Positions 1 through 64,000 of a stretch of DNA of 64,000 nucleotides are shown one piece after another. Position 1 is the first letter of the stretch. Every line of letters begins with the position of its first letter. A program made the translations under genes and the position numbers. The notes below the pieces were generated by a model that worked only from the letters and a program-made list of their open reading frames with translations, did not search any database and had not been told where the DNA came from. The stretch is from positions 12,914,001 to 12,978,000 of the forward strand of contig CM049308.1 in the NCBI GenBank assembly GCA_026874595.1, read 5' to 3'. The stretch is from Sipunculus nudus (lineage: Eukaryota > Annelida > Sipuncula > Golfingiida > Sipunculidae).

Positions 1-342
1 TGCCCTCCACATGTTCTGGCCATGTTGTGGAGATGTAATGGGATTGAGGCACCAACTTGCTGCATTCCATTTTATGCAAATCAAATTGTAAATTTTAAAC
101 TGACAGATCATCGCAGGCATTTTACAGTTTATGCTGTGTAGTCGAATTGCATTAAACGAAATGTATAAAAGAAATTACAGAATCCATGTTTTAAGTTCAG
201 TTCTTCATAACTTTCACAGAGTGGAAAAAAATCTCTATTTTAGGTAAGCCTATCATTTTATTAGCGCTCAGCCCTTAGGCTGATGGGCTATTGTCGTTAC
301 CCAAGCTGTCCGTCCGTCAGGCCAGCGTCCTTTAACTTTTAC
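1..342. other. AT-rich stretch without a recognised gene
   Basis: I see no coding region or recognisable RNA gene here. From about 250 the sequence grades into the repeat DNA that continues to 886. The motif GTCCGTCCGTC near 307-317 resembles the opening of other dispersed repeats in this window (for example near 14070 and 29050). Confidence 0.5.
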
Positions 343-884
343 CTTGTGAGAGGGATATCTCTAAAAGGATTCACCGTAGGAATTTTATTTCTTCGGTAAA
401 GATGTGTCTCGACAAAATCTCGGTCGAAGATGGGTGACCTTGACCTATTTTTCTACGTTTAGAGCAGATTATAGAAAAACACTTAGAAGCTTATTTCTCA
501 GGAACCATTGAGTGGATTTTCACAAAACTTACTATAATTATAGGGAGTGATGGTCTGTACGTGCTGCACTAGTAAGGGGGCGCCACCTATGATTTCTGAT
601 TTTTAATTAATTTTTCTCGGATTTTTCCAATTTGGCATTGTGAGCGGGATATCTCTAAAAGGATTCACTGTAGGAATTTTTTTTCCTTGGTGAAGATGTA
701 CATTGACAAAATCTCAGTCAAGTTCAAAGATGGGTGACCTTGACCTATATTTCTAAGTTTTAGAGCCGATTATTGAAAAACACTTAGAAGCTTATATCTC
801 AGGAACCATTGGTGGATTTTTACAAAACTTACTATGATTATTAGGACTGATGGTCTGTACCTGCTGCACAAGTAAGGGGGCGCC

Positions 885-886
<2 letters not shown>
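343..886. repeat. Tandem ~297-bp repeat monomers (two units, second split by a LINE)
   Basis: Two diverged monomers begin with TTGTGAG(A/C)GGGATATCTC at about 343 and 640. Each contains GGGTGACCTTGACCTAT, then AACACTTAGAAGCTTAT, and ends with AGTAAGGGGGCGCCAC. The second monomer stops at 886, where the LINE begins, and resumes at 8634. A third monomer follows at about 8698. Related copies sit at 14638-15083. The family is dispersed, noncoding and of unknown function. Confidence 0.8.
875..886. repeat. Target-site duplication, left copy (LINE 887-8633)
   Basis: AGGGGGCGCCAC is repeated exactly at 8634-8645. The pair brackets the LINE and interrupts a host repeat whose intact version is present at about 14736-14747. 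Confidence 0.9.
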
Positions 887-917
<31 letters not shown>

Positions 918-1106
918 TTTATTATTATAAACAAAAATAAAAAGTACCAAGTTCCATGCAATATAGTGCGCAAAACCTGTGCATTGCATATAATTACATT
1001 TCCCGGGATAAATTCTTAATTATTTCTCATTTACATACATGTGTATATGCATACATATACTCATATATACATATATATTTTGATAGATACCTAAATTCAA
1101 TTGTGG

Positions 1107-4100
1107 CTAATCATAATTTTCCATATTTCTCCCAACTGCATAGGCCCCCCATCTGTCATTAAACTTATTAACCTTGTTATTTTTTTGTGCTATTTTAAAT
1201 TCCAATCTAGCATATTTCCAAACATGGAAACATGCCTGTGATAGTGATAGACCAATCTGGTTTGTTCTACACAAATAAATATATTGTTTGACCAGTAAAA
1301 TAATTAAATTGCTCAAATCTGATGAATATAAATCTCCATACAAGACTGTTAATTTACTTATTTCAATGTTAATTTTTATCTCTCTACACCAAGTCTCTAT
1401 TTCATACCACAACCGCTTCACATCTTCACAATACCAAAACAGATGTATAAGTGTCTCAGTTTCACATTTACAAAAAGTACATACATTAGTCTCTTTAATT
1501 TTCCATTTGTGTAACCAATAATTATTAACCAAGCAATTATTTAGAAGCTTGTACTGAAACACCCTGGATTTAGTGTCCAGACATAATTTAAAAGGCAATT
1601 GATATACTTTCTGATAATCAACCTCGATTCCCTTGGTGTATATACACACTTTGGGTGGAAAAGGCCCCTTTTCCAACAACTTATTTATGAACTCTGTATA
1701 TATCACACGAGAAGGAACCTTTATCACCTCAACAAAGTTCCCATTAAAATACTGGAGTGTAAGTGGATCTATTTGTGGTTCTATTGAGTGTTCATAGACC
1801 TTGTGCTGGTTAAACTTTGAGACCAGTGCATACCATTTTAAAAAATCTGAACCTTTAATACCTTTCTGTACCCAAAGGGTGAAAGGTATTATATTTCCAT
1901 ATTCATCAAATAAATCTTTACCTGTTATTACTCCAGCATTTAGAAATTGTTTCCAATATACAGATTTTCCTGATATTTTAACCATTTTGTTATTCCACAC
2001 TATCTGCCTCTGCAGTGGAACTGCTTCAAAATATCCTTTACGTTATGTGATATAACTTCTTAAAATCTCTTTATAAAAGTCAGGAATTTTAAATACATCA
2101 ATATCTTTCAATGCTATATTACTATTTAATAAAACTTTTATATCAGGGCAAATAGACTTCAAATAAAGGTTAAATAGAACTTTCCATGGTCTTTGTACTG
2201 GTGACACATATCGCTTTAGCCAAGATATTCTTGATGAAGATATAACAGACCCTAGGTGTGGAGCATTTAACCCTCCATTTTTTATTTCCTGCATTAATCT
2301 TATTCTTTTAATTCTCTCTTTGCCATTTTTCCAGATGAAGGCAAATACAATTTTATTCAGCTCATTGTAAAAGCTTTCTGGCACACTTTCATTTGTAAAA
2401 TAATAATTAAATTTTGAGAAAATAAATGTTTTAGCAATTTGTATCTTTCCAAGTAAAGACAGGCTTCTCTGTTTCCAGAGAGTCAGAGTATTTTCTACTG
2501 ACTTCAACTTGGCAGACAAGTTCAAATCAAGTGCCGCTTTTTTATCGTAAGACAAATAAATTCCTAAAATTTTCATGGGCTCCTCCGGCCATTTAATCCC
2601 CAATGGCTTTTGCAAACATTTCCTATTTTGACCTATCCATAGTCCTTCACATTTATCATAATTCATTTTTAGACCACTGTAAACACCAAATTCTTGTATT
2701 ATATGTAAAAATAGTTTTGCTGACTTTAAGTCTTGCACTATTCCAACTGTATCATCTGCGTACTGAAGTAGAGTAAAATTATGATTTTCAATTTCTATTC
2801 CTTTTATAACTTTATTCGTTTTAATATACTCTGCCATTACTTCTACAGCAATTACAAATAAATAAGGTGACAGTGGATCACCTTGGCGAACCCCTCTTTC
2901 CACTTTAAAGTATCCAGAGGTGACCCCATTGTTTACCGTGCAGCTTTCAACATTTTTGTATAAAATTTTAATCCATTGTGTGAAGGAGTTAGGAAAATTG
3001 TATTTATTCAAAACTGAAAACATGAAATCCCATTCTAAAGAGTCAAAAGCCTTTTCAAAATCTATACTTAAAAGGATACCTGGAATATCATTAACTTTGG
3101 TAAAATTGAGAATATCTGATAAAATTCTTATATTTTCTCCTATATACCTCCCTTGAACATAACCAGTTTGACTTTCATTTATTATAGTTGGCATAATCGT
3201 TTTCATTCTTAGTGAAAGTGTTTTTGATAATATTTTATAGTCTGCATTTAAAAGTGATATGGGTCTCCAATTTTTTAGTAGTGTCCGGTCTTTTTTCTTA
3301 TCTATCAATATAATTACTGCTTGCTTTTGCGATGCTGACAGTTCCCCCTCCTTGAAGGATTTATTGAATGAAGCTACCATTGCTGAACCAAAATATGACC
3401 AAAACTTAACATAAAATTCTACAGGTAGTCCATCATTACCTGGGGTTTTGTTACTTGCAAAAGTTTTTAAAGTATTGTGGCATTCTTCTTCTGTAATAAC
3501 TTTATCAAGTAGTTCTGAACTCTGTTTTGATATGGTTGGTAGATCTATATTTGTTAAAAATGCGTCTATATCCTCTTTTGTTTTACTTGCTTTTGATTGA
3601 TATAACTGTGAGTAAAATTCTTTTTGCATTAACAAAATTTGTTTAAGATCAGTGACTATTTCTCCTGTTGCTGATTTAAGTTTTCTGATACATTTTTGTC
3701 CATTATTATATTTCTCTAAGTTCAAAAAATACTTTGAATTTTTTTCTCCGTTTTCAAACCATCTTGTTTTTGATCTAATCATACAGCCCTGTGTTTTATA
3801 GTTATCTATTTCTTCTAACTTAGCTTTTACTTGACTTATTTCATCTTGTATCTCTTGGTCCTGACCTGAATCTGTATTATCCATGTTTTCATATAATTGT
3901 TTTAAATTTTGCTTAAGAGTTATTTCTCTTGACTTTCTTGCTTTTGCTCTTTTCTTACCAAATGATATACAAAACTGCCTTATTTTATATTCAAATATTT
4001 CCCATTTAACTCGTTCATCGCTCACACTGTCATACTCCTGATCCCATTTTATTTTTTCACCAATTAATTCCGATGTAAATTCAGCATCATCTAACAGCTC

Positions 4101-4874
4101 AGTGTTTAGTTTCCAGTAACCTTTTCCTTTCATCTCGGTATCAGTTAATTTTTCAATGTCCAGCAAAATAGCAAAGTGATCTGATTTGATATAAGGTTGA
4201 GTTCCAACTTCTTTAATACTATCTTGCAAGTTGCTCGAGATCCACCAATAGTCAAGTCTACTACAAATGTTCTCGCTTTTAAGCCTCCAGGTAAAATTTT
4301 TCTTTTTAGGGTACTTGATCCTGAAAATATCTATCAAAGAAAAATATTCTGATATCTTTGTGAAAGTTTCTACTACATTTTTCCTAATTTCTGTTAAGCC
4401 TCCTTTTTTGTCTAATTTTGCATTGAAAATAATGTTTAGATCCCCTCCTAAAATTACTTGATCAAAAGGATCTATGTATTGCCTTAATATATTATATAAC
4501 TTTGTGTAGAAGATTTTTTGTTCTGTCACATTGTTTGGTGCATAAATATTGATAAGTTTAAATTCTTCTTGTTTTAACTTTAGTTTTACAATTAAAATTC
4601 TACCATTTGATGAGCTATATAATTTAGTCAGATCTTCTATTTCTAAATTCCTTTTAAAAAATATAGCGCATCCCTTACTTAATGAATTTGCATGACAGAA
4701 GAAACCTTTCCCATGCCATTCATTGCACCATTGATTTTCTGTTTCCTTAGTTCCATGAGTTTCCTGTAAAAACAAAATGTCACTATTGTTTGCTTTGGCC
4801 CACCTAAAGACTGATCTTCGTTTTTTCTGATTCCCTAATCCTCGTACATTTAAACTAACTAATCTGAATACCAT
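1107..4874 (-). pseudogene. LINE ORF2: APE endonuclease, reverse transcriptase, zinc finger; one premature stop
   Basis: The reading frame is continuous from ATG 4872-4874 to 1107 apart from one TAA at 2043-2045, giving about 1256 codons. The N-terminal endonuclease of the APE family shows LNVRGLGN (residues 8-15), QETH (37-40), GGDLN (143-147) and SDH (231-233). The reverse transcriptase has NWRPISLL (535-542), GVRQGDPLSP (661-670) and the catalytic YADD (705-708). The downstream part (1107-2042) has a C-terminal CX2C...HX4C finger with the core CTFCKCETETLIHLFWYC. The NWRPISLLN and RQGDPLSP motifs fit the L1/Tx1 group rather than Jockey or RTE. In an active element the protein nicks target DNA and copies its own RNA in the nucleus. 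The stop removes only the C-terminal region, so it may be a recent loss. Clade placement is by motif, not by phylogeny. Confidence 0.88.
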
Positions 4875-7800
4875 AGATAATTTATTTTAATTTCTTTTAG
4901 CTTGGGGAGACAGATTTTATCTTTAGTGATTTTAATTTTTAATTGCCACATACATATTTTGTAGTTGAAAAAATTATAAAGTGTAAAAATAAATACATTG
5001 TAGGGTGTTGTATAGGCAAAATATATGTTCAAATAATAATTTGTGAGGGCACTTTTAACCCTACAACATGTAACCTTCCACATATAGCCTATATAACAAC
5101 TAGGCAACACTACAAAGGTTACCTGGATCCCTTTGATCCAGCTTAAACCTACTGTGCAATTAGCACACAGTTTAGGTTTATTTTCCGACATGTGAAAATG
5201 AAGACAACTGGCTGGCACCTCCCTTCTTAAAATACTATTTAAACACAAAAAGAGGCTTCCCCGTATTATACACTGTAACCATCTGTAATAAATTCATAAT
5301 ATTAATAATATATGTCTTTTCCTTTTCTACTCTTATATACCCCATATACATAAATACATGTTATCTCAGACCAGCTATAATCTTCTGTGGAAGAAACATA
5401 TACTCAAGTTAATAAAAAATAATTAAATAAATAAAATAGACCCCTCTTCATTTAGCTTCACATTGACTTCTTTCAATTATTCCAATTAAAATTTTACCTA
5501 CCATAGCCATAAACAGTCCCTTTATATTTAATTATAAGCATATGCTAAGGGTTTTCTTAAAAAATAATAATAATAATAAATACTACTGGTAGTCTAGATG
5601 GGAGCTGATTCCTCCGATTACATTTAAATGAACATGCCTTTAGACTAACTTTAATTCCATTTAGTTCACAGCTTGTTTTTATGCCTACAGACCCAGTCTG
5701 TATTCCCTGGTATTTACTTGTAGTCTCAACCCATGCTAAATATATATAAATATATGTAGATATAAAATCCATAAATAATAATAAATAAAGATATTTCCGA
5801 AGATTCTCAATGTGTCTCTGTTACCTAATTAACATCTTATTTCTTTTTTTTTCCACTTCTCTTCCTACTTTACCTTTGATACAATGCAATTAATTGTGGT
5901 CCCACAAAAACTGCTTTATAATTAAATGAGAGACCTGTGGGCCACAGTAATCAGCGTCAATGAGATTGAAGGTTAAATTTTAAATAATCATAAATGGGAA
6001 TCAAGTTTAAGAGAAAATGTTAGTATAGACCATGGTTGATTCATCTGTGGTTTGTAATAATGAGTCACATAATACTGAAATATTATAATATTGGGCAGAA
6101 TGACCATGCTCCCCCCCCCCCCCCCCTTTTTCCTCTTCCTTTTAAACTTTCAGATTAAAAGAGTTGGTCCAGTTTCTGACTCATGTATGGGAAGAATCCG
6201 ATATATGCCTGTATCTGATAAATTTAGGCATTCAGTGGAAAACTAAAAAGAACCTAGCTACAATTTCCAGACTCATTTCCATCGTTTAGTAAAAGACCTT
6301 ACTTACAGTTAGCCATATGCTTCGTTTTAAATATAGAATTACTGATTTGAAAGTGTTTTTTTTCCTTATGAACATGGCAAGTTGTCTAGTAAAGCCTAAA
6401 TTTGCCATAAAAAGTTAAAATTTTTGTTTGATTCCTGTATTTGTCTATAACAATGTATCCCTTATTCTGGTGAATATACTTTTATTTCCCTTTCTTCCTT
6501 CCCCTTTTTCCTTTTTCTCTTTCTTTTTTTCCAACCATTTAAAATCAATCATATATATTACATCATATTATACCATATGGCATCTCCTGCTTTATTACAG
6601 ACTTTGAACCAGATTATTACTTTCAATAAATTAGTTCTGATACCTACTTTATCACAAGACTGCACCATCATACAAAATGGATATTAAATTATATTTATAT
6701 GATATTAAACAATACACCTAGGCATTTTAAAATACATATGAATATAAGCCTCAAAAACCTCAATTGGCATTTCACCAGCTTTAACATCAGAATACAGTTA
6801 GTTTCTCCTGCCTCTTAACATCAAAGCATCCTTTCACCTTTCAATTTACATGAAAATAGGTTTTGTCAAAAATACAATATAGAGGAAAAGACGAAGAATA
6901 AAGTTCTATAAGCTGTTCTAATATTTCCAAATCCATATAAATAATGCTATTCATCATTTGATAATCATTATGTCTACAGCACATATGAAATGGAATTTTA
7001 CTTAAAAATGAGCATTGTATTCCTAAGTGAACCTGTTACTCTTTCCACTAATCACATCGTTCATATACGAGGTGTTACCAATATTATATTTATCTATCTA
7101 TTATACTCCTATATCATGACTGTTTTCCTATTCTGACAAGTCTTGTAAAATTCCATCCACTATACATACAGCAGAAAGATTTACTAAGCATCCTTTCACT
7201 CTTCATTTTCAATAAAAATAAGTGTTCATGTGATATTTGTTAATACTGTAATACAAAAAGGATAAAATAAAGAGTGGTAAGTTTGATCCTATATTTTCCC
7301 ATTTTGCTATTCATTATTTAATAATTAATAACATCATTAAATATGAAATGTTATTGTCCATAAGAGGCAGTACTACATTCATAAGTGAACATGTCACCCT
7401 TTCCATATATCACATCCTTCATAAATGATGTATTACCACTACCAGTACTACTAGTATCATACTCCTATATCACGACTCTTTTCCCATTAAGGCATTATGG
7501 CAGCATCTTGTAAAAATTCCGCTCACTGTGATGATAGCAGCTAGTATCACAAAAACCATCTCTTCATGAAAATTAGTGTGATATTTTGTCAATACCGTAA
7601 TGTAAAAATAGTAACAAAATAATGTCTCAGTCATACAACATTACAAGGACTCCATGACTATTGAGTGATAATAGGGGATTTAAGGGAAAAAAAGGGGGGT
7701 TTGTTTTATTAGAAAAAGTGATATACATTCCAATGGGAAAATATAAAACTTACAATTGAAGAAAAAAAAACAATACCACTTGTGAAGTTCAGTCACAGGA

Positions 7801-8032
7801 CAATGTCTACATAAAAGGTCTTAAGTGACGGCTTCGGAGGCTACAGCTGTCCACCTGGTCCTCAACCACTGGCCTTGACCTCTTCATAGATTACCGTAGA
7901 TATCCGTAGCTGGCTCTTCGTTTTCCGATAACTTCCTAGATGTCGCTTTTTTTCCGTCTGGGCAGCGCTGGCGCCATAAGTAGTGTCCAGGCGAAGTTCT
8001 GGTTCAGTGAACTTCCCTCCACGAGGATAATC
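4875..8032 (-). other. Long inter-ORF spacer of the LINE
   Basis: This AT-rich stretch between ORF1 and ORF2 has no coding region I can support. Because it lies between the two target duplications it belongs to the element or entered it later; I see no internal target duplication or terminal repeat marking a second insertion. An imperfect inverted repeat sits at about 5146-5180 (AAACCTACTGTG against CACAGTTTAGGTTT). A C run is at 6111-6126. A diverged tandem repeat fills 6826-7640. Known L1-type elements usually have short inter-ORF gaps, so this length is odd. Confidence 0.6.
6826..7640. repeat. ~360-bp diverged tandem repeat inside the LINE spacer
   Basis: Copy one (6826-7186) and copy two (7187-7550) both begin AGCATCCTTTCAC. 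They share TAAGTGAAC, a C-rich TTTCCA motif, ATCACATC and ACTCCTATATCA in the same order. A partial third copy follows at about 7551-7640. Divergence is high, so the tandem state is old or the repeats evolve quickly. Confidence 0.7.
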
Positions 8033-8633
8033 TCAGGGGCTCTCAGGTTCTATTATTTTGACTGGGTGACCATTGACAAAGAGCTCCCCTCTCCAAAATC
8101 GAACTTTGTTTCCCTTTTCGTATTCACAGTTCATTTGGTTCTTTGCCTTTTGTTTGAGTTTAAAATCCTGTTGTGTGAGATCCTCAACCACGCGAACATT
8201 CCGCATGTTTTTCTTTTTACAGTTTATTATGACTTCAGTTCTGTCTACCCTGCTATAAAAACGGACAATAATATGTCTCGGGTTACGACCCTTTTTACCA
8301 GTTCTATGTGCCGTTTCAATTCTGTCTCTTATATCTGTGATGGTACTTTCGTTTTCTTCACCCAACAATTTATTTTCAGCAATAATTTTTGTGGCCACCT
8401 CTCTACAGTTTTCACTCCACGCTTGCTCTGGTATCCCAATTATCCGAGCATTCCACTCTCTGCTGCGCCTCTCTTGTTTGTTAAGTTCGTCATTCAAGCG
8501 TTGTTCAAGTTGTTCTATTTTCTGTTCCTTTGCGATATTGTCTTCTTGTAGTTTCTGCACCGTTGCATTTAGCTCTTTTATGTGTTTGTTGTCATTGTCT
8601 TTAGATTTTTGTAATTCCTCAATATCGAATATC
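8033..8633 (-). pseudogene. L1 ORF1-like RNA-binding protein, 5'-truncated
   Basis: The frame is open from the stop at 8033 to the insertion boundary at 8633, about 200 codons, with no true start codon; an internal GTG at 8558-8560 is not a convincing start. The N-terminal part is charged and heptad-like (for example KEQKIEQLEQRLNDELNKQE), as expected for the ORF1 coiled coil. It is followed by an RRM-type region with ARIIGIPE and HIIVRFYSRVDRTEVI and a basic C-terminal domain. This order matches L1 ORF1p (Transposase_22 family), an RNA-binding, trimer-forming chaperone that coats LINE RNA. Full-length relatives are longer at the N terminus, so the missing part was lost when the insertion was truncated. 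Confidence 0.85.
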
Positions 8634-8645
8634 AGGGGGCGCCAC
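8634..8645. repeat. Target-site duplication, right copy (LINE 887-8633)
   Basis: AGGGGGCGCCAC matches 875-886. The host repeat resumes immediately after it (TTACAATTTCTAATTTTTAA). Confidence 0.9.
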
Positions 8646-8977
8646 TTACAATTTCTAATTTTTAATGAATTTTTCTCGGATTTTTCAACTTTGGCCTTGT
8701 GAGCAGGATATCTCCAAAGGTATTCAACACAGGAACTTCATTTCTTCAGTGCTGATGCATATTTACAAAATCTTGGTAATGTTCAAGGACGGGTGACCTT
8801 GACCTACTTTTCAAGGTCGCATAGCTAAGAATAGAGTAAAACTTAGGAGCTTATTTCTCAGGAAGCATTTGGTGGATTAATATGAAACATGGTACGTACC
8901 TCTCCAGTTTAAATTTATGACTGAGACATGTACAGATATACATCAATGTGAGAACAAATATTTCGTACTTGTTACTG
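8646..8977. repeat. Continuation of the GGCGCCAC/TGACCTTGACCT repeat
   Basis: This segment is nearly identical to 14748-15079. It contains GGGTGACCTTGACCTACTTT and ends TTTCGTACTTGTTACTG. It is the part of the first 1.74-kb tandem unit that lies between the LINE and the LTR element. Confidence 0.85.
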
Positions 8978-8981
8978 TTAC

Positions 8982-9764
8982 TGATACAGAGGTGGGGTTG
9001 GGGGATGTCCCCACCTGTATCACATACGGTTGCTGATGCGCGTGGCAGACAATGTTCCAAGACCAGTTTGATGACAGAAGCCTTTATTCAATAGCAAGCG
9101 GTCTGGGACAGTCTCTCTCTCTGAGAGAGCCGCCCAGCCTCCCTGAATCTCTCTGACTCTCAGTGCGCACTACAGATAGTTTTGTTACAGATCTTTCACG
9201 TGACATATGAGACATACATATCCATATTTCTGCATTTCGTCATAAAAGCTAAACCTTATTGGATGACTCAAAGTAGGTCACAATTACATCAGAGTTATAA
9301 GTGTTCTTCCTCACTTTCGTGAGATCTGATTGGACAAAAGTGCTATGGAAAATCCCAAGTCTGACCTGACATACATCCAATTATAGACTGACCTACAAGT
9401 CCTATTTGGAGGACAGTGCTTATATACACATGCGGAGTCTCATAAAATAACATGTTTTAATTGTGTTCTACCATTCCCTCATAAAGACTAAACACATAAG
9501 TCATTCTGTGACACTATTTCTGTTTGTACAGACTTAAAATAGACCTTATAATGGTTTGGTGTACTGTTCTCTGATTAAACTGGGAGAGAAGCCTATATGT
9601 GTGTGAACGGATGACTGGTTGTCGGGTGTCATCAATTATGAGAAGTCATTAATTGTTCAGTCTGACATGCCTGAAACTGAGCTTGTATTTGTGAAATATG
9701 AAATGTGAAATATTCCTTGAAATATGTGTTAAGTCACAAATATGCACTTTCCTACTCCATAACA
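8982..9764 (-). repeat. 3' LTR (783 bp)
   Basis: This is the downstream LTR, preceded on the minus strand by the purine tract at 9765-9773 and flanked by TSD TTAC at 8978-8981. Its near identity to 12557-13338 indicates a recent insertion. Confidence 0.9.
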
Positions 9765-9773
9765 TATCCCTCT
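9765..9773 (-). other. Polypurine tract
   Basis: The minus strand reads AGAGGGATA directly before the 3' LTR, which is the expected position and composition for plus-strand priming. Confidence 0.55.
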
Positions 9774-12535
9774 GGTATTCAGAATGAGGCTCCGGCCTCA
9801 TTGGCTAAGTTTGAGAAAATTTAGTTATTTCAAGAAGGATAACTGGAATGTAGATGACAGAAATACATTATGTGTAAGGATATATGTCTGTAGATAGTAA
9901 AGTGTTTCAGGACTGATGTGTGAGATGGAATTACACAGATCAATATAGATGTGGGATACATGAACATGTCACATTTCCAGATGTAACAGTGTAAGGAATA
10001 AGGTACTGAATGTTTTAAATTATGTAGCATTACGACAACAGTGCCTAAGCTGTCCTATATAAGCCGTGAAAGGAGATATATATAGCTACACATATATGCT
10101 AACTAACACAGAATTTCTTTTTTTGTGAATTGACAATCCTAAACAATATCTAGAAGATAAAATGCTGATGTGTAAGGAATCAGGAACAACATCGCAACCA
10201 TGATGACATTATTTGACATCCTAAAATAAGCATTAAACATTAGATTAAATAAGTATGGCAGTATCTAAATAGAATCAATAAATATCTTAATAGATATGAT
10301 TATAGCATCATGTTCATAATGAATGCACAGCTAGAATATATACAAGTACTATGCATACCGTATAAGCAATGGAATAATTCAAAGTATGTGAACCATTCTA
10401 GCATACAGTAAGTTATGTTACATAAAGATGTTCTGTCGAACAGCAATATGCATTTACAATTATAACAAGTGAATTAGCAATGCCTGTAGCTAAACATACA
10501 ATTCCTATGGAAAAAGTGATCATGAATTCCTAATCTGACAAAGTGTATATACTCTGTGCCTAAGAGTTACATATACATAAGTACATGACAATCTGCTCTG
10601 TGCTGATCAGTACCAATAATTCAAAATACATCTTGGCTTTCATACTTGCCATTGGGACAAGTTGACTTGAGAATAATGGAAGGTTGATTTGCTATTCCTT
10701 TAGCATAACACAACTGGTGTACCTTACCAGCGGATAAGTACATGACAGAATGATGTCATTCCTAACGACAGAGGAATGTTGTACATATATTCCCATTGAT
10801 TACCAATTTTTGTGCATAAACAAGGCGAAAGTTGTGTGAAAATGTAATGATAAATGAAAATAAATCCCTGACAGTTGCAAGCATCGATCTAGACCATATG
10901 GATTTTGATGGTAATTTTATTGCTAGCTATTTATGTGCAAGATCAAACATACATCTGTAGAGTGATGATTAAAATTAAATGAAAAATGTTAATGCTTGAA
11001 ATCCTTGTCACTCCACATTTTGGTTTATGGGTTAAAGGAAGCATGAATGCAGTGACCAGAATGCATTTGCTCATGAAACATGTCTGTCATAGTACGTGTA
11101 AATGTGAATTCCTATGAGAAGAATTCCTGTGCTAACCTACATATCTTGCCTGGCATTTCCAGCTATCAATAAGGTTAACCATATCAAACCCTTGTTTGAG
11201 GCAATAATGTGACCACAGGTCAGTGCATTATTGACTTTTGGAGTCATCACACTCCCCAGTTTGTCCAATTCCCTGTATATTGGGGGGCTTCCCATGAACC
11301 CGTGTTTGTGGACCAAACTGTGACAATTGAAAATAAGCATCGCATTGTGCATTGGTGACACAATGGGCTACCATTCCATTAAAGTTATAGCCAGGAGAGC
11401 ATTTCGATACCTGATGATTTGGTATGGAACAACACATGAGAAAATCTCAATATAAATGAATGCTAACATGCTGATGGTTTTTGCATATTGCTCTACTCTA
11501 GGAATTCTTTAATGTGAATCAATACAGTCATTTTGGTGACATTACATGTAAACATCTTAGATAGACATTACTATATCAAATCTAATATTGATAGTTCTAC
11601 ACTGTTTAATGTGGTTGTTGTAACAATTATTCCATGCATACCATATCAATAAGATAGAGACACTATAAATTATATCATTTTACAATTATGACACAGCAAT
11701 AAGAGAAAGTTATATTGTACTACATTCATATTAATATTTTTTTTTGTGTTTAGTTTTACAACATATTCATGCAAAATATTCTAAAATGCCCCAAATTTTA
11801 CATTGGGTATTTAAAATTCAGAGTCTCTGGTTTAGTTTTTCATTACCTCAGGCAATCTTGGGATCTTTGGGTCTTCTGTTGTCTTCCCTGCTTACTTGGG
11901 TGGTTTCTTTTTCTTCCTGGAGTCATGGTATGGAAGGTGATGCAGAAGATAGTGGTAGAACGGCAAATCTGCTTCTAGTAGTTGCAGGAACATAGCGAGG
12001 AACTTTTTGTGAGATAACACACAGTGCACGTGGTATGGCCAGTGGTATTGTTGTTGACATAGGCCCGAAGCTGGCTTGTCCCGATATTGATTTTTTTTTG
12101 GTGTGGCTGGTCCGAAACAATGATGATCTCAGGTTGAGATATCACAGCACTTTTTTTTAGCGAAAAATGTCATTTTTGCAACTTTAAATAACTTAAAGCA
12201 AAATACTGCTCAACAGTGTCCTTGTGGTTGAAAGATACAGTGAGAGTCTTTGATCTTCTTAAGCAGAGTACTGAGAAAACTGCAGCCAAGTTAAAGTTTG
12301 AAGAGAGAGTTCATAGCAAAGTTTGATACCTTCAGCAGCAGAGATGACATTCTTGATGTTAGGCTGTGATCCGGTACCTGGGTTGAAGTTCCAATGCATG
12401 GGTTGGTAGACCAGTCAGTGGCATCTGTGGCTGCAAGAGGGGGATCTTCATTCATCACTCCAGCTGGAAGCATTGTCGGTTTTTCTGGCACTGATGTGCT
12501 TGAAGTGAATCCCGGTTCATCCACCATAATGATAC
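9774..12535 (-). other. Internal region of the LTR element, no pol gene
   Basis: The internal 2.8 kb is AT-rich. The longest minus-strand frames (12291-12554, 87 codons; 11923-12120, 65 codons) show no Gag, protease, reverse transcriptase or integrase motif that I recognise. The first starts almost at the primer binding site, so a decayed gag start is possible but unsupported. The remainder, 9774-11700, shows nothing gene-like. Confidence 0.6.
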
Positions 12536-12553
12536 AGGACCCGGTCTCCACCA
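12536..12553 (-). other. Primer binding site
   Basis: Three bases inside the 5' LTR, the minus strand reads TGGTGGAGACCGGGTCCT. Its complement ends in CTCCACCA, the form of a mature tRNA 3' end with CCA. The tRNA species was not identified. Confidence 0.65.
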
Positions 12554-12556
12554 AAA

Positions 12557-13338
12557 TGATACGATGGAGGGGTTGGGGATGTCCCCACCTGTATCACATA
12601 CGGTTGCTGATGCGCGTGGCAGACAATGTTCCAAGACCAGTTTGATGACAGAAGCCTTTATTCAATAGCAAGCGGTCTGGGACAGTCTCTCTCTCTGAGA
12701 GAGCCGCCCAGCCTCCCTGAATCTCTCTGACTCTCAGTGCGCACTACAGATAGTTTTGTTACAGATCTTTCACGTGACATATGAGACATACATATCCATA
12801 TTTCTGCATTTCGTCATAAAAGCTAAACCTTATTGGATGACTCAAAGTAGGTCACAATTACATCAGAGTTATAAGTGTTCTTCCTCACTTTCGTGAGATC
12901 TGATTGGACAAAAGTGCTATGGAAAATCCCAAGTCTGACCTGACATACATCCAATTATAGACTGACCTACAAGTCCTATTTGGAGGACAGTGCTTATATA
13001 CACATGCGGAGTCTCATAAAATAACATGTTTTAATTGTGTTCTACCATTCCCTCATAAAGACTAAACACATAAGTCATTCTGTGACACTATTTCTGTTTG
13101 TACAGACTTAAAATAGACCTTATAATGGTTTGGTGTACTGTTCTCTGATTAAACTGGGAGAGAAGCCTATATGTGTGTGAACGGATGACTGGTTGTCGGG
13201 TGTCATCAATTATGAGAAGTCATTAATTGTTCAGTCTGACATGCCTGAAACTGAGCTTGTATTTGTGAAATATGAAATGTGAAATATTCCTTGAAATATG
13301 TGTTAAGTCACAAATATGCACTTTCCTACTCCATAACA
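12557..13338 (-). repeat. 5' LTR (782 bp)
   Basis: This is the upstream LTR for the minus-strand element. It differs from the other LTR by only a few bases near the GGGGTTGGGG stretch, as far as I can read. TSD TTAC follows at 13339-13342. Confidence 0.9.
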
Positions 13339-13342
13339 TTAC

Positions 13343-14637
13343 CGCCTATAAACACTGTTCTTTTGGCTGAGGGCTTTTGTCAGCTTCTGCTGATATTCTA
13401 GTTACATTTGCATCAAAGCTCAAATTAATCCTCAGCAACATCCAGATTGAGTTGCTTTTTTATAAAAGTTTTTTTTTATTATCTTGTTTAACAAAATAAA
13501 TTCTTCAATTGAGAACCATTGATAAGGACACAGGTTGTGCCCATTATCTGAGCATCAAGATTCATGGGTCACTTGAACTTGGTAGTGATAATACCACTTA
13601 GTGTAATTAAGTTGGATGATCTGCGTTCAGCCCGTGTGGAAATCTTGGTTCTATTTAATATTAAATATTCCTGGCAGTCCCACAATCATTTTAGCATTTG
13701 CATTGACCTTAATGGCTTATTTGTTATACTGTTGAAAAAAATTTGTTTAACATAGGCCCAAAAAAAGGCAAAAAAAGTGTGATTTTGAGGCACCCTGTGT
13801 CAATTTTAACAACCCCCCCCCCCCCCCCGCATCAAAAATATTTATATTGATTTTCCTCTTTCAAGAAGATAAAATAATACAATTTTGATCAGAATTCCTT
13901 TGTTATGTAGTGCTTTTAAGCCAAAAAAAATCTGTTATTTTCATGCTTTTCCCTGATCATTTGCAATTTTGGAAACATGCAAACAAAAAAGTAAAAAAAT
14001 AAAATATTGCCCGCATGCACTAGTTTCTGAAAAAAAGTACCTGAAAACCATAGCTTTTTTAGCATCTGTCTGTCCGTCTGTCTATTAGACTGGCACGTTT
14101 TGACACCATTGGACCTAGAAATCTATAACTGAATATCCAGAGAGGTCCATAAAAAATCTCTTTTGAACCCGAAATTAGGTCACTGTGACCGATATCTTCC
14201 GAGCAGTGGTGCTCTTAATTATTTACCCCCCCCCCCCCAAGAATAATTGTATCTGCCAAAACGAAATTTTGCGGATACTATGTTTTTTGACCAGGTTCCG
14301 CTGCCACTGCGTTCGTTTCCTGTTAACTTCTCTGAGACTACTGGACAGATTTTTCGGAAACTTACACCAATTATTGGGTCACATGTGCGCTGGTGCCTAA
14401 CCAATTGGCGTTGACCTCTGACCTTTATTCTCTGCCCAGCGTCCATTTGTTCGTCTGTTTACACACATAATCCCACATATCTTGGGAACCGTTAGACTGA
14501 TCAGGAAAAAAAAATTGTACAAATGGATAGCTTTATAACATACAAAAAATGGTGGCGCCACCTGCAACCATGTTTGCAAAGTGTCCATCTGTTTGTCTGC
14601 CTTGGGTAAAAATCACTCATATCTCTGCAGGGGTTTG
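13343..14637. repeat. First copy of the 1.74-kb tandem duplication (right part)
   Basis: This segment is nearly identical to 15084-16377. With 774-886 and 8634-8977 it makes up the first unit, split by the LINE and the LTR element. It holds a MITE copy (13778-14051), C runs near 13815 and 14225, and a GTCTGTCCGTCTGTC motif. Short conserved frames in it (for example 13564-13755) look like chance reading of repeat DNA. Confidence 0.85.
13778..14051 (-). mobile_element. MITE (GGTATGGTTCTCAGGCAC family), degraded copy
   Basis: It shares the internal sequence TTTGTTATGTAGTGCTTTTA, then CTGTTATT and TCATGCTTTTCCCT, with the intact copy at 24699-24995, in the opposite orientation. The ends (GAGGCAC and GTACCTGAAAACCATA) are decayed versions of the terminal repeat. 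Confidence 0.65.
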
Positions 14638-16377
14638 AAAAACACTTAGAAGCTTATATCTCAGAAACCATTGTTGGATTTTTACAAAACTTACTATGAT
14701 TATTAGGACTGATGGTCTGTTCCTGCTGCACAAGTAAGGGGGCGCCACTTACAATTTCTGATTTTTAATGAATTTTTCTCGGATTTTTCAACTTTGGCCT
14801 TGTGAGCGGGATATCTCCAAAGGTATTCAACACAGGAACTTCATTTCTTCAGTGCTGATGCATATTTACAAAATCTTGGTAATGTTCAAGGACGGGTGAC
14901 CTTGACCTACTTTTCAAGGTCGCATAGCTTAGAATAGAGTAAAACTTAGGAGCTTATTTCTCAGGAAGCATTTGGTGGATTAATATGAAACATGGTACGT
15001 ACCTCTCCAGTTTAAATTTATGACTGAGACATGTACAGATATACATCAATGTGAGAACAAATATTTCGTACTTGTTACTGTTACCGCCGATAAACACTGT
15101 TCTTTTGGCTGAGGGCTTTTGTCAGCTTCTGCTGATATTCTAGTTACATTTGCATCAAAGCTCAAATTAATCCTCAGCAACATCCAGATTGAGTTGCTTT
15201 TTTATAAAGTTTTTTTTTATTATCTTGTTTAACAAAATAAATTCTTCAATTGAGAACCATTGATAAGGACACAGGTTGTGCCCATTATCTGAGCATCAAG
15301 ATTCATGGGTCACTTGAACTTGGTAGTGATAATACCACTTAGTGTAATTAAGTTGGATGATCTGCGTTTAGCCCGTGTGGAAATCTTGGTTCTATTTAAT
15401 ATTAAATATTCCTGGCAGTCCCACAATCATTTTAGCATTTGCATTGACCTTAATGGCTTATTTGTTATACTGTTGAAAAAAATTTGTTTAACATAGGCCC
15501 AAAAAAAGGCAAAAAAAGTGTGATTTTGAGGCACCCTGTGTCAATTTTAACAACCCCCCCCCCCCCCGCATCAAAAATATTTATTTTGATTTTCCTCTTT
15601 CAAGAAGATAAAATAATACAATTTTGATCAGAATTCCTTTGTTATGTAGTGCTTTTAAGCCAAAAAAATCTGTTATTTTCATGCTTTTCCCTGATCATTT
15701 GCAATTTTGGAAACATGCAAACAAAAAAGTAAAAAAATAAAATATTGCCCGCATGCACTGGTTTCTGAAAAAAAGTACCTGAAAACCATAGCTTTTTTAG
15801 CATCTGTCTGTCCGTCTGTCTGTTAGACTGGCATGTTTTGACACCATTGGACCTAGAAATCTATAACTGAATATCCAGAGAGGTCCATAAAAAATCTCTT
15901 TTGAACCCGAAATTAGGTCACTGTGACCGATATCTTCCGAGCAGTGGTGCTCGTAATTATTTACCCCCCCCCCCCCCCAACAATAATTGTATCTGCCAAC
16001 ACGAAATTTTGCGGATACTATGTTTTTGACGAGGTTCCGCTGCCACTGCGTTTGTTTCCAGTTAACTTCTCTGAGACTACTGGACAGATTTTTCGGAAAC
16101 TTACACCAATTATTGGGTCACATGTGAGCTGGTGCCTAACCAATTGGCGTTGACCTCTGACCTTTATTCTCTGCCCAGCGTCCATTTGTTCGTCTGTTTC
16201 CACACATAATCCCACATATCTTGGGAACCGTTAGACTGATCAGGAAAAAAAATTTGTACAAATGGATAGCTTTATAACATACAAAAAATGGTGGCGCCAC
16301 CTGCAACCATGTTTGCACAGTGTCCATCTGTTTGTCTGCCTTGGGTTAAAATCACTCATATCTCTGCAGGGGTTTGA
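14638..16377. repeat. Second copy of the 1.74-kb tandem duplication, uninterrupted
   Basis: This copy preserves the empty insertion sites of both the LINE (about 14736-14747) and the LTR element (about 15080-15084). The duplication junction near 14635 shows TTGA shared by both parental ends, a short microhomology. Confidence 0.85.
15519..15790 (-). mobile_element. MITE copy carried in the second tandem unit
   Basis: It is the duplicated counterpart of 13778-14051, with the same internal motifs and decayed ends. It arose by the tandem duplication and not by a separate transposition. Confidence 0.65.
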
Positions 16378-17700
16378 CTAATTCACCTGAAATTCGGCAT
16401 TCGTTTACATCCTGGATAGCTTTCTTGATTTTATGACAGGTAGCGCAACCTACATTCACGTTCACGCTGCTGACATCCATGCTCATATCTGGTTTGACGT
16501 ATCTTCCTGAAAATTTGCATGTGTATGGATCTCACATAGCTCTTTATAATACGCAATAATGACAGGTGGCGCCACCTACATTCAAGTTCACACTTAAGAC
16601 ATCCATGCTTATATCTGGTTAGACGTATCTTTCTGAAAATTTGTGTATAGATCTCACATAGCTCTTTATCATACGCAAAACTGGTGGCCCCACCTGCAAC
16701 CATTTTTGCACAGAGTCCGTCTGTTTATCTGCCGTGGGATAAAATCACTCATGTCTCGGCAGTAGTTTGACATATCTGCCTAAAATTTTGCAGGGTTATG
16801 CATCCTGGACAGCTTTCTTGATTTTATGACAAGTGGCGGCACCTACATTCTAGTTTACTCTACAGACATCCATGCTCATATCTCGGGAACCGTTTTTGCA
16901 TGTTTATAGTTCTCACATATCTCGGGAACCGATTTTGCATGTTTATAGTTCTCACATAGCTCTTTATCATACACAAAACTGGAGGGGCCACCTGCAACCA
17001 TTTTTGCAAAGCGTCCTCTGTTTGTCTGCTATGGGCTAAAATCACTCATATCTCAGTCGTAGTTTGACTTATCTGCCTAAAATTTTGCGCGTTTATACAA
17101 TTTTGATAGCTTTCTCGATTTTTAGGCAGGTGGCGCCACCTACATTTATGTTAACGCTGCAGAAATTTAAGCCTATATCTCAGGATTGGTTGGACATATC
17201 CCCCTTAAATTTTGCATGTGTATAGATCTCGCATGGCTCTTAATCATACACAAAATTGGTGGCGCCAGCTGCCTCCATTTTGGCACAAGTCCTTCTGTTT
17301 GTCTGCTGTTGGATAAAATTACTCATATACATGTAGTGGTTTGACCTATCTGCCTAAAATTTTGCATATGTATACAACTTAGACAGCTTTCTGGATTTTG
17401 TGGTAGGTGGCGCAACCTACATACACATTTCGGCTGCAGACCTCCATGCTTATATGCAACAAACCTCACTCTGTTTCCCCTTGTTACTCAATCCATGCCT
17501 CACTTCACCCGTTCCACTCTGACTTTGGCGGATACACGTAGTCGCTTGTCGACTACCCATATTCTAATTGAAACTTTGACACAAAACATCCAATTTCTTG
17601 ACAATTTATGCATGGATTGCTCTGCATTTTGACTTAAATATTGTCCATGACAATAGTTGGTAGTTCCCGAAAACTGGTGGCGCAACTTGCATTTTTTCTA
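16378..17700. repeat. Diverged GGTGGCGCCACCT repeat array
   Basis: Blocks of about 120-240 bp repeat GGTGGCGCCACCTACATT or GGTGGCGCCACCTGCAACC, followed by GTCTGTTTGTCTGCC and TTGACNTATCTNCCTAAAATTTTGCA. There are at least six blocks. I see no coding sequence. Confidence 0.7.
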
Positions 17701-17999
17701 ATGTTTACAACGTTTCCCCTTGTTTTTGAGACTTTCAAATGACAGCAAATGAGTCCGTTTCTAGAATTCGGTTTCATCTAGTGTCCTGAAACCTCACGTG
17801 TATACTGATATTGACTGGTTTCTTCAGTTCCTGAAGACTGGTTTTGCCACATGTATTTTTGTTATTGTTTTCCCTTTTTTTGAGAATGCCAAATTATATC
17901 TAAACTATCAAATTTGCAATTGTGGTTTCATCTCGTGTCCTGAAACCTTTCGTTTTATTAGCGGCCCGTTTGAGTAAGTGGATGTCATACAGTAATCAC
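17701..17999. other. No recognised feature
   Basis: A degenerate repeat-like stretch with two similar segments containing TGTCCTGAAACCT (about 17780 and 17940). Nothing gene-like is visible. Confidence 0.4.
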
Positions 18000-18780
18000 C
18001 TTGTCTGTGTGTCTGTCTGTCCATCTGTTCGTTTTCCTGTACGTTGATGATTTCGTTTCCTGGTGATAACATCAGTTTGGATTGACATACATATTTTACA
18101 CTTGACCTATATATGGCCTGCCTCTATCCGATTGCAAGAACTCTTTAGATTTAGGGGTCATTAGGTCAAAGGTCAAGGTCACCAAACCTACTTATTTAGA
18201 AAGGTTGTGGATGTATTTTAAGCCAAACATTTCATCCCAAACCTTCAATCTTGCACATATAGCTGACCTGCAAATAGGGGAAGATTCTGATAGATATTGT
18301 GGTCACAAGGTAAAAAGGTCAAGGTCACAGGGGCCATCTTCCTGCGAATATTTGTTTCCGAATGATAACTCCAGTTTGGAATGACATATTGGTTTTAAAC
18401 TTGACTTATATATGACCCTACAACAATGTAAGATCTTATTGATTTTGGGGTCAAAGGTCAAGGTCACAGGACCCACTTATTTATAAAGATTGTGGATGCA
18501 TTTTAAGCCAAATTTTTCGTCCCAAACCTTCCATCTAACACATATAGGTGACCGATGAGATGAACCTGGTTGATTTGGGGGTCACTAGGTCAAAGGTCAA
18601 TGTCACAGTTGCCATCTGCCCACATATTTGTTTCTAAATAATAACTCCATCCTTTGGATTATCATAATGGTTTCAAACTTGATTTATATATGGCCCCACA
18701 AAAAAGTAAGAATCCTTTTTATTTTGGAGTCATAAGGTCAAATTTCAAGGTCACATGGCAGAAGGCATTATTCATTATGA
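18000..18780. repeat. Repeat array with AGGTCA half-sites
   Basis: Three diverged units of about 290 bp begin GTTTC(C/T) and contain TGATAACNCCAGTTTGGA-like, TATATATGGCC and GGTCA(C/T)AAGGTCA-like segments. AGGTCAAAGGTCAAGGTCA is seen near 18170, and variants occur near 18451 and 18590. The first repeat (AGGTCA, one base, AGGTCA) matches the consensus direct-repeat-1 site of nuclear receptors. Whether any protein binds here is unknown. Confidence 0.65.
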
Positions 18781-20220
18781 TGTCAAATTACAGTCTGAAT
18801 AAGGATTTTGGCTGGACCACATCATGATCAGGGTTTGGACTGGTCAAATTCCTGATTGACATTTGATCGGACGTTATAAAATATTCTCATTATCAATTTC
18901 AGCTGAGCGCCATGACCCACAGGTCCCTTGTTTTATTTTTAGCCCTAAACTGTCAAATATGAAAGGCTATGAATTATCGTACACTAATAGGTGCAGTTTT
19001 TCTCAGCAGTGACTGCGAGGTTGTCCTGAAATTTTGTATGTGCATTAAATTTTATATTTCAGTCTCTTTGTTTTCAAAGAGTGTTTTGAGGGTGAGAGGG
19101 ACGGACTAAAGTTGGCTGTATTTTTTTTTAAATATCTCTTGCTATGTTAACTTTGACTTCCTGTTGATGTATGACAGTTGACACACCTGTCACGCAAAAT
19201 GATAACATGTATCCCAGAATTAGACCAAGTTCCCATTGGTATTCCTCAGATGTCAGGCCTATTGAAACGACGCCACTCCCTGTGAATATGCTCAACTATA
19301 TAAACAAGGGCGTGTATTGCCCATTATTTTCCTATTTCCTGTGATTTCTGATAAAATCTTACACATATGGTTTAATATATTAAAGTACACCCACAAATAT
19401 GCAAACTCACACAGTACATAAGTGTCAAAACCACATTTTCGCAACTGAAAAGAGTACTTAAGTTCCCTATATTTTGGTAAATGTGTACTGAGAGCTTGAG
19501 TCCAAAGTTACGCGGGACCAAGGGGCGGGGGCTATATTTTTGCTGGCATTGGTTTCTCCTTTTGTCTGTTAGCAACATAACTCGAAAAGTTATTGACAGA
19601 TTTTGATTAAATTTTCAGTTTAGCTGGGCAATTATATAAAGGTCATTTGATTAAATTGTGGGGTGAGTTTTATCACTTTCTGGATCTAGGATTTTATAAA
19701 GAAAAAAATGCTGCATTTCTGACAATGTTAAACTGGGGTAATGAGCTGCCTGGGCGGAGGTCTGCGCTTTCTGAGTGCTTTTCTACTTTCTTCACTGACA
19801 TATCATTTTTAATCTTTTCTGCCAATATTCACACTCACATTAATTTCAGATGACATTCAGTACAGATAACTTCATTAAATCTGAACTGAAATGAACTTAA
19901 ACTTATTTTCCTGAAAGAGTGAAAATGAGTGGAATATACACTACTAAGTCCAATTATATACGTGCGCTGTATTAGTAAACGTATGCCCATTTGCATCTTC
20001 GCTGTGTTGTCATAACAACAGGTACTGTCTTATATGATTTATCTTCAATGATGTTAAAACTGGAGTATGAAAAGCAGAAAGCAGACGATCATAGGGGGCA
20101 CCACCTACAGCTCAATTTCGATGAGCTGGTGACTGATATAAATGATAACCGATATGACATCATATAAGCTAATCGTAATATTTTATGATTTACCAAAGTT
20201 GAAATTTAGTCAAGACTCTA
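18781..20220. other. No recognised gene
   Basis: AT-rich sequence with short open frames (for example 19647-19853) that show no known domain, no supporting splice signals and no repeat partner in the window. The end of a common repeat (GAGCGCCATGACCCACAGGT) is visible at about 18906-18925. Confidence 0.4.
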
Positions 20221-20221
20221 T

Positions 20222-20223
20222 TA

Positions 20224-20280
<57 letters not shown>
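20222..20280. repeat. (TA)n(CA)n microsatellite
   Basis: About 18 TA units pass directly into about 9 CA units. Confidence 0.95.
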
Positions 20281-20281
<1 letters not shown>

Positions 20282-20450
20282 GTGGAACCCCGCCTTACGA
20301 GCACCCCATAAATGGAACCACCCCACAATTACGACCACGTTTCTTGGTCCCGAATATATAATCCATTTTACGTAGAATTTCACAAAAACGACTACCTCTA
20401 AATTACGACCAAGGTGGTGGTAATTATCCGGTTCCACAATCGCGGTTTTG
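20281..20450. mobile_element. Possible pogo/Tigger-like terminal segment
   Basis: CAGTGGAACCCCGCCTTACG resembles the terminal repeat style CAGTNGAACC...ACGA of pogo/Tigger-type DNA transposons. Subterminal ACGACCA motifs follow. I cannot find a convincing second terminus, so this may be a solo end or a chance match. Confidence 0.35.
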
Positions 20451-20897
20451 TTAAATTTAAATTATGTCAATCGTAAAATTTTATAAAATATTTTATAAAT
20501 AACCTTTATTTATGACTTGTATGATAAAAATATCTTTGTCCTTCTAAGGTGTTGAATATATCAATATAATCTATTGTTTCAGATTATTTGTTAGCTTAGC
20601 TCAACTATAGCTATATAGGGAAAGTGTTTGTCCATAGCCTGCCTTTCCGTCTGTTAACGGGCCACATTGTCACCGTAATCCTCGAGAAGTTCAAACTTCA
20701 CGTATTGACAGGTCCTGATTAGACCATTGTGACCTATATTCTCTGACCTGTGACCTATATTCTCCAAAATACGTGTATGGGCATTAAAAAGGCTCTCAGT
20801 AAATAGCTTTTAGCGAACCTGTAAGCTAATGCGATGGTGTAGCGTCGTCCTTCGTCTGTCGTCTGGCCGTCCATAATGTCCAGCAGGGAAGCAATAA

Positions 20898-20985
20898 ACC
20901 TCATGTATATCCCATTGCACAAGTTCGCACTAGGCCTGTCGGCCTTGTTTTATCACTGTACTTGTATTTTAGAGGATGACATATT
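20898..20985. repeat. Dispersed ~90-bp repeat, copy 1
   Basis: It contains ATGTATATCCCATTGC, GGCCTTGTTTTAT and GAGGATGACATATTGCAGCC. The matching copy is at 22143-22235. It is noncoding. Confidence 0.75.
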
Positions 20986-21690
20986 GCAGCCTTTTTGTGT
21001 CACTACCTGCACCAACTTACATTTTTACGGGGGAAAAGCTTAGAAACCTTTGAAAATCTTCTCCGACATCATCCAGCCAAATTTTTCAATATTTGACAGA
21101 AATGATCCCAGAGGCGAGCTCTCAAGTTTGTTCAAATGGTTTGGGTTTGATTAATTTTTGCTGAGTTACAGGAATTTGAACTAAGTCATTCGGCCAAGTT
21201 AGCATATCCTAACATAACAACCTCAGAAATCTCAACAACCTCAGGATCTAGCATTGCCAAGTTTTGTGCAAATTTTGGTCACATGACTCATATTTGAAAT
21301 TGCAGTTTTTATGGTGCCACCTACATCGACCTGTTTTAAGGAACAAAAACCTCATAATTTTAGCCTCTTCCTGATTAAAAATGTTTTATAATGAAATTGT
21401 CAAGCTGAATCTCTTTTTTTTTTTACAAAAAATTACCCTAGGGTAGGGTTCTTTCAATTCTATAAGAATAGATTAAGTTCGTTGATTTTTTAGTAGAGTA
21501 ATTGAAAGCTGAGGTTGGTCTTGTGGCCATTTGTGAGCCTGTTTTAAACTGAGGGCTGCAGCTGGCAATTTGTTCTGGTTCACTCGGGGCAACTGCCTGC
21601 CTCAGCTGAGCTTGGTCAGCCCAATGCACCTGACTCAAGAGAAGTGTGATGTATTGGCCTAAAATTTTGACTTGTCCATGCACCTTTGAT
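20986..21690. other. No recognised gene
   Basis: Repeat-like AT-rich DNA. The minus-strand frame 21438-21722 (94 codons) runs into GGCGCCAC repeat sequence and shows no domain. Confidence 0.4.
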
Positions 21691-22010
21691 GGCTTTATCG
21701 TACACAAGACTGGTGTCGCCACCTAGGATGATTTTTGCACAGTGTATGTTCCTTTTTATTTCTTAGGAGGGATTTGATATATTATCCTGCATCTTGGATA
21801 GCTTTGTCATATACAAGACATGTGGCGCCACCTACAATTGTTTTGGGTTTTATACGTCTGTGCACATAGCTCAAGAGTGGTTTGGGGTATCTGCTGAAAT
21901 TTTAAATGTCCATACATCTTTGATGGCTTTCCCCTACATTAGGCTGGTGGCGCTACCTACAATCATTTTGTGTTTTGAACATCCATGCCAATATTTCAGG
22001 AGTGATGTTT
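21691..22010. repeat. GGTGGCGCCACCT repeat block
   Basis: Three successive segments carry CACCTAGGATGATTTTTGCA, GTGGCGCCACCTACAATTGT and GTGGCGCTACCTACAATCAT, at a spacing of about 110-130 bp. They are related to the 16378-17700 array. Confidence 0.65.
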
Positions 22011-22142
22011 GTGTAATTGGTGCTTGTACTTCGGTTTAGAATTTTAGTAATTGCATTGTACATGTGCATGTCACACATGTTCTTGAAAATTAATCAAATA
22101 CTTTTCAAATTATGGTCAAGCATGTTATACCATTATATACCT

Positions 22143-22235
22143 GATGTATATCCCATTGCGCAGGTTCGTATAAGGCCTGTAGGCCTTGTTTTATAATTTG
22201 TACTTGTATTTTTGAGGATGACATATTGCAGCCAT
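22143..22235. repeat. Dispersed ~90-bp repeat, copy 2
   Basis: It matches 20898-20985 over its whole length with scattered substitutions, including GATGACATATTGCAGCC. Confidence 0.75.
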
Positions 22236-22557
22236 TTATCCAGCTTTCAACAGGGCACAAATCATTTTTCACTGTGACCTAAATTGTTCAAGTTATTGGA
22301 TGAAAACAGGTTTTTAGTTTCAGGTTACCTCTGAAATTAAAATTCGTAACATATAGAATGCTTGGTAAAGGACTGGAGGAACATCCTTCAATCCGATAAA
22401 TGTTATGTATGTTACGTTTGAAGTTTAAATGAACTGAAAGGTCCTGAAAATGTCCAAAGATTCTAGAAATTACTTAAACCTGTAATGTTCAGATTACATG
22501 CACAGACTAATAACATTTGTATTGACAAACTAAACTTTCACGCATTTTATTTGTATG

Positions 22558-23097
22558 CAGGGGTGTGGTCTAAATTGGTCCTGATCCGGTCAAGCTTTTG
22601 GCGGTCCGGTTCTAAGGGTGGTCCGGTCCTAGCGGTCCGGTTCATTTATTCAATCATAATCATAAATTATTTTGAATTATAAATAAAAAAAATGATAGAT
22701 GATAAAATTAAAATTATACAAGCTGACGCAAAAAGTAATAATTGTTATTTAGTAAATAAACCAGATTAGCCCACCAACAACCTATATAGACCCTGAAATT
22801 CTATGTCTAAACTTGCTTAATTGCACATCTTGCTCGAAACAAAATTTCTGCCAGTGGTCCTAGTACATCTACTGTGGTTCAGGAGCCTTCACTAATAAAA
22901 TACCTTCAAACACAAGCACATTGTTCAAAACAAGGGCTTCAGGTTGAAACTTATCACAGAATGTTTTAATAACACTAACTTTTAAATTTCAGAAGGGCCG
23001 GTCAGGTCCAGGGGTAGGTGGTTCAGTATTACTCGTTGCCGTTCCGGTCCGGTCCCAACCTAAATTGTGCACCAAAGCGGTCCAGTCCGCTTCTCTG
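22558..23097. mobile_element. hAT-type MITE, 540 bp
   Basis: Imperfect terminal inverted repeats start CAGGGGTGTGGTC at the left and CAGAGAAGCGGAC at the right (read inward). They are bracketed by an 8-bp target duplication, TTTGTATG (22550-22557) and CTTGTATG (23098-23105), which differ at one base. CAG-type ends with an 8-bp duplication are characteristic of hAT elements. Clusters of GGTCCGGT occur near both ends and may be subterminal binding sites. There is no transposase frame. Confidence 0.75.
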
Positions 23098-23268
23098 CTT
23101 GTATGTTTGAGAAGACATTTTTTGTCCTTAAGAAGGGGACAACTTAGATCTTTATGGCACAAAGTTTCAGCTAAATATCAAGACATGTCCTTTTTTAGGT
23201 TGCTCAAAAGACCTGAATGGTTGTCATTGTGACCAGTGGCGTCAATTTATCTTCAAGGGTTGAGGACG

Positions 23269-23279
<11 letters not shown>

Positions 23280-23323
<44 letters not shown>
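23280..23323. repeat. (TA)n microsatellite
   Basis: About 22 uninterrupted TA units. Confidence 0.95.
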
Positions 23324-23326
<3 letters not shown>

Positions 23327-24185
23327 TTTTATTGTCTGTGTGGCAGATTTCAAATAAATTACAATTAATTATAAAGTTTAAAAAAAAATAAGGTATTATA
23401 TTTCCAGTGTTGGTTAATTCTAAAGCAGGTTTTGATACATAAAATATCACGGCAAACTTGGAAATAAAACAAAAGTCTATAATTTTAATTACTAATATAT
23501 TTCTTTCCTTAAAGGCTTATATAAATATTATTCTCTGAATATAGTAAGGGGGATAACATTGACCATCCCCTTCTTGCAAAAAAAAAAAAGTATGGGGGAC
23601 ATACCCACTCCCCCATCCCCTGATATTTCAAGGCATGGGGCAAAATTGCAAATGTTAGTTTTAAGAAGCTCCGAAGCCTGGAAAAGCATAAACTGTAACC
23701 ACTTCATCTTGGAAATTAAAACTTTTGTATCAAGATAGATAGTGATAAAATTTCCTTGGAAACCCCATAATTAGGTGACTTGTATGTTCTATTGCCCTTA
23801 GTAATTTGTCAAATTCATTCGAGCGTCAAGGTCCGAAAGCCACTAGATACATCAAGTGGGTAGTCAACAAAGATAAAATAGGTCAGTTTCAATGAAAGAT
23901 ATCAGACAGGACAATTTTATGTATGTAATTTCACATACCTTCCTCATTTGCTATTAATAAATGGAACAGCCCTGTTCTGAGATTGTCTCGGTTTCTTTAT
24001 GTCAGATTCAGCTGAGCATCCTGGTTCATGGGTCACTTGCTTTTTAAAACTCTCAGTTTAAAATACTAAGTACATGTATTCATAAACGTTTTCTGGGAAG
24101 TCTGTCAAGCTATAAAAAAAATTATCTTTCAGGTCCGATCGAGCTTTGTCAATAAAATATGTTTTCCATGTGTTCAACTCTAACA

Positions 24186-24698
<513 letters not shown>

Positions 24699-24995
24699 GG
24701 TATGGTTCTCAGGCACTTTTTTTTCAGAAATCAATGCTGGCGGGCGGTTTTTTTTATTTTTATTTTTTTGGTATGTTTTGATAAAAATGTCAAAAGATAA
24801 GGGAAAAGCCTGATAATAACAGATTTATTTTGCTTAACAAGTAAAAGCACTACATAACAAAGAAAATTGTATGATTTTATTTTCTTGAAAGAAATAACTG
24901 CAGCTCTAAATTGGTAAGATTCTATTGAAAATCAAAATAAAAATTTTTGATGCGGGGGTTTAAAATTGATGCGGGCGGTGCCTGAGAACCATACC
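24699..24995 (+). mobile_element. MITE with perfect 18-bp terminal inverted repeats
   Basis: GGTATGGTTCTCAGGCAC at 24699-24716 is the exact reverse complement of 24978-24995. The element is 297 bp and noncoding. Internal landmarks are AGTAAAAGCACTACATAACA and GATGCGGG. It is the best-preserved of five family members in the window. The target duplication is unclear because the flanks are A/T runs. Confidence 0.85.
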
Positions 24996-25650
24996 TTTTA
25001 TTTTTTTTTTTGGCCTTATGGATTTTTTTTAGGGAACTACTAGTCCCTCCTTGTAAACATAACCCAACCCTTCCTAAAAAAACCTGGATCCGCCCCTGAT
25101 ATGATAAATAAAGGGCACCCGGAGCCAACTGTAGTTCATCCGGTTCAATATCATACATAATGGCAAATAAAAAAGAGTGCACCGTAAGACCCCTCATGTC
25201 GGCCCGGTGTACAGGAGGATGAGAACAAGATATAAAAATGCCCATTAACAGAGGCCAATGAGGTGATCACCATTTGATTCACGCCGGAAGTAGAGAACTC
25301 CAGGCCGAACCAAAGGGTGTGGCACACACTCGTTATCAGTTGTTTTGAAAAGCATAGGCTACTCTGTGCTTGGGTTGAATTTCTTTCTCAGAGTATCAAA
25401 GGTTCATGAAAATATCATGAGGGGGAAAAAAAACCATAATTGATCTCAGTTCACAGACACTGAGGTGATATTCTCAATATGGATAGGTGTGCGTTCTTTG
25501 GCCTTCTGTGTTTACGGTCTGACAGCCGGCTTATTGGAACAGCATGTGTACAGTGTTCGGGTCCTGCGAGCAAGCATTGCGTGCTTTGCTCAATAAAACA
25601 AAATGCAAGGCCTATACTTCCTTTGGCAAAATTAGGCTAAAAAAATAAAA
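24996..25650. other. No recognised gene
   Basis: The 107-codon minus-strand frame 24922-25245 overlaps the MITE end and shows no domain. I see nothing else. Confidence 0.4.
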
Positions 25651-25951
25651 AGATATGGTCTCCGGCACCGCCCGCGCCATTTTTAAACCCCCGCATAAAA
25701 AATGGTTTTTTTTTTAAATTATTTTCAATAGAAACTTACCAATTTTGAGTTCCAGCCGCTCGGACATTTCTTTGAAGAAGATAAAATCATACGGTTTTGA
25801 TAAAATTTCCTTTGTTATGTAGTGCTTTTACTTATCTAGCAAAATAAATCTGTTATTATCATGCTTTTCCCTTATCATTTGATATTTTTATCGAAACATA
25901 CAAAAAAATCAAAACTAAAAATGACGCCCGCCCGCATTGATTTTTTTTTTT
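25651..25951 (-). mobile_element. MITE, same family, inverted and lacking one end
   Basis: It begins with a variant terminal repeat (ATATGGTCTCCGGCACCGCC) and contains the family internal sequence TTTGTTATGTAGTGCTTTTA. It stops near 25951 without the second terminal repeat. Confidence 0.75.
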
Positions 25952-27330
25952 AGCAAAGCCACCCGTCCGTTAACCGGGCACGTTTTGAAACCGTTCGACC
26001 TACGAATCCAAAATTTAGCACACAGTTAGATGTCCCCAAAATCTCCTACCATACTGAAAATTGGGCCTTTCTCTTCCCCCCCCCCCCCCCCCCCCATTCT
26101 GTTGACAGACCTGTACTATAAACGTGATAAATCTTATAATTTCACATTTTTTTCAGCAACGAGCAGTAACAACAGAGACTCCTCCCCCCCCCCCCCCACC
26201 CGTCCCTTCAATACATAGGACTAATAAACAAGATGAAACTTATAATTTTAATATTAATTTAATTCTTTTTGTTGAGACTTGGACAATTTTGATTAAAAAG
26301 AAAAAATTGTTTAGGAATTTAATCCTAATATTCAAATGTGATAAAATGTAAGGATCAAATGTAAGTGCTAATTGACAAGATTTAAGAAGATATAAATACT
26401 TTGTAGCTTTTCATTCATATCTTTCAATGTTGGCCGGGCCGTGGTGTGAATAACACTGTAAAACTTAGTTTTAAAATCAGGAATATTGGTCAAACGTTGT
26501 GGGATTAATTTTTAACTCATATGGCTATATATTTAACTTATATGGCCATATATTTATCTTTTGAAAACTTAATTACCTTCACACATTATTTGTTTATGAA
26601 ATGTAACTTTTATATAACACTTACCGAAGGCCCATCAATTTATTCTTGAAAACCTGTTGAATGTTAGGGAAAAGTGGGGGGGACTATTTCAGAGCTGGCT
26701 GCTGGCAAACCTGGTTAAATATACATGTTAAATAGTGTTCTTCCCTAAAATATTATGATATCTCCCAATATTTCGTTTTTAAACCGCTCGCTTATGCTCC
26801 TGTACACAATAAAAACCTGCAGCGGGCGCGATTAGTAGCGCAAAATATACACATAAACACTACGTCACATGGTGGTGTCACCGCGCAACTTCTAGGTTTA
26901 ATAAGCTTCCAGTCGGTGTTTCATCTTAATTATGTTTTCTTGGGAGCTGTCGATATGCGCAGGTCAAATCACGCGATCTTATTATTGTAAACAGACACAC
27001 ATGGACTGTGTTTACTCACACACAGAACAATAATAAAGTATAAAACAGATGAACTGGAGGGAGCTCGTGAGATAGTACACATAATATTGCAATTGTTGAT
27101 ATATCTTAAGGAAGTGTGAATAAATTATGCTGACCATTTCATGAGGATTTTAGTTGAAACAGTTGTGTTTTATGAAATTATGACATTCTTTTACAAATTT
27201 TCAGTTTCCCTCGGTAATATAAATGGTAACTGAGCAGACAATATGCTTCTTTACTTTTTACTCTTTTACTAAATGTACCTTTTTGGTTTTCTTTAGGTTT
27301 AAATTTTTATATTTCTCAAGCCTAAAGATA
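25952..27330. other. AT-rich stretch with C-run microsatellites
   Basis: C runs at about 26079-26095 and 26186-26199 give proline-rich frames that are not credible genes. No gene-like signal is visible elsewhere. Confidence 0.4.
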
Positions 27331-27954
27331 AAAGCCGGCGATACACGAGGCGACATGTCACGCGACAAGTCGCAGGACAGGTTTGTTACGCGACAAGTCG
27401 CACCATGTATGAGGGTTAGTCGCAAGTTTTCATGAGTTGCGCGACATGTCGCAGAAGATGGAACTTGTTTCTTTTTCCTGCGACTTGTCGCGCGACATCA
27501 GGCCCAGTGTCGAGGGAAAAAGCAAGCGAATATATAACGATTGATCATGTTATCCTGTGATAATGTTACCGAACATGGTTTCACCGTGTCTGATGAGGGT
27601 GCTATGTGTTTTGCGTGGTCAACAGAAACTCAGAAGAAGTTGTTTAGCTATCCCAAGGTACCTATGCCTATTTTTCTTATGTATCTATATTAATAAAGAG
27701 AAACAAGATACAGTATGTCCTAGGCAGAATACAATTTTCGTCGCACGCACATATATAGATAAATATAATGTTACCATACAAAACAATGGTTGAATCCTGG
27801 AAGTTTTGTTTGATGCATGTAGTTTTTATCATAGTTTTGCAGGATATGTTGGAGAACATGTGCGTATGGACTGTTCATGTTTAGCGACATGTCATCGAAC
27901 ATTCTTATTCTGCCATTAATATGTCGCCTCGTGTAATCGTGTAAGGCCGGCTTT
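27331..27954. mobile_element. Terminal-inverted-repeat element with GCGACNNGTCGC palindromes
   Basis: The left end AAAGCCGGCGATACACGAGG and the right end (read inward AAAGCCGGCCTTACACGA, then ACACGAGGCGACAT) form imperfect inverted repeats. Four 12-bp near-palindromes of the form GCGACNNGTCGC lie at 27362-27373, 27390-27401, 27441-27452 and 27480-27491, with half-sites elsewhere. A 48-codon frame begins at ATG 27547 and runs to 27693; CCCAAG/GTACCT within it could be a splice donor. I do not recognise its product. The target duplication is not clear. Confidence 0.55.
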
Positions 27955-28928
27955 ACATTTATAAGCTAAAATAGGCCGGGGTATCAAGCACGCTTATCAG
28001 CTGCGCACGCGTTCTGTGATACATCGCCTACCTGTGTATGTGTGTGTGTATATATAAATATATATAATTGTACCTATGTTATTATATTTTAAAACCGAAT
28101 ACATATATAGTTGATAAAACCATTTGGCCATTTGAGTAGCAAATAAGGTTGTCTGGACTTATTTATGTACCTACCGTTCAGTGGCCCCGAACAGGTTGGC
28201 CAAGTACGTATATGCAGCAGGAATTGAGCCGTCATCCAGGCCACACTTAATTTCCCTTAATGCAAGCAGTGTACTGGATTAATTTGCATCTGATATTCTG
28301 ATACAGCCGTTCGTCACCTTAACGTCAAGATGCTTGTCAAGGAATTTGCAAGATATTCTTATCGTTATTCATATTATGGGTTCAATTTAAAAGCTCACTG
28401 CCTCACAATATGAATACGACCGGAAGAATAAGAGTGTTTAAGCATCACCTACGGCAAAAACAGCTTGAGGTTAGGTTTGTATTTCTGAACGCTAATCTAT
28501 TGAACAATCCGGTGATCATTTTTTGCTAAAGGGTTAACAGCCACAGGGGTCGTAATAACGAATAAAAAATGTAAAATTTATTCAGTAAAATTTTAATCTG
28601 ATTGTTCCCCTGCATCCCATGCGTGTACAATATAATCACTTTACAGATGTGAGGAATAATATATATTTCAGGTTCATTGTTGCCACGGAGGTAGCTTCTC
28701 CAAAGAGATATGGAACCTTTGCGTCACAGATTATGTGGGTTCAGGAGTAGGGAGATGGCCCATACTGTGATCTTGCTGTCGGCTGCTTCCATCCTGACCT
28801 ATTTTATTGCATTGGATGAGTCGATTCTTACTAATCAGAAGTCTTCCACTCTCCCTTTTAGGACTGAGTCAACTAAGGCTGATAAGGTGGGTTCTCTAAT
28901 TACTGAAACTAAGGCAAAAAAAAAAAAA
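27955..28928. other. No supported gene
   Basis: Frame 28710-29183 begins outside known repeats, but its 3' half is MITE and Helentron sequence. Its first about 70 codons include one hydrophobic segment and no recognised domain. I do not call it a gene. Confidence 0.4.
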
Positions 28929-29003
28929 GTTTGGTTCTCAGGCATTTTTTTCCCGAAATCAAGGCGGCGGGTGATTTTTTTTTTCTTTCTTTCTTGCTCT
29001 TTT

Positions 29004-30535
29004 TATGCCCCCGCCACAAAGTGGGCGGGGCATATAGTTTTACCCATGTCCGTCCTTCCGTCCTTCCGAAATAAAACAGTTGTACGGACTTTTTTTGCAA
29101 TGCCTGCAGATATTGGCCTCATTTTTGGTGTGTGGGCAGATAATGACCAGTTACAGATCGAGTTCGCGTTTCGTCCCAGTTGACCTACTTTTGACCATTT
29201 TACGGCTCCTAAACTTAGAAAATTTCATGAAAAATAGAAATTTTCATGACAAATACACATGTACGGACTTTTTTTCGCAATGCCTGCAGATATTGGCCTG
29301 AATTTTGGTGTGTGGGCAGATAATGACTAGTTACAGATTGAGTTCATGTTTTGTCCCAGTTGACCTACTTTTGACCGTTTTACGGCTCCTTAACTTAGAA
29401 AATTTCATGAAAAATATAAATTTTCATGACTAATACACATGTACGGACTTTTTTTCGCAATGCCTGCAGATATTGGCCTGATTTTTGGTCTGTGGGCAGA
29501 TAATGACTAGTTACAGATGGAGTTCGCGTTTAGTCCCAGTTGACCTACTTTTGACCATTTTACGGCTCCTGAACTTAGAAAATTTCATGAAAATATAAAT
29601 TTTCATGACAAATACACATGTACTGACTTTTTTTGCAATGCCTGCAGATATTGGCCTGATTTTTGGTGTGTAGGCAGATAATGACCAGTTTCAAAAAAGA
29701 GTTTGCGTTTCGTCCCAGTTGACCTACTTTTGACAGTTTTACGGCTCCTTAACTTAGAAAATTTCATGAAAAAATATTAATTTTCATGACAAATACACAT
29801 GTACGGACTTTTTTTCACAATGCCTGCAGATATTGGCCTCATTTTTGGTGTGTGGGCAGATAATGACCAGTTACAGATTGAGTTCATGTTTTGTCCCAGT
29901 TGACCTACTTTTGACCGTTTCACGGTGGTCTAACATAGAAAATTTCATAAAAAAGTGCACATGTACGGACTTTTTTTCGCAATGCCTGCAGATACGGGCT
30001 TGATTTTTGGTGTGTAGGCAGATAATGACCAGTTACTGATCAAGTTCTTGTTTTGTCTCAGTTGACCTACTTTTGACCATTTGACTGCTCCTGAACATAG
30101 AAAGTTTCATGAAAAATAGAAATTTTCATAACAAATGCATATGTACAACCTTTTTTTCCTCAATGCCTGCAGATACCACCCTGATTTTTTATGTGTGAGC
30201 AGATAATGACAGTTGCAGATCGAGTTTGCGTTTCATCCCGGTTAACCTATTTTTCATTGTCTTATGGCTCCTAAACATAGAAAATTTCATGAAAGACAGA
30301 AATTTTTATAGAAAATGCACATGTATGGACTTTTTTTCACAGTGCCTGCAGATACTGGCCTGATTTTTGGTGTGTTGCTTGATAATGACCAGTAACAGAT
30401 CGAGTTTGCATTTTGCCCTTGTTGACCTACTTTTGACCATATGACACCTCCTGAACTTAAAAATTTTTTCAAAATTTAACAAATGTTTCTAATTTGCCCC
30501 AGGCGGGGGCATTCGTGTCGTTCCGACACATCTAG
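29004..30535 (+). mobile_element. Helentron/pearl-like non-autonomous element
   Basis: The 5' end is a hairpin (29004-29034: TATGCCCCCGCCAC, AAA, GTGGGCGGGGCATA). The 3' end has GTGTCG-TTC-CGACAC (30515-30529), then ATCTAG. A CTAG-type end with a hairpin a few bases upstream is the hallmark of Helitron/Helentron-type elements. The core is eight tandem monomers of about 181 bp starting TGTACGGACTTTTTT-like at 29080, 29262, 29443, 29622, 29803, 29961, 30142 and 30322. Molluscan pearl elements have this same layout. There is no Rep/helicase gene, so it would need an autonomous partner. Confidence 0.7.
29080..30478. repeat. Eight-copy ~181-bp tandem core
   Basis: Each monomer carries CAATGCCTGCAGATA, TTTTTGGTGTGTGGGCAGAT and GTTGACCTACTTTTGACC. 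One monomer (29803-29960) is about 23 bp shorter. Divergence increases toward the 3' end. Confidence 0.85.
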
Positions 30536-30750
30536 TTTTTGTATGTTTCGATATAAATGTCATATGACCAGTAAAAACAGGAATACAACACGTTATTTGC
30601 TAAACAGGTAAAAGCACTACATAAGAAAGGAAATTTCATCAAAATTGCATTATTTATTGACAGTAGTGTTTGAGTGACTAGAGCTCAAAATTGGTAAGTT
30701 TCTAATGAAAATTTAAATAAAAAATGTGATGCGGGGGGGGGGGGGGGGCT

Positions 30751-32062
30751 AACGATTCCCCGGTGCATCGATACATCCCGAAACAAAGTCAAATATTGTA
30801 TCTGTGACGTCAGATGTAACTGTATACGTTGCAAGAATTCTAAATCATCCAATGGAAAGAGATTTCCGACATTGCATACGGGTATTCGGGAACGCTTTGA
30901 ACAGCATCTGATTGGCTATTTTTTAATTAATTCATTAATTTTATCATTTTTTTTTATTTTCCTTCATATTACTCTGTATTGGAACTTTAATCATCAACTT
31001 TAATCTCATAAAACTTTAAACATAAATTTTATGAGATAACGTTTTTTCTATTTCTATAAATCTCTAAGGGAGATAATTAGCCTGTAACCCTTACTCGTAT
31101 TGTAATTGTAACGTGAGCAAAGTATCGTGTTACGTGTTGTGTCATGAGCTGTTATATACCGTTACAGCCATAATAGTAACTGACAGGAAATAGGCAAATG
31201 TGGATGGGCCAAAATCTCAATAACAACTGATTATTGGGTCCAAGTGACCGTAATTTTACTGATAAGGGTTATTAGGTTTTAGTTAATGAAACCCAAGTGT
31301 TTAGCCTGATATTTTCAAGCAAAAATGCTTACGTTATATAAAGTAAGCCATGCATGAGTCAGCGAAAATTTAGGTGATTATTTTATTAGTACATTTGAAA
31401 CGTTCAAGCTAAGATTCCGTACGGAATGCGGGATGCGGATAAAATTAGAATTCACTTAATAAATAAGGTGAGATTCCGGCATGCGGAATGCGTGTCCGGC
31501 GAAAATCGCTTTATGTAGCTTTTCTTTTTGCCGGTTCCGCATGGTATCCAGGAGCAACACATAAAAAACATGCATGCTGCCGTGCAGGGTTCACATGATA
31601 TCTCAACATGCATTCCGCAAATAAGAAGTCTAAGATTTACGCGCTTTCGCGGAGAAGGCAGTCAGTAAGTGTACAACCAGTACGCTTTAGTGTCGTCTGC
31701 CAAAGTTTTTTTTTCAGGGGTGGGGGGGGGGGGGGGGGGGGGGGCATTTGGCTGAAAAATAACAAACTTACCATAAATTTTAATTACTGATCAAAATGAC
31801 ATAACTAATGACACCTTCATTGATTCTATAGAGGCCATGGGCCAAATTGAATACCAGCTGATCATGAAAAACAATTACTCATCTATTATCTACTCAGAAC
31901 TTATAAGTGAAACGTTACTAGAAGATCATTGCTGAAATAGTCGTTTATTAATTTAAAGGATAATAAATTTACAAAGTATAGGTTTAATGAATAATATCTC
32001 GAGGAACATTCCTATCATTATATGTTTCAGCTTAAGGCTATATTTGGGCCTGCGTATACTAG
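30751..32062. other. No recognised gene
   Basis: AT-rich sequence with a long G run at about 31719-31744. The frames that cross this run are glycine-rich artefacts. It includes GGAATGCGGGATGCGGAT at about 31414 and related fragments near 31478, but no clear array. Confidence 0.4.

Positions 32063-32128
<66 letters not shown>
32063..32128. repeat. (TA)n microsatellite
   Basis: About 33 TA units with one CA, just left of the retroelement array. Confidence 0.95.
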
Positions 32129-32131
<3 letters not shown>

Positions 32132-32327
32132 TCAGTTTAAGCGACCCTACGGTCAACACCGCCTTAGCTGTATTCCTGACTTTTACGTTCCCCCCCCCCC
32201 CCCACACACACACATACACACCCGAACTTTTTATTGTCAGGGGTTGCCGACTCGCAGGTTCTCTCGTCAAACTCGAACTCAAGGCAGACGTTAAGACGAT
32301 GTTTAGATAGATAGAACTAGTATTTTG

Positions 32328-32391
32328 AGTCACTAGACAGACACGGTTGAGGTGGTCTGGGACCACCGCCCCGGCCTGTCTCTTTAGACTA
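32328..32391 (-). other. 3'-terminal RNA fold of P1
   Basis: Outer stem AGTC/GACT, next stem AGACA/TGTCT and an inner hairpin GGTGGTC-TGG-GACCACC (32351-32367) enclose the conserved CTCTTTA. The same architecture, with different stem bases, is seen at 35244-35310, 44262-44336 and 48983-49049. Confidence 0.7.
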
Positions 32392-32728
32392 TAATTTTGA
32401 TGTCGAAAATTGCCACACAAGCCAAGCCAAGGAGCCGCGAAAGCCACCAGCACGCACCCGCACCGGTGACCGTGAAAGCTACATCATCCACACCGACAAA
32501 GCCCCGAGCGGGCCACTCACCGCACGGATATCATCAGCAAAGCCGCTGCCCCCACGATCCCGGTCGCGAGCGACATCCCCGAGCAGAGTGCGCACCACAA
32601 CAGAGAGACCCCAACACAAGCAGGGAAACCCAGATCGCCGCCAGAACAACCTCTACCGCGAAGAGCCGGACTTCCTGTGACTTGGGTCGGGCAGGCTGTC
32701 TTGGCTTGGTCTTCAGCTGGTCCCCGAT

Positions 32729-32760
32729 CAGTGGGCCTAAAGTTGTCTGTCTGCCCACTG
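32729..32760. other. Constant-loop hairpin 1 of P1
   Basis: Stem CAGTGGGC/GCCCACTG encloses the loop CTAAAGTTGTCTGTCT. Copies are at 46458-46489 and 51107-51138; the last has one loop change. Confidence 0.8.
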
Positions 32761-32898
32761 TCAGGGATTCTTGGCTTGTCTTGCTAGTCTTGACTTGGGT
32801 TCCGGCTGTCGGGGTGGTCTTGTCTTCTCTTGGCTTGTCCTAGGGCTACCAGTCTTGACTTGTCTTGAGGCTTGGTCTTGGGTCTTGGTCTTGTGGCA

Positions 32899-32934
32899 GG
32901 CAGCGGACCTAAAGTTGTCTGTCTGTCCGCTGCC
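32899..32934. other. Constant-loop hairpin 2 of P1
   Basis: Stem GGCAGCGGAC/GTCCGCTGCC encloses the same 16-nt loop as hairpin 1 although the stem sequence differs. Copies are at 46629-46664 and 51277-51312. Confidence 0.8.
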
Positions 32935-33766
32935 AGGTCGATTAGTGATTGATTAGTCCTAAATAGGACTGTTGGGGGGGGGGGGTAGTCCTAAAAAGGA
33001 CTGTTGGGGGTCTTGTCTGGTCTGTCTGGAGCTGTCCCGGTGTAGGTCTGGGTAGTCGTCTTGGAAGTTGCTGTCAGTGGGCGGATGGGGTGTGCGCTCG
33101 TCTGGGTGCCCTCTATTCTTCCGCTGGTGGTGTGGGGGGGCTGCCGCAGTACTTGCGCGTCGGTGTCGGATGCTGCTGTTGGTGGTTGTCAGGGGTAGTA
33201 GTTGTCCTTTGTGGGGGTGGGGGGGCCGTAGATTTCTTTATAATTTTATAAGTATCACATGGGATTTTTTAAGAAAATACCTCATGATCATTTACCCTTA
33301 TATTGTCCTAAATGAGATATCTATATGAGATATCTTTATAGTTAGAAATCTAGCCGGCCGGTGGAGCTCTCAGTTTGTACTTTTATATTAAGTATCACAT
33401 AAATATTTATAAGAAATATTTACGATCATGTACTTTTATAGGAAATACTTATAAGAAGTATTTTTATATAAGCGCAGACTGAGAGAAAAGGGGGCGGGGG
33501 TAGTTGAGGCTAGTGGCGGCATCAGTTTCCATCCACTTGCTAGTGGCCGGCTTCAGTTTCCATGCCACTGGTCTGCCGGAGATGCTGTAAATTACTAATA
33601 AGATCTATAATTATACCTTATATATGAGCGTCGGATAACCAGATATTGCGTCGATATTGTGAAAAATACAAAAACAAAAGGGAGAAAAACCGGTAAAAAT
33701 CATAAAAAACGTGGGTTAGTGTGCATGAAAAAATGATGAGTGAGGTGGTGTATTTACATGAATTGT

Positions 33767-33806
<40 letters not shown>

Positions 33807-33944
33807 TTAAAAGTTAATGGTGTATAAAACAGCATGGTGCATTTTTTGTACATGGGTTTAGTATGGCTCTATTCTAATTTGGGGTGTATTAGTATTGGTT
33901 AGTGGATCGGTGTTGTGTCGGTGAGTATGTATTTTCCAGAGTTG

Positions 33945-34550
33945 TGTCTTGTTTTAATCTCCGGCAATAATAGTGTCCCGGTTTGGGCACTTTGCCTTCG
34001 ATTTGTGTTATTATTGTTCTTTAATAAAGTATTGTGTATTGCTGAGTATTAGCTGTTCTGTGTTCCTTGTAGTTTTTGCTTTTATTTTGTTTGGTTTTTA
34101 TTTTATGGAAAGGTAAAACGCGTCTCGTCCGAGCCGGCGAATTACTCATCCCGTATCAGGTGACGTTAGGTGTGTTGTTTAATTGAAGATGTTATGAATA
34201 AATCTCCGACAATAGTAGTGACCCGGTTTGGGCACTTTGTCTTTGATTTATGTCATTATTGTTCTTTATTAAAATATTGTGTATTACTGAGTGTTAGTTG
34301 TTCTATGTTCCTTGTAGTTTCTGCTTTTATTCTGTTTGGTTTTTATTTTTATTTTTGTGGGAAGGTAAAACGCGTCTCGACCGAGCCTGCGAATTACTCA
34401 TCCCATATTTGGTGATGTTTGGTATGTTGTTCAATTGAAGATGTAATGAATAAATCTCAGACAATAGTAGTGACCCGGTTTGGGCACTTTGTCTTTGATT
34501 CATGTTGTTGTGGGTTTTAATAAAGTTTTAGCTTAATATAAGGATGTTGT
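33945..34550. repeat. ~250-bp tandem repeats within P1
   Basis: Three units share ATAAATCTC, AATAGTAGTGACCCGGTTTG, GGGCACTTTG and AAAACGCGTCTCG. The P3 copy has an extra duplicated unit at about 59277-59490. Confidence 0.8.
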
Positions 34551-34895
34551 TTTGTTGTTTTTAAGGTGTTAGGGAGGTTGTATTTTTCTAGACTGGTAAG
34601 TGGATGTTTTTGGGCGGGGGCGGTTTGCGCTCTTTTATGTGCTCTCTAATTTTTGTGTTTGTACTGGGAGGGGGGGGGGGGACGAGTGTAGTGAGGTTTG
34701 TTTACTGTGAGAGTTGTGTTTTTTGTTCGTGTGTGGTTTTTCTTTGTTGTCATGTCGGGGCGAGTGCTTTATTTTATTTTGAGTGTGGGTTTTATTATCG
34801 TTTTGTTAGGAAATGGGTGGTTTTTGTGGTTTATTTTTATTGTTATATTGTTTGGGAGTCGGTTTGGTCGGGGGGCGGGGCTGATATGTTAATTA

Positions 34896-34950
34896 GGGGA
34901 TGCCAGCTGCAGGGGAGTACAGGTATTGTGTTCCTCTGCAGCTAGGATCC
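34896..34950 (-). other. u1 hairpin
   Basis: GGGGAT...GATCC flanks a stem GCTGCAGGGGA/TCCTCTGCAGC. It is the first of ten sense copies of a hairpin family (see also 43434, 43802, 48637, 59798, 60179, 60547, 61032, 63138 and 63506). Confidence 0.75.
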
Positions 34951-35208
34951 GATGATTAATTGATGGTCGGGGTGTTTTTTCTATTTTCCTATGCCTAATA
35001 GTTTTAAAGATATTTATTTATTTTCGTCAAAATTTCGTAGGGTTTTAGTATGGATAGAGTTTTTTGGGTTCCGTAAATTTCGAGTTTATATTATTATTTC
35101 AAGTATGTTTGTTTCGTTCCTAAACTTTGTACGGGCCGTAGTTTTGATGGAAAGTTTGTATGAAAAGATGGGGCGTATTCGAGGGTCGTGGGTCAGTTAG
35201 TGTAGGTC

Positions 35209-35223
35209 GCGGCCCCGGCCTAG
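35209..35223. repeat. Target-site duplication of B1, left copy
   Basis: GCGGCCCCGGCCTAG is repeated at 37057-37071. The empty site reads the same way at about 60112-60126. Confidence 0.88.
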
Positions 35224-35243
35224 ACTAGACTAGATCTTGTAAT

Positions 35244-35310
35244 TATAGTCATCAGACATCTCAGTTGAGATAAGCTGAGCTTGATCGCCCTGGATGTCTC
35301 TTTAGACTAG
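35244..35310 (-). other. 3'-terminal RNA fold of B1
   Basis: Outer stem TAGTC/GACTA and inner AGACA/TGTCT enclose a CTCAG/CTGAG-type hairpin and the conserved CTCTTTA. Next to it is the (TCTAG)n tail. Confidence 0.65.
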
Positions 35311-35692
35311 AAGTTCTTAATCCCTTTAAATAAAGGTTTCAAGTTTTCCAAGATCGAAATAAAGTTGAAATTTTGAAATCGAAAAATTTAAGATCGAAAA
35401 ATCGTTCCGTTCGCAGTGCTTTAGACGAGAATGCCACATGTCTGTATTAGTCGACCAGGGGGGATCCCAGCTGCAGCGGTAGGAAGTCTGTTTTCTATGG
35501 ATGTACAATAGAGTGGATCCTAGCTGCACTGGAATAAAATTTCGCTTTTCTTCGTTATTGATTTTTAGAGTTCGTTTGTTCCTGGTCAGCCAACCGTGAG
35601 ACACTTCAATATCGTTTTACAATCTTGCTCGGAGCTTTGTTTGCGCTTTGTTTATACTTCTGGAGCCGTGAGAACTTTCATTGTTTACTGTG

Positions 35693-36994
35693 TCAGGTTT
35701 CCTGAAGGCCGGATTCAGTCTTTTCTTCAACACTTGTTTCCGTTGTACTTTCTTCAGTTATTTGAGATTCTTCTGATGGATTTTCGGCCTCCATTTCTTC
35801 TGTTTCGTCTTCAGCTTCTGATTCTGAGGTTGCGTATGTTGCTTGCGGGATCTGTTCCACTACTTCATATATCTTTTCTTTTGTGTTATGCAGCTTTATG
35901 GGATCACGTTCAGTCCATGAGTCAAACCAATCTTTGTATAACGGTTTTAAATCTTCCATGTGGTAATCGAGGTCGTCTGGGTGGATTGGTGTGTCCATTA
36001 GAAATTGAGCTACATAGGCAATGTTCCGTGCTTGTGTTTGTCGTAGGTCTTCATCGTAATCATTATACAGTACTGCTGCAGCCACCATATATATGAGTTG
36101 AGTTCCAGTGAAGTGTAGAGTCTGTACTTGTGCGTCTGCAGTCGTCTTCGGTGTTTCCGCTGCTTTTGATGGTTCCGTCTGTATTATTGGTGTCTGGCTC
36201 GTTTCTTGAGGTTCCGTGGGTTGTGATATTGCTTGGCAAGGAGGTGATGTCTTTTGTTGTGCTAGTTGACGATATTTTTTGTAGAAAGGGCACCCTCTGT
36301 AGGAAGTGGCGTGGTCCCCTTGACAGTTTGCGCATGTTTTCTGTGTTTTGGTACATTGATTTGTTCGGTGTTCAGGTGCTCCACAACGGTAGCATCTAGG
36401 CTTGTTTTGACATTCTCGGCTGTGGTGTCCCCATCCTGAGCAGCGGCCACAGAATGGATGAGTAATGGTCAGGTATTCTTCGGTTTTGAATAACTTGTAA
36501 CCGGCTTTTAGTCCATGTTGCAATGCGGAATCAGCATCTTCTCTGCTTGTCATGAGGACCTTGACTTTGTGAATGGGCGACTTTGTAGCTGAGCTATATA
36601 GGCGTATCACATCCTTGATTGAGTAGGTTTCTTCTAGCAGTGACTTTAAATCTTGGGTGTCCGTAGATGGGGGAACGCCTTTCATCACCACAGGAAATTC
36701 TGTAAGTTTGGTTGGTTTTACTCTCTCTCCTGATTTCTTACGTCTATGTTTCACCGTTGTAATCCCAGTGACGGTTTTGAATTTTCCATAACTTTTCCAC
36801 TCCGCCAGGTTCTTTAGGCGAGATCCGTCTATTGCCTTGGTGGGGTGTATATATAAGCTGTCTCTTGTTTTGGTAGCTGTGTCCAGAGTTATATCTGGAA
36901 AGGCCGCTTTTAAACTCCTATACAGTTGTACCGGGTCATTGAGGATATCTGGTGGGATACCCGAGACCAGGTAACCGTCCTCAGGCGAGGTCAT
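35693..36994 (-). CDS. Gag-like ORF1 protein of B1 (three zinc knuckles)
   Basis: A 433-residue protein starts at ATG 36992-36994 (MTSPEDGYLVSGIP). The open frame extends further upstream into the target duplication, but that part has no support. An N-terminal region conserved with B2 and B3 (PDITLDTATKTRDSLYIHPT) is followed by a PRE_C2HC-like segment (FPVVMKGVPP...) and three knuckles: CGRCSGWGHHSREC and CYRCGAPEHRTNQC (CX2CX4HX4C), then CANCQGDHATSYRGC (CX2CX3HX6C). This trio is typical of Jockey-clade LINE Gag proteins, including the Drosophila telomeric Gags. The C-terminal part is acidic and rich in E, T and S. Expected role: binds element RNA and directs the particle to its target. The frame is intact. 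Confidence 0.85.
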   Translation of the reverse strand: MTSPEDGYLVSGIPPDILNDPVQLYRSLKAAFPDITLDTATKTRDSLYIHPTKAIDGSRLKNLAEWKSYGKFKTVTGITTVKHRRKKSGERVKPTKLTEFPVVMKGVPPSTDTQDLKSLLEETYSIKDVIRLYSSATKSPIHKVKVLMTSREDADSALQHGLKAGYKLFKTEEYLTITHPFCGRCSGWGHHSRECQNKPRCYRCGAPEHRTNQCTKTQKTCANCQGDHATSYRGCPFYKKYRQLAQQKTSPPCQAISQPTEPQETSQTPIIQTEPSKAAETPKTTADAQVQTLHFTGTQLIYMVAAAVLYNDYDEDLRQTQARNIAYVAQFLMDTPIHPDDLDYHMEDLKPLYKDWFDSWTERDPIKLHNTKEKIYEVVEQIPQATYATSESEAEDETEEMEAENPSEESQITEESTTETSVEEKTESGLQET

Positions 36995-37056
36995 GATAAT
37001 AGTTGTGCGAGCGCGCTGTTGACACGTCTTGTCTAAACGAACACTAATACACGACT

Positions 37057-37071
37057 GCGGCCCCGGCCTAG
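37057..37071. repeat. Target-site duplication of B1, right copy
   Basis: GCGGCCCCGGCCTAG, identical to 35209-35223. Confidence 0.88.
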
Positions 37072-37083
37072 TTGCCATGGCTT
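37072..37083. repeat. Target-site duplication of A1, left copy
   Basis: TTGCCATGGCTT is repeated at 43381-43392. The empty site TGCCATGGCTTGACCTG is present at 60127-60143. Confidence 0.88.
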
Positions 37084-37299
37084 CCATCCATAACCGTTAC
37101 ACCGCTCAGGCAATAACTAGGGTTTCTACGCCGCAGTTTTGCCTCTTCGGGTCCCCCTCATTCTGCACTGAGGTCGCCAGAACTGACACGCCAGCTAGCC
37201 AGCTAGGTCCGGCCCGCCCTCGCCAACCGTCAACCACCGAGGAATCCCCCAGGTGTTCCGGGAGCCTGAGCCTCGCAACCTGCCAGTAATGTCCGAGCG

Positions 37300-37536
37300 C
37301 TACCGGCCTGCCCCTGGACTATTCGCAGTCCCGTCATGAGCCTTGTCCCTTTCGACCAGGTACAGCTCTCGTTCGATCGGAGCCTTCTCGGGAGCCTTCT
37401 CGGGAGCCTTCTCTGGTGCTTTTGCCATCATGTCTTGAGCCTTGTCCCTGCTGGTCCTGACCGGGCCCCCGGTTATTATGACGTCTTGGAGCCTTGTCCC
37501 TGATCCTTTCGGGATCCCCGTAACTTTTTCCACCAA
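37300..37536 (-). other. Short conserved frame in the A1 3' region
   Basis: A 78-codon frame with an EKAP triplet repeat (from 12-bp repeats at about 37381-37415) is kept in both A1 and A2 with one or two changes. Because the two copies are very young, conservation is no evidence for coding. It may simply be part of the 3' untranslated region. Confidence 0.2.
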
Positions 37537-37727
37537 ACGGCTGGCTCTACAGGGCCAGGTTCCATACTGCCGGCAACAGGCTGGCCTACTCTTCTATCGA
37601 AAAACAGTATGGGGTCTTTTACGTGCCCGTCCCCTTCTGGACACGGGACCGCCATTTAACGTCCTCATCCGATGGACGGCCCGTGTTTGTCTTTTGCAGG
37701 CGGGCGCTGCGGTGCCCCGGAGCCTTT

Positions 37728-40517
37728 CTACCCTTCCCCCACTTTCTCTAGTGGGGTGATAATACTGGGTTTCCGTCTGCCACTGATCTTTTGCCAGTCG
37801 AGCCACATTTTGAGGTCTTTATAAAACTTCTCTTGCTTCACCTTTTCGACATAGCCTTTGCTCAACCTTAGTATGTGGTCGCTCACATACTCTATATCTG
37901 CCTTCTCGTGAAGCACAGATATCCGCGTGCGGGGCGGGAGTCTCAAGGCCGTCCTTAAGGCTCTGTTTTGAAGCCGTTGAAGTTTTTTAATATGGTGCTC
38001 TTTGGCGGTGATCAGGGCTATGCAGCCGTATGTCATAACCGGTCTGATCCAGGCTTTATAAAGGTATATCAAACTTTGGGTAGACATGCCTCCTGATCCT
38101 GCTTTTAGCACTCTTAAGCAGTTGAGTCTCGCTTTGACCCTCTGTTCGATATCCTCTATATGAGCCGCCCATGTGAGTCTCTTATCAACCGTCAGACCCA
38201 GAAATTTTATCTGGTCTGTGAATTGAATTGGTTCCCCGGCCAATTTCAGTTCTGGCGCTTTGCCGGCCTTACTGCCTTTCAGGTGCCTACCGAATTTGCA
38301 AGCCTGCGTTTTTGTCGCATTGACTCTTACTCGCCATTTGGCGCACCACTTTGTCACCTCGTCTAGACCGGCCTGTAACCTGGGTACTGCCCTCTTGCTA
38401 TGTGTCCATAGCGCAGTGTCGTCCGCAAATTGGCTCGTCGCCCCCGTGCGGACCCCTCCTTTCTCGGACAGGCTAGGCATGTCGTTGACGAATATGACAT
38501 AGAGCAGCGGGCTGAGAGCTGAGCCCTGCGGTGTGCCTGCGGCGGGTTCGATCTCATGCGACTTAGCGTCACCTACTCTGACCCATAGCTTCCTGTCACT
38601 TAGGAAGGACGAGAGGAGCCTCACAATGCGAGTCGGTAGTTTTGCCTGCGTTGCGATCTTATACCTTAGACCATCCCGCCATACTGCGTCGAAGGCTTTC
38701 TCGACGTCTAGGAATACACCTATAGTATCATTAGATCGCTGCAGGCATTGTCCCACCGACTGCGTCAACCTGAACAGTTGGTCATTTGTCGACCTGCCCT
38801 TACGGAACCCGCTCTGATTCGGGTTAAAGAATTTTGCTTCCTCCAAGTGACCACTGATCCTGCCAGCCAGTATTCGTTCCAGCACTTTGCCCAGAATTGG
38901 CAGTAGGCTGATGGGTCGGTAGCTTTTCGGCAGCGAGTGATCCTTTCCCGGCTTCGGGATCATGATCACGTTCGCTCTTTTCCATGCCCTTGGGAAGTAC
39001 CCCAGTTTCAGACACGCGTTGAACACAGAAGTGAGCGCTTCCAGCCCTTCCTCCGGTAGGTTAATCAGCACTTCCCTGGTGAGGCCGTCCTCCCCCGGGG
39101 CTTTTCTGCTTTTGAGTTTTTTCAGCTTCCTGCTGACTTCCGCTTTTGAGATCGCTCTCAGTAGCGGCTCGTCCTCTGCTGTCTGAGCGTAGCAGCTCTC
39201 TACCCTTGCCAGAGGCGAGTATAACTCGTTTGCACCTTGTCTTACGTGCCGATCAACCTCCTCCTGTGTTTGGTCGTCGAACTGGGGTCCCGTCGGGACC
39301 TTGTGTATGTTCCGGAGCGTCTCCGCGAACAAATTTGCCTTGTCCTTTTCTGTACTAGCCACCTTTCCCATCGGGCCTGTGAGGTCTGTAGTTCCGACCG
39401 ATGGTTTGTTCAGCGAGCCCGTGTATTGGCGGACCTGTCGCCAAAATTCGCCCACTGATATTCTGTGGTCCATACCGCTCGTGAACTTGTACCATTCCGC
39501 CTTTTTCTGGGCTTTTATTGCATTTTTCACCTCCCGACTAATAGCATTGTATTGGGATTTTAACTCCTCTGTTCGGAGTTGGATCTGAAGCCTTCTGATC
39601 CTCCTTCTTTCCCTTACAAGTGCTTTAATCGTTGGGGTGAATGACCACCAGTTACGGTTTTTCCTTTCCACCATCGGACACGCTCGGTCCAGGCAATCTC
39701 GCATTTCAGAGGTCAGTTTGTCGACTAGGGTGTCGATTCCTTCTGGGGTCGATGGTTCAGCGATACCTCGGAGCCTGTCTGCCAATTCATTTTTAAAGAG
39801 CCTCCAGTTTGCCTTTCTCCAAGGCCTCACCATTTTGGGTGGCTTTCTGTTCGCTCTCCAATCGAGCTCTAAATGAATTGGCATGTGATCGCTGCCTATA
39901 TCTTCCCCTACATGAAATTTACTGACCAGTCCTACCTCGGGCGATACGATTGCCAGATCGAGTATGTTCGTTCCACCGGTCGTGGGGTTCACCCTGGTCG
40001 GGCTCCCATCGTTCATTATCACCATACCGTACCGATCTATGCAATCCATCAGTGCTTTCCCGTTCAGATTAGAGGATCTGCTGCCATACGAGGTGTGTGG
40101 GGCATTTAGGTCCCCTAACACCACGTAGTGGCTGCTGTTCCTCTTAATCTTGTCAAAGAGTTGTGCCCTGGGCCGTGACTGTGGCGGGTTGTAATATACT
40201 ATTACATCGATTGCCGGGTCGCCGCTGTGGACAGGTTCAACTCTAACCGTTAGAGCTTCTATGTCCATCCTTCCTAGCCAGTTTGTTTGGCGGTATACTA
40301 GGTTCTCTTTGATCAAGAGAGCCACTCCGCCTCCCATATTACCGTCTGGCCGTCCCCTGTGTAGCAGGTTATAGCCGGTGAAGGAAACGTTTCTGGTCAG
40401 CTTAGACTCGCTGATAGCCATGATATCTACGGAATGCCTGTGGATATAGTTGAGTATCTCTAACCTCCTTCCATACAGGCCATTCACGTTTGCGTGGCAT
40501 AGTTTGAGCTTAACCAT
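37728..40517 (-). CDS. A1 ORF2: APE endonuclease and reverse transcriptase
   Basis: A 929-residue polyprotein starts at ATG 40515-40517, which overlaps the ORF1 stop as ATGGTTAA. Upstream codons in the same frame overlap ORF1 and have no separate support. The endonuclease has HANVNGL, SESKL, GDLNAPH (135-141) and SDH (209-211). The reverse transcriptase has SYRPISLLP (from 532), FLDVEKAFDAVW, GTPQGSALSPLLY (from 661) and the catalytic FADD (697-700). The set fits the Jockey group. In Bombyx SART1 an overlapping stop/start couples ORF2 translation to ORF1 by termination-reinitiation, and the arrangement here suggests the same. It would nick target DNA and copy element RNA in the nucleus. Only two residue differences from A2 were noticed. 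Confidence 0.93.
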   Translation of the reverse strand: MVKLKLCHANVNGLYGRRLEILNYIHRHSVDIMAISESKLTRNVSFTGYNLLHRGRPDGNMGGGVALLIKENLVYRQTNWLGRMDIEALTVRVEPVHSGDPAIDVIVYYNPPQSRPRAQLFDKIKRNSSHYVVLGDLNAPHTSYGSRSSNLNGKALMDCIDRYGMVIMNDGSPTRVNPTTGGTNILDLAIVSPEVGLVSKFHVGEDIGSDHMPIHLELDWRANRKPPKMVRPWRKANWRLFKNELADRLRGIAEPSTPEGIDTLVDKLTSEMRDCLDRACPMVERKNRNWWSFTPTIKALVRERRRIRRLQIQLRTEELKSQYNAISREVKNAIKAQKKAEWYKFTSGMDHRISVGEFWRQVRQYTGSLNKPSVGTTDLTGPMGKVASTEKDKANLFAETLRNIHKVPTGPQFDDQTQEEVDRHVRQGANELYSPLARVESCYAQTAEDEPLLRAISKAEVSRKLKKLKSRKAPGEDGLTREVLINLPEEGLEALTSVFNACLKLGYFPRAWKRANVIMIPKPGKDHSLPKSYRPISLLPILGKVLERILAGRISGHLEEAKFFNPNQSGFRKGRSTNDQLFRLTQSVGQCLQRSNDTIGVFLDVEKAFDAVWRDGLRYKIATQAKLPTRIVRLLSSFLSDRKLWVRVGDAKSHEIEPAAGTPQGSALSPLLYVIFVNDMPSLSEKGGVRTGATSQFADDTALWTHSKRAVPRLQAGLDEVTKWCAKWRVRVNATKTQACKFGRHLKGSKAGKAPELKLAGEPIQFTDQIKFLGLTVDKRLTWAAHIEDIEQRVKARLNCLRVLKAGSGGMSTQSLIYLYKAWIRPVMTYGCIALITAKEHHIKKLQRLQNRALRTALRLPPRTRISVLHEKADIEYVSDHILRLSKGYVEKVKQEKFYKDLKMWLDWQKISGRRKPSIITPLEKVGEG

Positions 40518-42540
40518 GACGTCCCCCCACCGACTTCTTAAAACCGTTGCTACCGGCCTTTTTGGATTTGGGCTGCCTATAGCTGCCCTTATCCTTTTTG
40601 GATGATGCGTTACTGGCTGATACCGATCGAGCTCTCGGCTCCTCACGGTCCTTTTCCGTTCCTCTGTCCGACAGCGCCGTCCACGACAATTCTAGGCCTA
40701 GGTGCCTAGTAGCCGACTTCTTCACCACTGTTACGGCCCGTTCTCTGGGCTCATCGACTTTCGCCAGCTTCAGCGTTTCTGTGATCACTTCACAGAGAAA
40801 CTTTATCAGTTTCTCTGGGTTGACCTCTAGCATAGCCTGGCTTTCAGCCACGGCTTGCTCCTCCGCCGGAGCTACCCCCTTTTCCGTTACATTGCGGTTT
40901 TTGGCCGCGGCCCGCCCTCCGGCAAGCCTGGTGGACGTGCTACCGCTAGCCACGACCTGCCCCCTTTCGGGAGCGGGAGCCTTCTGGGTCCTTACAGCCT
41001 CTGAGGCCGTGGGTCCCCGGGAGCCTCTGGTGATTTTGGCGTAGGTCACGCCAGTCTGGTGGGCTTTACCTTTCCTGCCTTCCGCGCTCTTGCTGGTCGG
41101 CTTCCCTTCAGTGCCGTGTTTAGCCGTTGTCGGCCTCTGCCGGGCACCTTTGAAGGCTGTACAGCCCCTGTACATCGCCCTGTGGTCGCCCCCGCAGTTT
41201 GCACATTTTGGCTTGCTCTTGTCGGCTGCCCTTCGACAATCTTTGGCATAGTGGCCTGCCTCGCCACAGTGCCTGCACCTGCCAGCCTTAGTGCATACTT
41301 TGGCCGTGTGCCCGAACTGGTAGCAGTTCAGGCACTGGATCGGCTCTACGGCCTTCCGGAAAGCCTCGCAGCGTATACGCTCGCTCCCGTACCTGAACCC
41401 GTGCTCGAGTGCCCTCGTAGCGCTCTCGCTCTGCTGGAAGTGCACGAGCACCTTCCACACCGGCTTTTTTCCGTGCCTGAGCCGCACGACCTCTTTGGCT
41501 TTTAAGCCCTGTTCATTTAACTCCGCCATGATCTCTTCTGTTGAGATATGCGGGCTCATTCCTCTGGCCACCACCGATGTTTGTTGGGTGCCCTCTGGTT
41601 TGGCTTGCTTGCTGCCCCGTGCAAGCTCCACCACTACCTTGGGCCCCGCCTTGATCAGTGGGCGCCAGTCGGGCCTGGCTTCCCTTGCTGTTTCGGGGAG
41701 CGTGACCACCATTACTCCCCTGTCGAACTTTGTCTTACAGGCGGAGGTGCCCGTGCACTCCGTCACCAGCCTGTTCATTTTTCTACTGTTCTGCCTGAGG
41801 GCCGCCGGTAAGCCCCTGACCCAGTACCGAGCCAAGCCCTCTTTCTCCTGGTCAGCCACCTTACCTTCCGGCTGGCCGTTCTCCGTGCTCCCTGTCCGTA
41901 CAGGCGAGCTTCGGGTCGGAGTTCCGTCCGCTGCTTGATTAACCCGGGTCCCCGGTTTGGTGGGCGACCCGCTATCACCTGAGCGGACTGGATTAGAGGG
42001 CGTCGATCTCTCGATCGAGCTCGGGGACAGTGTCCTGAGAACCGTCGGCCACTCAGGCGATCCCACGTCTATGATTGGAGACCCCGACCGTTCGGGCGTC
42101 CCCGCCTTGTCCGGCCCCGGGACCTCCGGGGTGACCACTCCCGGGGTCTGCGGGGTTACCACTACCCTGTATGACTCGTTGCCCCTCTCGGGGGAGTCAT
42201 CGAATAGCTCGAAACTGGCGTCCCCTGTCGGGGTGGCCGGTACCGAGCTCGGGGAACCCAGCGTAGAGCTTGGCGAGTTCGATGCCCCTTGCATCGCTCC
42301 CTCGCCTGCTGGGCTCTGTGAGGCCGAACCCTTGTTCGCGCCTCGACCCTCCATCTCGGTCCGCACGTCCGCCGCCTGCGCTCTACCGATGCTCTCCGTG
42401 ATGAGCCCCGTAATCATCTGGAGGGCGTCAGGCCCGTGCCTTGCTGCCTGCTGCAGCCCACCTGTGATCTGGGTGAGACCCGGGATCACTTCTCTTTCCC
42501 TCTGAGAAAGCACCAACAGCCTGGTAAGTGCTTCCGCCAT
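40510..42540 (-). CDS. A1 ORF1: Gag-like protein (three zinc knuckles)
   Basis: A 676-residue protein starts at ATG 42538-42540. The N-terminal third is low-complexity, rich in S, P, G and T, and probably disordered. The middle has a PRE_C2HC-like region (ARGMSPHISTEEIMAELNEQ) leading to knuckles CLNCYQFGHTAKVC and CRHCGEAGHYAKDC (CX2CX4HX4C) and CANCGGDHRAMYRGC (CX2CX3HX6C). The C-terminal part is basic. It is expected to coat element RNA and deliver it to the nucleus. About seven residues differ from the A2 copy, none in the knuckles. It is longer than the B-type Gags and only distantly similar to them outside the knuckles. Confidence 0.9.
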   Translation of the reverse strand: MAEALTRLLVLSQREREVIPGLTQITGGLQQAARHGPDALQMITGLITESIGRAQAADVRTEMEGRGANKGSASQSPAGEGAMQGASNSPSSTLGSPSSVPATPTGDASFELFDDSPERGNESYRVVVTPQTPGVVTPEVPGPDKAGTPERSGSPIIDVGSPEWPTVLRTLSPSSIERSTPSNPVRSGDSGSPTKPGTRVNQAADGTPTRSSPVRTGSTENGQPEGKVADQEKEGLARYWVRGLPAALRQNSRKMNRLVTECTGTSACKTKFDRGVMVVTLPETAREARPDWRPLIKAGPKVVVELARGSKQAKPEGTQQTSVVARGMSPHISTEEIMAELNEQGLKAKEVVRLRHGKKPVWKVLVHFQQSESATRALEHGFRYGSERIRCEAFRKAVEPIQCLNCYQFGHTAKVCTKAGRCRHCGEAGHYAKDCRRAADKSKPKCANCGGDHRAMYRGCTAFKGARQRPTTAKHGTEGKPTSKSAEGRKGKAHQTGVTYAKITRGSRGPTASEAVRTQKAPAPERGQVVASGSTSTRLAGGRAAAKNRNVTEKGVAPAEEQAVAESQAMLEVNPEKLIKFLCEVITETLKLAKVDEPRERAVTVVKKSATRHLGLELSWTALSDRGTEKDREEPRARSVSASNASSKKDKGSYRQPKSKKAGSNGFKKSVGGRHG

Positions 42541-42546
42541 TCTTTT

Positions 42547-43020
42547 ATTCAGTGCCCTCTCACTGAATTGTCTAGATATACTCCCGCTCGGGCAGTATGT
42601 TGGTTTCCCGACCTTTCTCGATATATTCCTTTTGGGAATATATCGGGCTTTTCCTCTCGCCCTTTTTGACCTCGCTCTTCTGTCGGGTCTTATTATTTTA
42701 TTCCCGTTCGGGCAATAAAATAATTTTGGATTCTCTCTCCGCCTCCTGCCTCTATTTTCGCCCCGATTGCTCGTACCTGTTCAGGCTACGATTTCTCTTT
42801 TCAGTAGATTGGTTGTTTCCAGAGCGTGGAAGACAACTTATCTTCAGATGATCCGTGAGCCAACGAGCCGAGAGCGGGCTCTATTCAGCAGTTTTTACCC
42901 AGAGCCGGGCTTAAAACTGTGAGCTTTGTGGACGGTCGGGCCGAGAGCTAGCCCTTGAGCCGAGAGCAGGCTCAATGAATGAGTTAATTAACTGTACCGA
43001 GAGCGGGTATCTGTTAATTA
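42547..43020 (-). other. Hairpin cluster in the A1 leader
   Basis: At least eight stem-loops lie between ORF1 and the 5' end. Near ORF1 they include TTCAGTG-CCCTCT-CACTGAA, ATACT...AGTAT, CGATATATTCC...GGAATATATCG and ATTATTTTATT...AATAAAATAAT. Further upstream are GAGCC-GAGAGC-GGGCTC (42865-42881), a TTTTNACCC stem with loop AGAGCC (42889-42918), GGGC-CGAGAGCTA-GCCC (42938-42954), TTGAGCC-GAGAGCA-GGCTCAA (42955-42975) and a long stem with loop GAGAGC (42984-43020). The loop is nearly constant while the stems differ. Confidence 0.75.
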
Positions 43021-43175
43021 GTTCTTTGTAGGTTTCACCTACCCCGGAGCCAACAAGAAAATTCGAAAAAGTGATACTTTACCTGATTCCCCTAAAGTAA
43101 CCTTAACTTATAGAACTAAGCCCTAGCTAAGATGCACTTGTTTGGGGATGGTAGTACTGAAAAGCTGAAAAAGAT

Positions 43176-43200
43176 AGACTAGTCCTAAAGAGGACTGTTG
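43176..43200. other. AGTCCTAAAGAGGACT palindrome in the A1 leader
   Basis: TAGTCCTAAAGAGGACTGTT is shared with the P units (about 32956, 32989, 46686 and 46712), although A and P are otherwise unrelated. Confidence 0.7.
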
Positions 43201-43380
43201 TGGGTGGCTCCTATCACCAGTCTCGCTAATCACTAATGTGAATAGCTTGACTGGGAAGTTAGGCGCCAGTGAGTCTGCTGTGTCTCCGCGTCTCTGTCCA
43301 CTTGACTAATTAGGCGGTGGTGGTCTAATTAGAGTTGCTCCCAGGCACGTCCGTTCTCCACGGCTGCTGGGAATGCAATG

Positions 43381-43392
43381 TTGCCATGGCTT
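43381..43392. repeat. Target-site duplication of A1, right copy
   Basis: TTGCCATGGCTT, identical to 37072-37083. The backbone resumes after it with GACCTGTTGG. Confidence 0.88.
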
Positions 43393-44226
43393 GACCTGTT
43401 GGTTGATTATTGTGTTTTGTAGTATGTAAAACAGGGGATGCCAGCTGCAGCGGGGTAAGTTGTGTACCCGCCGCAGCTAGGATCCGATGTTTGATTGATG
43501 GTCTGGGTGTTTTTTCTAATTTTCTGGGCCTGATATTTCTTATGGTTTTTATTATTTTTCGACGTTATTTCGTGAAACTCGGGAATGGATAAAGTTTAGT
43601 GTGTCCTGTTAATTTGGAGTTTCTATTACTATTTTAAGTGCGTAAATTTTGTTCCTGAAATTTGTACGGGCCGATGTTCAGTAACTAATTTGTGTGGAGG
43701 GATGGGATGTCTTAGGGGTCAATTAATGTAGGTTGCGGCCCCTACTTAGTGCCTTGGCCTGACCTGTTAATTGATGTTTAATGCGTGTTGTTTACCAAAC
43801 AGGGGATGCCAGCTGCAGCGGGATAAGCATTGTTCCCGCCGTAGCTAGGATCCGATGCTTAGTTGATGGTCGGGCCGGTTTTTACTGATTTTGGCATTAA
43901 TTTTTTTTTCCAAAATTTCTATTTTTATTTGCCGAAACTTCTTAATGTTTAAGTCTAGGGCGGGTTCTGTGGGTTTTGAGGGAATTGGGGTTGTATTTTA
44001 TTTTCTAGTTTGTTAATTTGGTTGCTAAAGTTGGTACGGGGCGTTGTTTCGCTTATAAATTTTGGAGGGTCGGGGAGTGATTTTTCTTTAGTTTTGAACC
44101 TTATGTAAACTCGTTAATATTTGGTTTTTAATTTAGAAATTTGGGGGAGTGGAAGATTTTAGAAAGTTCTTTAGGTTTTCGCTATAATTTTGGGCTTTGG
44201 GGAATAATAGGTTGGTTAATTTTGGG
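43393..44226 (-). repeat. Backbone blocks u2 and u3 (first copy)
   Basis: u2 (43393-43760) and u3 (43761-44226) are diverged repeats of each other and of u1. Each starts GACCTGTT, has the GGGGATGCCAGCTGCAG hairpin 40-50 bp in (43434-43485; 43802-43853), and u1 and u2 end near GCGGCCCC. They are noncoding. On the minus strand each hairpin lies near the 3' end, as in C, so each block may be the 3' remnant of a C-like LINE. Confidence 0.7.
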
Positions 44227-44238
44227 GGTGAAATGGAT
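44227..44238. repeat. Target-site duplication of B2, left copy
   Basis: GGTGAAATGGAT is repeated at 46020-46031. Confidence 0.85.
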
Positions 44239-44261
44239 GAACTGAACTGAAACATGTATTT

Positions 44262-44336
44262 TACTTCCTCAGACACACATGGTTGAGCCGGACTAAGTCC
44301 GACGTCCCAGTGGTCTCTTTAGAAGAATTTTGAATT
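44262..44336 (-). other. 3'-terminal RNA fold of B2
   Basis: The outer stem is CTTC/GAAG where P and B1 have AGTC/GACT. It keeps AGAC/GTCT, the CTCTTTA strand and an inner hairpin CGGACTAAGTCCG. The paired changes support a real RNA structure. Confidence 0.7.
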
Positions 44337-44466
44337 TAGTCCAAAAAATCCCGTGATGTTATTCAGGGAAAATCGTTGGTCACGTTCGCTGAAGTCTGAC
44401 AAATAGCCGTGGTGGACTCTATGGTGTTTTGGTATCTTCCTCGGAGTAAATGCTAATTTTCAAGGT

Positions 44467-45924
44467 TTATCCCCAGAAAAGTCCATGGTCTGGTATGTTG
44501 TGGTTGGCTGGGTCCTCGTCCGGAATTCTAAGTAAAACTTCTTTATAGTTCTGTACTCTGGTTTTTACTTGTTCTTGATCCCGGTTTTGGTGAGCGTGCA
44601 TGAGTTTCCAGTACTTGTTGAAAAGAATATTGATGATATGATCATAGTTTTGGTGATTTAGTGGCATCCCAATCATGTTTAAAGCATACATAAATTCCTT
44701 GGAGCATCTGTTTACTAAGTCCATTTCAGTATCTGCGTCTTGGTAATACATCTGACTTGTGGCAAGATGATAAAAAAGTTGAGTTGGGGTCAATGACTCT
44801 GTGTTTGTTGATGTTTCCTGCTGAGTGGCTGATGGCTCTGTATTTGTTGAAATTGTTGCAGTAGCTGGTTTTTTCTGTTTCTTCGTTTGGGTGTGTTGTG
44901 TTTTCACAGTAGGTGGAGGAGTAGTCTGGGTTAACTTTGTTCTGGAGGTGACTTGGTCTGTCTGAATCTGTTTTGTTTTGACTTTTGTTGCAGGCGGATC
45001 TGTCTGTGTGGTCTTGGCTTCCTTGGCCGGAGATGGTGGTAGTGGAGATAACATCGGAGGTAAGTCTATTTCCATGGCAACGTCTGAGCTGGCCGGAGTG
45101 TATGTAAGCGATCTCCTGGTTTGAAGTGTAGATCGTTCCTCTTGAGTTTTAGTTGGTGTCTGTTCTGGTTGTGCCTTGGCGTGTAAGAGTTGTTTCCTAA
45201 GTTGTCGATAGGTGGCGCATCCTTTGTAGCTGCTGGCATGGTTCTGTTGACAATTGAAACACCTGTTGCTTGTTTGTTTACAATTTCTAGTGTGATGACC
45301 TGGGTCTCCGCACTTGTAACATCTTTGAGTATTGTTGCATCCACGTGCTGGGTGCCCCCATTCACAGCAACGACCACAGAAAGGCAGGTAAACATCTTGA
45401 TATTGTTCTGTCTGATATCTATTGTAGGCGAGTGTTAATCCGTCTTGTAACGCTTGACTGGCGCTGTGAGAGTCATTGAAAATGACTTTTACTCTGTGTG
45501 TAGGCTGTTGGTTGCGGGCGTTCTTAAGGCGGATCACTTGAGTGGCTGATGGAAGTTTTTCTTGAATCAGTTGTAGTAGTTCTGACTCGGAGGTCTGTGG
45601 ATGGATCCCTTTAACTACAATAGGGAATTCTTTTGGCTTGAAATTGGATCTGGTGCGTTTCTTTGGTCGATGAGTTGTAGTCTTGATATGGGTAATATGA
45701 CGGAATTCCGGTGTTGTGACCCACTCTGTCTTGTTGCGGAGTCGTGGCAAATGCTGTGTTTCTGTCGGGTGTACGTATAGGTAGTTTCTGGACTTGGTTG
45801 CGGCATCGAAAATGATGTCGGGGAAGGTCTTCTTGAGCAGTTTGTACAATGCAAATCTGTTCTCTAATACTGTAGGGTTTACTCCCTCAATGAGTAGTCC
45901 CGTGGGGTTTTCCATGCTTGTCAT
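44467..45924 (-). CDS. Gag-like ORF1 protein of B2 (three zinc knuckles)
   Basis: A 485-residue protein. I choose ATG 45922-45924 (MTSMENPTGLLIEGV) by alignment with the B1 start. An ATG three codons upstream (45931-45933) is also possible, while the upstream GTG-led extension is not credible. The N-terminal region PDIIFDAATKSRNYLYVHPT matches B1 and B3. A PRE_C2HC-like region (FPIVVKGIHP...) precedes knuckles CGRCCEWGHPARGC, CYKCGDPGHHTRNC and CFNCQQNHASSYKGC. A long T/Q/K-rich linker with repeated TQT motifs follows, then a C-terminal domain (PTQLFYHLATSQMYY...) similar in position to the end of B1 and B3. Likely an RNA-binding Gag. The frame is intact. Confidence 0.85.
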   Translation of the reverse strand: MTSMENPTGLLIEGVNPTVLENRFALYKLLKKTFPDIIFDAATKSRNYLYVHPTETQHLPRLRNKTEWVTTPEFRHITHIKTTTHRPKKRTRSNFKPKEFPIVVKGIHPQTSESELLQLIQEKLPSATQVIRLKNARNQQPTHRVKVIFNDSHSASQALQDGLTLAYNRYQTEQYQDVYLPFCGRCCEWGHPARGCNNTQRCYKCGDPGHHTRNCKQTSNRCFNCQQNHASSYKGCATYRQLRKQLLHAKAQPEQTPTKTQEERSTLQTRRSLTYTPASSDVAMEIDLPPMLSPLPPSPAKEAKTTQTDPPATKVKTKQIQTDQVTSRTKLTQTTPPPTVKTQHTQTKKQKKPATATISTNTEPSATQQETSTNTESLTPTQLFYHLATSQMYYQDADTEMDLVNRCSKEFMYALNMIGMPLNHQNYDHIINILFNKYWKLMHAHQNRDQEQVKTRVQNYKEVLLRIPDEDPANHNIPDHGLFWG

Positions 45925-46019
45925 GACAAGCATAAAGACGGCGAAAAGCACGCAAAATGAAGCTCTGTCGAAAAACACGTCCACACTAGTGAAGCGCTAA
46001 CACGACTGTGTGTGCTGAT

Positions 46020-46031
46020 GGTGAAATGGAT
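46020..46031. repeat. Target-site duplication of B2, right copy
   Basis: GGTGAAATGGAT, identical to 44227-44238. Its last base overlaps the start of the P2 tail. Confidence 0.82.
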
Positions 46032-47497
46032 AGACTAGACTAGAACTAGTATTTTGAGTCACTAGACAGACACGGTTGAGGTGGTCTGGGACCACCGCCC
46101 CGGCCTGTCTCTTTAGACTATAATTTTGATGTCGAAAATTGCCACACAAGCCAAGCCAAGGAGCCGCGAAAGCCACCAGCACGCACCCGCACCGGTGATC
46201 GTGAAAGCTACATCATCCACACCCACAAAGCCCCGAGCGGGCCACTCACCGCACGGATATCAGCAGCAAAGCCGCTGCCCCCACGACCCCGGCCGCGAGC
46301 GACATCCCCGAGCAGAATGCGCACCACAACAGAGAGACCCCAACACAAGCAGGGAAACCCAGATCACCGCCAGAACAACCTCTACCGCGAAGAGCCGGAC
46401 TTCCTGTGACTTGGATCGGGCAGGCTGTCTTGGCTTGGTCTTCGGCTGGTCCCCGAGCAGTGGGCCTAAAGTTGTCTGTCTGCCCACTGTCAGGGATTCT
46501 TGGCTTGTCTTGCTAGTCTTGACTTGGGTTCCGGCTGTCGGGGTGGTCTTGTCTTCTTCTTGGCTTGTCCTAGGGCTACCAGTCTTGACTTGTCTTGAGG
46601 CTTGGTCTTGGGTCTTGGTCTTGTGGCAGGCAGCGGACCTAAAGTTGTCTGTCTGTCCGCTGCCAGGTCGATCAGTGATTGATTAGTCCTAAATAGGACT
46701 GTTGGGGGGTTAGTCCTAAAGAGGACTGTTGGGGGTCTTGTCTGGTCTGTCTGGAGCTGTCCCGGTGTAGGTCTGGGTAGTCGTCTTGGAAGTTGCTGTC
46801 AGTGGGCGGATGGGGTGTGCGCTCGTCTGGGTACCCTCTAATCTTCCGCTGGTGGTGTAGGGGGGCTGCCGCAGGACTTGCGCGTCGGTGTCGGATGCTG
46901 CTGTTGGTGGTTGTCAGGGGTAGTAGTTGTCCTTGGTGGGGGTGGGGGGGGGGGGGCCGTAGATTTCTTTATAATTTTATAAGTATCACATGGGATTTTT
47001 TAAGAAAATACCTCATGATCATTTACCCTTATATTGGCCTAAATGAGATATCTATATGAGATATCTTTATAGTTAGAAATCTAGCCGGCCGATGGAGCTC
47101 TCAGTTTGTACTTTTATATTAAGTATCACATAAATATTTATAAGAAATATTTACGATCATGTACTTTTATAGGAAATACTTATAAGAAGTATTTTTATAT
47201 AAGCGCAGACTGAGAGAAAAGGGGGCGGGGGAGTTGAGGCTAGTGGCGGCATCAGTTTCCATCCACTTGCTAGTGGCCGGCTTCAGTTTCCATGCCACTG
47301 GTCTGCCGGAGATGCTGTAAATTACTAATAAGATCTATAATTATATCTTATATATGAGCGTCGGATAACCAGATATTTCGTCGATATTGTGAAAAATACA
47401 AAAACAAAAGGGAGAAAAACCGGTAAAAAATCATAAAAAACGTGGGTTAGTGTGCATGAAAAAATGATGAGTGAGGTGGTGTATTTACATGAGTTGT

Positions 47498-47548
<51 letters not shown>

Positions 47549-48950
47549 TTAAAAGTTAATGGTGTATAAAACAGCATGGTGCATTTTTTGTACATGGGTT
47601 TAGTATGGCTCTATTCTAATTGGGGGTGTATTAGTATTTGTTAGTGGATCGGTGTTGTGTCGGTGAATATGTATTTTCCAGAGTTGTGTCTTGTTTTAAT
47701 CTCCGGCAATAATAGTGTCCCGGTTTGGGCACTTTGCCTTCGATTTGTGTTATTATTGTTCTTTAATAAAATGTTGTGTATTTCTGAGTATTAATTGTTC
47801 TGTGTTCCTTGTAGTTTTTGCTTTTATTTTGTTTGGTTTTTATTTTATGGAAAGGTAAAACGCGTCTCGACCGAGCCGGCGAATTACTCATCCCATATCA
47901 GGTGACGTTAGGTGTGTTGTTTAATTGAAGATGCTATGAATAAATCTCCGACAATAGTAGTGACCCGGTTTGGGCACTTTGTCTTTGATTTATGTCATTA
48001 TTGTCCTTTATTAAAATATTGTGTATTACTGAGTGTTAGTAGTTCTATGTTCCTTGTAGTTTCTGCTTTTATTCTGTTTGGTTTTTATTTTAGTGGGAAG
48101 GTAAAACGCGTCTCGACCGAGCCTGCGAATTACTCATCCCATATTTGGTGGTGATTGGTATGTTGTTTAATTGGAGATGTAATGGATAAATCTCAGACAA
48201 TAGTAGTGACCCGGTTTGGGCACTTTGTCTTTGATTCATGTTGTTGTGGGTTTTAATAAAGTTTTAGCTTAATATAAGGATGTTGTTTTGTTGTTTTTAA
48301 GGTGTTAGGGAGGTTGTATTTTACTAGACTGGTAAGTGATTGTTTTTGGGCGGGGGCGGTTTGCGCTCTTTTATGTGCTCTCTAATTTTTGTGTTTGTAC
48401 TGGGAGGGGGGGGGGGGGGGGGACGAGTGTAGTGAGGTTTGTTTACTGTGAGAGTTGTGTTTTTTGTTCGTGTGTGGTTTTTCTTTGTTGTCATGTCGGG
48501 GCGAGTGCTTTATTTTATTTTGATTGTGGGTTTTATTATCGTTTTGTTAGGAAATGGGTGGTTTTTGTGGTTTATTTTTATTGTTATATTGTTTGGGAGT
48601 CGGTTTGGTCGGGGGGCGGGGCTGATATGTTAATTAGGGGATGCCAGCTGCAGGGGAGTACAGGTATTGTGTTCCTCTGCAGCTAGGATCCGATGATTAA
48701 TTGATGGTCAGGGTGTTTTTTCTATTTTCCTATGTCTAATAGTTTTAAAGATATTTATTTATTTTCGTCAAAATTTCGTAGGGTTTTAGTATGGATAGAG
48801 TTTTTTGGGTTCCGTAAATTTCGAGTTTCTATTATTATTTCAAGTATGTTTGTTTCGTTCCTAAACTTTGTACGGGCCGTAGTTTTGATGAAAAGTTTGT
48901 ATGAAAGGATGGGGCGTATTCGAGGGTCGTGGGTCAATTAATGTAGGTCG
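46031..48950 (-). mobile_element. P2: noncoding retroelement unit (block P plus u1)
   Basis: This second copy of the unit begins with a TAGACTAGACTAG tail joined directly to the end of u3. Landmarks as in P1 are at 46458-46489 and 46629-46664 (constant-loop hairpins), 46686-46740 (palindromes), 47502-47547 (46-nt T run), about 47690-48230 (CCCGGTTTGGGC repeats) and 48637-48691 (u1 hairpin). Its u2 and u3 are missing: after the B3 insertion only 17 bp of the next block remain before P3 begins. Confidence 0.75.
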
Positions 48951-48964
48951 CGGCCCCGGCCTAG
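48951..48964. repeat. Target-site duplication of B3, left copy
   Basis: CGGCCCCGGCCTAG is repeated at 50764-50777. It is the same site as used by B1. Confidence 0.85.
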
Positions 48965-48982
48965 ACTAGATCTTGTAATTTT

Positions 48983-49049
48983 AAAGTCCATCAGACAGAT
49001 ACAGAACGAGTGGTCTGAGACCCCTGCACTGATCGTCTCTTTAAGACTA
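48983..49049 (-). other. 3'-terminal RNA fold of B3
   Basis: AGTC/GACT outer stem, AGAC/GTCT, inner hairpin GGTCTGAGACC and the conserved CTCTTTA strand, in the same order as in P, B1 and B2. Confidence 0.65.
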
Positions 49050-49189
49050 TAATTTTGAATGTTTTAGATGTTAGGTCCCAAAGTATTTCCGTAAAAAGGT
49101 TCGCTGAGTCGACTAGTAGCAATGCCTGGTGAAACTTCTGTAACGTTTTTTCTCGGAGATTCACTTTTATTTTTCAAAATTTTACGTCT

Positions 49190-50686
49190 TTAGTATATGG
49201 ATACATCAGTTCTGATCCTTTTTCGTGGGTTGACTGGTGATTTTTCCGGGGTAGCTTGGTCCACAATTTGGTGTAGAAATGGTCTGTTTAAATCCGTTCT
49301 GCATACAATAGCAGCAACTTGGTTGTATGCCCTGTTGTTTGATCTAAGAAAGGTATCCAAACCAGCGAGGTATTTGGTATCTTCTTCAGCCAGCTGTTGG
49401 TAGTTTCTAATAACTCCAATATTACCAAAAAAACTGGTAAAGTCCATAATCTCTTGAGGGGTGAGTTTTAGTTTTAAAATTGCTGTGATTGCAGATGAGC
49501 AGTATTCAAAAAAAGGCTTGGGGTCCATGTCCATATCAGTCAGATATGAGGTGGTAAAAGCTAAGATCATATACATAAACGCTTGTATATGATCGTCAAA
49601 CAACATAAACTCCAAGTGATCAGTCGGCATAGGTCCAGTTTGATTTTCCTGTTCTGTGGTTGTAGGAGGTGGTTTCAATTTTGGTGTCTGGGTGGTCTGA
49701 GATCTTGTGGTGGTCTTTTCTGGAGGTTCAGTTTGGCTGATTTTATTCTTGATCTTTGGTGTGGCTTGAACTTCCTTTATGGACTTTAGTTTGATGTCAG
49801 TCTGAGTAATAGCCGTTGTTGTGGTTTTGCTGGTACATGGGTCAGTTTGTGTGGTGGTCTCTGTTCTGGGGGTAGTCTGGGTAGCTTCCATATAGGAGGC
49901 TTGATTATCTGAGGAAGAACTGTTTTTGTTGACCATCTCAAAATTAGTAGTGGCTTGAAGAAATAGTTTCCTTTTACGCCGGTAGATGGCGCAACCCTTG
50001 TAGGCACTACTGTGTGGCTCCCCGCATCCACGACATCTTTTTGTGGTTGCTGTACAATCTTTAGTTTGATGATTTTCATCTGCACATCTGTAGCAAACTC
50101 TTTTGTTATTGCACTCTCGTGAAGAATGCCCCCATTGTGAACATTTCCCACAAAATGGGATGGTCACAGTCCGGTAGGCCTCGGCTTTGTAGGTGTTGAA
50201 AGCGATAACAATGCCCTTTTGTTGTATAGTGGTGGCTGCGGTCGGCTCGTGGAAAATCAACTTCACTTTTCTAGTGGGTGCTCCGTTGGGTCCATGTCGA
50301 AGCCTAATGGCGTGTTTACATCCTGGATACTGCTGCATAACATGTTGTAGTATTTCTGCCTCCTCCATATTGGGTGAAATTCCTTTAATGACGATTGGGT
50401 ATTCTTGTTGTCGGGGTGTAACTATCCGTTTCTTAGGTCGGTGTTTGACTTGGCGAATATTGTGGACCTCTCTGAACTCCGGAACCTGTCTCCATTCCTT
50501 TACATCCTTTAGTCTTGCGACGTGCTGTGAGTCTGTAGGATGGACGTATAAGTCTCCTCTAGTTCGCGCAGCTGCATCAAAGGAGATATCAGCAAATGCA
50601 CTTTTCAATAAACGGTAAATCGTAAAACGATTTTCCAGCACTGTTGTAGGTATCCCCGCTATGAGGAAACCACTGTCAGGTACCAT
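49190..50686 (-). CDS. Gag-like ORF1 protein of B3 (three zinc knuckles)
   Basis: A 498-residue protein starts at ATG 50684-50686 (MVPDSGFLIAGIP). The N-terminal ADISFDAAARTRGDLYVHPT block is shared with B1 and B2. A PRE_C2HC-like region (YPIVIKGISP...) leads to knuckles CGKCSQWGHSSREC, CYRCADENHQTKDC and CRGCGEPHSSAYKGC. A T/Q/K-rich linker with TQT repeats and a C-terminal region with a basic end (PRKRIRTDV) follow; that end may be a nuclear localisation signal. Expected to bind RNA and assist targeting. The frame is intact although no reverse transcriptase accompanies it, which argues for selection on the Gag itself. Confidence 0.85.
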   Translation of the reverse strand: MVPDSGFLIAGIPTTVLENRFTIYRLLKSAFADISFDAAARTRGDLYVHPTDSQHVARLKDVKEWRQVPEFREVHNIRQVKHRPKKRIVTPRQQEYPIVIKGISPNMEEAEILQHVMQQYPGCKHAIRLRHGPNGAPTRKVKLIFHEPTAATTIQQKGIVIAFNTYKAEAYRTVTIPFCGKCSQWGHSSRECNNKRVCYRCADENHQTKDCTATTKRCRGCGEPHSSAYKGCAIYRRKRKLFLQATTNFEMVNKNSSSSDNQASYMEATQTTPRTETTTQTDPCTSKTTTTAITQTDIKLKSIKEVQATPKIKNKISQTEPPEKTTTRSQTTQTPKLKPPPTTTEQENQTGPMPTDHLEFMLFDDHIQAFMYMILAFTTSYLTDMDMDPKPFFEYCSSAITAILKLKLTPQEIMDFTSFFGNIGVIRNYQQLAEEDTKYLAGLDTFLRSNNRAYNQVAAIVCRTDLNRPFLHQIVDQATPEKSPVNPRKRIRTDVSIY

Positions 50687-50763
50687 GCTTGTAGCTTTGT
50701 AGACACGAAGTCGAGAAACACTGTCAGGACGTCTTTTCTGTACGAAGGTCGAACTGACTCTGA

Positions 50764-50777
50764 CGGCCCCGGCCTAG
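50764..50777. repeat. Target-site duplication of B3, right copy
   Basis: CGGCCCCGGCCTAG, matching 48951-48964. It is followed by TGCCATGGCTTGACCTG and then the P3 tail. Confidence 0.85.
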
Positions 50778-50968
50778 TGCCATGGCTTGACCTGTAGATA
50801 GATAGAACTAGTATTTTGAGTCACTAGACAGACACGGTTGAGGTGGTCTGGGACCACCGCCCCGGCCTGTCTCTTTAGACTATAATTTTGATGTCGAAAG
50901 TTGCCACACAAGCCAAGCCAAGGAGCCGCGAAAGCCACCAGCACGCACCCGCACCGGTGACCGTGAAT

Positions 50969-51056
50969 CTGCAGAGGTAAATTAGACCCCTGCAGCTGGC
51001 ATCCCCTAATTTGCATACAAGGTCTCCACAATCAATTAAGCACAACTAAGGCCCGT
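50969..51056 (+). mobile_element. Antisense fragment of the C element 3' end
   Basis: These 88 bases are the reverse complement of about 60980-61069, the last part of C including its hairpin. They replace about 210 bp of P. It is the only retroelement piece in the array on the plus strand. It ends GGCCCGTAT, the same end as C at 60981, which defines the C 3' terminus independently. Confidence 0.8.
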
Positions 51057-52484
51057 ATCTTGGGTCGGGCAGGCTGTCTTGGCTTGGTCTTCAGCTGGTC
51101 CCCGAGCAGTGGGCCTAAAGTTGTCTGTTTGCCCACTGTCAGGGATTCTTGGCTTGTCTTGCTAGTCTTGACTTGGGTTCCGGCTGTCGGGGTGGTCTTG
51201 TCTTCTCTTGGCTTGTCCTAGGGCTACCAGTCTTGACTTGTCTTGAGGCTTGGTCTTGGGTCTTGGTCTTGTGGCAGGCAGCGGACCTAAAGTTGTCTGT
51301 CTGTCCGCTGCCAGGTCGATCAGTGATTGATTAGTCCTGAATAGGACTGTTGGGGGGGGGGAGTCCTAAAAAGGACTGTTGGGGGTCTTGTCTGGTCTGT
51401 CTGGAGCTGTCCCGGTGTAGGTCTGGGTAGTCGTCTTGGAAGTTGCTGTCAGTGGGCGGATGGGGTGTGCGCTCGTCTGGGTGCCCTCTATTCTTCCGCT
51501 GGTGGTGTGGGGGGGCTGCCGCAGTACTTGCGCGTCGGTGTCGGATGCTGCTGTTGGTGGTTGTCAGGGGTAGTAGTTGTCCTTGGTGGGGGTGGGGGGG
51601 CCGTAGATTTCTTTATAATTTTATAAGTATCACATGGGATTTTTTAAGAAAATACCTCATGATCATTTACCCTTATATTGTCCTAAATGAGATATCTATA
51701 TGAGATATCTTTATAGTTAGAAATCTAGCCGGCCGGTGGAGCTCTCAGTTTGTACTTTTATATTAAGTATCACATAAATATTTATAAGAAATATTTACGA
51801 TCATGTACTTTTATAGGAAATACTTATAAGAAGTATTTTTATATAAGCGCAGACTGAGAGAAAAGGGGGCGGGGGTAGTTGAGGCTAGTGGCGGCATCAG
51901 TTTCCATCCACTTGCTAGTGGCCGGCTTCAGTTTCCATGCCACTGGTCTGCCGGAGATGCTGTAAATTACTAATAAGATCTATAATTATACCTTATATAT
52001 GAGCGTCGGATAACCAGATATTTCGTCGATATTGTGAAAAATACAAAAACAAAAGGGAGAAAAACCGGTAAAAATCATAAAAAAACGTGGGTTAGTGTGC
52101 ATGAAAAAATGATGAGTGGGGTGGTGTATTTACATGAATTGTGCTCTTTTTTTTTTTTTTTTTTTTTTAAAAAGTTAATGGTGTATAAAACAGCATGGTG
52201 CATTTTTTGTACATGGGTTTAGTATGGCTCTATTCTAATTGGGGGTGTATTAGTATTGGTTAGTGGATCGGTGTTGTGTCGGTGAATATGTATTTTCCAG
52301 AGTTGTGTCTTGTTTTAATCTCCGGCAATAATAGTGTCCCGGTTTGGGCACTTTGCCTTCGATTTGTGTTATTATTGTTCTTTAATAAAGTATTGTGTAT
52401 TGCTAAGTATTAGTTGTTCTGTGTTCCTTGTAGTTTTTGTTTTTATTTTGTTTGGTTTTTTATTTTATGGAAAGGTAAAACGCG

Positions 52485-52496
52485 TCTCGTCCGAGC
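52485..52496. repeat. Target-site duplication of A2, left copy
   Basis: TCTCGTCCGAGC is repeated at 58807-58818. The empty site is present in P1 at about 34125-34136. Confidence 0.88.
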
Positions 52497-53139
52497 CATC
52501 CATAACCGTTACACCGCTCAGGCAATAACTAGGGTTTCTACGCCGCAGTTTTGCCTCTTCGGGTCCCCCTCATTCTGCACTGAGGTCGCCAGAACTGACA
52601 CGCCAGCTAGCCAGCTAGGTCCGGCCCGCCCTCGCCAACCGTCAACCACCGAGGAATCCCCCAGGTGTTCCGGGAGCCTGAGCCTCGCAACCTGCCAGTA
52701 ATGTCCGAGCGCTACCGGCCTGCCCCTGGACTATTCGCAGTCCCGTCATGAGCCTTGTCCCTTTCGACCAGGTACAGCTCTCGTTCGATCGGAGCCTTCT
52801 CGGGAGCCTTCTCGGGAGCCTTCTCTGGTGCTTTTGCCATCATGTCTTGAGCCTTGTCCCTGCTGGTCCTGACCGGACCCCCGGTTATTTTGACGTCTTG
52901 GAGCCTTGTCCCTGATCCTTTCGGGATCCCCGTAACTTTTTCCACCAAACGGCTGGCTCTACAGGGCCAGGTTCCATACTGCCGGCAACAGGCTGGCCTA
53001 CTCTTCTATCGAAAAACAGTATGGGGTCTTTTACGTGCCCGTCCCCTTCTGGACACGGGACCGCCATTTAACGTCCTCATCCGATGGACGGCCCGTGTTT
53101 GTCTTTTGCAGGCGGGCGCTGCGGTGCCCCGGAGCCTTT

Positions 53140-55929
53140 CTACCCTTCCCCCACTTTCTCTAGTGGGGTGATAATACTGGGTTTCCGTCTGCCACTGATC
53201 TTTTGCCAGTCGAGCCACATTTTGAGGTCTTTATAAAACTTCTCTTGCTTCACCTTTTCGACATAGCCTTTGCTCAACCTTAGTATGTGGTCGCTCACAT
53301 ACTCTATATCTGCCTTCTCGTGAAGCACAGATATCCGCGTGCGGGGCGGGAGTCTCAAGGCCGTCCTTAAGGCTCTGTTTTGAAGCCGTTGAAGTTTTTT
53401 AATGTGGTGCTCTTTGGCGGTGATCAGGGCTATGCAGCCGTATGTCATAACCGGTCTGATCCAGGCTTTATAAAGGTATATCAAACTTTGGGTAGACATG
53501 CCTCCTGATCCTGCTTTTAGCACTCTTAAGCAGTTGAGTCTCGCTTTGACCCTCTGTTCGATATCCTCTATATGAGCCGCCCATGTGAGTCTCTTATCAA
53601 CCGTCAGACCCAGAAATTTTATCTGGTCTGTGAATTGAATTGGTTCCCCGGCCAATTTCAGTTCTGGCGCTTTGCCGGCCTTACTGCCTTTCAGGTGCCT
53701 ACCGAATTTGCAAGCCTGCGTTTTTGTCGCATTGACTCTTACTCGCCATTTGGCGCACCACTTTGTCACCTCGTCTAGACCGGCCTGTAACCTGGGTACT
53801 GCCCTCTTGCTATGTGTCCATAGCGCAGTGTCGTCCGCAAATTGGCTCGTCGCCCCCGTGCGGACCCCTCCTTTCTCGGACAGGCTAGGCATGTCGTTGA
53901 CGAATATGACATAGAGCAGCGGGCTGAGAGCTGAGCCCTGCGGTGTGCCTGCGGCGGGTTCGATCTCATGCGACTTAGCGTCACCTACTCTGACCCATAG
54001 CTTCCTGTCACTTAGGAAGGACGAGAGGAGCCTCACAATGCGAGTCGGTAGTTTTGCCTGCGTTGCGATCTTATACCTTAGACCATCCCGCCATACTGCG
54101 TCGAAGGCTTTCTCGACGTCTAGGAATACACCTATAGTATCATTAGATCGCTGCAGGCATTGTCCCACCGACTGAGTCAACCTGAACAGTTGGTCATTTG
54201 TCGACCTGCCCTTACGGAACCCGCTCTGATTCGGGTTAAAGAATTTTGCTTCCTCCAAGTGACCACTGATCCTGCCAGCCAGTATTCGTTCCAGCACTTT
54301 GCCCAGAATTGGCAGTAGGCTGATGGGTCGGTAGCTTTTCGGCAGCGAGTGATCCTTTCCCGGCTTCGGGATCATGATCACGTTCGCTCTTTTCCATGCC
54401 CTTGGGAAGTACCCCAGTTTCAGACACGCGTTGAACACAGATGTGAGCGCTTCCAGCCCTTCCTCCGGTAGGTTAATCAGCACTTCCCTGGTGAGGCCGT
54501 CCTCCCCCGGGGCTTTTCTGCTTTTGAGTTTTTTCAGCTTCCTGCTGACTTCCGCTTTTGAGATCGCTCTCAGTAGCGGCTCGTCCTCTGCTGTCTGAGC
54601 GTAGCAGCTCTCTACCCTTGCCAGAGGCGAGTATAACTCGTTTGCACCTTGTCTTACGTGCCGATCAACCTCCTCCTGTGTTTGGTCGTCGAACTGGGGT
54701 CCCGTCGGGACCTTGTGTATGTTCCGGAGCGTCTCCGCGAACAAATTTGCCTTGTCCTTTTCCGTACTAGCCACCGTTCCCATCGGGCCTGTGAGGTCTG
54801 TAGTTCCGACCGATGGTTTGTTCATCGAGCCCGTGTATTGGCGGACCTGTCGCCAAAATTCGCCCACTGATATTCTGTGGTCCATACCGCTCGTGAACTT
54901 GTACCATTCCGCCTTTTTCTGGGCTTTTATTGCATTTTTCACCTCCCGACTAATAGCATTGTATTGGGATTTTAACTCCTCTGTTCGGAGTTGGATCTGA
55001 AGCCTTCTGATCCTCCTTCTTTCCCTTACAAGTGCTTTAATCGTTGGGGTGAATGACCACCAGTTACGGTTTTTCCTTTCCACCATCGGACACGCTCGGT
55101 CCAGGCAATCTCGCATTTCAGAGGTCAGTTTGTCGACTAGGGTGTCGATTCCTTCTGGGGTCGATGGTTCAGCGATACCTCGGAGCCTGTCTGCCAATTC
55201 ATTTTTAAAGAGCCTCCAGTTTGCCTTTCTCCAAGGCCTCACCATTTTGGGTGGCTTTCTGTTCGCTCTCCAATCGAGCTCTAAATGAATTGGCATGTGA
55301 TCGCTGCCTATATCTTCCCCTACATGAAATTTACTGACCAGTCCCACCTCGGGCGATACGATTGCCAGATCGAGTATGTTCGTTCCACCGGTCGTGGGGT
55401 TCACCCTGGTCGGGCTCCCATCGTTCATTATCACCATACCGTACCGATCTATGCAATCCATCAGTGCTTTCCCGTTCAGATTAGAGGATCTGCTGCCATA
55501 CGAGGTGTGTGGGGCATTTAGGTCCCCTAACACCACGTAGTGGCTGCTGTTCCTCTTAATCTTGTCAAAGAGTTGTGCCCTGGGCCGTGACTGTGGCGGG
55601 TTGTAATATACTATTACATCGATTGCCGGGTCGCCGCTGTGGACAGGTTCAACTCTAACCGTTAGAGCTTCTATGTCCATCCTTCCTAGCCAGTTTGTTT
55701 GGCGGTATACTAGGTTCTCTTTGATCAAGAGAGCCACTCCGCCTCCCATATTACCGTCTGGCCGTCCCCTGTGTAGCAGGTTATAGCCGGTGAAGGAAAC
55801 GTTTCTGGTCAGCTTAGACTCGCTGATAGCCATGATATCTACGGAATGCCTGTGGATATAGTTGAGTATCTCTAACCTCCTTCCATACAGGCCATTCACG
55901 TTTGCGTGGCATAGTTTGAGCTTAACCAT
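53140..55929 (-). CDS. A2 ORF2: APE endonuclease and reverse transcriptase
   Basis: Same 929-residue protein as the A1 ORF2, starting at ATG 55927-55929 that overlaps the ORF1 stop (ATGGTTAA). GDLNAPH, SDH, SYRPISLLP, GTPQGS and FADD are all present. Two differences from A1 lie in the linker before the reverse transcriptase (L to M in SLNKPSVG; K to T in GPMGKVAS). No disabling change was found, so this is a second candidate source of active enzyme. Confidence 0.93.
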   Translation of the reverse strand: MVKLKLCHANVNGLYGRRLEILNYIHRHSVDIMAISESKLTRNVSFTGYNLLHRGRPDGNMGGGVALLIKENLVYRQTNWLGRMDIEALTVRVEPVHSGDPAIDVIVYYNPPQSRPRAQLFDKIKRNSSHYVVLGDLNAPHTSYGSRSSNLNGKALMDCIDRYGMVIMNDGSPTRVNPTTGGTNILDLAIVSPEVGLVSKFHVGEDIGSDHMPIHLELDWRANRKPPKMVRPWRKANWRLFKNELADRLRGIAEPSTPEGIDTLVDKLTSEMRDCLDRACPMVERKNRNWWSFTPTIKALVRERRRIRRLQIQLRTEELKSQYNAISREVKNAIKAQKKAEWYKFTSGMDHRISVGEFWRQVRQYTGSMNKPSVGTTDLTGPMGTVASTEKDKANLFAETLRNIHKVPTGPQFDDQTQEEVDRHVRQGANELYSPLARVESCYAQTAEDEPLLRAISKAEVSRKLKKLKSRKAPGEDGLTREVLINLPEEGLEALTSVFNACLKLGYFPRAWKRANVIMIPKPGKDHSLPKSYRPISLLPILGKVLERILAGRISGHLEEAKFFNPNQSGFRKGRSTNDQLFRLTQSVGQCLQRSNDTIGVFLDVEKAFDAVWRDGLRYKIATQAKLPTRIVRLLSSFLSDRKLWVRVGDAKSHEIEPAAGTPQGSALSPLLYVIFVNDMPSLSEKGGVRTGATSQFADDTALWTHSKRAVPRLQAGLDEVTKWCAKWRVRVNATKTQACKFGRHLKGSKAGKAPELKLAGEPIQFTDQIKFLGLTVDKRLTWAAHIEDIEQRVKARLNCLRVLKAGSGGMSTQSLIYLYKAWIRPVMTYGCIALITAKEHHIKKLQRLQNRALRTALRLPPRTRISVLHEKADIEYVSDHILRLSKGYVEKVKQEKFYKDLKMWLDWQKISGRRKPSIITPLEKVGEG

Positions 55930-57952
55930 GACGTCCCCCCACCGACTTCTTAAAACCGTTGCTACCGGCCTTTTTGGATTTGGGCTGCCTATAGCTGCCC
56001 TTATCCTTTTTGGATGATGCGTTACTGGCTGGTACCGATCGAGCTCTCGGCTCCTCACGGTCCTTTTCCGTTCCTCTGTCCGACAGCGCCGTCCACGACA
56101 ATTCTAGGCCTAGGTGCCTAGTAGCCGACTTCTTCACCACTGTTACGGCCCGTTCTCTGGGCTCATTGACTTTCGCCAGCTTCAGCGTTTCTGTGATCAC
56201 TTCACAGAGAAACTTTATCAGTTTCTCTGGGTTGATCTCTAGCATAGCCTGGCTTTCAGCCACGGCTTGCTCCTCCGCCGGAGCTACCCCCTTTTCCGTT
56301 ACATTGCGGTTTTTGGCCGCGGCCCGCCCTCCGGCAAGCCTGGTGGACGTGCTACCGCTAGCCACGACCTGCCCCCTTTCGGGAGCGGGAGCCTTCTGGG
56401 TCCTTACAGCCTCTGAGGCCGTGGGTCCCCGGGAGCCTCTGGTGATTTTGGCGTAGGTCACGCCAGTCTGGTGGGCTTTGCCTTTCCTGCCTTCCGCGCT
56501 CTTGCTGGTCGGCTTCCCTTCAGTGCCGTGTTTAGCCGTTGTCGGCCTCTGCCGGGCACCTTTGAAGGCTGTACAGCCCCTGTACATCGCCCTGTGGTCG
56601 CCCCCGCAGTTTGCACATTTTGGCTTGCTCTTGTCGGCTGCCCTTCGACAATCTTTGGCATAGTGGCCTGCCTCGCCACAGTGCCTGCACCTGCCAGCCT
56701 TAGTGCATACTTTGGCCGTGTGCCCGAACTGGTAGCAGTTCAGGCACTGGATCGGCTCTACGGCCTTCCGGAAAGCCTCGCAGCGTATACGCTCGCTCCC
56801 GTACCTGAACCCGTGCTCGAGTGCCCTCGTAGCGCTCTCGCTCTGCTGAAAGTGCACGAGCACCTTCCACACCGGCTTTTTTCCGTGCCTGAGCCGCACG
56901 ACCTCTTTGGCTTTTAAGCCCTGTTCATTTAACTCCGCCATGATCTCCTCTGTTGAGATATGCGGGCTCATTCCTCTGGCCACCACCGATGTTTGTTGGG
57001 TGCCCTCTGGTTTGGCTTGCTTGTTGCCCCGTGCAAGCTCCACCACTACCTTGGGCCCCGCCTTGATCAGTGGGCGCCAGTCGGGCCTGGCTTCCCTTGC
57101 TGTTTCGGGGAGCGTGACCACCATTACTCCCCTGTCGAACTTTGTCTTACAGGCGGAGGTGCCCGTGCACTCCGTCACCAGCCTGTTCATTTTTCTACTG
57201 TTCTGCCTGAGGGCTGCCGGTAAGCCCCTGACCCAGTACCGAGCCAAGCCCTCTTTCTCCTGGTCGGCCACCTCACCTTCCGGCTGGCCGTTCTCCGTGC
57301 TCCCTGTCCGTACAGGCGAGCTTCGGGTCGGAGTTCCGTCCGCTGCTTGATTAACCCGGGTCCCCGGTTTGGTGGGCGACCCGCTATCACCTGAGCGGAC
57401 TGGATTAGAGGGCGTCGATCTCTCGATCGAGCTCGGGGACAGTGTCCTGAGAACCGTCGGCCACTCAGGCGATCCCACGTCTATGATTGGAGACCCCGAC
57501 CGTTCGGGCGTCCCCGCCTTGTCCGGCCCCGGGACCTCCGGGGTGACCACTCCCGGGGTCTGCGGGGTTACCACTACCCTGTATGAATCGTTGCCCCTCT
57601 CCGGGGAGTCATCGAATAGCTCGAAACTGGCGTCCCCTGTCGGGGTGGCCGGTACCGAGCTCGGGGAACCCAGCGTAGAGCTTGGCGAGTTCGATGCCCC
57701 TTGCATCGCTCCCTCGCCTGCTGGGCTCTGTGAGGCCGAACCCTTGTTCGCGCCTCGACCCTCCATCTCGGTCCGCCCGTCCGCCGCCTGCGCTCTACCG
57801 ATGCTCTCCGTGATGAGCCCCGTAATCATCTGGAGGGCGTCAGGCCCGTGCCTTGCTGCCTGCTGCAGCCCACCTGTGATCTGGGTGAGACCCGGGATCA
57901 CTTCTCTTTCCCTCTGAGAAAGCACCAACAGCCTGGTAAGTGCTTCCGCCAT
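55922..57952 (-). CDS. A2 ORF1: Gag-like protein (three zinc knuckles)
   Basis: 676 residues, ATG 57950-57952. Identical to the A1 ORF1 except for about seven substitutions, for example V/G after AQAAD, K/E in PEGKVAD, V/I in MLEVNPEK and D/N in KVDEPRE. The three knuckles are unchanged. Several of the changes are conservative. Functionally equivalent to the A1 protein. Confidence 0.9.
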   Translation of the reverse strand: MAEALTRLLVLSQREREVIPGLTQITGGLQQAARHGPDALQMITGLITESIGRAQAADGRTEMEGRGANKGSASQSPAGEGAMQGASNSPSSTLGSPSSVPATPTGDASFELFDDSPERGNDSYRVVVTPQTPGVVTPEVPGPDKAGTPERSGSPIIDVGSPEWPTVLRTLSPSSIERSTPSNPVRSGDSGSPTKPGTRVNQAADGTPTRSSPVRTGSTENGQPEGEVADQEKEGLARYWVRGLPAALRQNSRKMNRLVTECTGTSACKTKFDRGVMVVTLPETAREARPDWRPLIKAGPKVVVELARGNKQAKPEGTQQTSVVARGMSPHISTEEIMAELNEQGLKAKEVVRLRHGKKPVWKVLVHFQQSESATRALEHGFRYGSERIRCEAFRKAVEPIQCLNCYQFGHTAKVCTKAGRCRHCGEAGHYAKDCRRAADKSKPKCANCGGDHRAMYRGCTAFKGARQRPTTAKHGTEGKPTSKSAEGRKGKAHQTGVTYAKITRGSRGPTASEAVRTQKAPAPERGQVVASGSTSTRLAGGRAAAKNRNVTEKGVAPAEEQAVAESQAMLEINPEKLIKFLCEVITETLKLAKVNEPRERAVTVVKKSATRHLGLELSWTALSDRGTEKDREEPRARSVPASNASSKKDKGSYRQPKSKKAGSNGFKKSVGGRHG

Positions 57953-57958
57953 TCTTTT

Positions 57959-58433
57959 ATTCAGTGCCCTCTCACTGAATTGTCTAGATATACTCCCGCT
58001 CGGGCAGTATTTTGGTTTCCCGACCTTTCTCGATATATTCCTTTTGGGAATATATCGGGCTTTTCCTCTCGCCCTTTTTGACCTCGCTCCTCTGTCGGGT
58101 CTTATTATTTTATTCCCGTTCGGGCAATAAAATACTTTTGGATTCTCTCTCCGCCTCCTGCCTCTATTTTCGCCCCGATTGCTCGTACCTGTTCAGGCTA
58201 CGATTTCTCTTTTCAGTAGATAGGTTGTTTCCAGAGCGTGGAAGACAACTTATCTTCAGATGATCCGTGAGCCAGCGAGCCGAGAGCGGGCTCTATTCAG
58301 CAGTTTTTTACCCAGAGCCGGGCTTAAAACTGTGAGCTTTGTGGACGGTCGGGCCGAGAGCTAGCCCTTGAGCCGAGAGCAGGCTCAATGAATGAGTTAA
58401 TTAACTGTACCGAGAGCGGGTATCTGTTAATTA
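57959..58433 (-). other. Hairpin cluster in the A2 leader
   Basis: The same series of stem-loops as in A1. GAGAGC-loop hairpins run from 58277 to 58433 and AT-rich ones with CCCGNTCGGG tips lie nearer ORF1. Confidence 0.75.
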
Positions 58434-58806
58434 GTTCTTTGTAGGTTTCACCTACCCCGGAGCCAACAAGAAAATTCGAAAAAGTGATACTTTACCTGAT
58501 TCCCCTAAAGTAACCTTAACTTATAGAACTAAGCCCTAGCTAAGATGCACTTGTTTGGGGATGGCAGTACTGAAAAGCTGAAAAGCTGAAAAAGATAGAC
58601 TAGTCCTAAAGAGGACTGTTGTGGGTGGCTCCTATCACCAGACTCGCTAATCACTAATGTGAATAGCTTGACTGGGAAGTTAGGCGCCAGTGAGTCTGCT
58701 GTGTCTCCGCGTCTCTGTCCACTTGACTAATTAGGCGGTGGTGGTCTAATTAGAGCTGCTCCCAGGCACGTCCGTTCTCCACGGCTGCTGGGACCGCAAT
58801 GCAATG

Positions 58807-58818
58807 TCTCGTCCGAGC
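58807..58818. repeat. Target-site duplication of A2, right copy
   Basis: TCTCGTCCGAGC, identical to 52485-52496. P3 resumes with CGGCGAATTACTCATC. Confidence 0.88.
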
Positions 58819-60128
58819 CGGCGAATTACTCATCCCATATCAGGTGACTTTTAGGTGTGTTGTTTAATTGAAGATGTTATGAATAAATCTCCGACAATAG
58901 TAGTGACCCGGTTTGGGCACTTTGTCTTTGATTTATGTCATTATTGTTCTTTATTAAAATATTGTGTATTCCTGAGTGTTAGTTGTTCTATGTTCCTTGT
59001 AGTTTTTGCTTTTATTCTGTTTGGTTTTTATTTTTATTTTTGTGGGAAGGTAAAACGCGTCTCGACCGAGCCTGCGAATTACTCATCCCATATTTGGTGA
59101 TGTTTGGTATGTTGTTCAATTGAAGATGTAATGAATAAATCTCAGACAATAGTAGTGACCCGGTTTGGGCACTTTGTCTTTGATTCATGTTGTTGTGGGT
59201 TTTAATAAAGTTTTAGCTTAATATAAGGATGTTGTTTTGTTGTTTTTTTTTAAGGTGTTAGGGAGGTTGTATTTTCTCGACCGAGCCTGCGAATTACTCA
59301 TCCCATATTTGGTGATGTTTGGTATGTTGTTCAATTGAAGATGTAATGAATAAATCTCAGACAATAGTAGTGACCCGGTTTGGGCACTTTGTCTTTGATT
59401 CATGTTGTTGTGGGTTTTAATAAAGTTTTAGCTTAATATAAGGATGTTGTTTTGTTGTTTTTTTAAGGTGTTAGGGAGGTTGTATTTTTCTAGACTGGTA
59501 AGTGGATGTTTTTGGGCGGGGGCGGTTTTCGCTCTTTTATGTGCTCTCTAATTTTTGTGTTTGTACTGGGAGGGGGGGGGGGGACGAGTGTAGTGAGGTT
59601 TGTTTACTATGAGAGTTGTGTTTTTTGTTCGTGTGTGGTTTTTCTTTGTTGTCATGTCGGGGCGAGTGCTTTATTTTATTTTGAGTGTGGGTTTTATTAT
59701 CGTTTTGTTAGGAAATGGGTGGTTTTTGTGGTTTATTTTTATTGTTATATTGTTTGGGAGTCGGTTTGGTCGGGGGGCGGGGCTGATATGTTAATTAGGG
59801 GATGCCAGCTGCAGGGGAGTACCGGTATTGTGTTCCTCTGCAGCTAGGATCCGATGATTAATTGATGGTCGGGGTGTTTTTTCTATTTTCCTATGCCTAA
59901 TAGTTTTAAAGATATTTATTTATTTTCGTCAAAATTTCGTAGGGTTTTAGTATGGATAGAGTTTTTTGGGTTCCGTAAATTTCGAGTTTCTATCATTATT
60001 TTAAGTATGTTTGTTTCGTTCCTAAACTTTGTACGGGCCGTAGTTTTGATGAAAAGTTTTGTATGAAAGGATGGGGCGTATTCGAGGGTCGTGGGTCAAT
60101 TAATGTAGGTCGCGGCCCCGGCCTAGTG

Positions 60129-60980
60129 CCATGGCTTGACCTGTTGGTTGATTATTGTGTTTTGTAGTATGTAAAACAGGGGATGCCAGCTGCAGCGGGG
60201 TAAGTTGTGTACCCGCCGCAGCTAGGATCCGATGTTTGATTGATGATCTGGGTGTTTTTTCTAATTTTCTGGGCCTGATATTTCTTATGATTTTTATTAT
60301 TTTTCGACGTAATTTCGTGAAACTCGGGAATGGATAAAGTTTAGTGTGTCCTGTTAATTTGGAGTTTCTATTACTATTTTAAGTGCGTAAATTTTGTTCC
60401 TGAAATTTGTACGGGCCGATGTTCAGTAACTAATTTGTGTGGAGGGATGGGATGTCTTAGGGGTCAATTAATGTAGGTTGCGGCCCCTACCTAGTGCCTT
60501 GGCCTGACCTGTTAATTGATGTTTAAGGCGTGTTGTTTACCAAACAGGGGATGCCGGCTGCAGCGGGATAAGCATTGTTCCCGCCGTAGCTAGGATCCGA
60601 TGCTTAGTTGATGGTCGGGCCGGTTTTTACTGATTTTGGCATTAATTTTTTTCCAAAATTTCTATTTTTATTTGCCGAAACTTCTTAATGTTTAAGTCTA
60701 GGGCGGGTTCTGTGGGTTTTGAGGGAATTGGGGTTGTATTTTATTTTCTAGTTTGTTAATTTGGTTGCTAAAGTTGGTACGGGGCGTTGTTTCGCTTATA
60801 AATTTTGGAGGGTCGGGGAGTGATTTTTCTTTAGTTTTGAACCTTATGTAAACTCGTTAATATTTGGTTTTTAATTTAGAAATTTGGGGGAGTGGAAGAT
60901 TTTAGAAAGTTCTTTAGGTTTTCGCTATAATTTTGGGCTTTGGGGAATAATAGGTTGGTTAATTTTGGGGGTGAAATGGA
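60129..60980 (-). repeat. Backbone blocks u2 and u3 (second copy)
   Basis: u2 (60138-60505, hairpin 60179-60230) and u3 (60506-60980, hairpin 60547-60598) follow u1 without interruption, so this is the intact u1-u2-u3 order. u3 ends GGGGGTGAAATGGAT, where C is joined. Confidence 0.75.
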
Positions 60981-61031
60981 TACGGGCCTTAGTTGTGCTT
61001 AATTGATTGTGGAGACCTTGTATGCAAATTA

Positions 61032-61080
61032 GGGGATGCCAGCTGCAGGGGTCTAATTTACCTCTGCAGATTCGATCCCC
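61032..61080 (-). other. 3' hairpin of C
   Basis: GGGGAT/ATCCCC outer pairing and CTGCAGGGG/CCTCTGCAG inner stem around TCTAATTTA. It is the same position and shape as the u-block hairpins but with different stem and loop bases. Confidence 0.75.
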
Positions 61081-61276
61081 CTGTTGCTCGAAGGTCGGGG
61101 TGTGTTGAATGGAGGTCAGGTCGGTTTACAGGTGCGGGGTCGCGACCCATATTGCTGACCTCTTGTTTTTGTGAGTGTTGGGTTCTGTGTTGTGTGTATC
61201 CGTTGAGAAGGCTTGTTGGTGTAGTTTTTTGGATGTTTAATATATAGTTTATTTGTTTTATTAATTATTTACTATG

Positions 61277-63091
61277 TTATTGTTGATTTTGTCCTTCTAG
61301 AATGTAATCTAGAGGGGACTTTATTTTTATATTGTTTTTTGGTTGTGTGTAATCGTGTTGATATTTAAGTAATTTTATTGTGTCCAGTTCTTTTATTCTT
61401 TCATAGGAGTTTGTTGCTTGTTCTTTTAAATATTCAGTGATTTTGGGGGTGTTTGTTTTTTCTCTTAATTCGTCTGTTTTTCTTAGTTTGTGTGTTCTGA
61501 GAATGGCTCTCAGTGCTTTATTTTGTGTGATTTCTAATTTATTTAACATTGTTTTTCCTGCGCCTAGGAACGCAATGGACCCATATGTGCCTATAGGGCG
61601 GATCCATTGTTTGTACAGGTAGCTGGCCGTTTCTGTTTTCGGTCCGTCATGTTTGTAGCACAGAGCTTTTAGAATATTTACTCTGTTCCACATTCTTTGG
61701 ATTATATTTTCGATGTGTGGTTTCCAGGTGGCTCTTGAGTCGAATGTTACACCTAGAAATTTTGCCTCTTTGTGTTCTTTGAGGTCCTCTCCTAATAATT
61801 CTAGGGGCTCGAAATATTTGGGTTTTTTAGCTTTTGTGAATAAAACAGTTTGTGTTTTTGAGGGGTTTAAGCGGACTCTCCAGTCGTCGCACCAATCTTC
61901 TATTCTTTGTAATTGGGCCTGTACTTTATTTCTGGAGTATTTTGGGTTCGTGTCGGTCGACCAGATGGCGATGTCGTCAGCGTATTGTGATACGCATAGT
62001 TGTTGTCCTGATTTGGGGATGTCATTTACATACATTATGTATAGTAGAGGGCTGAGAACAGAGCCCTGGGGGGTCCCTGCTTTAAGAGTTATTTCCTGTG
62101 ATAGGGTCCCTTTAACTTTTACTCTAAGTGTCCTGTTGTGTAAAAAGGATGAAATTAGTCTGATTATTTTATTTGGTAGATGGGATTTCATTATTTTGTA
62201 TCTGATTCCGTCGGACCATACGGAGTCAAAAGCCTTTTCCACATCGAGGAATGTGGCCAGGGTATATTGACTCCGTTTAAAACCTGTGGTTATTGATTGG
62301 CTAAGTCGGAGGATGTGGTCGGTGGTGGATCTGCCCGCTCTGAACCCGGACTGATCTTGGTTAAAAAATGGGCCCCCCAATTCGGGAGGTCGGTTGTCCA
62401 AAAACGTGGTTATCCTATTTTTTAGGATTTTTTCAAATAATTTTCCTATGCAGGGGAGTAAGCTGATAGGTCTGAAATTTGTTGGTTTGTCTTGTGTTTT
62501 GCCGGGTTTTGGAATCATTGTGACTACGGCTTTTTTCCAGTCGTCTGGGAAGTATCCCCAGTTAATGCAGAGTGTGTATAATTTCGCTATTCTTTCTAAA
62601 CAGGTGTCGGGGAGTTTTTTTAATATTACGTAGTTGATGTTGTCTGCGCCTGGGGCTGATTTTCCCTTGGCTGTTTTAAGTGCGCGTTTTATTTCAATTA
62701 GCGCAACGGGCCTGACTGCGGGGTTATTATCATCTGTTTCATTTATTTGTGTTTGTAATGGTTTGAATAAAATCGGGTTGTTTTCTATAGTTTCAGTAAC
62801 TGTATCATAGAGTTCTTCATTAAAATCTTCATCTTCTGGTGTTGTGTGTATTTTTTCCAGGGTGTTCGCGAATAAATCTGCTTTGCTTTGTGGGGTTTCG
62901 GCTACGGAGCCGTCGGGTTTTAACAGTGGTTGGGATTGCCCTGTGCTGGGATTTGTTCTTGTGTTTGAATATTGTTTGAATTTGTTCCAAAATTGTTTTG
63001 TGTTTGTTTTATCATCTAAGCTATTTATGTAGTCTGTCCATTGTGTGCGTTTTTGTTCTAGGATAGCTTTTTGTGTTAGTTTATTTATTCT
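61277..63091 (-). pseudogene. C ORF2 fragment: reverse transcriptase and C-terminal region
   Basis: The frame is open without stops for about 604 codons up to the truncation at 63091; the internal ATG at 62516-62518 is not the true start. It contains the linker KADLFANTLEKIHTTPEDED, SAPGADNINYV, NFRPISLLPCIGK, DVEKAFDSVW, GTPQGSVLSPLLY and the catalytic YADD, then a Jockey-type C-terminal region. The endonuclease and any gag are missing. The protein is clearly different from A ORF2 although from the same group. Because its 3' hairpin matches those of the u blocks, relatives of C are candidates for the enzyme that built the backbone. Confidence 0.88.
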
Positions 63092-63930
63092 GGCTTGACC
63101 TGTTGGTTGATTATTGTGTTTTGTAGTATGTAAAACAGGGGATGCCAGCTGCAGCGGGGTAAGTTGTGTACCCGCCGCAGCTAGGATCCGATGTTTGATT
63201 GATGGTCTGGGTGTTTTTTCTAATTTTCTGGGCCTGATATTTCTTATGATTTTTATTATTTTTCGACGTAATTTCGTGAAACTCGGGAATGGATAAAGTT
63301 TAGTGTGTCCTGTTAATTTGGAGTTTCTATTACTATTTTAAGTGCGTTAATTTTGTTCCTGAAATTTGTACGGGCCGATGTTCAGTAACTAATTTGTGTG
63401 TAGGGATGGGATGTCTTAGGGGTCAATTAATGTAGGTTGCGGCCCCTACCTAGTGCCTTGGCCTGACCTGTTAATTGATGCTTAATGGGTGTTGTATACC
63501 AAACAGGGGATGCCAGCTGCAGCGGGATAAGCATTGTTCCCGCCGCAGCTAGGATCCGATGCTTAGTTGATGGTCGGGCCGGTTTTTACTGATTTTGGCA
63601 TAAATTTTTTTCCAAAATTTCTATTTTTATTTGCCGAAACTTCTTAATGTTTAAGTCTAGGGCGGGTTCTGTGGGTTTTGAGGGAATTGGGGTTGTATTT
63701 TATTTTCTAGTTTGTTAATTTGGTTGCTAAAGTTGGTACGGGGCGTTGTTTCGTTTATAAATTTTGGAGGGCCGGGGAGTGATTTTTCTTTGGTTTTGAC
63801 CCTTATGTAACCTCGTTAAAATTTGGTTTTTAATTTAGAAATTTGGGGGAGTGGAAGATTTTAGAAAGTTCTTTAGGTTTTCGCTATAATTTTGGGCTTT
63901 GGGGAATAATAGGTTGGTTAATTTTGGGGG
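63092..63930 (-). repeat. Backbone blocks u2 and u3 (third copy)
   Basis: u2 (about 63097-63464, hairpin 63138-63189) and u3 (63465-63930, hairpin 63506-63557) are joined on the left to truncated C and on the right to P4. The u3 hairpin has GCCGCAGC where the other copies have GCCGTAGC, restoring a pair. Confidence 0.75.
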
Positions 63931-64000
63931 TAGATAGATAGAACTAGTATTTTGAGTCACTAGACAGACACGGTTGAGGTGGTCTGGGACCACCGCCCCG
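63931..64000 (-). mobile_element. P4: start of a further P unit (cut by the window edge)
   Basis: TAGATAGATAGAACTAG and the 3'-terminal fold (GGTGGTCTGGGACCACC) are present. The rest lies beyond the window, so the array continues to the right. Confidence 0.85.

Follow-up and report, generated by a model that had tools for sequence, protein, structure and literature searches.

The window analysed here, a stretch of 64 kb, covers 12.91-12.98 Mb of the 97.9-Mb chromosome C3 of Sipunculus nudus. From position 32304 to 64000, every module is on the minus strand and has its 3' end to the left, as the first-pass annotation had described; the sole exception is an inverted piece of ~90 bp at 50965-51059. 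The array is composed of a gag-pol LINE (X), gag-only LINEs (elements C1-C3) and a second gag-pol LINE (A), arranged as follows (TSD, target-site duplication; S1 and S2, landing sites in X; P and B, block names of the first-pass annotation).

32304..35223, minus strand: X#1, 3' UTR part, X 1-2924 (P1), by tiling with the full X (98.6%)
32303..32400, minus strand: common 3' stem-loop and tail of X#1, by model search and consensus fold
35210..35223, plus strand: landing site S1 (CGGCCCCGGCCTAG), left copy at element C1, by sequence
35226..37066, minus strand: element C1, gag-only LINE in S1 of X#1, gag of 433 aa from the first Met; TSD GCCCCGGCCTAG, 12 bp
37086..43379, minus strand: A1, gag-pol LINE with frames of 756 and 987 aa (EN, RT, zinc knuckle), adjoining S1; TSD GTTGCCATGGCTT, 13 bp
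43382..44238, minus strand: X#1 continued past C1 and A1, X 2925-3773 (B1), by tiling and junctions
44227..44238, plus strand: landing site S2 (GGTGAAATGGAT), left copy at element C2, by sequence
44239..46018, minus strand: element C2, gag-only LINE at S2 between X#1 and X#2; TSD GGTGAAATGGAT, 12 bp
46031..48964, minus strand: X#2, X ~1-2924 (P2), at S2 of X#1; TSD TGAAATGGATA, 11 bp, far copy beyond the window
48965..50766, minus strand: element C3, gag-only LINE in S1 of X#2; TSD CGGCCCCGGCCTAG, 14 bp
50796..52497, minus strand: X#3, X 1-170 and 374-1836, at S1 of X#2; TSD TGGCTTGACCTGT, 13 bp
50965..51059, plus strand: inverted fragment of X 3865-3771 (~90 bp) in place of X 171-373 of X#3, by tiling
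52498..58800, minus strand: A2, gag-pol LINE within X#3, both frames open; TSD GTCTCGTCCGAGCC, 14 bp
58806..63091, minus strand: X#3 continued, X 1823-5883, with a small internal repeat, 5'-truncated inside pol, by tiling and RT domain
63091..63931, minus strand: X#2 continued, X 2930-3764 (B3), by tiling
63932..64000, minus strand: 3' end of X#5, a full-length copy reaching C3:12987095; TSD TTTTGGGGGT, 10 bp
35222-35318, 44239-44333, 46032-46129, 48958-49058, 50794-50891 and 63930-64000 (cut), minus strand: other copies of the stem-loop and tail, by model search and consensus fold

X is a single LINE of 9,162 bp. Its full extent is seen beyond the window, where P-B leads into the RT block and a further 3.3 kb, with frames for a 593-aa gag and a 969-aa EN-RT protein (stop to stop); within the window, X is present as 3' parts plus one 5'-truncated copy (X#3). 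The P, B and u blocks, which had been taken for separate noncoding elements, are all parts of the ~4-kb 3' end of X, and the very long 3' UTR is a feature of this element. A division into an independent noncoding element P+B and a separate RT element D was dropped; P-B-D-E form one unit. Together with the gag-only LINEs and A, X accounts for 98.2% of 12.946-13.178 Mb of chromosome C3, and the insertions carry 3' tails of TCTA, GTCTA or similar repeats. The pol proteins of X and A were compared with PDB chains only.

Elements C1, C2 and C3 have uninterrupted gag frames without RT, and are in this respect gag-only elements of the HeT-A type, with 3' UTRs of 225-467 nt. Both frames are open in A1 and A2, so that gag-only and gag-pol units do stand side by side, as first annotated. 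HAL1 elements of mammals are ORF1-only derivatives of L1, and the C elements resemble them in being LINE-like with the first frame alone. On the other hand, the C gags resemble the X gag at 30-31%, a likeness confined to the stretch around the knuckles, which indicates that C is not X with its pol deleted. Relatives of the A pol were sought in viral contigs and none was confirmed, in a search that may omit records close to the S. nudus genome.

X and the C elements have a 3' stem-loop in common, in which 12 of 19 pairs show changes on both sides (consensus fold of five families). All 31 matches of the stem-loop model at E<0.01 sit at the 3' ends of X or C; folded one sequence at a time, C1-C3 give weak structures (z -1.3 to -2.0). 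An Rfam search of window positions 30001-64000 at E up to 1 gave two matches below the gathering score, both outside the array. Among the matches listed, 35 of 85 C-type gags have an X end no more than 25 kb away, versus 0.17 expected, and 32 of these 35 are concordant in orientation. C elements also land in X in the orientation of the host X, three of five at S1 or S2. The compensatory changes in the common stem-loop and this manner of landing suggest that X probably moves C in trans, most likely by means of its RT.

The order of the array is one of nested insertion. Of 20 single insertions tested, 19 have target duplications of at least 10 bp (21 of 22 rows), and no more than 6 of 300 random flanks equalled them in these rows; the duplication of X#9 is 6 bp, which 42 of 300 random flanks matched. 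X#11-#13 and the A that lies reversed in X#6 were outside this test, and the pair of A copies in X#7 was not taken singly. We read 15 insertions of X (10) or C (5) into X, and every one of them has the orientation of the host X. Two short sites within X's own 3' UTR take 11 of the 15: S2 (X about 3760-3783, GTGA(A/T)ATGGATACGG) is the target of eight and S1 (X about 2917-2937) of three, while one more lies beside a rebuilt S2 and three lie elsewhere. These choices are not fully independent, since X#5-#9 pile at a single site; the target remnant GTGATATGGATA precedes each of X#6-#9, and X#2 picks up again at X 3771 after the stack. S1 or S2 is used also at L004, L006, L007 and L008, and other targets at L002, L003 and L005. 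The DNA read closes none of X#11, X#12 and X#13 and does not extend to the right end of the array. The one-strand rule holds in the window and for the 15 X and C insertions read, but not for A beyond the window, where 2 of 11 insertions are reversed (the second copy of a 93-kb duplication being left out).

Based on the results presented above, the array is very probably an interstitial, self-targeting, Zepp-like LINE array with HeT-A-like gag-only partners, built by X. In this mechanism, X is an APE-endonuclease non-LTR retrotransposon that uses its own 3' UTR as landing pad. Insertion would be target-primed at a nick within S1 or S2, the nick specificity being read from the sequence, and would duplicate about 10-14 bp. 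Such a duplication would restore the landing site, so that later copies could pile up there head to tail, all facing one way owing to the asymmetry of the site. The gag-only elements C1-C3 and the truncated C4 combine a gag of their own with X's 3' stem-loop and a short repeat tail, and A, a separate gag-pol LINE, has also accumulated in the array with its own target duplications. The sequence also suggests that elements of the array may be active at present. Of the first-pass annotation, the self-organised one-way array, the presence of gag-only elements next to a gag-pol element and a very long 3' UTR (that of X) are retained. Its alternative, a satellite colonised by directional insertions, came nearer in that insertion is directional and into a repeat, but the repeat is the LINE itself and no satellite.

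The genome-wide distribution of X bears on whether the array also has a chromosomal function. X-type 3' ends were taken from the best 100 of 113 matches, some of which are copies from the 93-kb duplication. Among the matches listed, X-type ends occur on 17 of 17 chromosomes, with only variant ends on C9, C11 and C12, and large interstitial one-way clusters lie on chromosomes C3, C14, C5, C17 and C15; 64 of 65 ends in multi-copy clusters match the orientation of their cluster. This agrees with a centromeric or pericentromeric retroelement island, for which Zepp and G2/Jockey-3 are precedents (excerpts of PMC3446292 and PMC6516634) and which would give the insertion mechanism an added function without replacing it. 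However, again among the matches listed, the nine clusters of at least two X ends occupy only 8 of 17 chromosomes, C15 having two of them, 35 of 100 ends are solo, and further solo copies lie on C14 and C17. A centromeric role is possible by analogy, and such an island is on balance unlikely. It would be quite improbable, in our view, that X and its partners form a self-building chromosomal landmark, in which a LINE with a regenerating landing pad founds and enlarges one-way arrays that act as centromeric or pericentromeric islands on many of an animal's chromosomes or on all of them, and partner gags help to bring RNA-protein particles to the array.

A few founder insertions might instead have been amplified head to tail by duplication and unequal exchange, which would keep their orientation automatically. 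In fact, a tandem duplication of 93,312 bp with 99.95% identity contributes part of the array size, A-A runs occur at ~6.32-kb spacing on C14, and five copies of C2 are spaced ~1.785 kb apart on C17. Within one duplication unit, however, X copies vary in where they are truncated, in the type of tail and in their nested cargo, and they carry duplications of their own, and C1, C2 and C3 are different families that are nevertheless all co-oriented. It would be very surprising if duplication and exchange had done most of the work.

The first-pass annotation had inferred a terminal or subterminal array, with the chromosome end on its right. This inference fails: the array begins 12.9 Mb in from the near end of chromosome C3, X-type ends run on to 13.265 Mb, and the last of them lies 84.7 Mb from the far end (both among the matches listed). 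The right flank is long, copies are interstitial and some A elements are reversed, outcomes of the kind that the annotation had named as refuting its reading. The insertions are internal, as their target duplications show, rather than additions to an end. In the genome map, all 68 TTAGGG array starts on chromosomes are near chromosome ends (within 1.1 Mb), at 24 of 34 ends; on chromosome C3 they lie 84.6 kb from the left end and 13.6 kb from the right. One exon with a telomerase domain is present in the genome (partial Telomerase_RBD match, 32.1 bits, cut-off 25). None of the contig starts (first 3 kb of C1-C19, three masked) opens with a repeat run, a few CCCTAA occur in the first 3 kb of C5 and C15, and TTAGGGTTAGGG is absent from the 64-kb window. 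Multi-copy clusters lie at least 3.6 Mb from a chromosome end among the matches listed. Although the one-way order, the gag-only and gag-pol elements and the long 3' UTR of X resemble a telomere-type array of the HeT-A, TART and TAHRE kind, in which elements are added to the chromosome end without target duplication and with 3' ends centromere-ward, that reading has next to no likelihood and is contradicted by position, TTAGGG map and telomerase exon, with the target duplications and reversed A copies also against it. The one-way array is real but non-telomeric, and some of the modules first listed as distinct elements belong together.

A literature search over titles and abstract openings, with subscription papers outside its scope, found no account of an animal LINE array that targets itself and has gag-only partners. 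The known systems below are compared from excerpts of the cited papers. Zepp and ZeppL of green algae form localised clusters of nested LINEs, mostly inside chromosomes (PMC3446292, PMC8226300), and the array on chromosome C3 is likewise an interstitial cluster of nested copies. Coccomyxa Zepp is reported to form strictly one cluster per chromosome (PMC3446292, PMC8226300), whereas a strict reading of this kind was rejected for X at the threshold used, with multi-copy clusters on 8 of 17 chromosomes among the matches listed. The likeness to Zepp is one of cluster organisation; ZeppL is assigned to L1 elements (PMC3446292, PMC8226300), and gag-only partners with a common 3' stem-loop are unmentioned in the excerpted Zepp text. 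HeT-A, TART and TAHRE also combine one-way arrays, gag-only beside gag-pol elements and a very long 3' UTR, but they sit at chromosome ends, attach without target duplication, end in oligo-A and replace telomerase (PMC5537684). In S. nudus, the array is interstitial with target duplications and repeat tails, the very long 3' UTR belongs to X while those of the gag-only elements are short, and telomere repeats and a telomerase exon are present.

The eel pair UnaL2/UnaSINE1, of the stringent type, has a common 3' stem-loop with a short tail repeat after it (PMC5135761), as have X and C; here the partners encode gag, and recognition by the X RT is presumed. TRAS and SART, site-specific APE LINEs, insert in one orientation into telomere repeats, guided by their endonuclease (PMC5537684). 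X is similar in its preferred target and single orientation, with nicking presumed from sequence, but its targets are X sequences or other DNA and solo copies lie elsewhere. G2/Jockey-3 of Drosophila is concentrated in centromere islands (PMC6516634), and X forms interstitial islands on several chromosomes; self-targeting to a UTR site is unmentioned for G2/Jockey-3 in the excerpted text. In general, the S. nudus array offers a sequence-level account of how a LINE may build a one-way, head-to-tail array far from telomeres, the element carrying its target and the duplications rebuilding it, and the origin of Zepp-like clusters and retroelement islands becomes testable. A one-way LINE array is not in itself evidence of a telomere, and protein-coding gag-only LINEs appear to borrow the RT of another LINE through a conserved 3' stem-loop, much as HeT-A but with no telomere role.

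In several copies beyond the window, the modules P and B run on into the RT block D, and about 3.3 kb more lies beyond it. Since P-B continues into the RT block as a single LINE, P, B and the u blocks, taken for elements of their own in the first-pass annotation, are instead the 3' UTR of X, one LINE of 9,162 bp (C3:12977934-12987095, on the chromosome-sized contig C3) with two open frames, which from stop to stop measure 593 aa for gag and 969 aa for EN-RT, and a 3' UTR of about 4.07 kb. The window itself is C3:12914001-12978000. The annotated module coordinates for its right half are sound; the modules lie on one strand, apart from a single reversed piece of about 90 bp. The sequence to the right of the window (C3:12978001-13178000) was tiled with the window's own parts, and with X as reference, X, the gag-only elements C1-C3 (distinct from the like-named contigs) and the second gag-pol LINE, A, make up 98.2% of C3:12946304-13178000. 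Likeness to the reference is 97-99.6% for most X segments and drops to 94.1% and 89.9% in segments of X#6; both frames are full length in copies X#5 and X#8, and the gag frame of X#7 is shorter (570 aa). Within the window (34901-63522), the X 3' UTR has repeated units that carry an imperfect hairpin around TGCCAGCTGCAG, which has 15 window matches at up to one mismatch, against 0.17 expected, and also occurs at the 3' end of the RT block. Internal T runs in this UTR, of 35 (window 33771-33805) and 46 (window 47502-47547), vary in length among copies. The left flank contains an L1-like element (window 1107-4886; a stop lies between its 947-aa EN-RT frame and a 311-aa frame), a frame whose L1 ORF1-type match is weak (8033-8737) and, directly left of the array, short tandem arrays of ~180-bp units (29081-30466) and 126/277-bp units (16433-17440).

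The array is nested, largely through two short landing sites in the X 3' UTR, S1 (X ~2917-2937) and S2 (X ~3760-3783).

Nested insertions and their hosts
C1 and A1: in host X#1
C2 and X#2: at S2 of X#1
C3 and X#3: at S1 of X#2
A2: in host X#3
X#5 to X#9: in series at S2 of X#2
C4: L037:7487-8041 (a stretch beyond the window), a 555-bp gag-like insert, 5'-truncated, with the common 3' stem-loop and a CGAAT repeat tail

An identical target remnant, GTGATATGGATA, precedes each of X#6-#9. After this series, X#2 picks up again at X 3771 and reaches X 8074, its 5'-truncated end; next comes GAAATGGATA, which duplicates X#2's own target in X#1. Junctions were read directly, and flanks were searched for duplications and compared with 300 random flanks per insertion row. 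A duplication of at least 10 bp was found in 21 of 22 rows; with the two composite rows of A pairs set aside, the tally for single insertions is 19 of 20. X#9 alone falls short, with a 6-bp duplication equalled by 42/300 random flanks, against at most 6/300 in the other rows. The 24 letters recorded for X#7 and X#8 include some of the tail, the target part being ~14.

With a 93-kb tandem duplication counted once, there are ten X and five C insertions into X, and all 15 point the same way as their host. S2 holds eight (C2, X#2, X#5-#9 and X#11) and S1 three (C1, C3 and X#3). The two sites together span ~44 bp of 9,162, and the choices are not fully independent because X#5-#9 stack at one common site. 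C1', a further C1-type insertion, adjoins a rebuilt S2; C4 (X 3323), X#12 (X 5163) and X#13 (X 2547) lie elsewhere. S1 is also used at a locus on contig C15 (L008), and S2 at one on C14 (L006) and at two on C3 (L004 and L007, 13.236 and 13.251 Mb) whose flank is identical; the junctions of three other X loci (L002, L003 and L005) lack the S1/S2 pattern. The reversed piece in the window is an inverted X 3865-3771 fragment (50965-51059) that begins at S2 and replaces X 171-373 of X#3, perhaps a repair scar from a piece cut at S2.

The partners C1, C2 and C3 are 1.78-1.84 kb long, with 5' UTRs of 72-85 nt and unbroken gag frames of 433, 488 and 498 aa, respectively, from the first Met. Their gags share 40-47% identity over ~250-290 residues and only 26-33% with X or A gag, chiefly around the zinc knuckles, and this low likeness rules out that they are X minus pol. 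Comparison of C1 with a second copy gave 20 synonymous and 6 nonsynonymous differences, a dN/dS of 0.08 for this one pair. At their 3' ends, X and C1-C4 align to a single consensus stem-loop, with two-sided changes in at least one family at 12 of 19 pairs, followed by a repeat tail of 4- or 5-nt units. Folded singly, X is strong (z -4.5) and C1-C3 are weak (z -1.3 to -2.0). In a model search of 292 kb, all 31 matches at E<0.01 were X or C 3' ends in element orientation, five of them being the model's own building sequences or copies thereof; none fell in window 1-32302 or at A. Of three weaker matches, two lie antisense to C1' copies and one is a cut-off end.

X and A are different families, as identity between their pols is 40% across 614 aligned positions; among PDB chains, each has matches to LINE-1 and R2, and A pol additionally matches the TRAS1 endonuclease (E 0.0014). 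Both frames are present in 8/8 A copies >6 kb. Leaving out the second duplication copy, nine of 11 A elements run along the array and two are reversed. A likewise builds head-to-tail runs: at C14:19171789-19222576, ten co-oriented A 3' ends are spaced mostly by 6.32-6.35 kb.

The X 3' end has 113 genome matches at up to 3 mismatches. Among the 100 listed, 58 are exact, and many inexact ones start GATCTAG rather than GAACTAG; the listed matches together reach all 17 chromosome-sized contigs (exact ones 13). Of these 100, 65 fall into nine multi-copy clusters, spread over eight chromosomes and co-oriented in 64/65, and 35 are solo. One-way clusters of variant ends, each with at least four matches, lie at C15:3629013-3664326 and C2:25086609-25108059. 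The C2 gag has at least 85 matches (84 of 1,434 candidates scored), 35 of which lie no more than 25 kb from a listed X-type end, where area alone predicts 0.17, and 32 of these are concordant in orientation; outside the C3 array the proportion is 28/78. The same distance from a listed X-type end takes in 33 of 65 A 3' ends. At C17:44017042-44025708, five gag-only C2 copies, nearly identical, stand head to tail (~1.785-kb spacing).

A centromeric role for the X array is possible in principle, as Drosophila retroelement islands show (PMC6516634); however, nine of 17 chromosomes are without a multi-copy cluster among the 100 of 113 ends listed. The array is not the telomeric one first proposed, given TTAGGG at chromosome ends, a partial Telomerase_RBD match (C13:41.12 Mb; 32.1 bits, cut-off 25) and multi-copy X clusters at least 3.6 Mb from any end, among the same listed ends; one solo X-type end is at C1:92 kb. 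In this assembly (1.43 Gb, 153 contigs, 17 of them, C1-C17, chromosome-sized at 61-111 Mb), 68 of 69 TTAGGG array starts are on C1-C17, none farther than 1.1 Mb from an end and 65 of them no farther than 0.5 Mb; 58 face outward and 10 do not. They cover 15 chromosomes and 24/34 ends, with none listed for C1 or C7 among C1-C17; C3 has two, at 84.6 and 106.6 kb, and another 13.6 kb short of its right end.

For the nested pile of X, the observed sites, duplications, nesting, truncations, orientation and common stem-loop may be taken as the starting point for a mechanism. The X endonuclease would nick the plus strand (window orientation) at a landing site, and the freed 3'-OH would prime on the UCUA-type tail of X; at junctions, target GATA or TAGA often abuts the element tail. 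A second, staggered cut would leave the ~10-14 bp duplication and rebuild the site, so that the pile could grow with a single polarity, and C elements would rely on X's enzyme via the stem-loop. Unequal exchange would enlarge the pile further; as assembled, the array contains a 93,312-bp tandem duplication (C3 ~12987138-13173740, stretches L028-L047) whose copies are 99.95% identical (10 mismatches, 7 gap openings).

As far as the available texts describe these systems, the array resembles Zepp (PMC3446292, PMC8226300) as a nested LINE cluster and HeT-A (PMC5537684) in its gag-only elements and long 3' UTR; by membership tests it belongs to neither kind. X and its C partners have the same layout as the stringent LINE/SINE pairs described in the accessible part of PMC5135761, except that the partners here are protein-coding.
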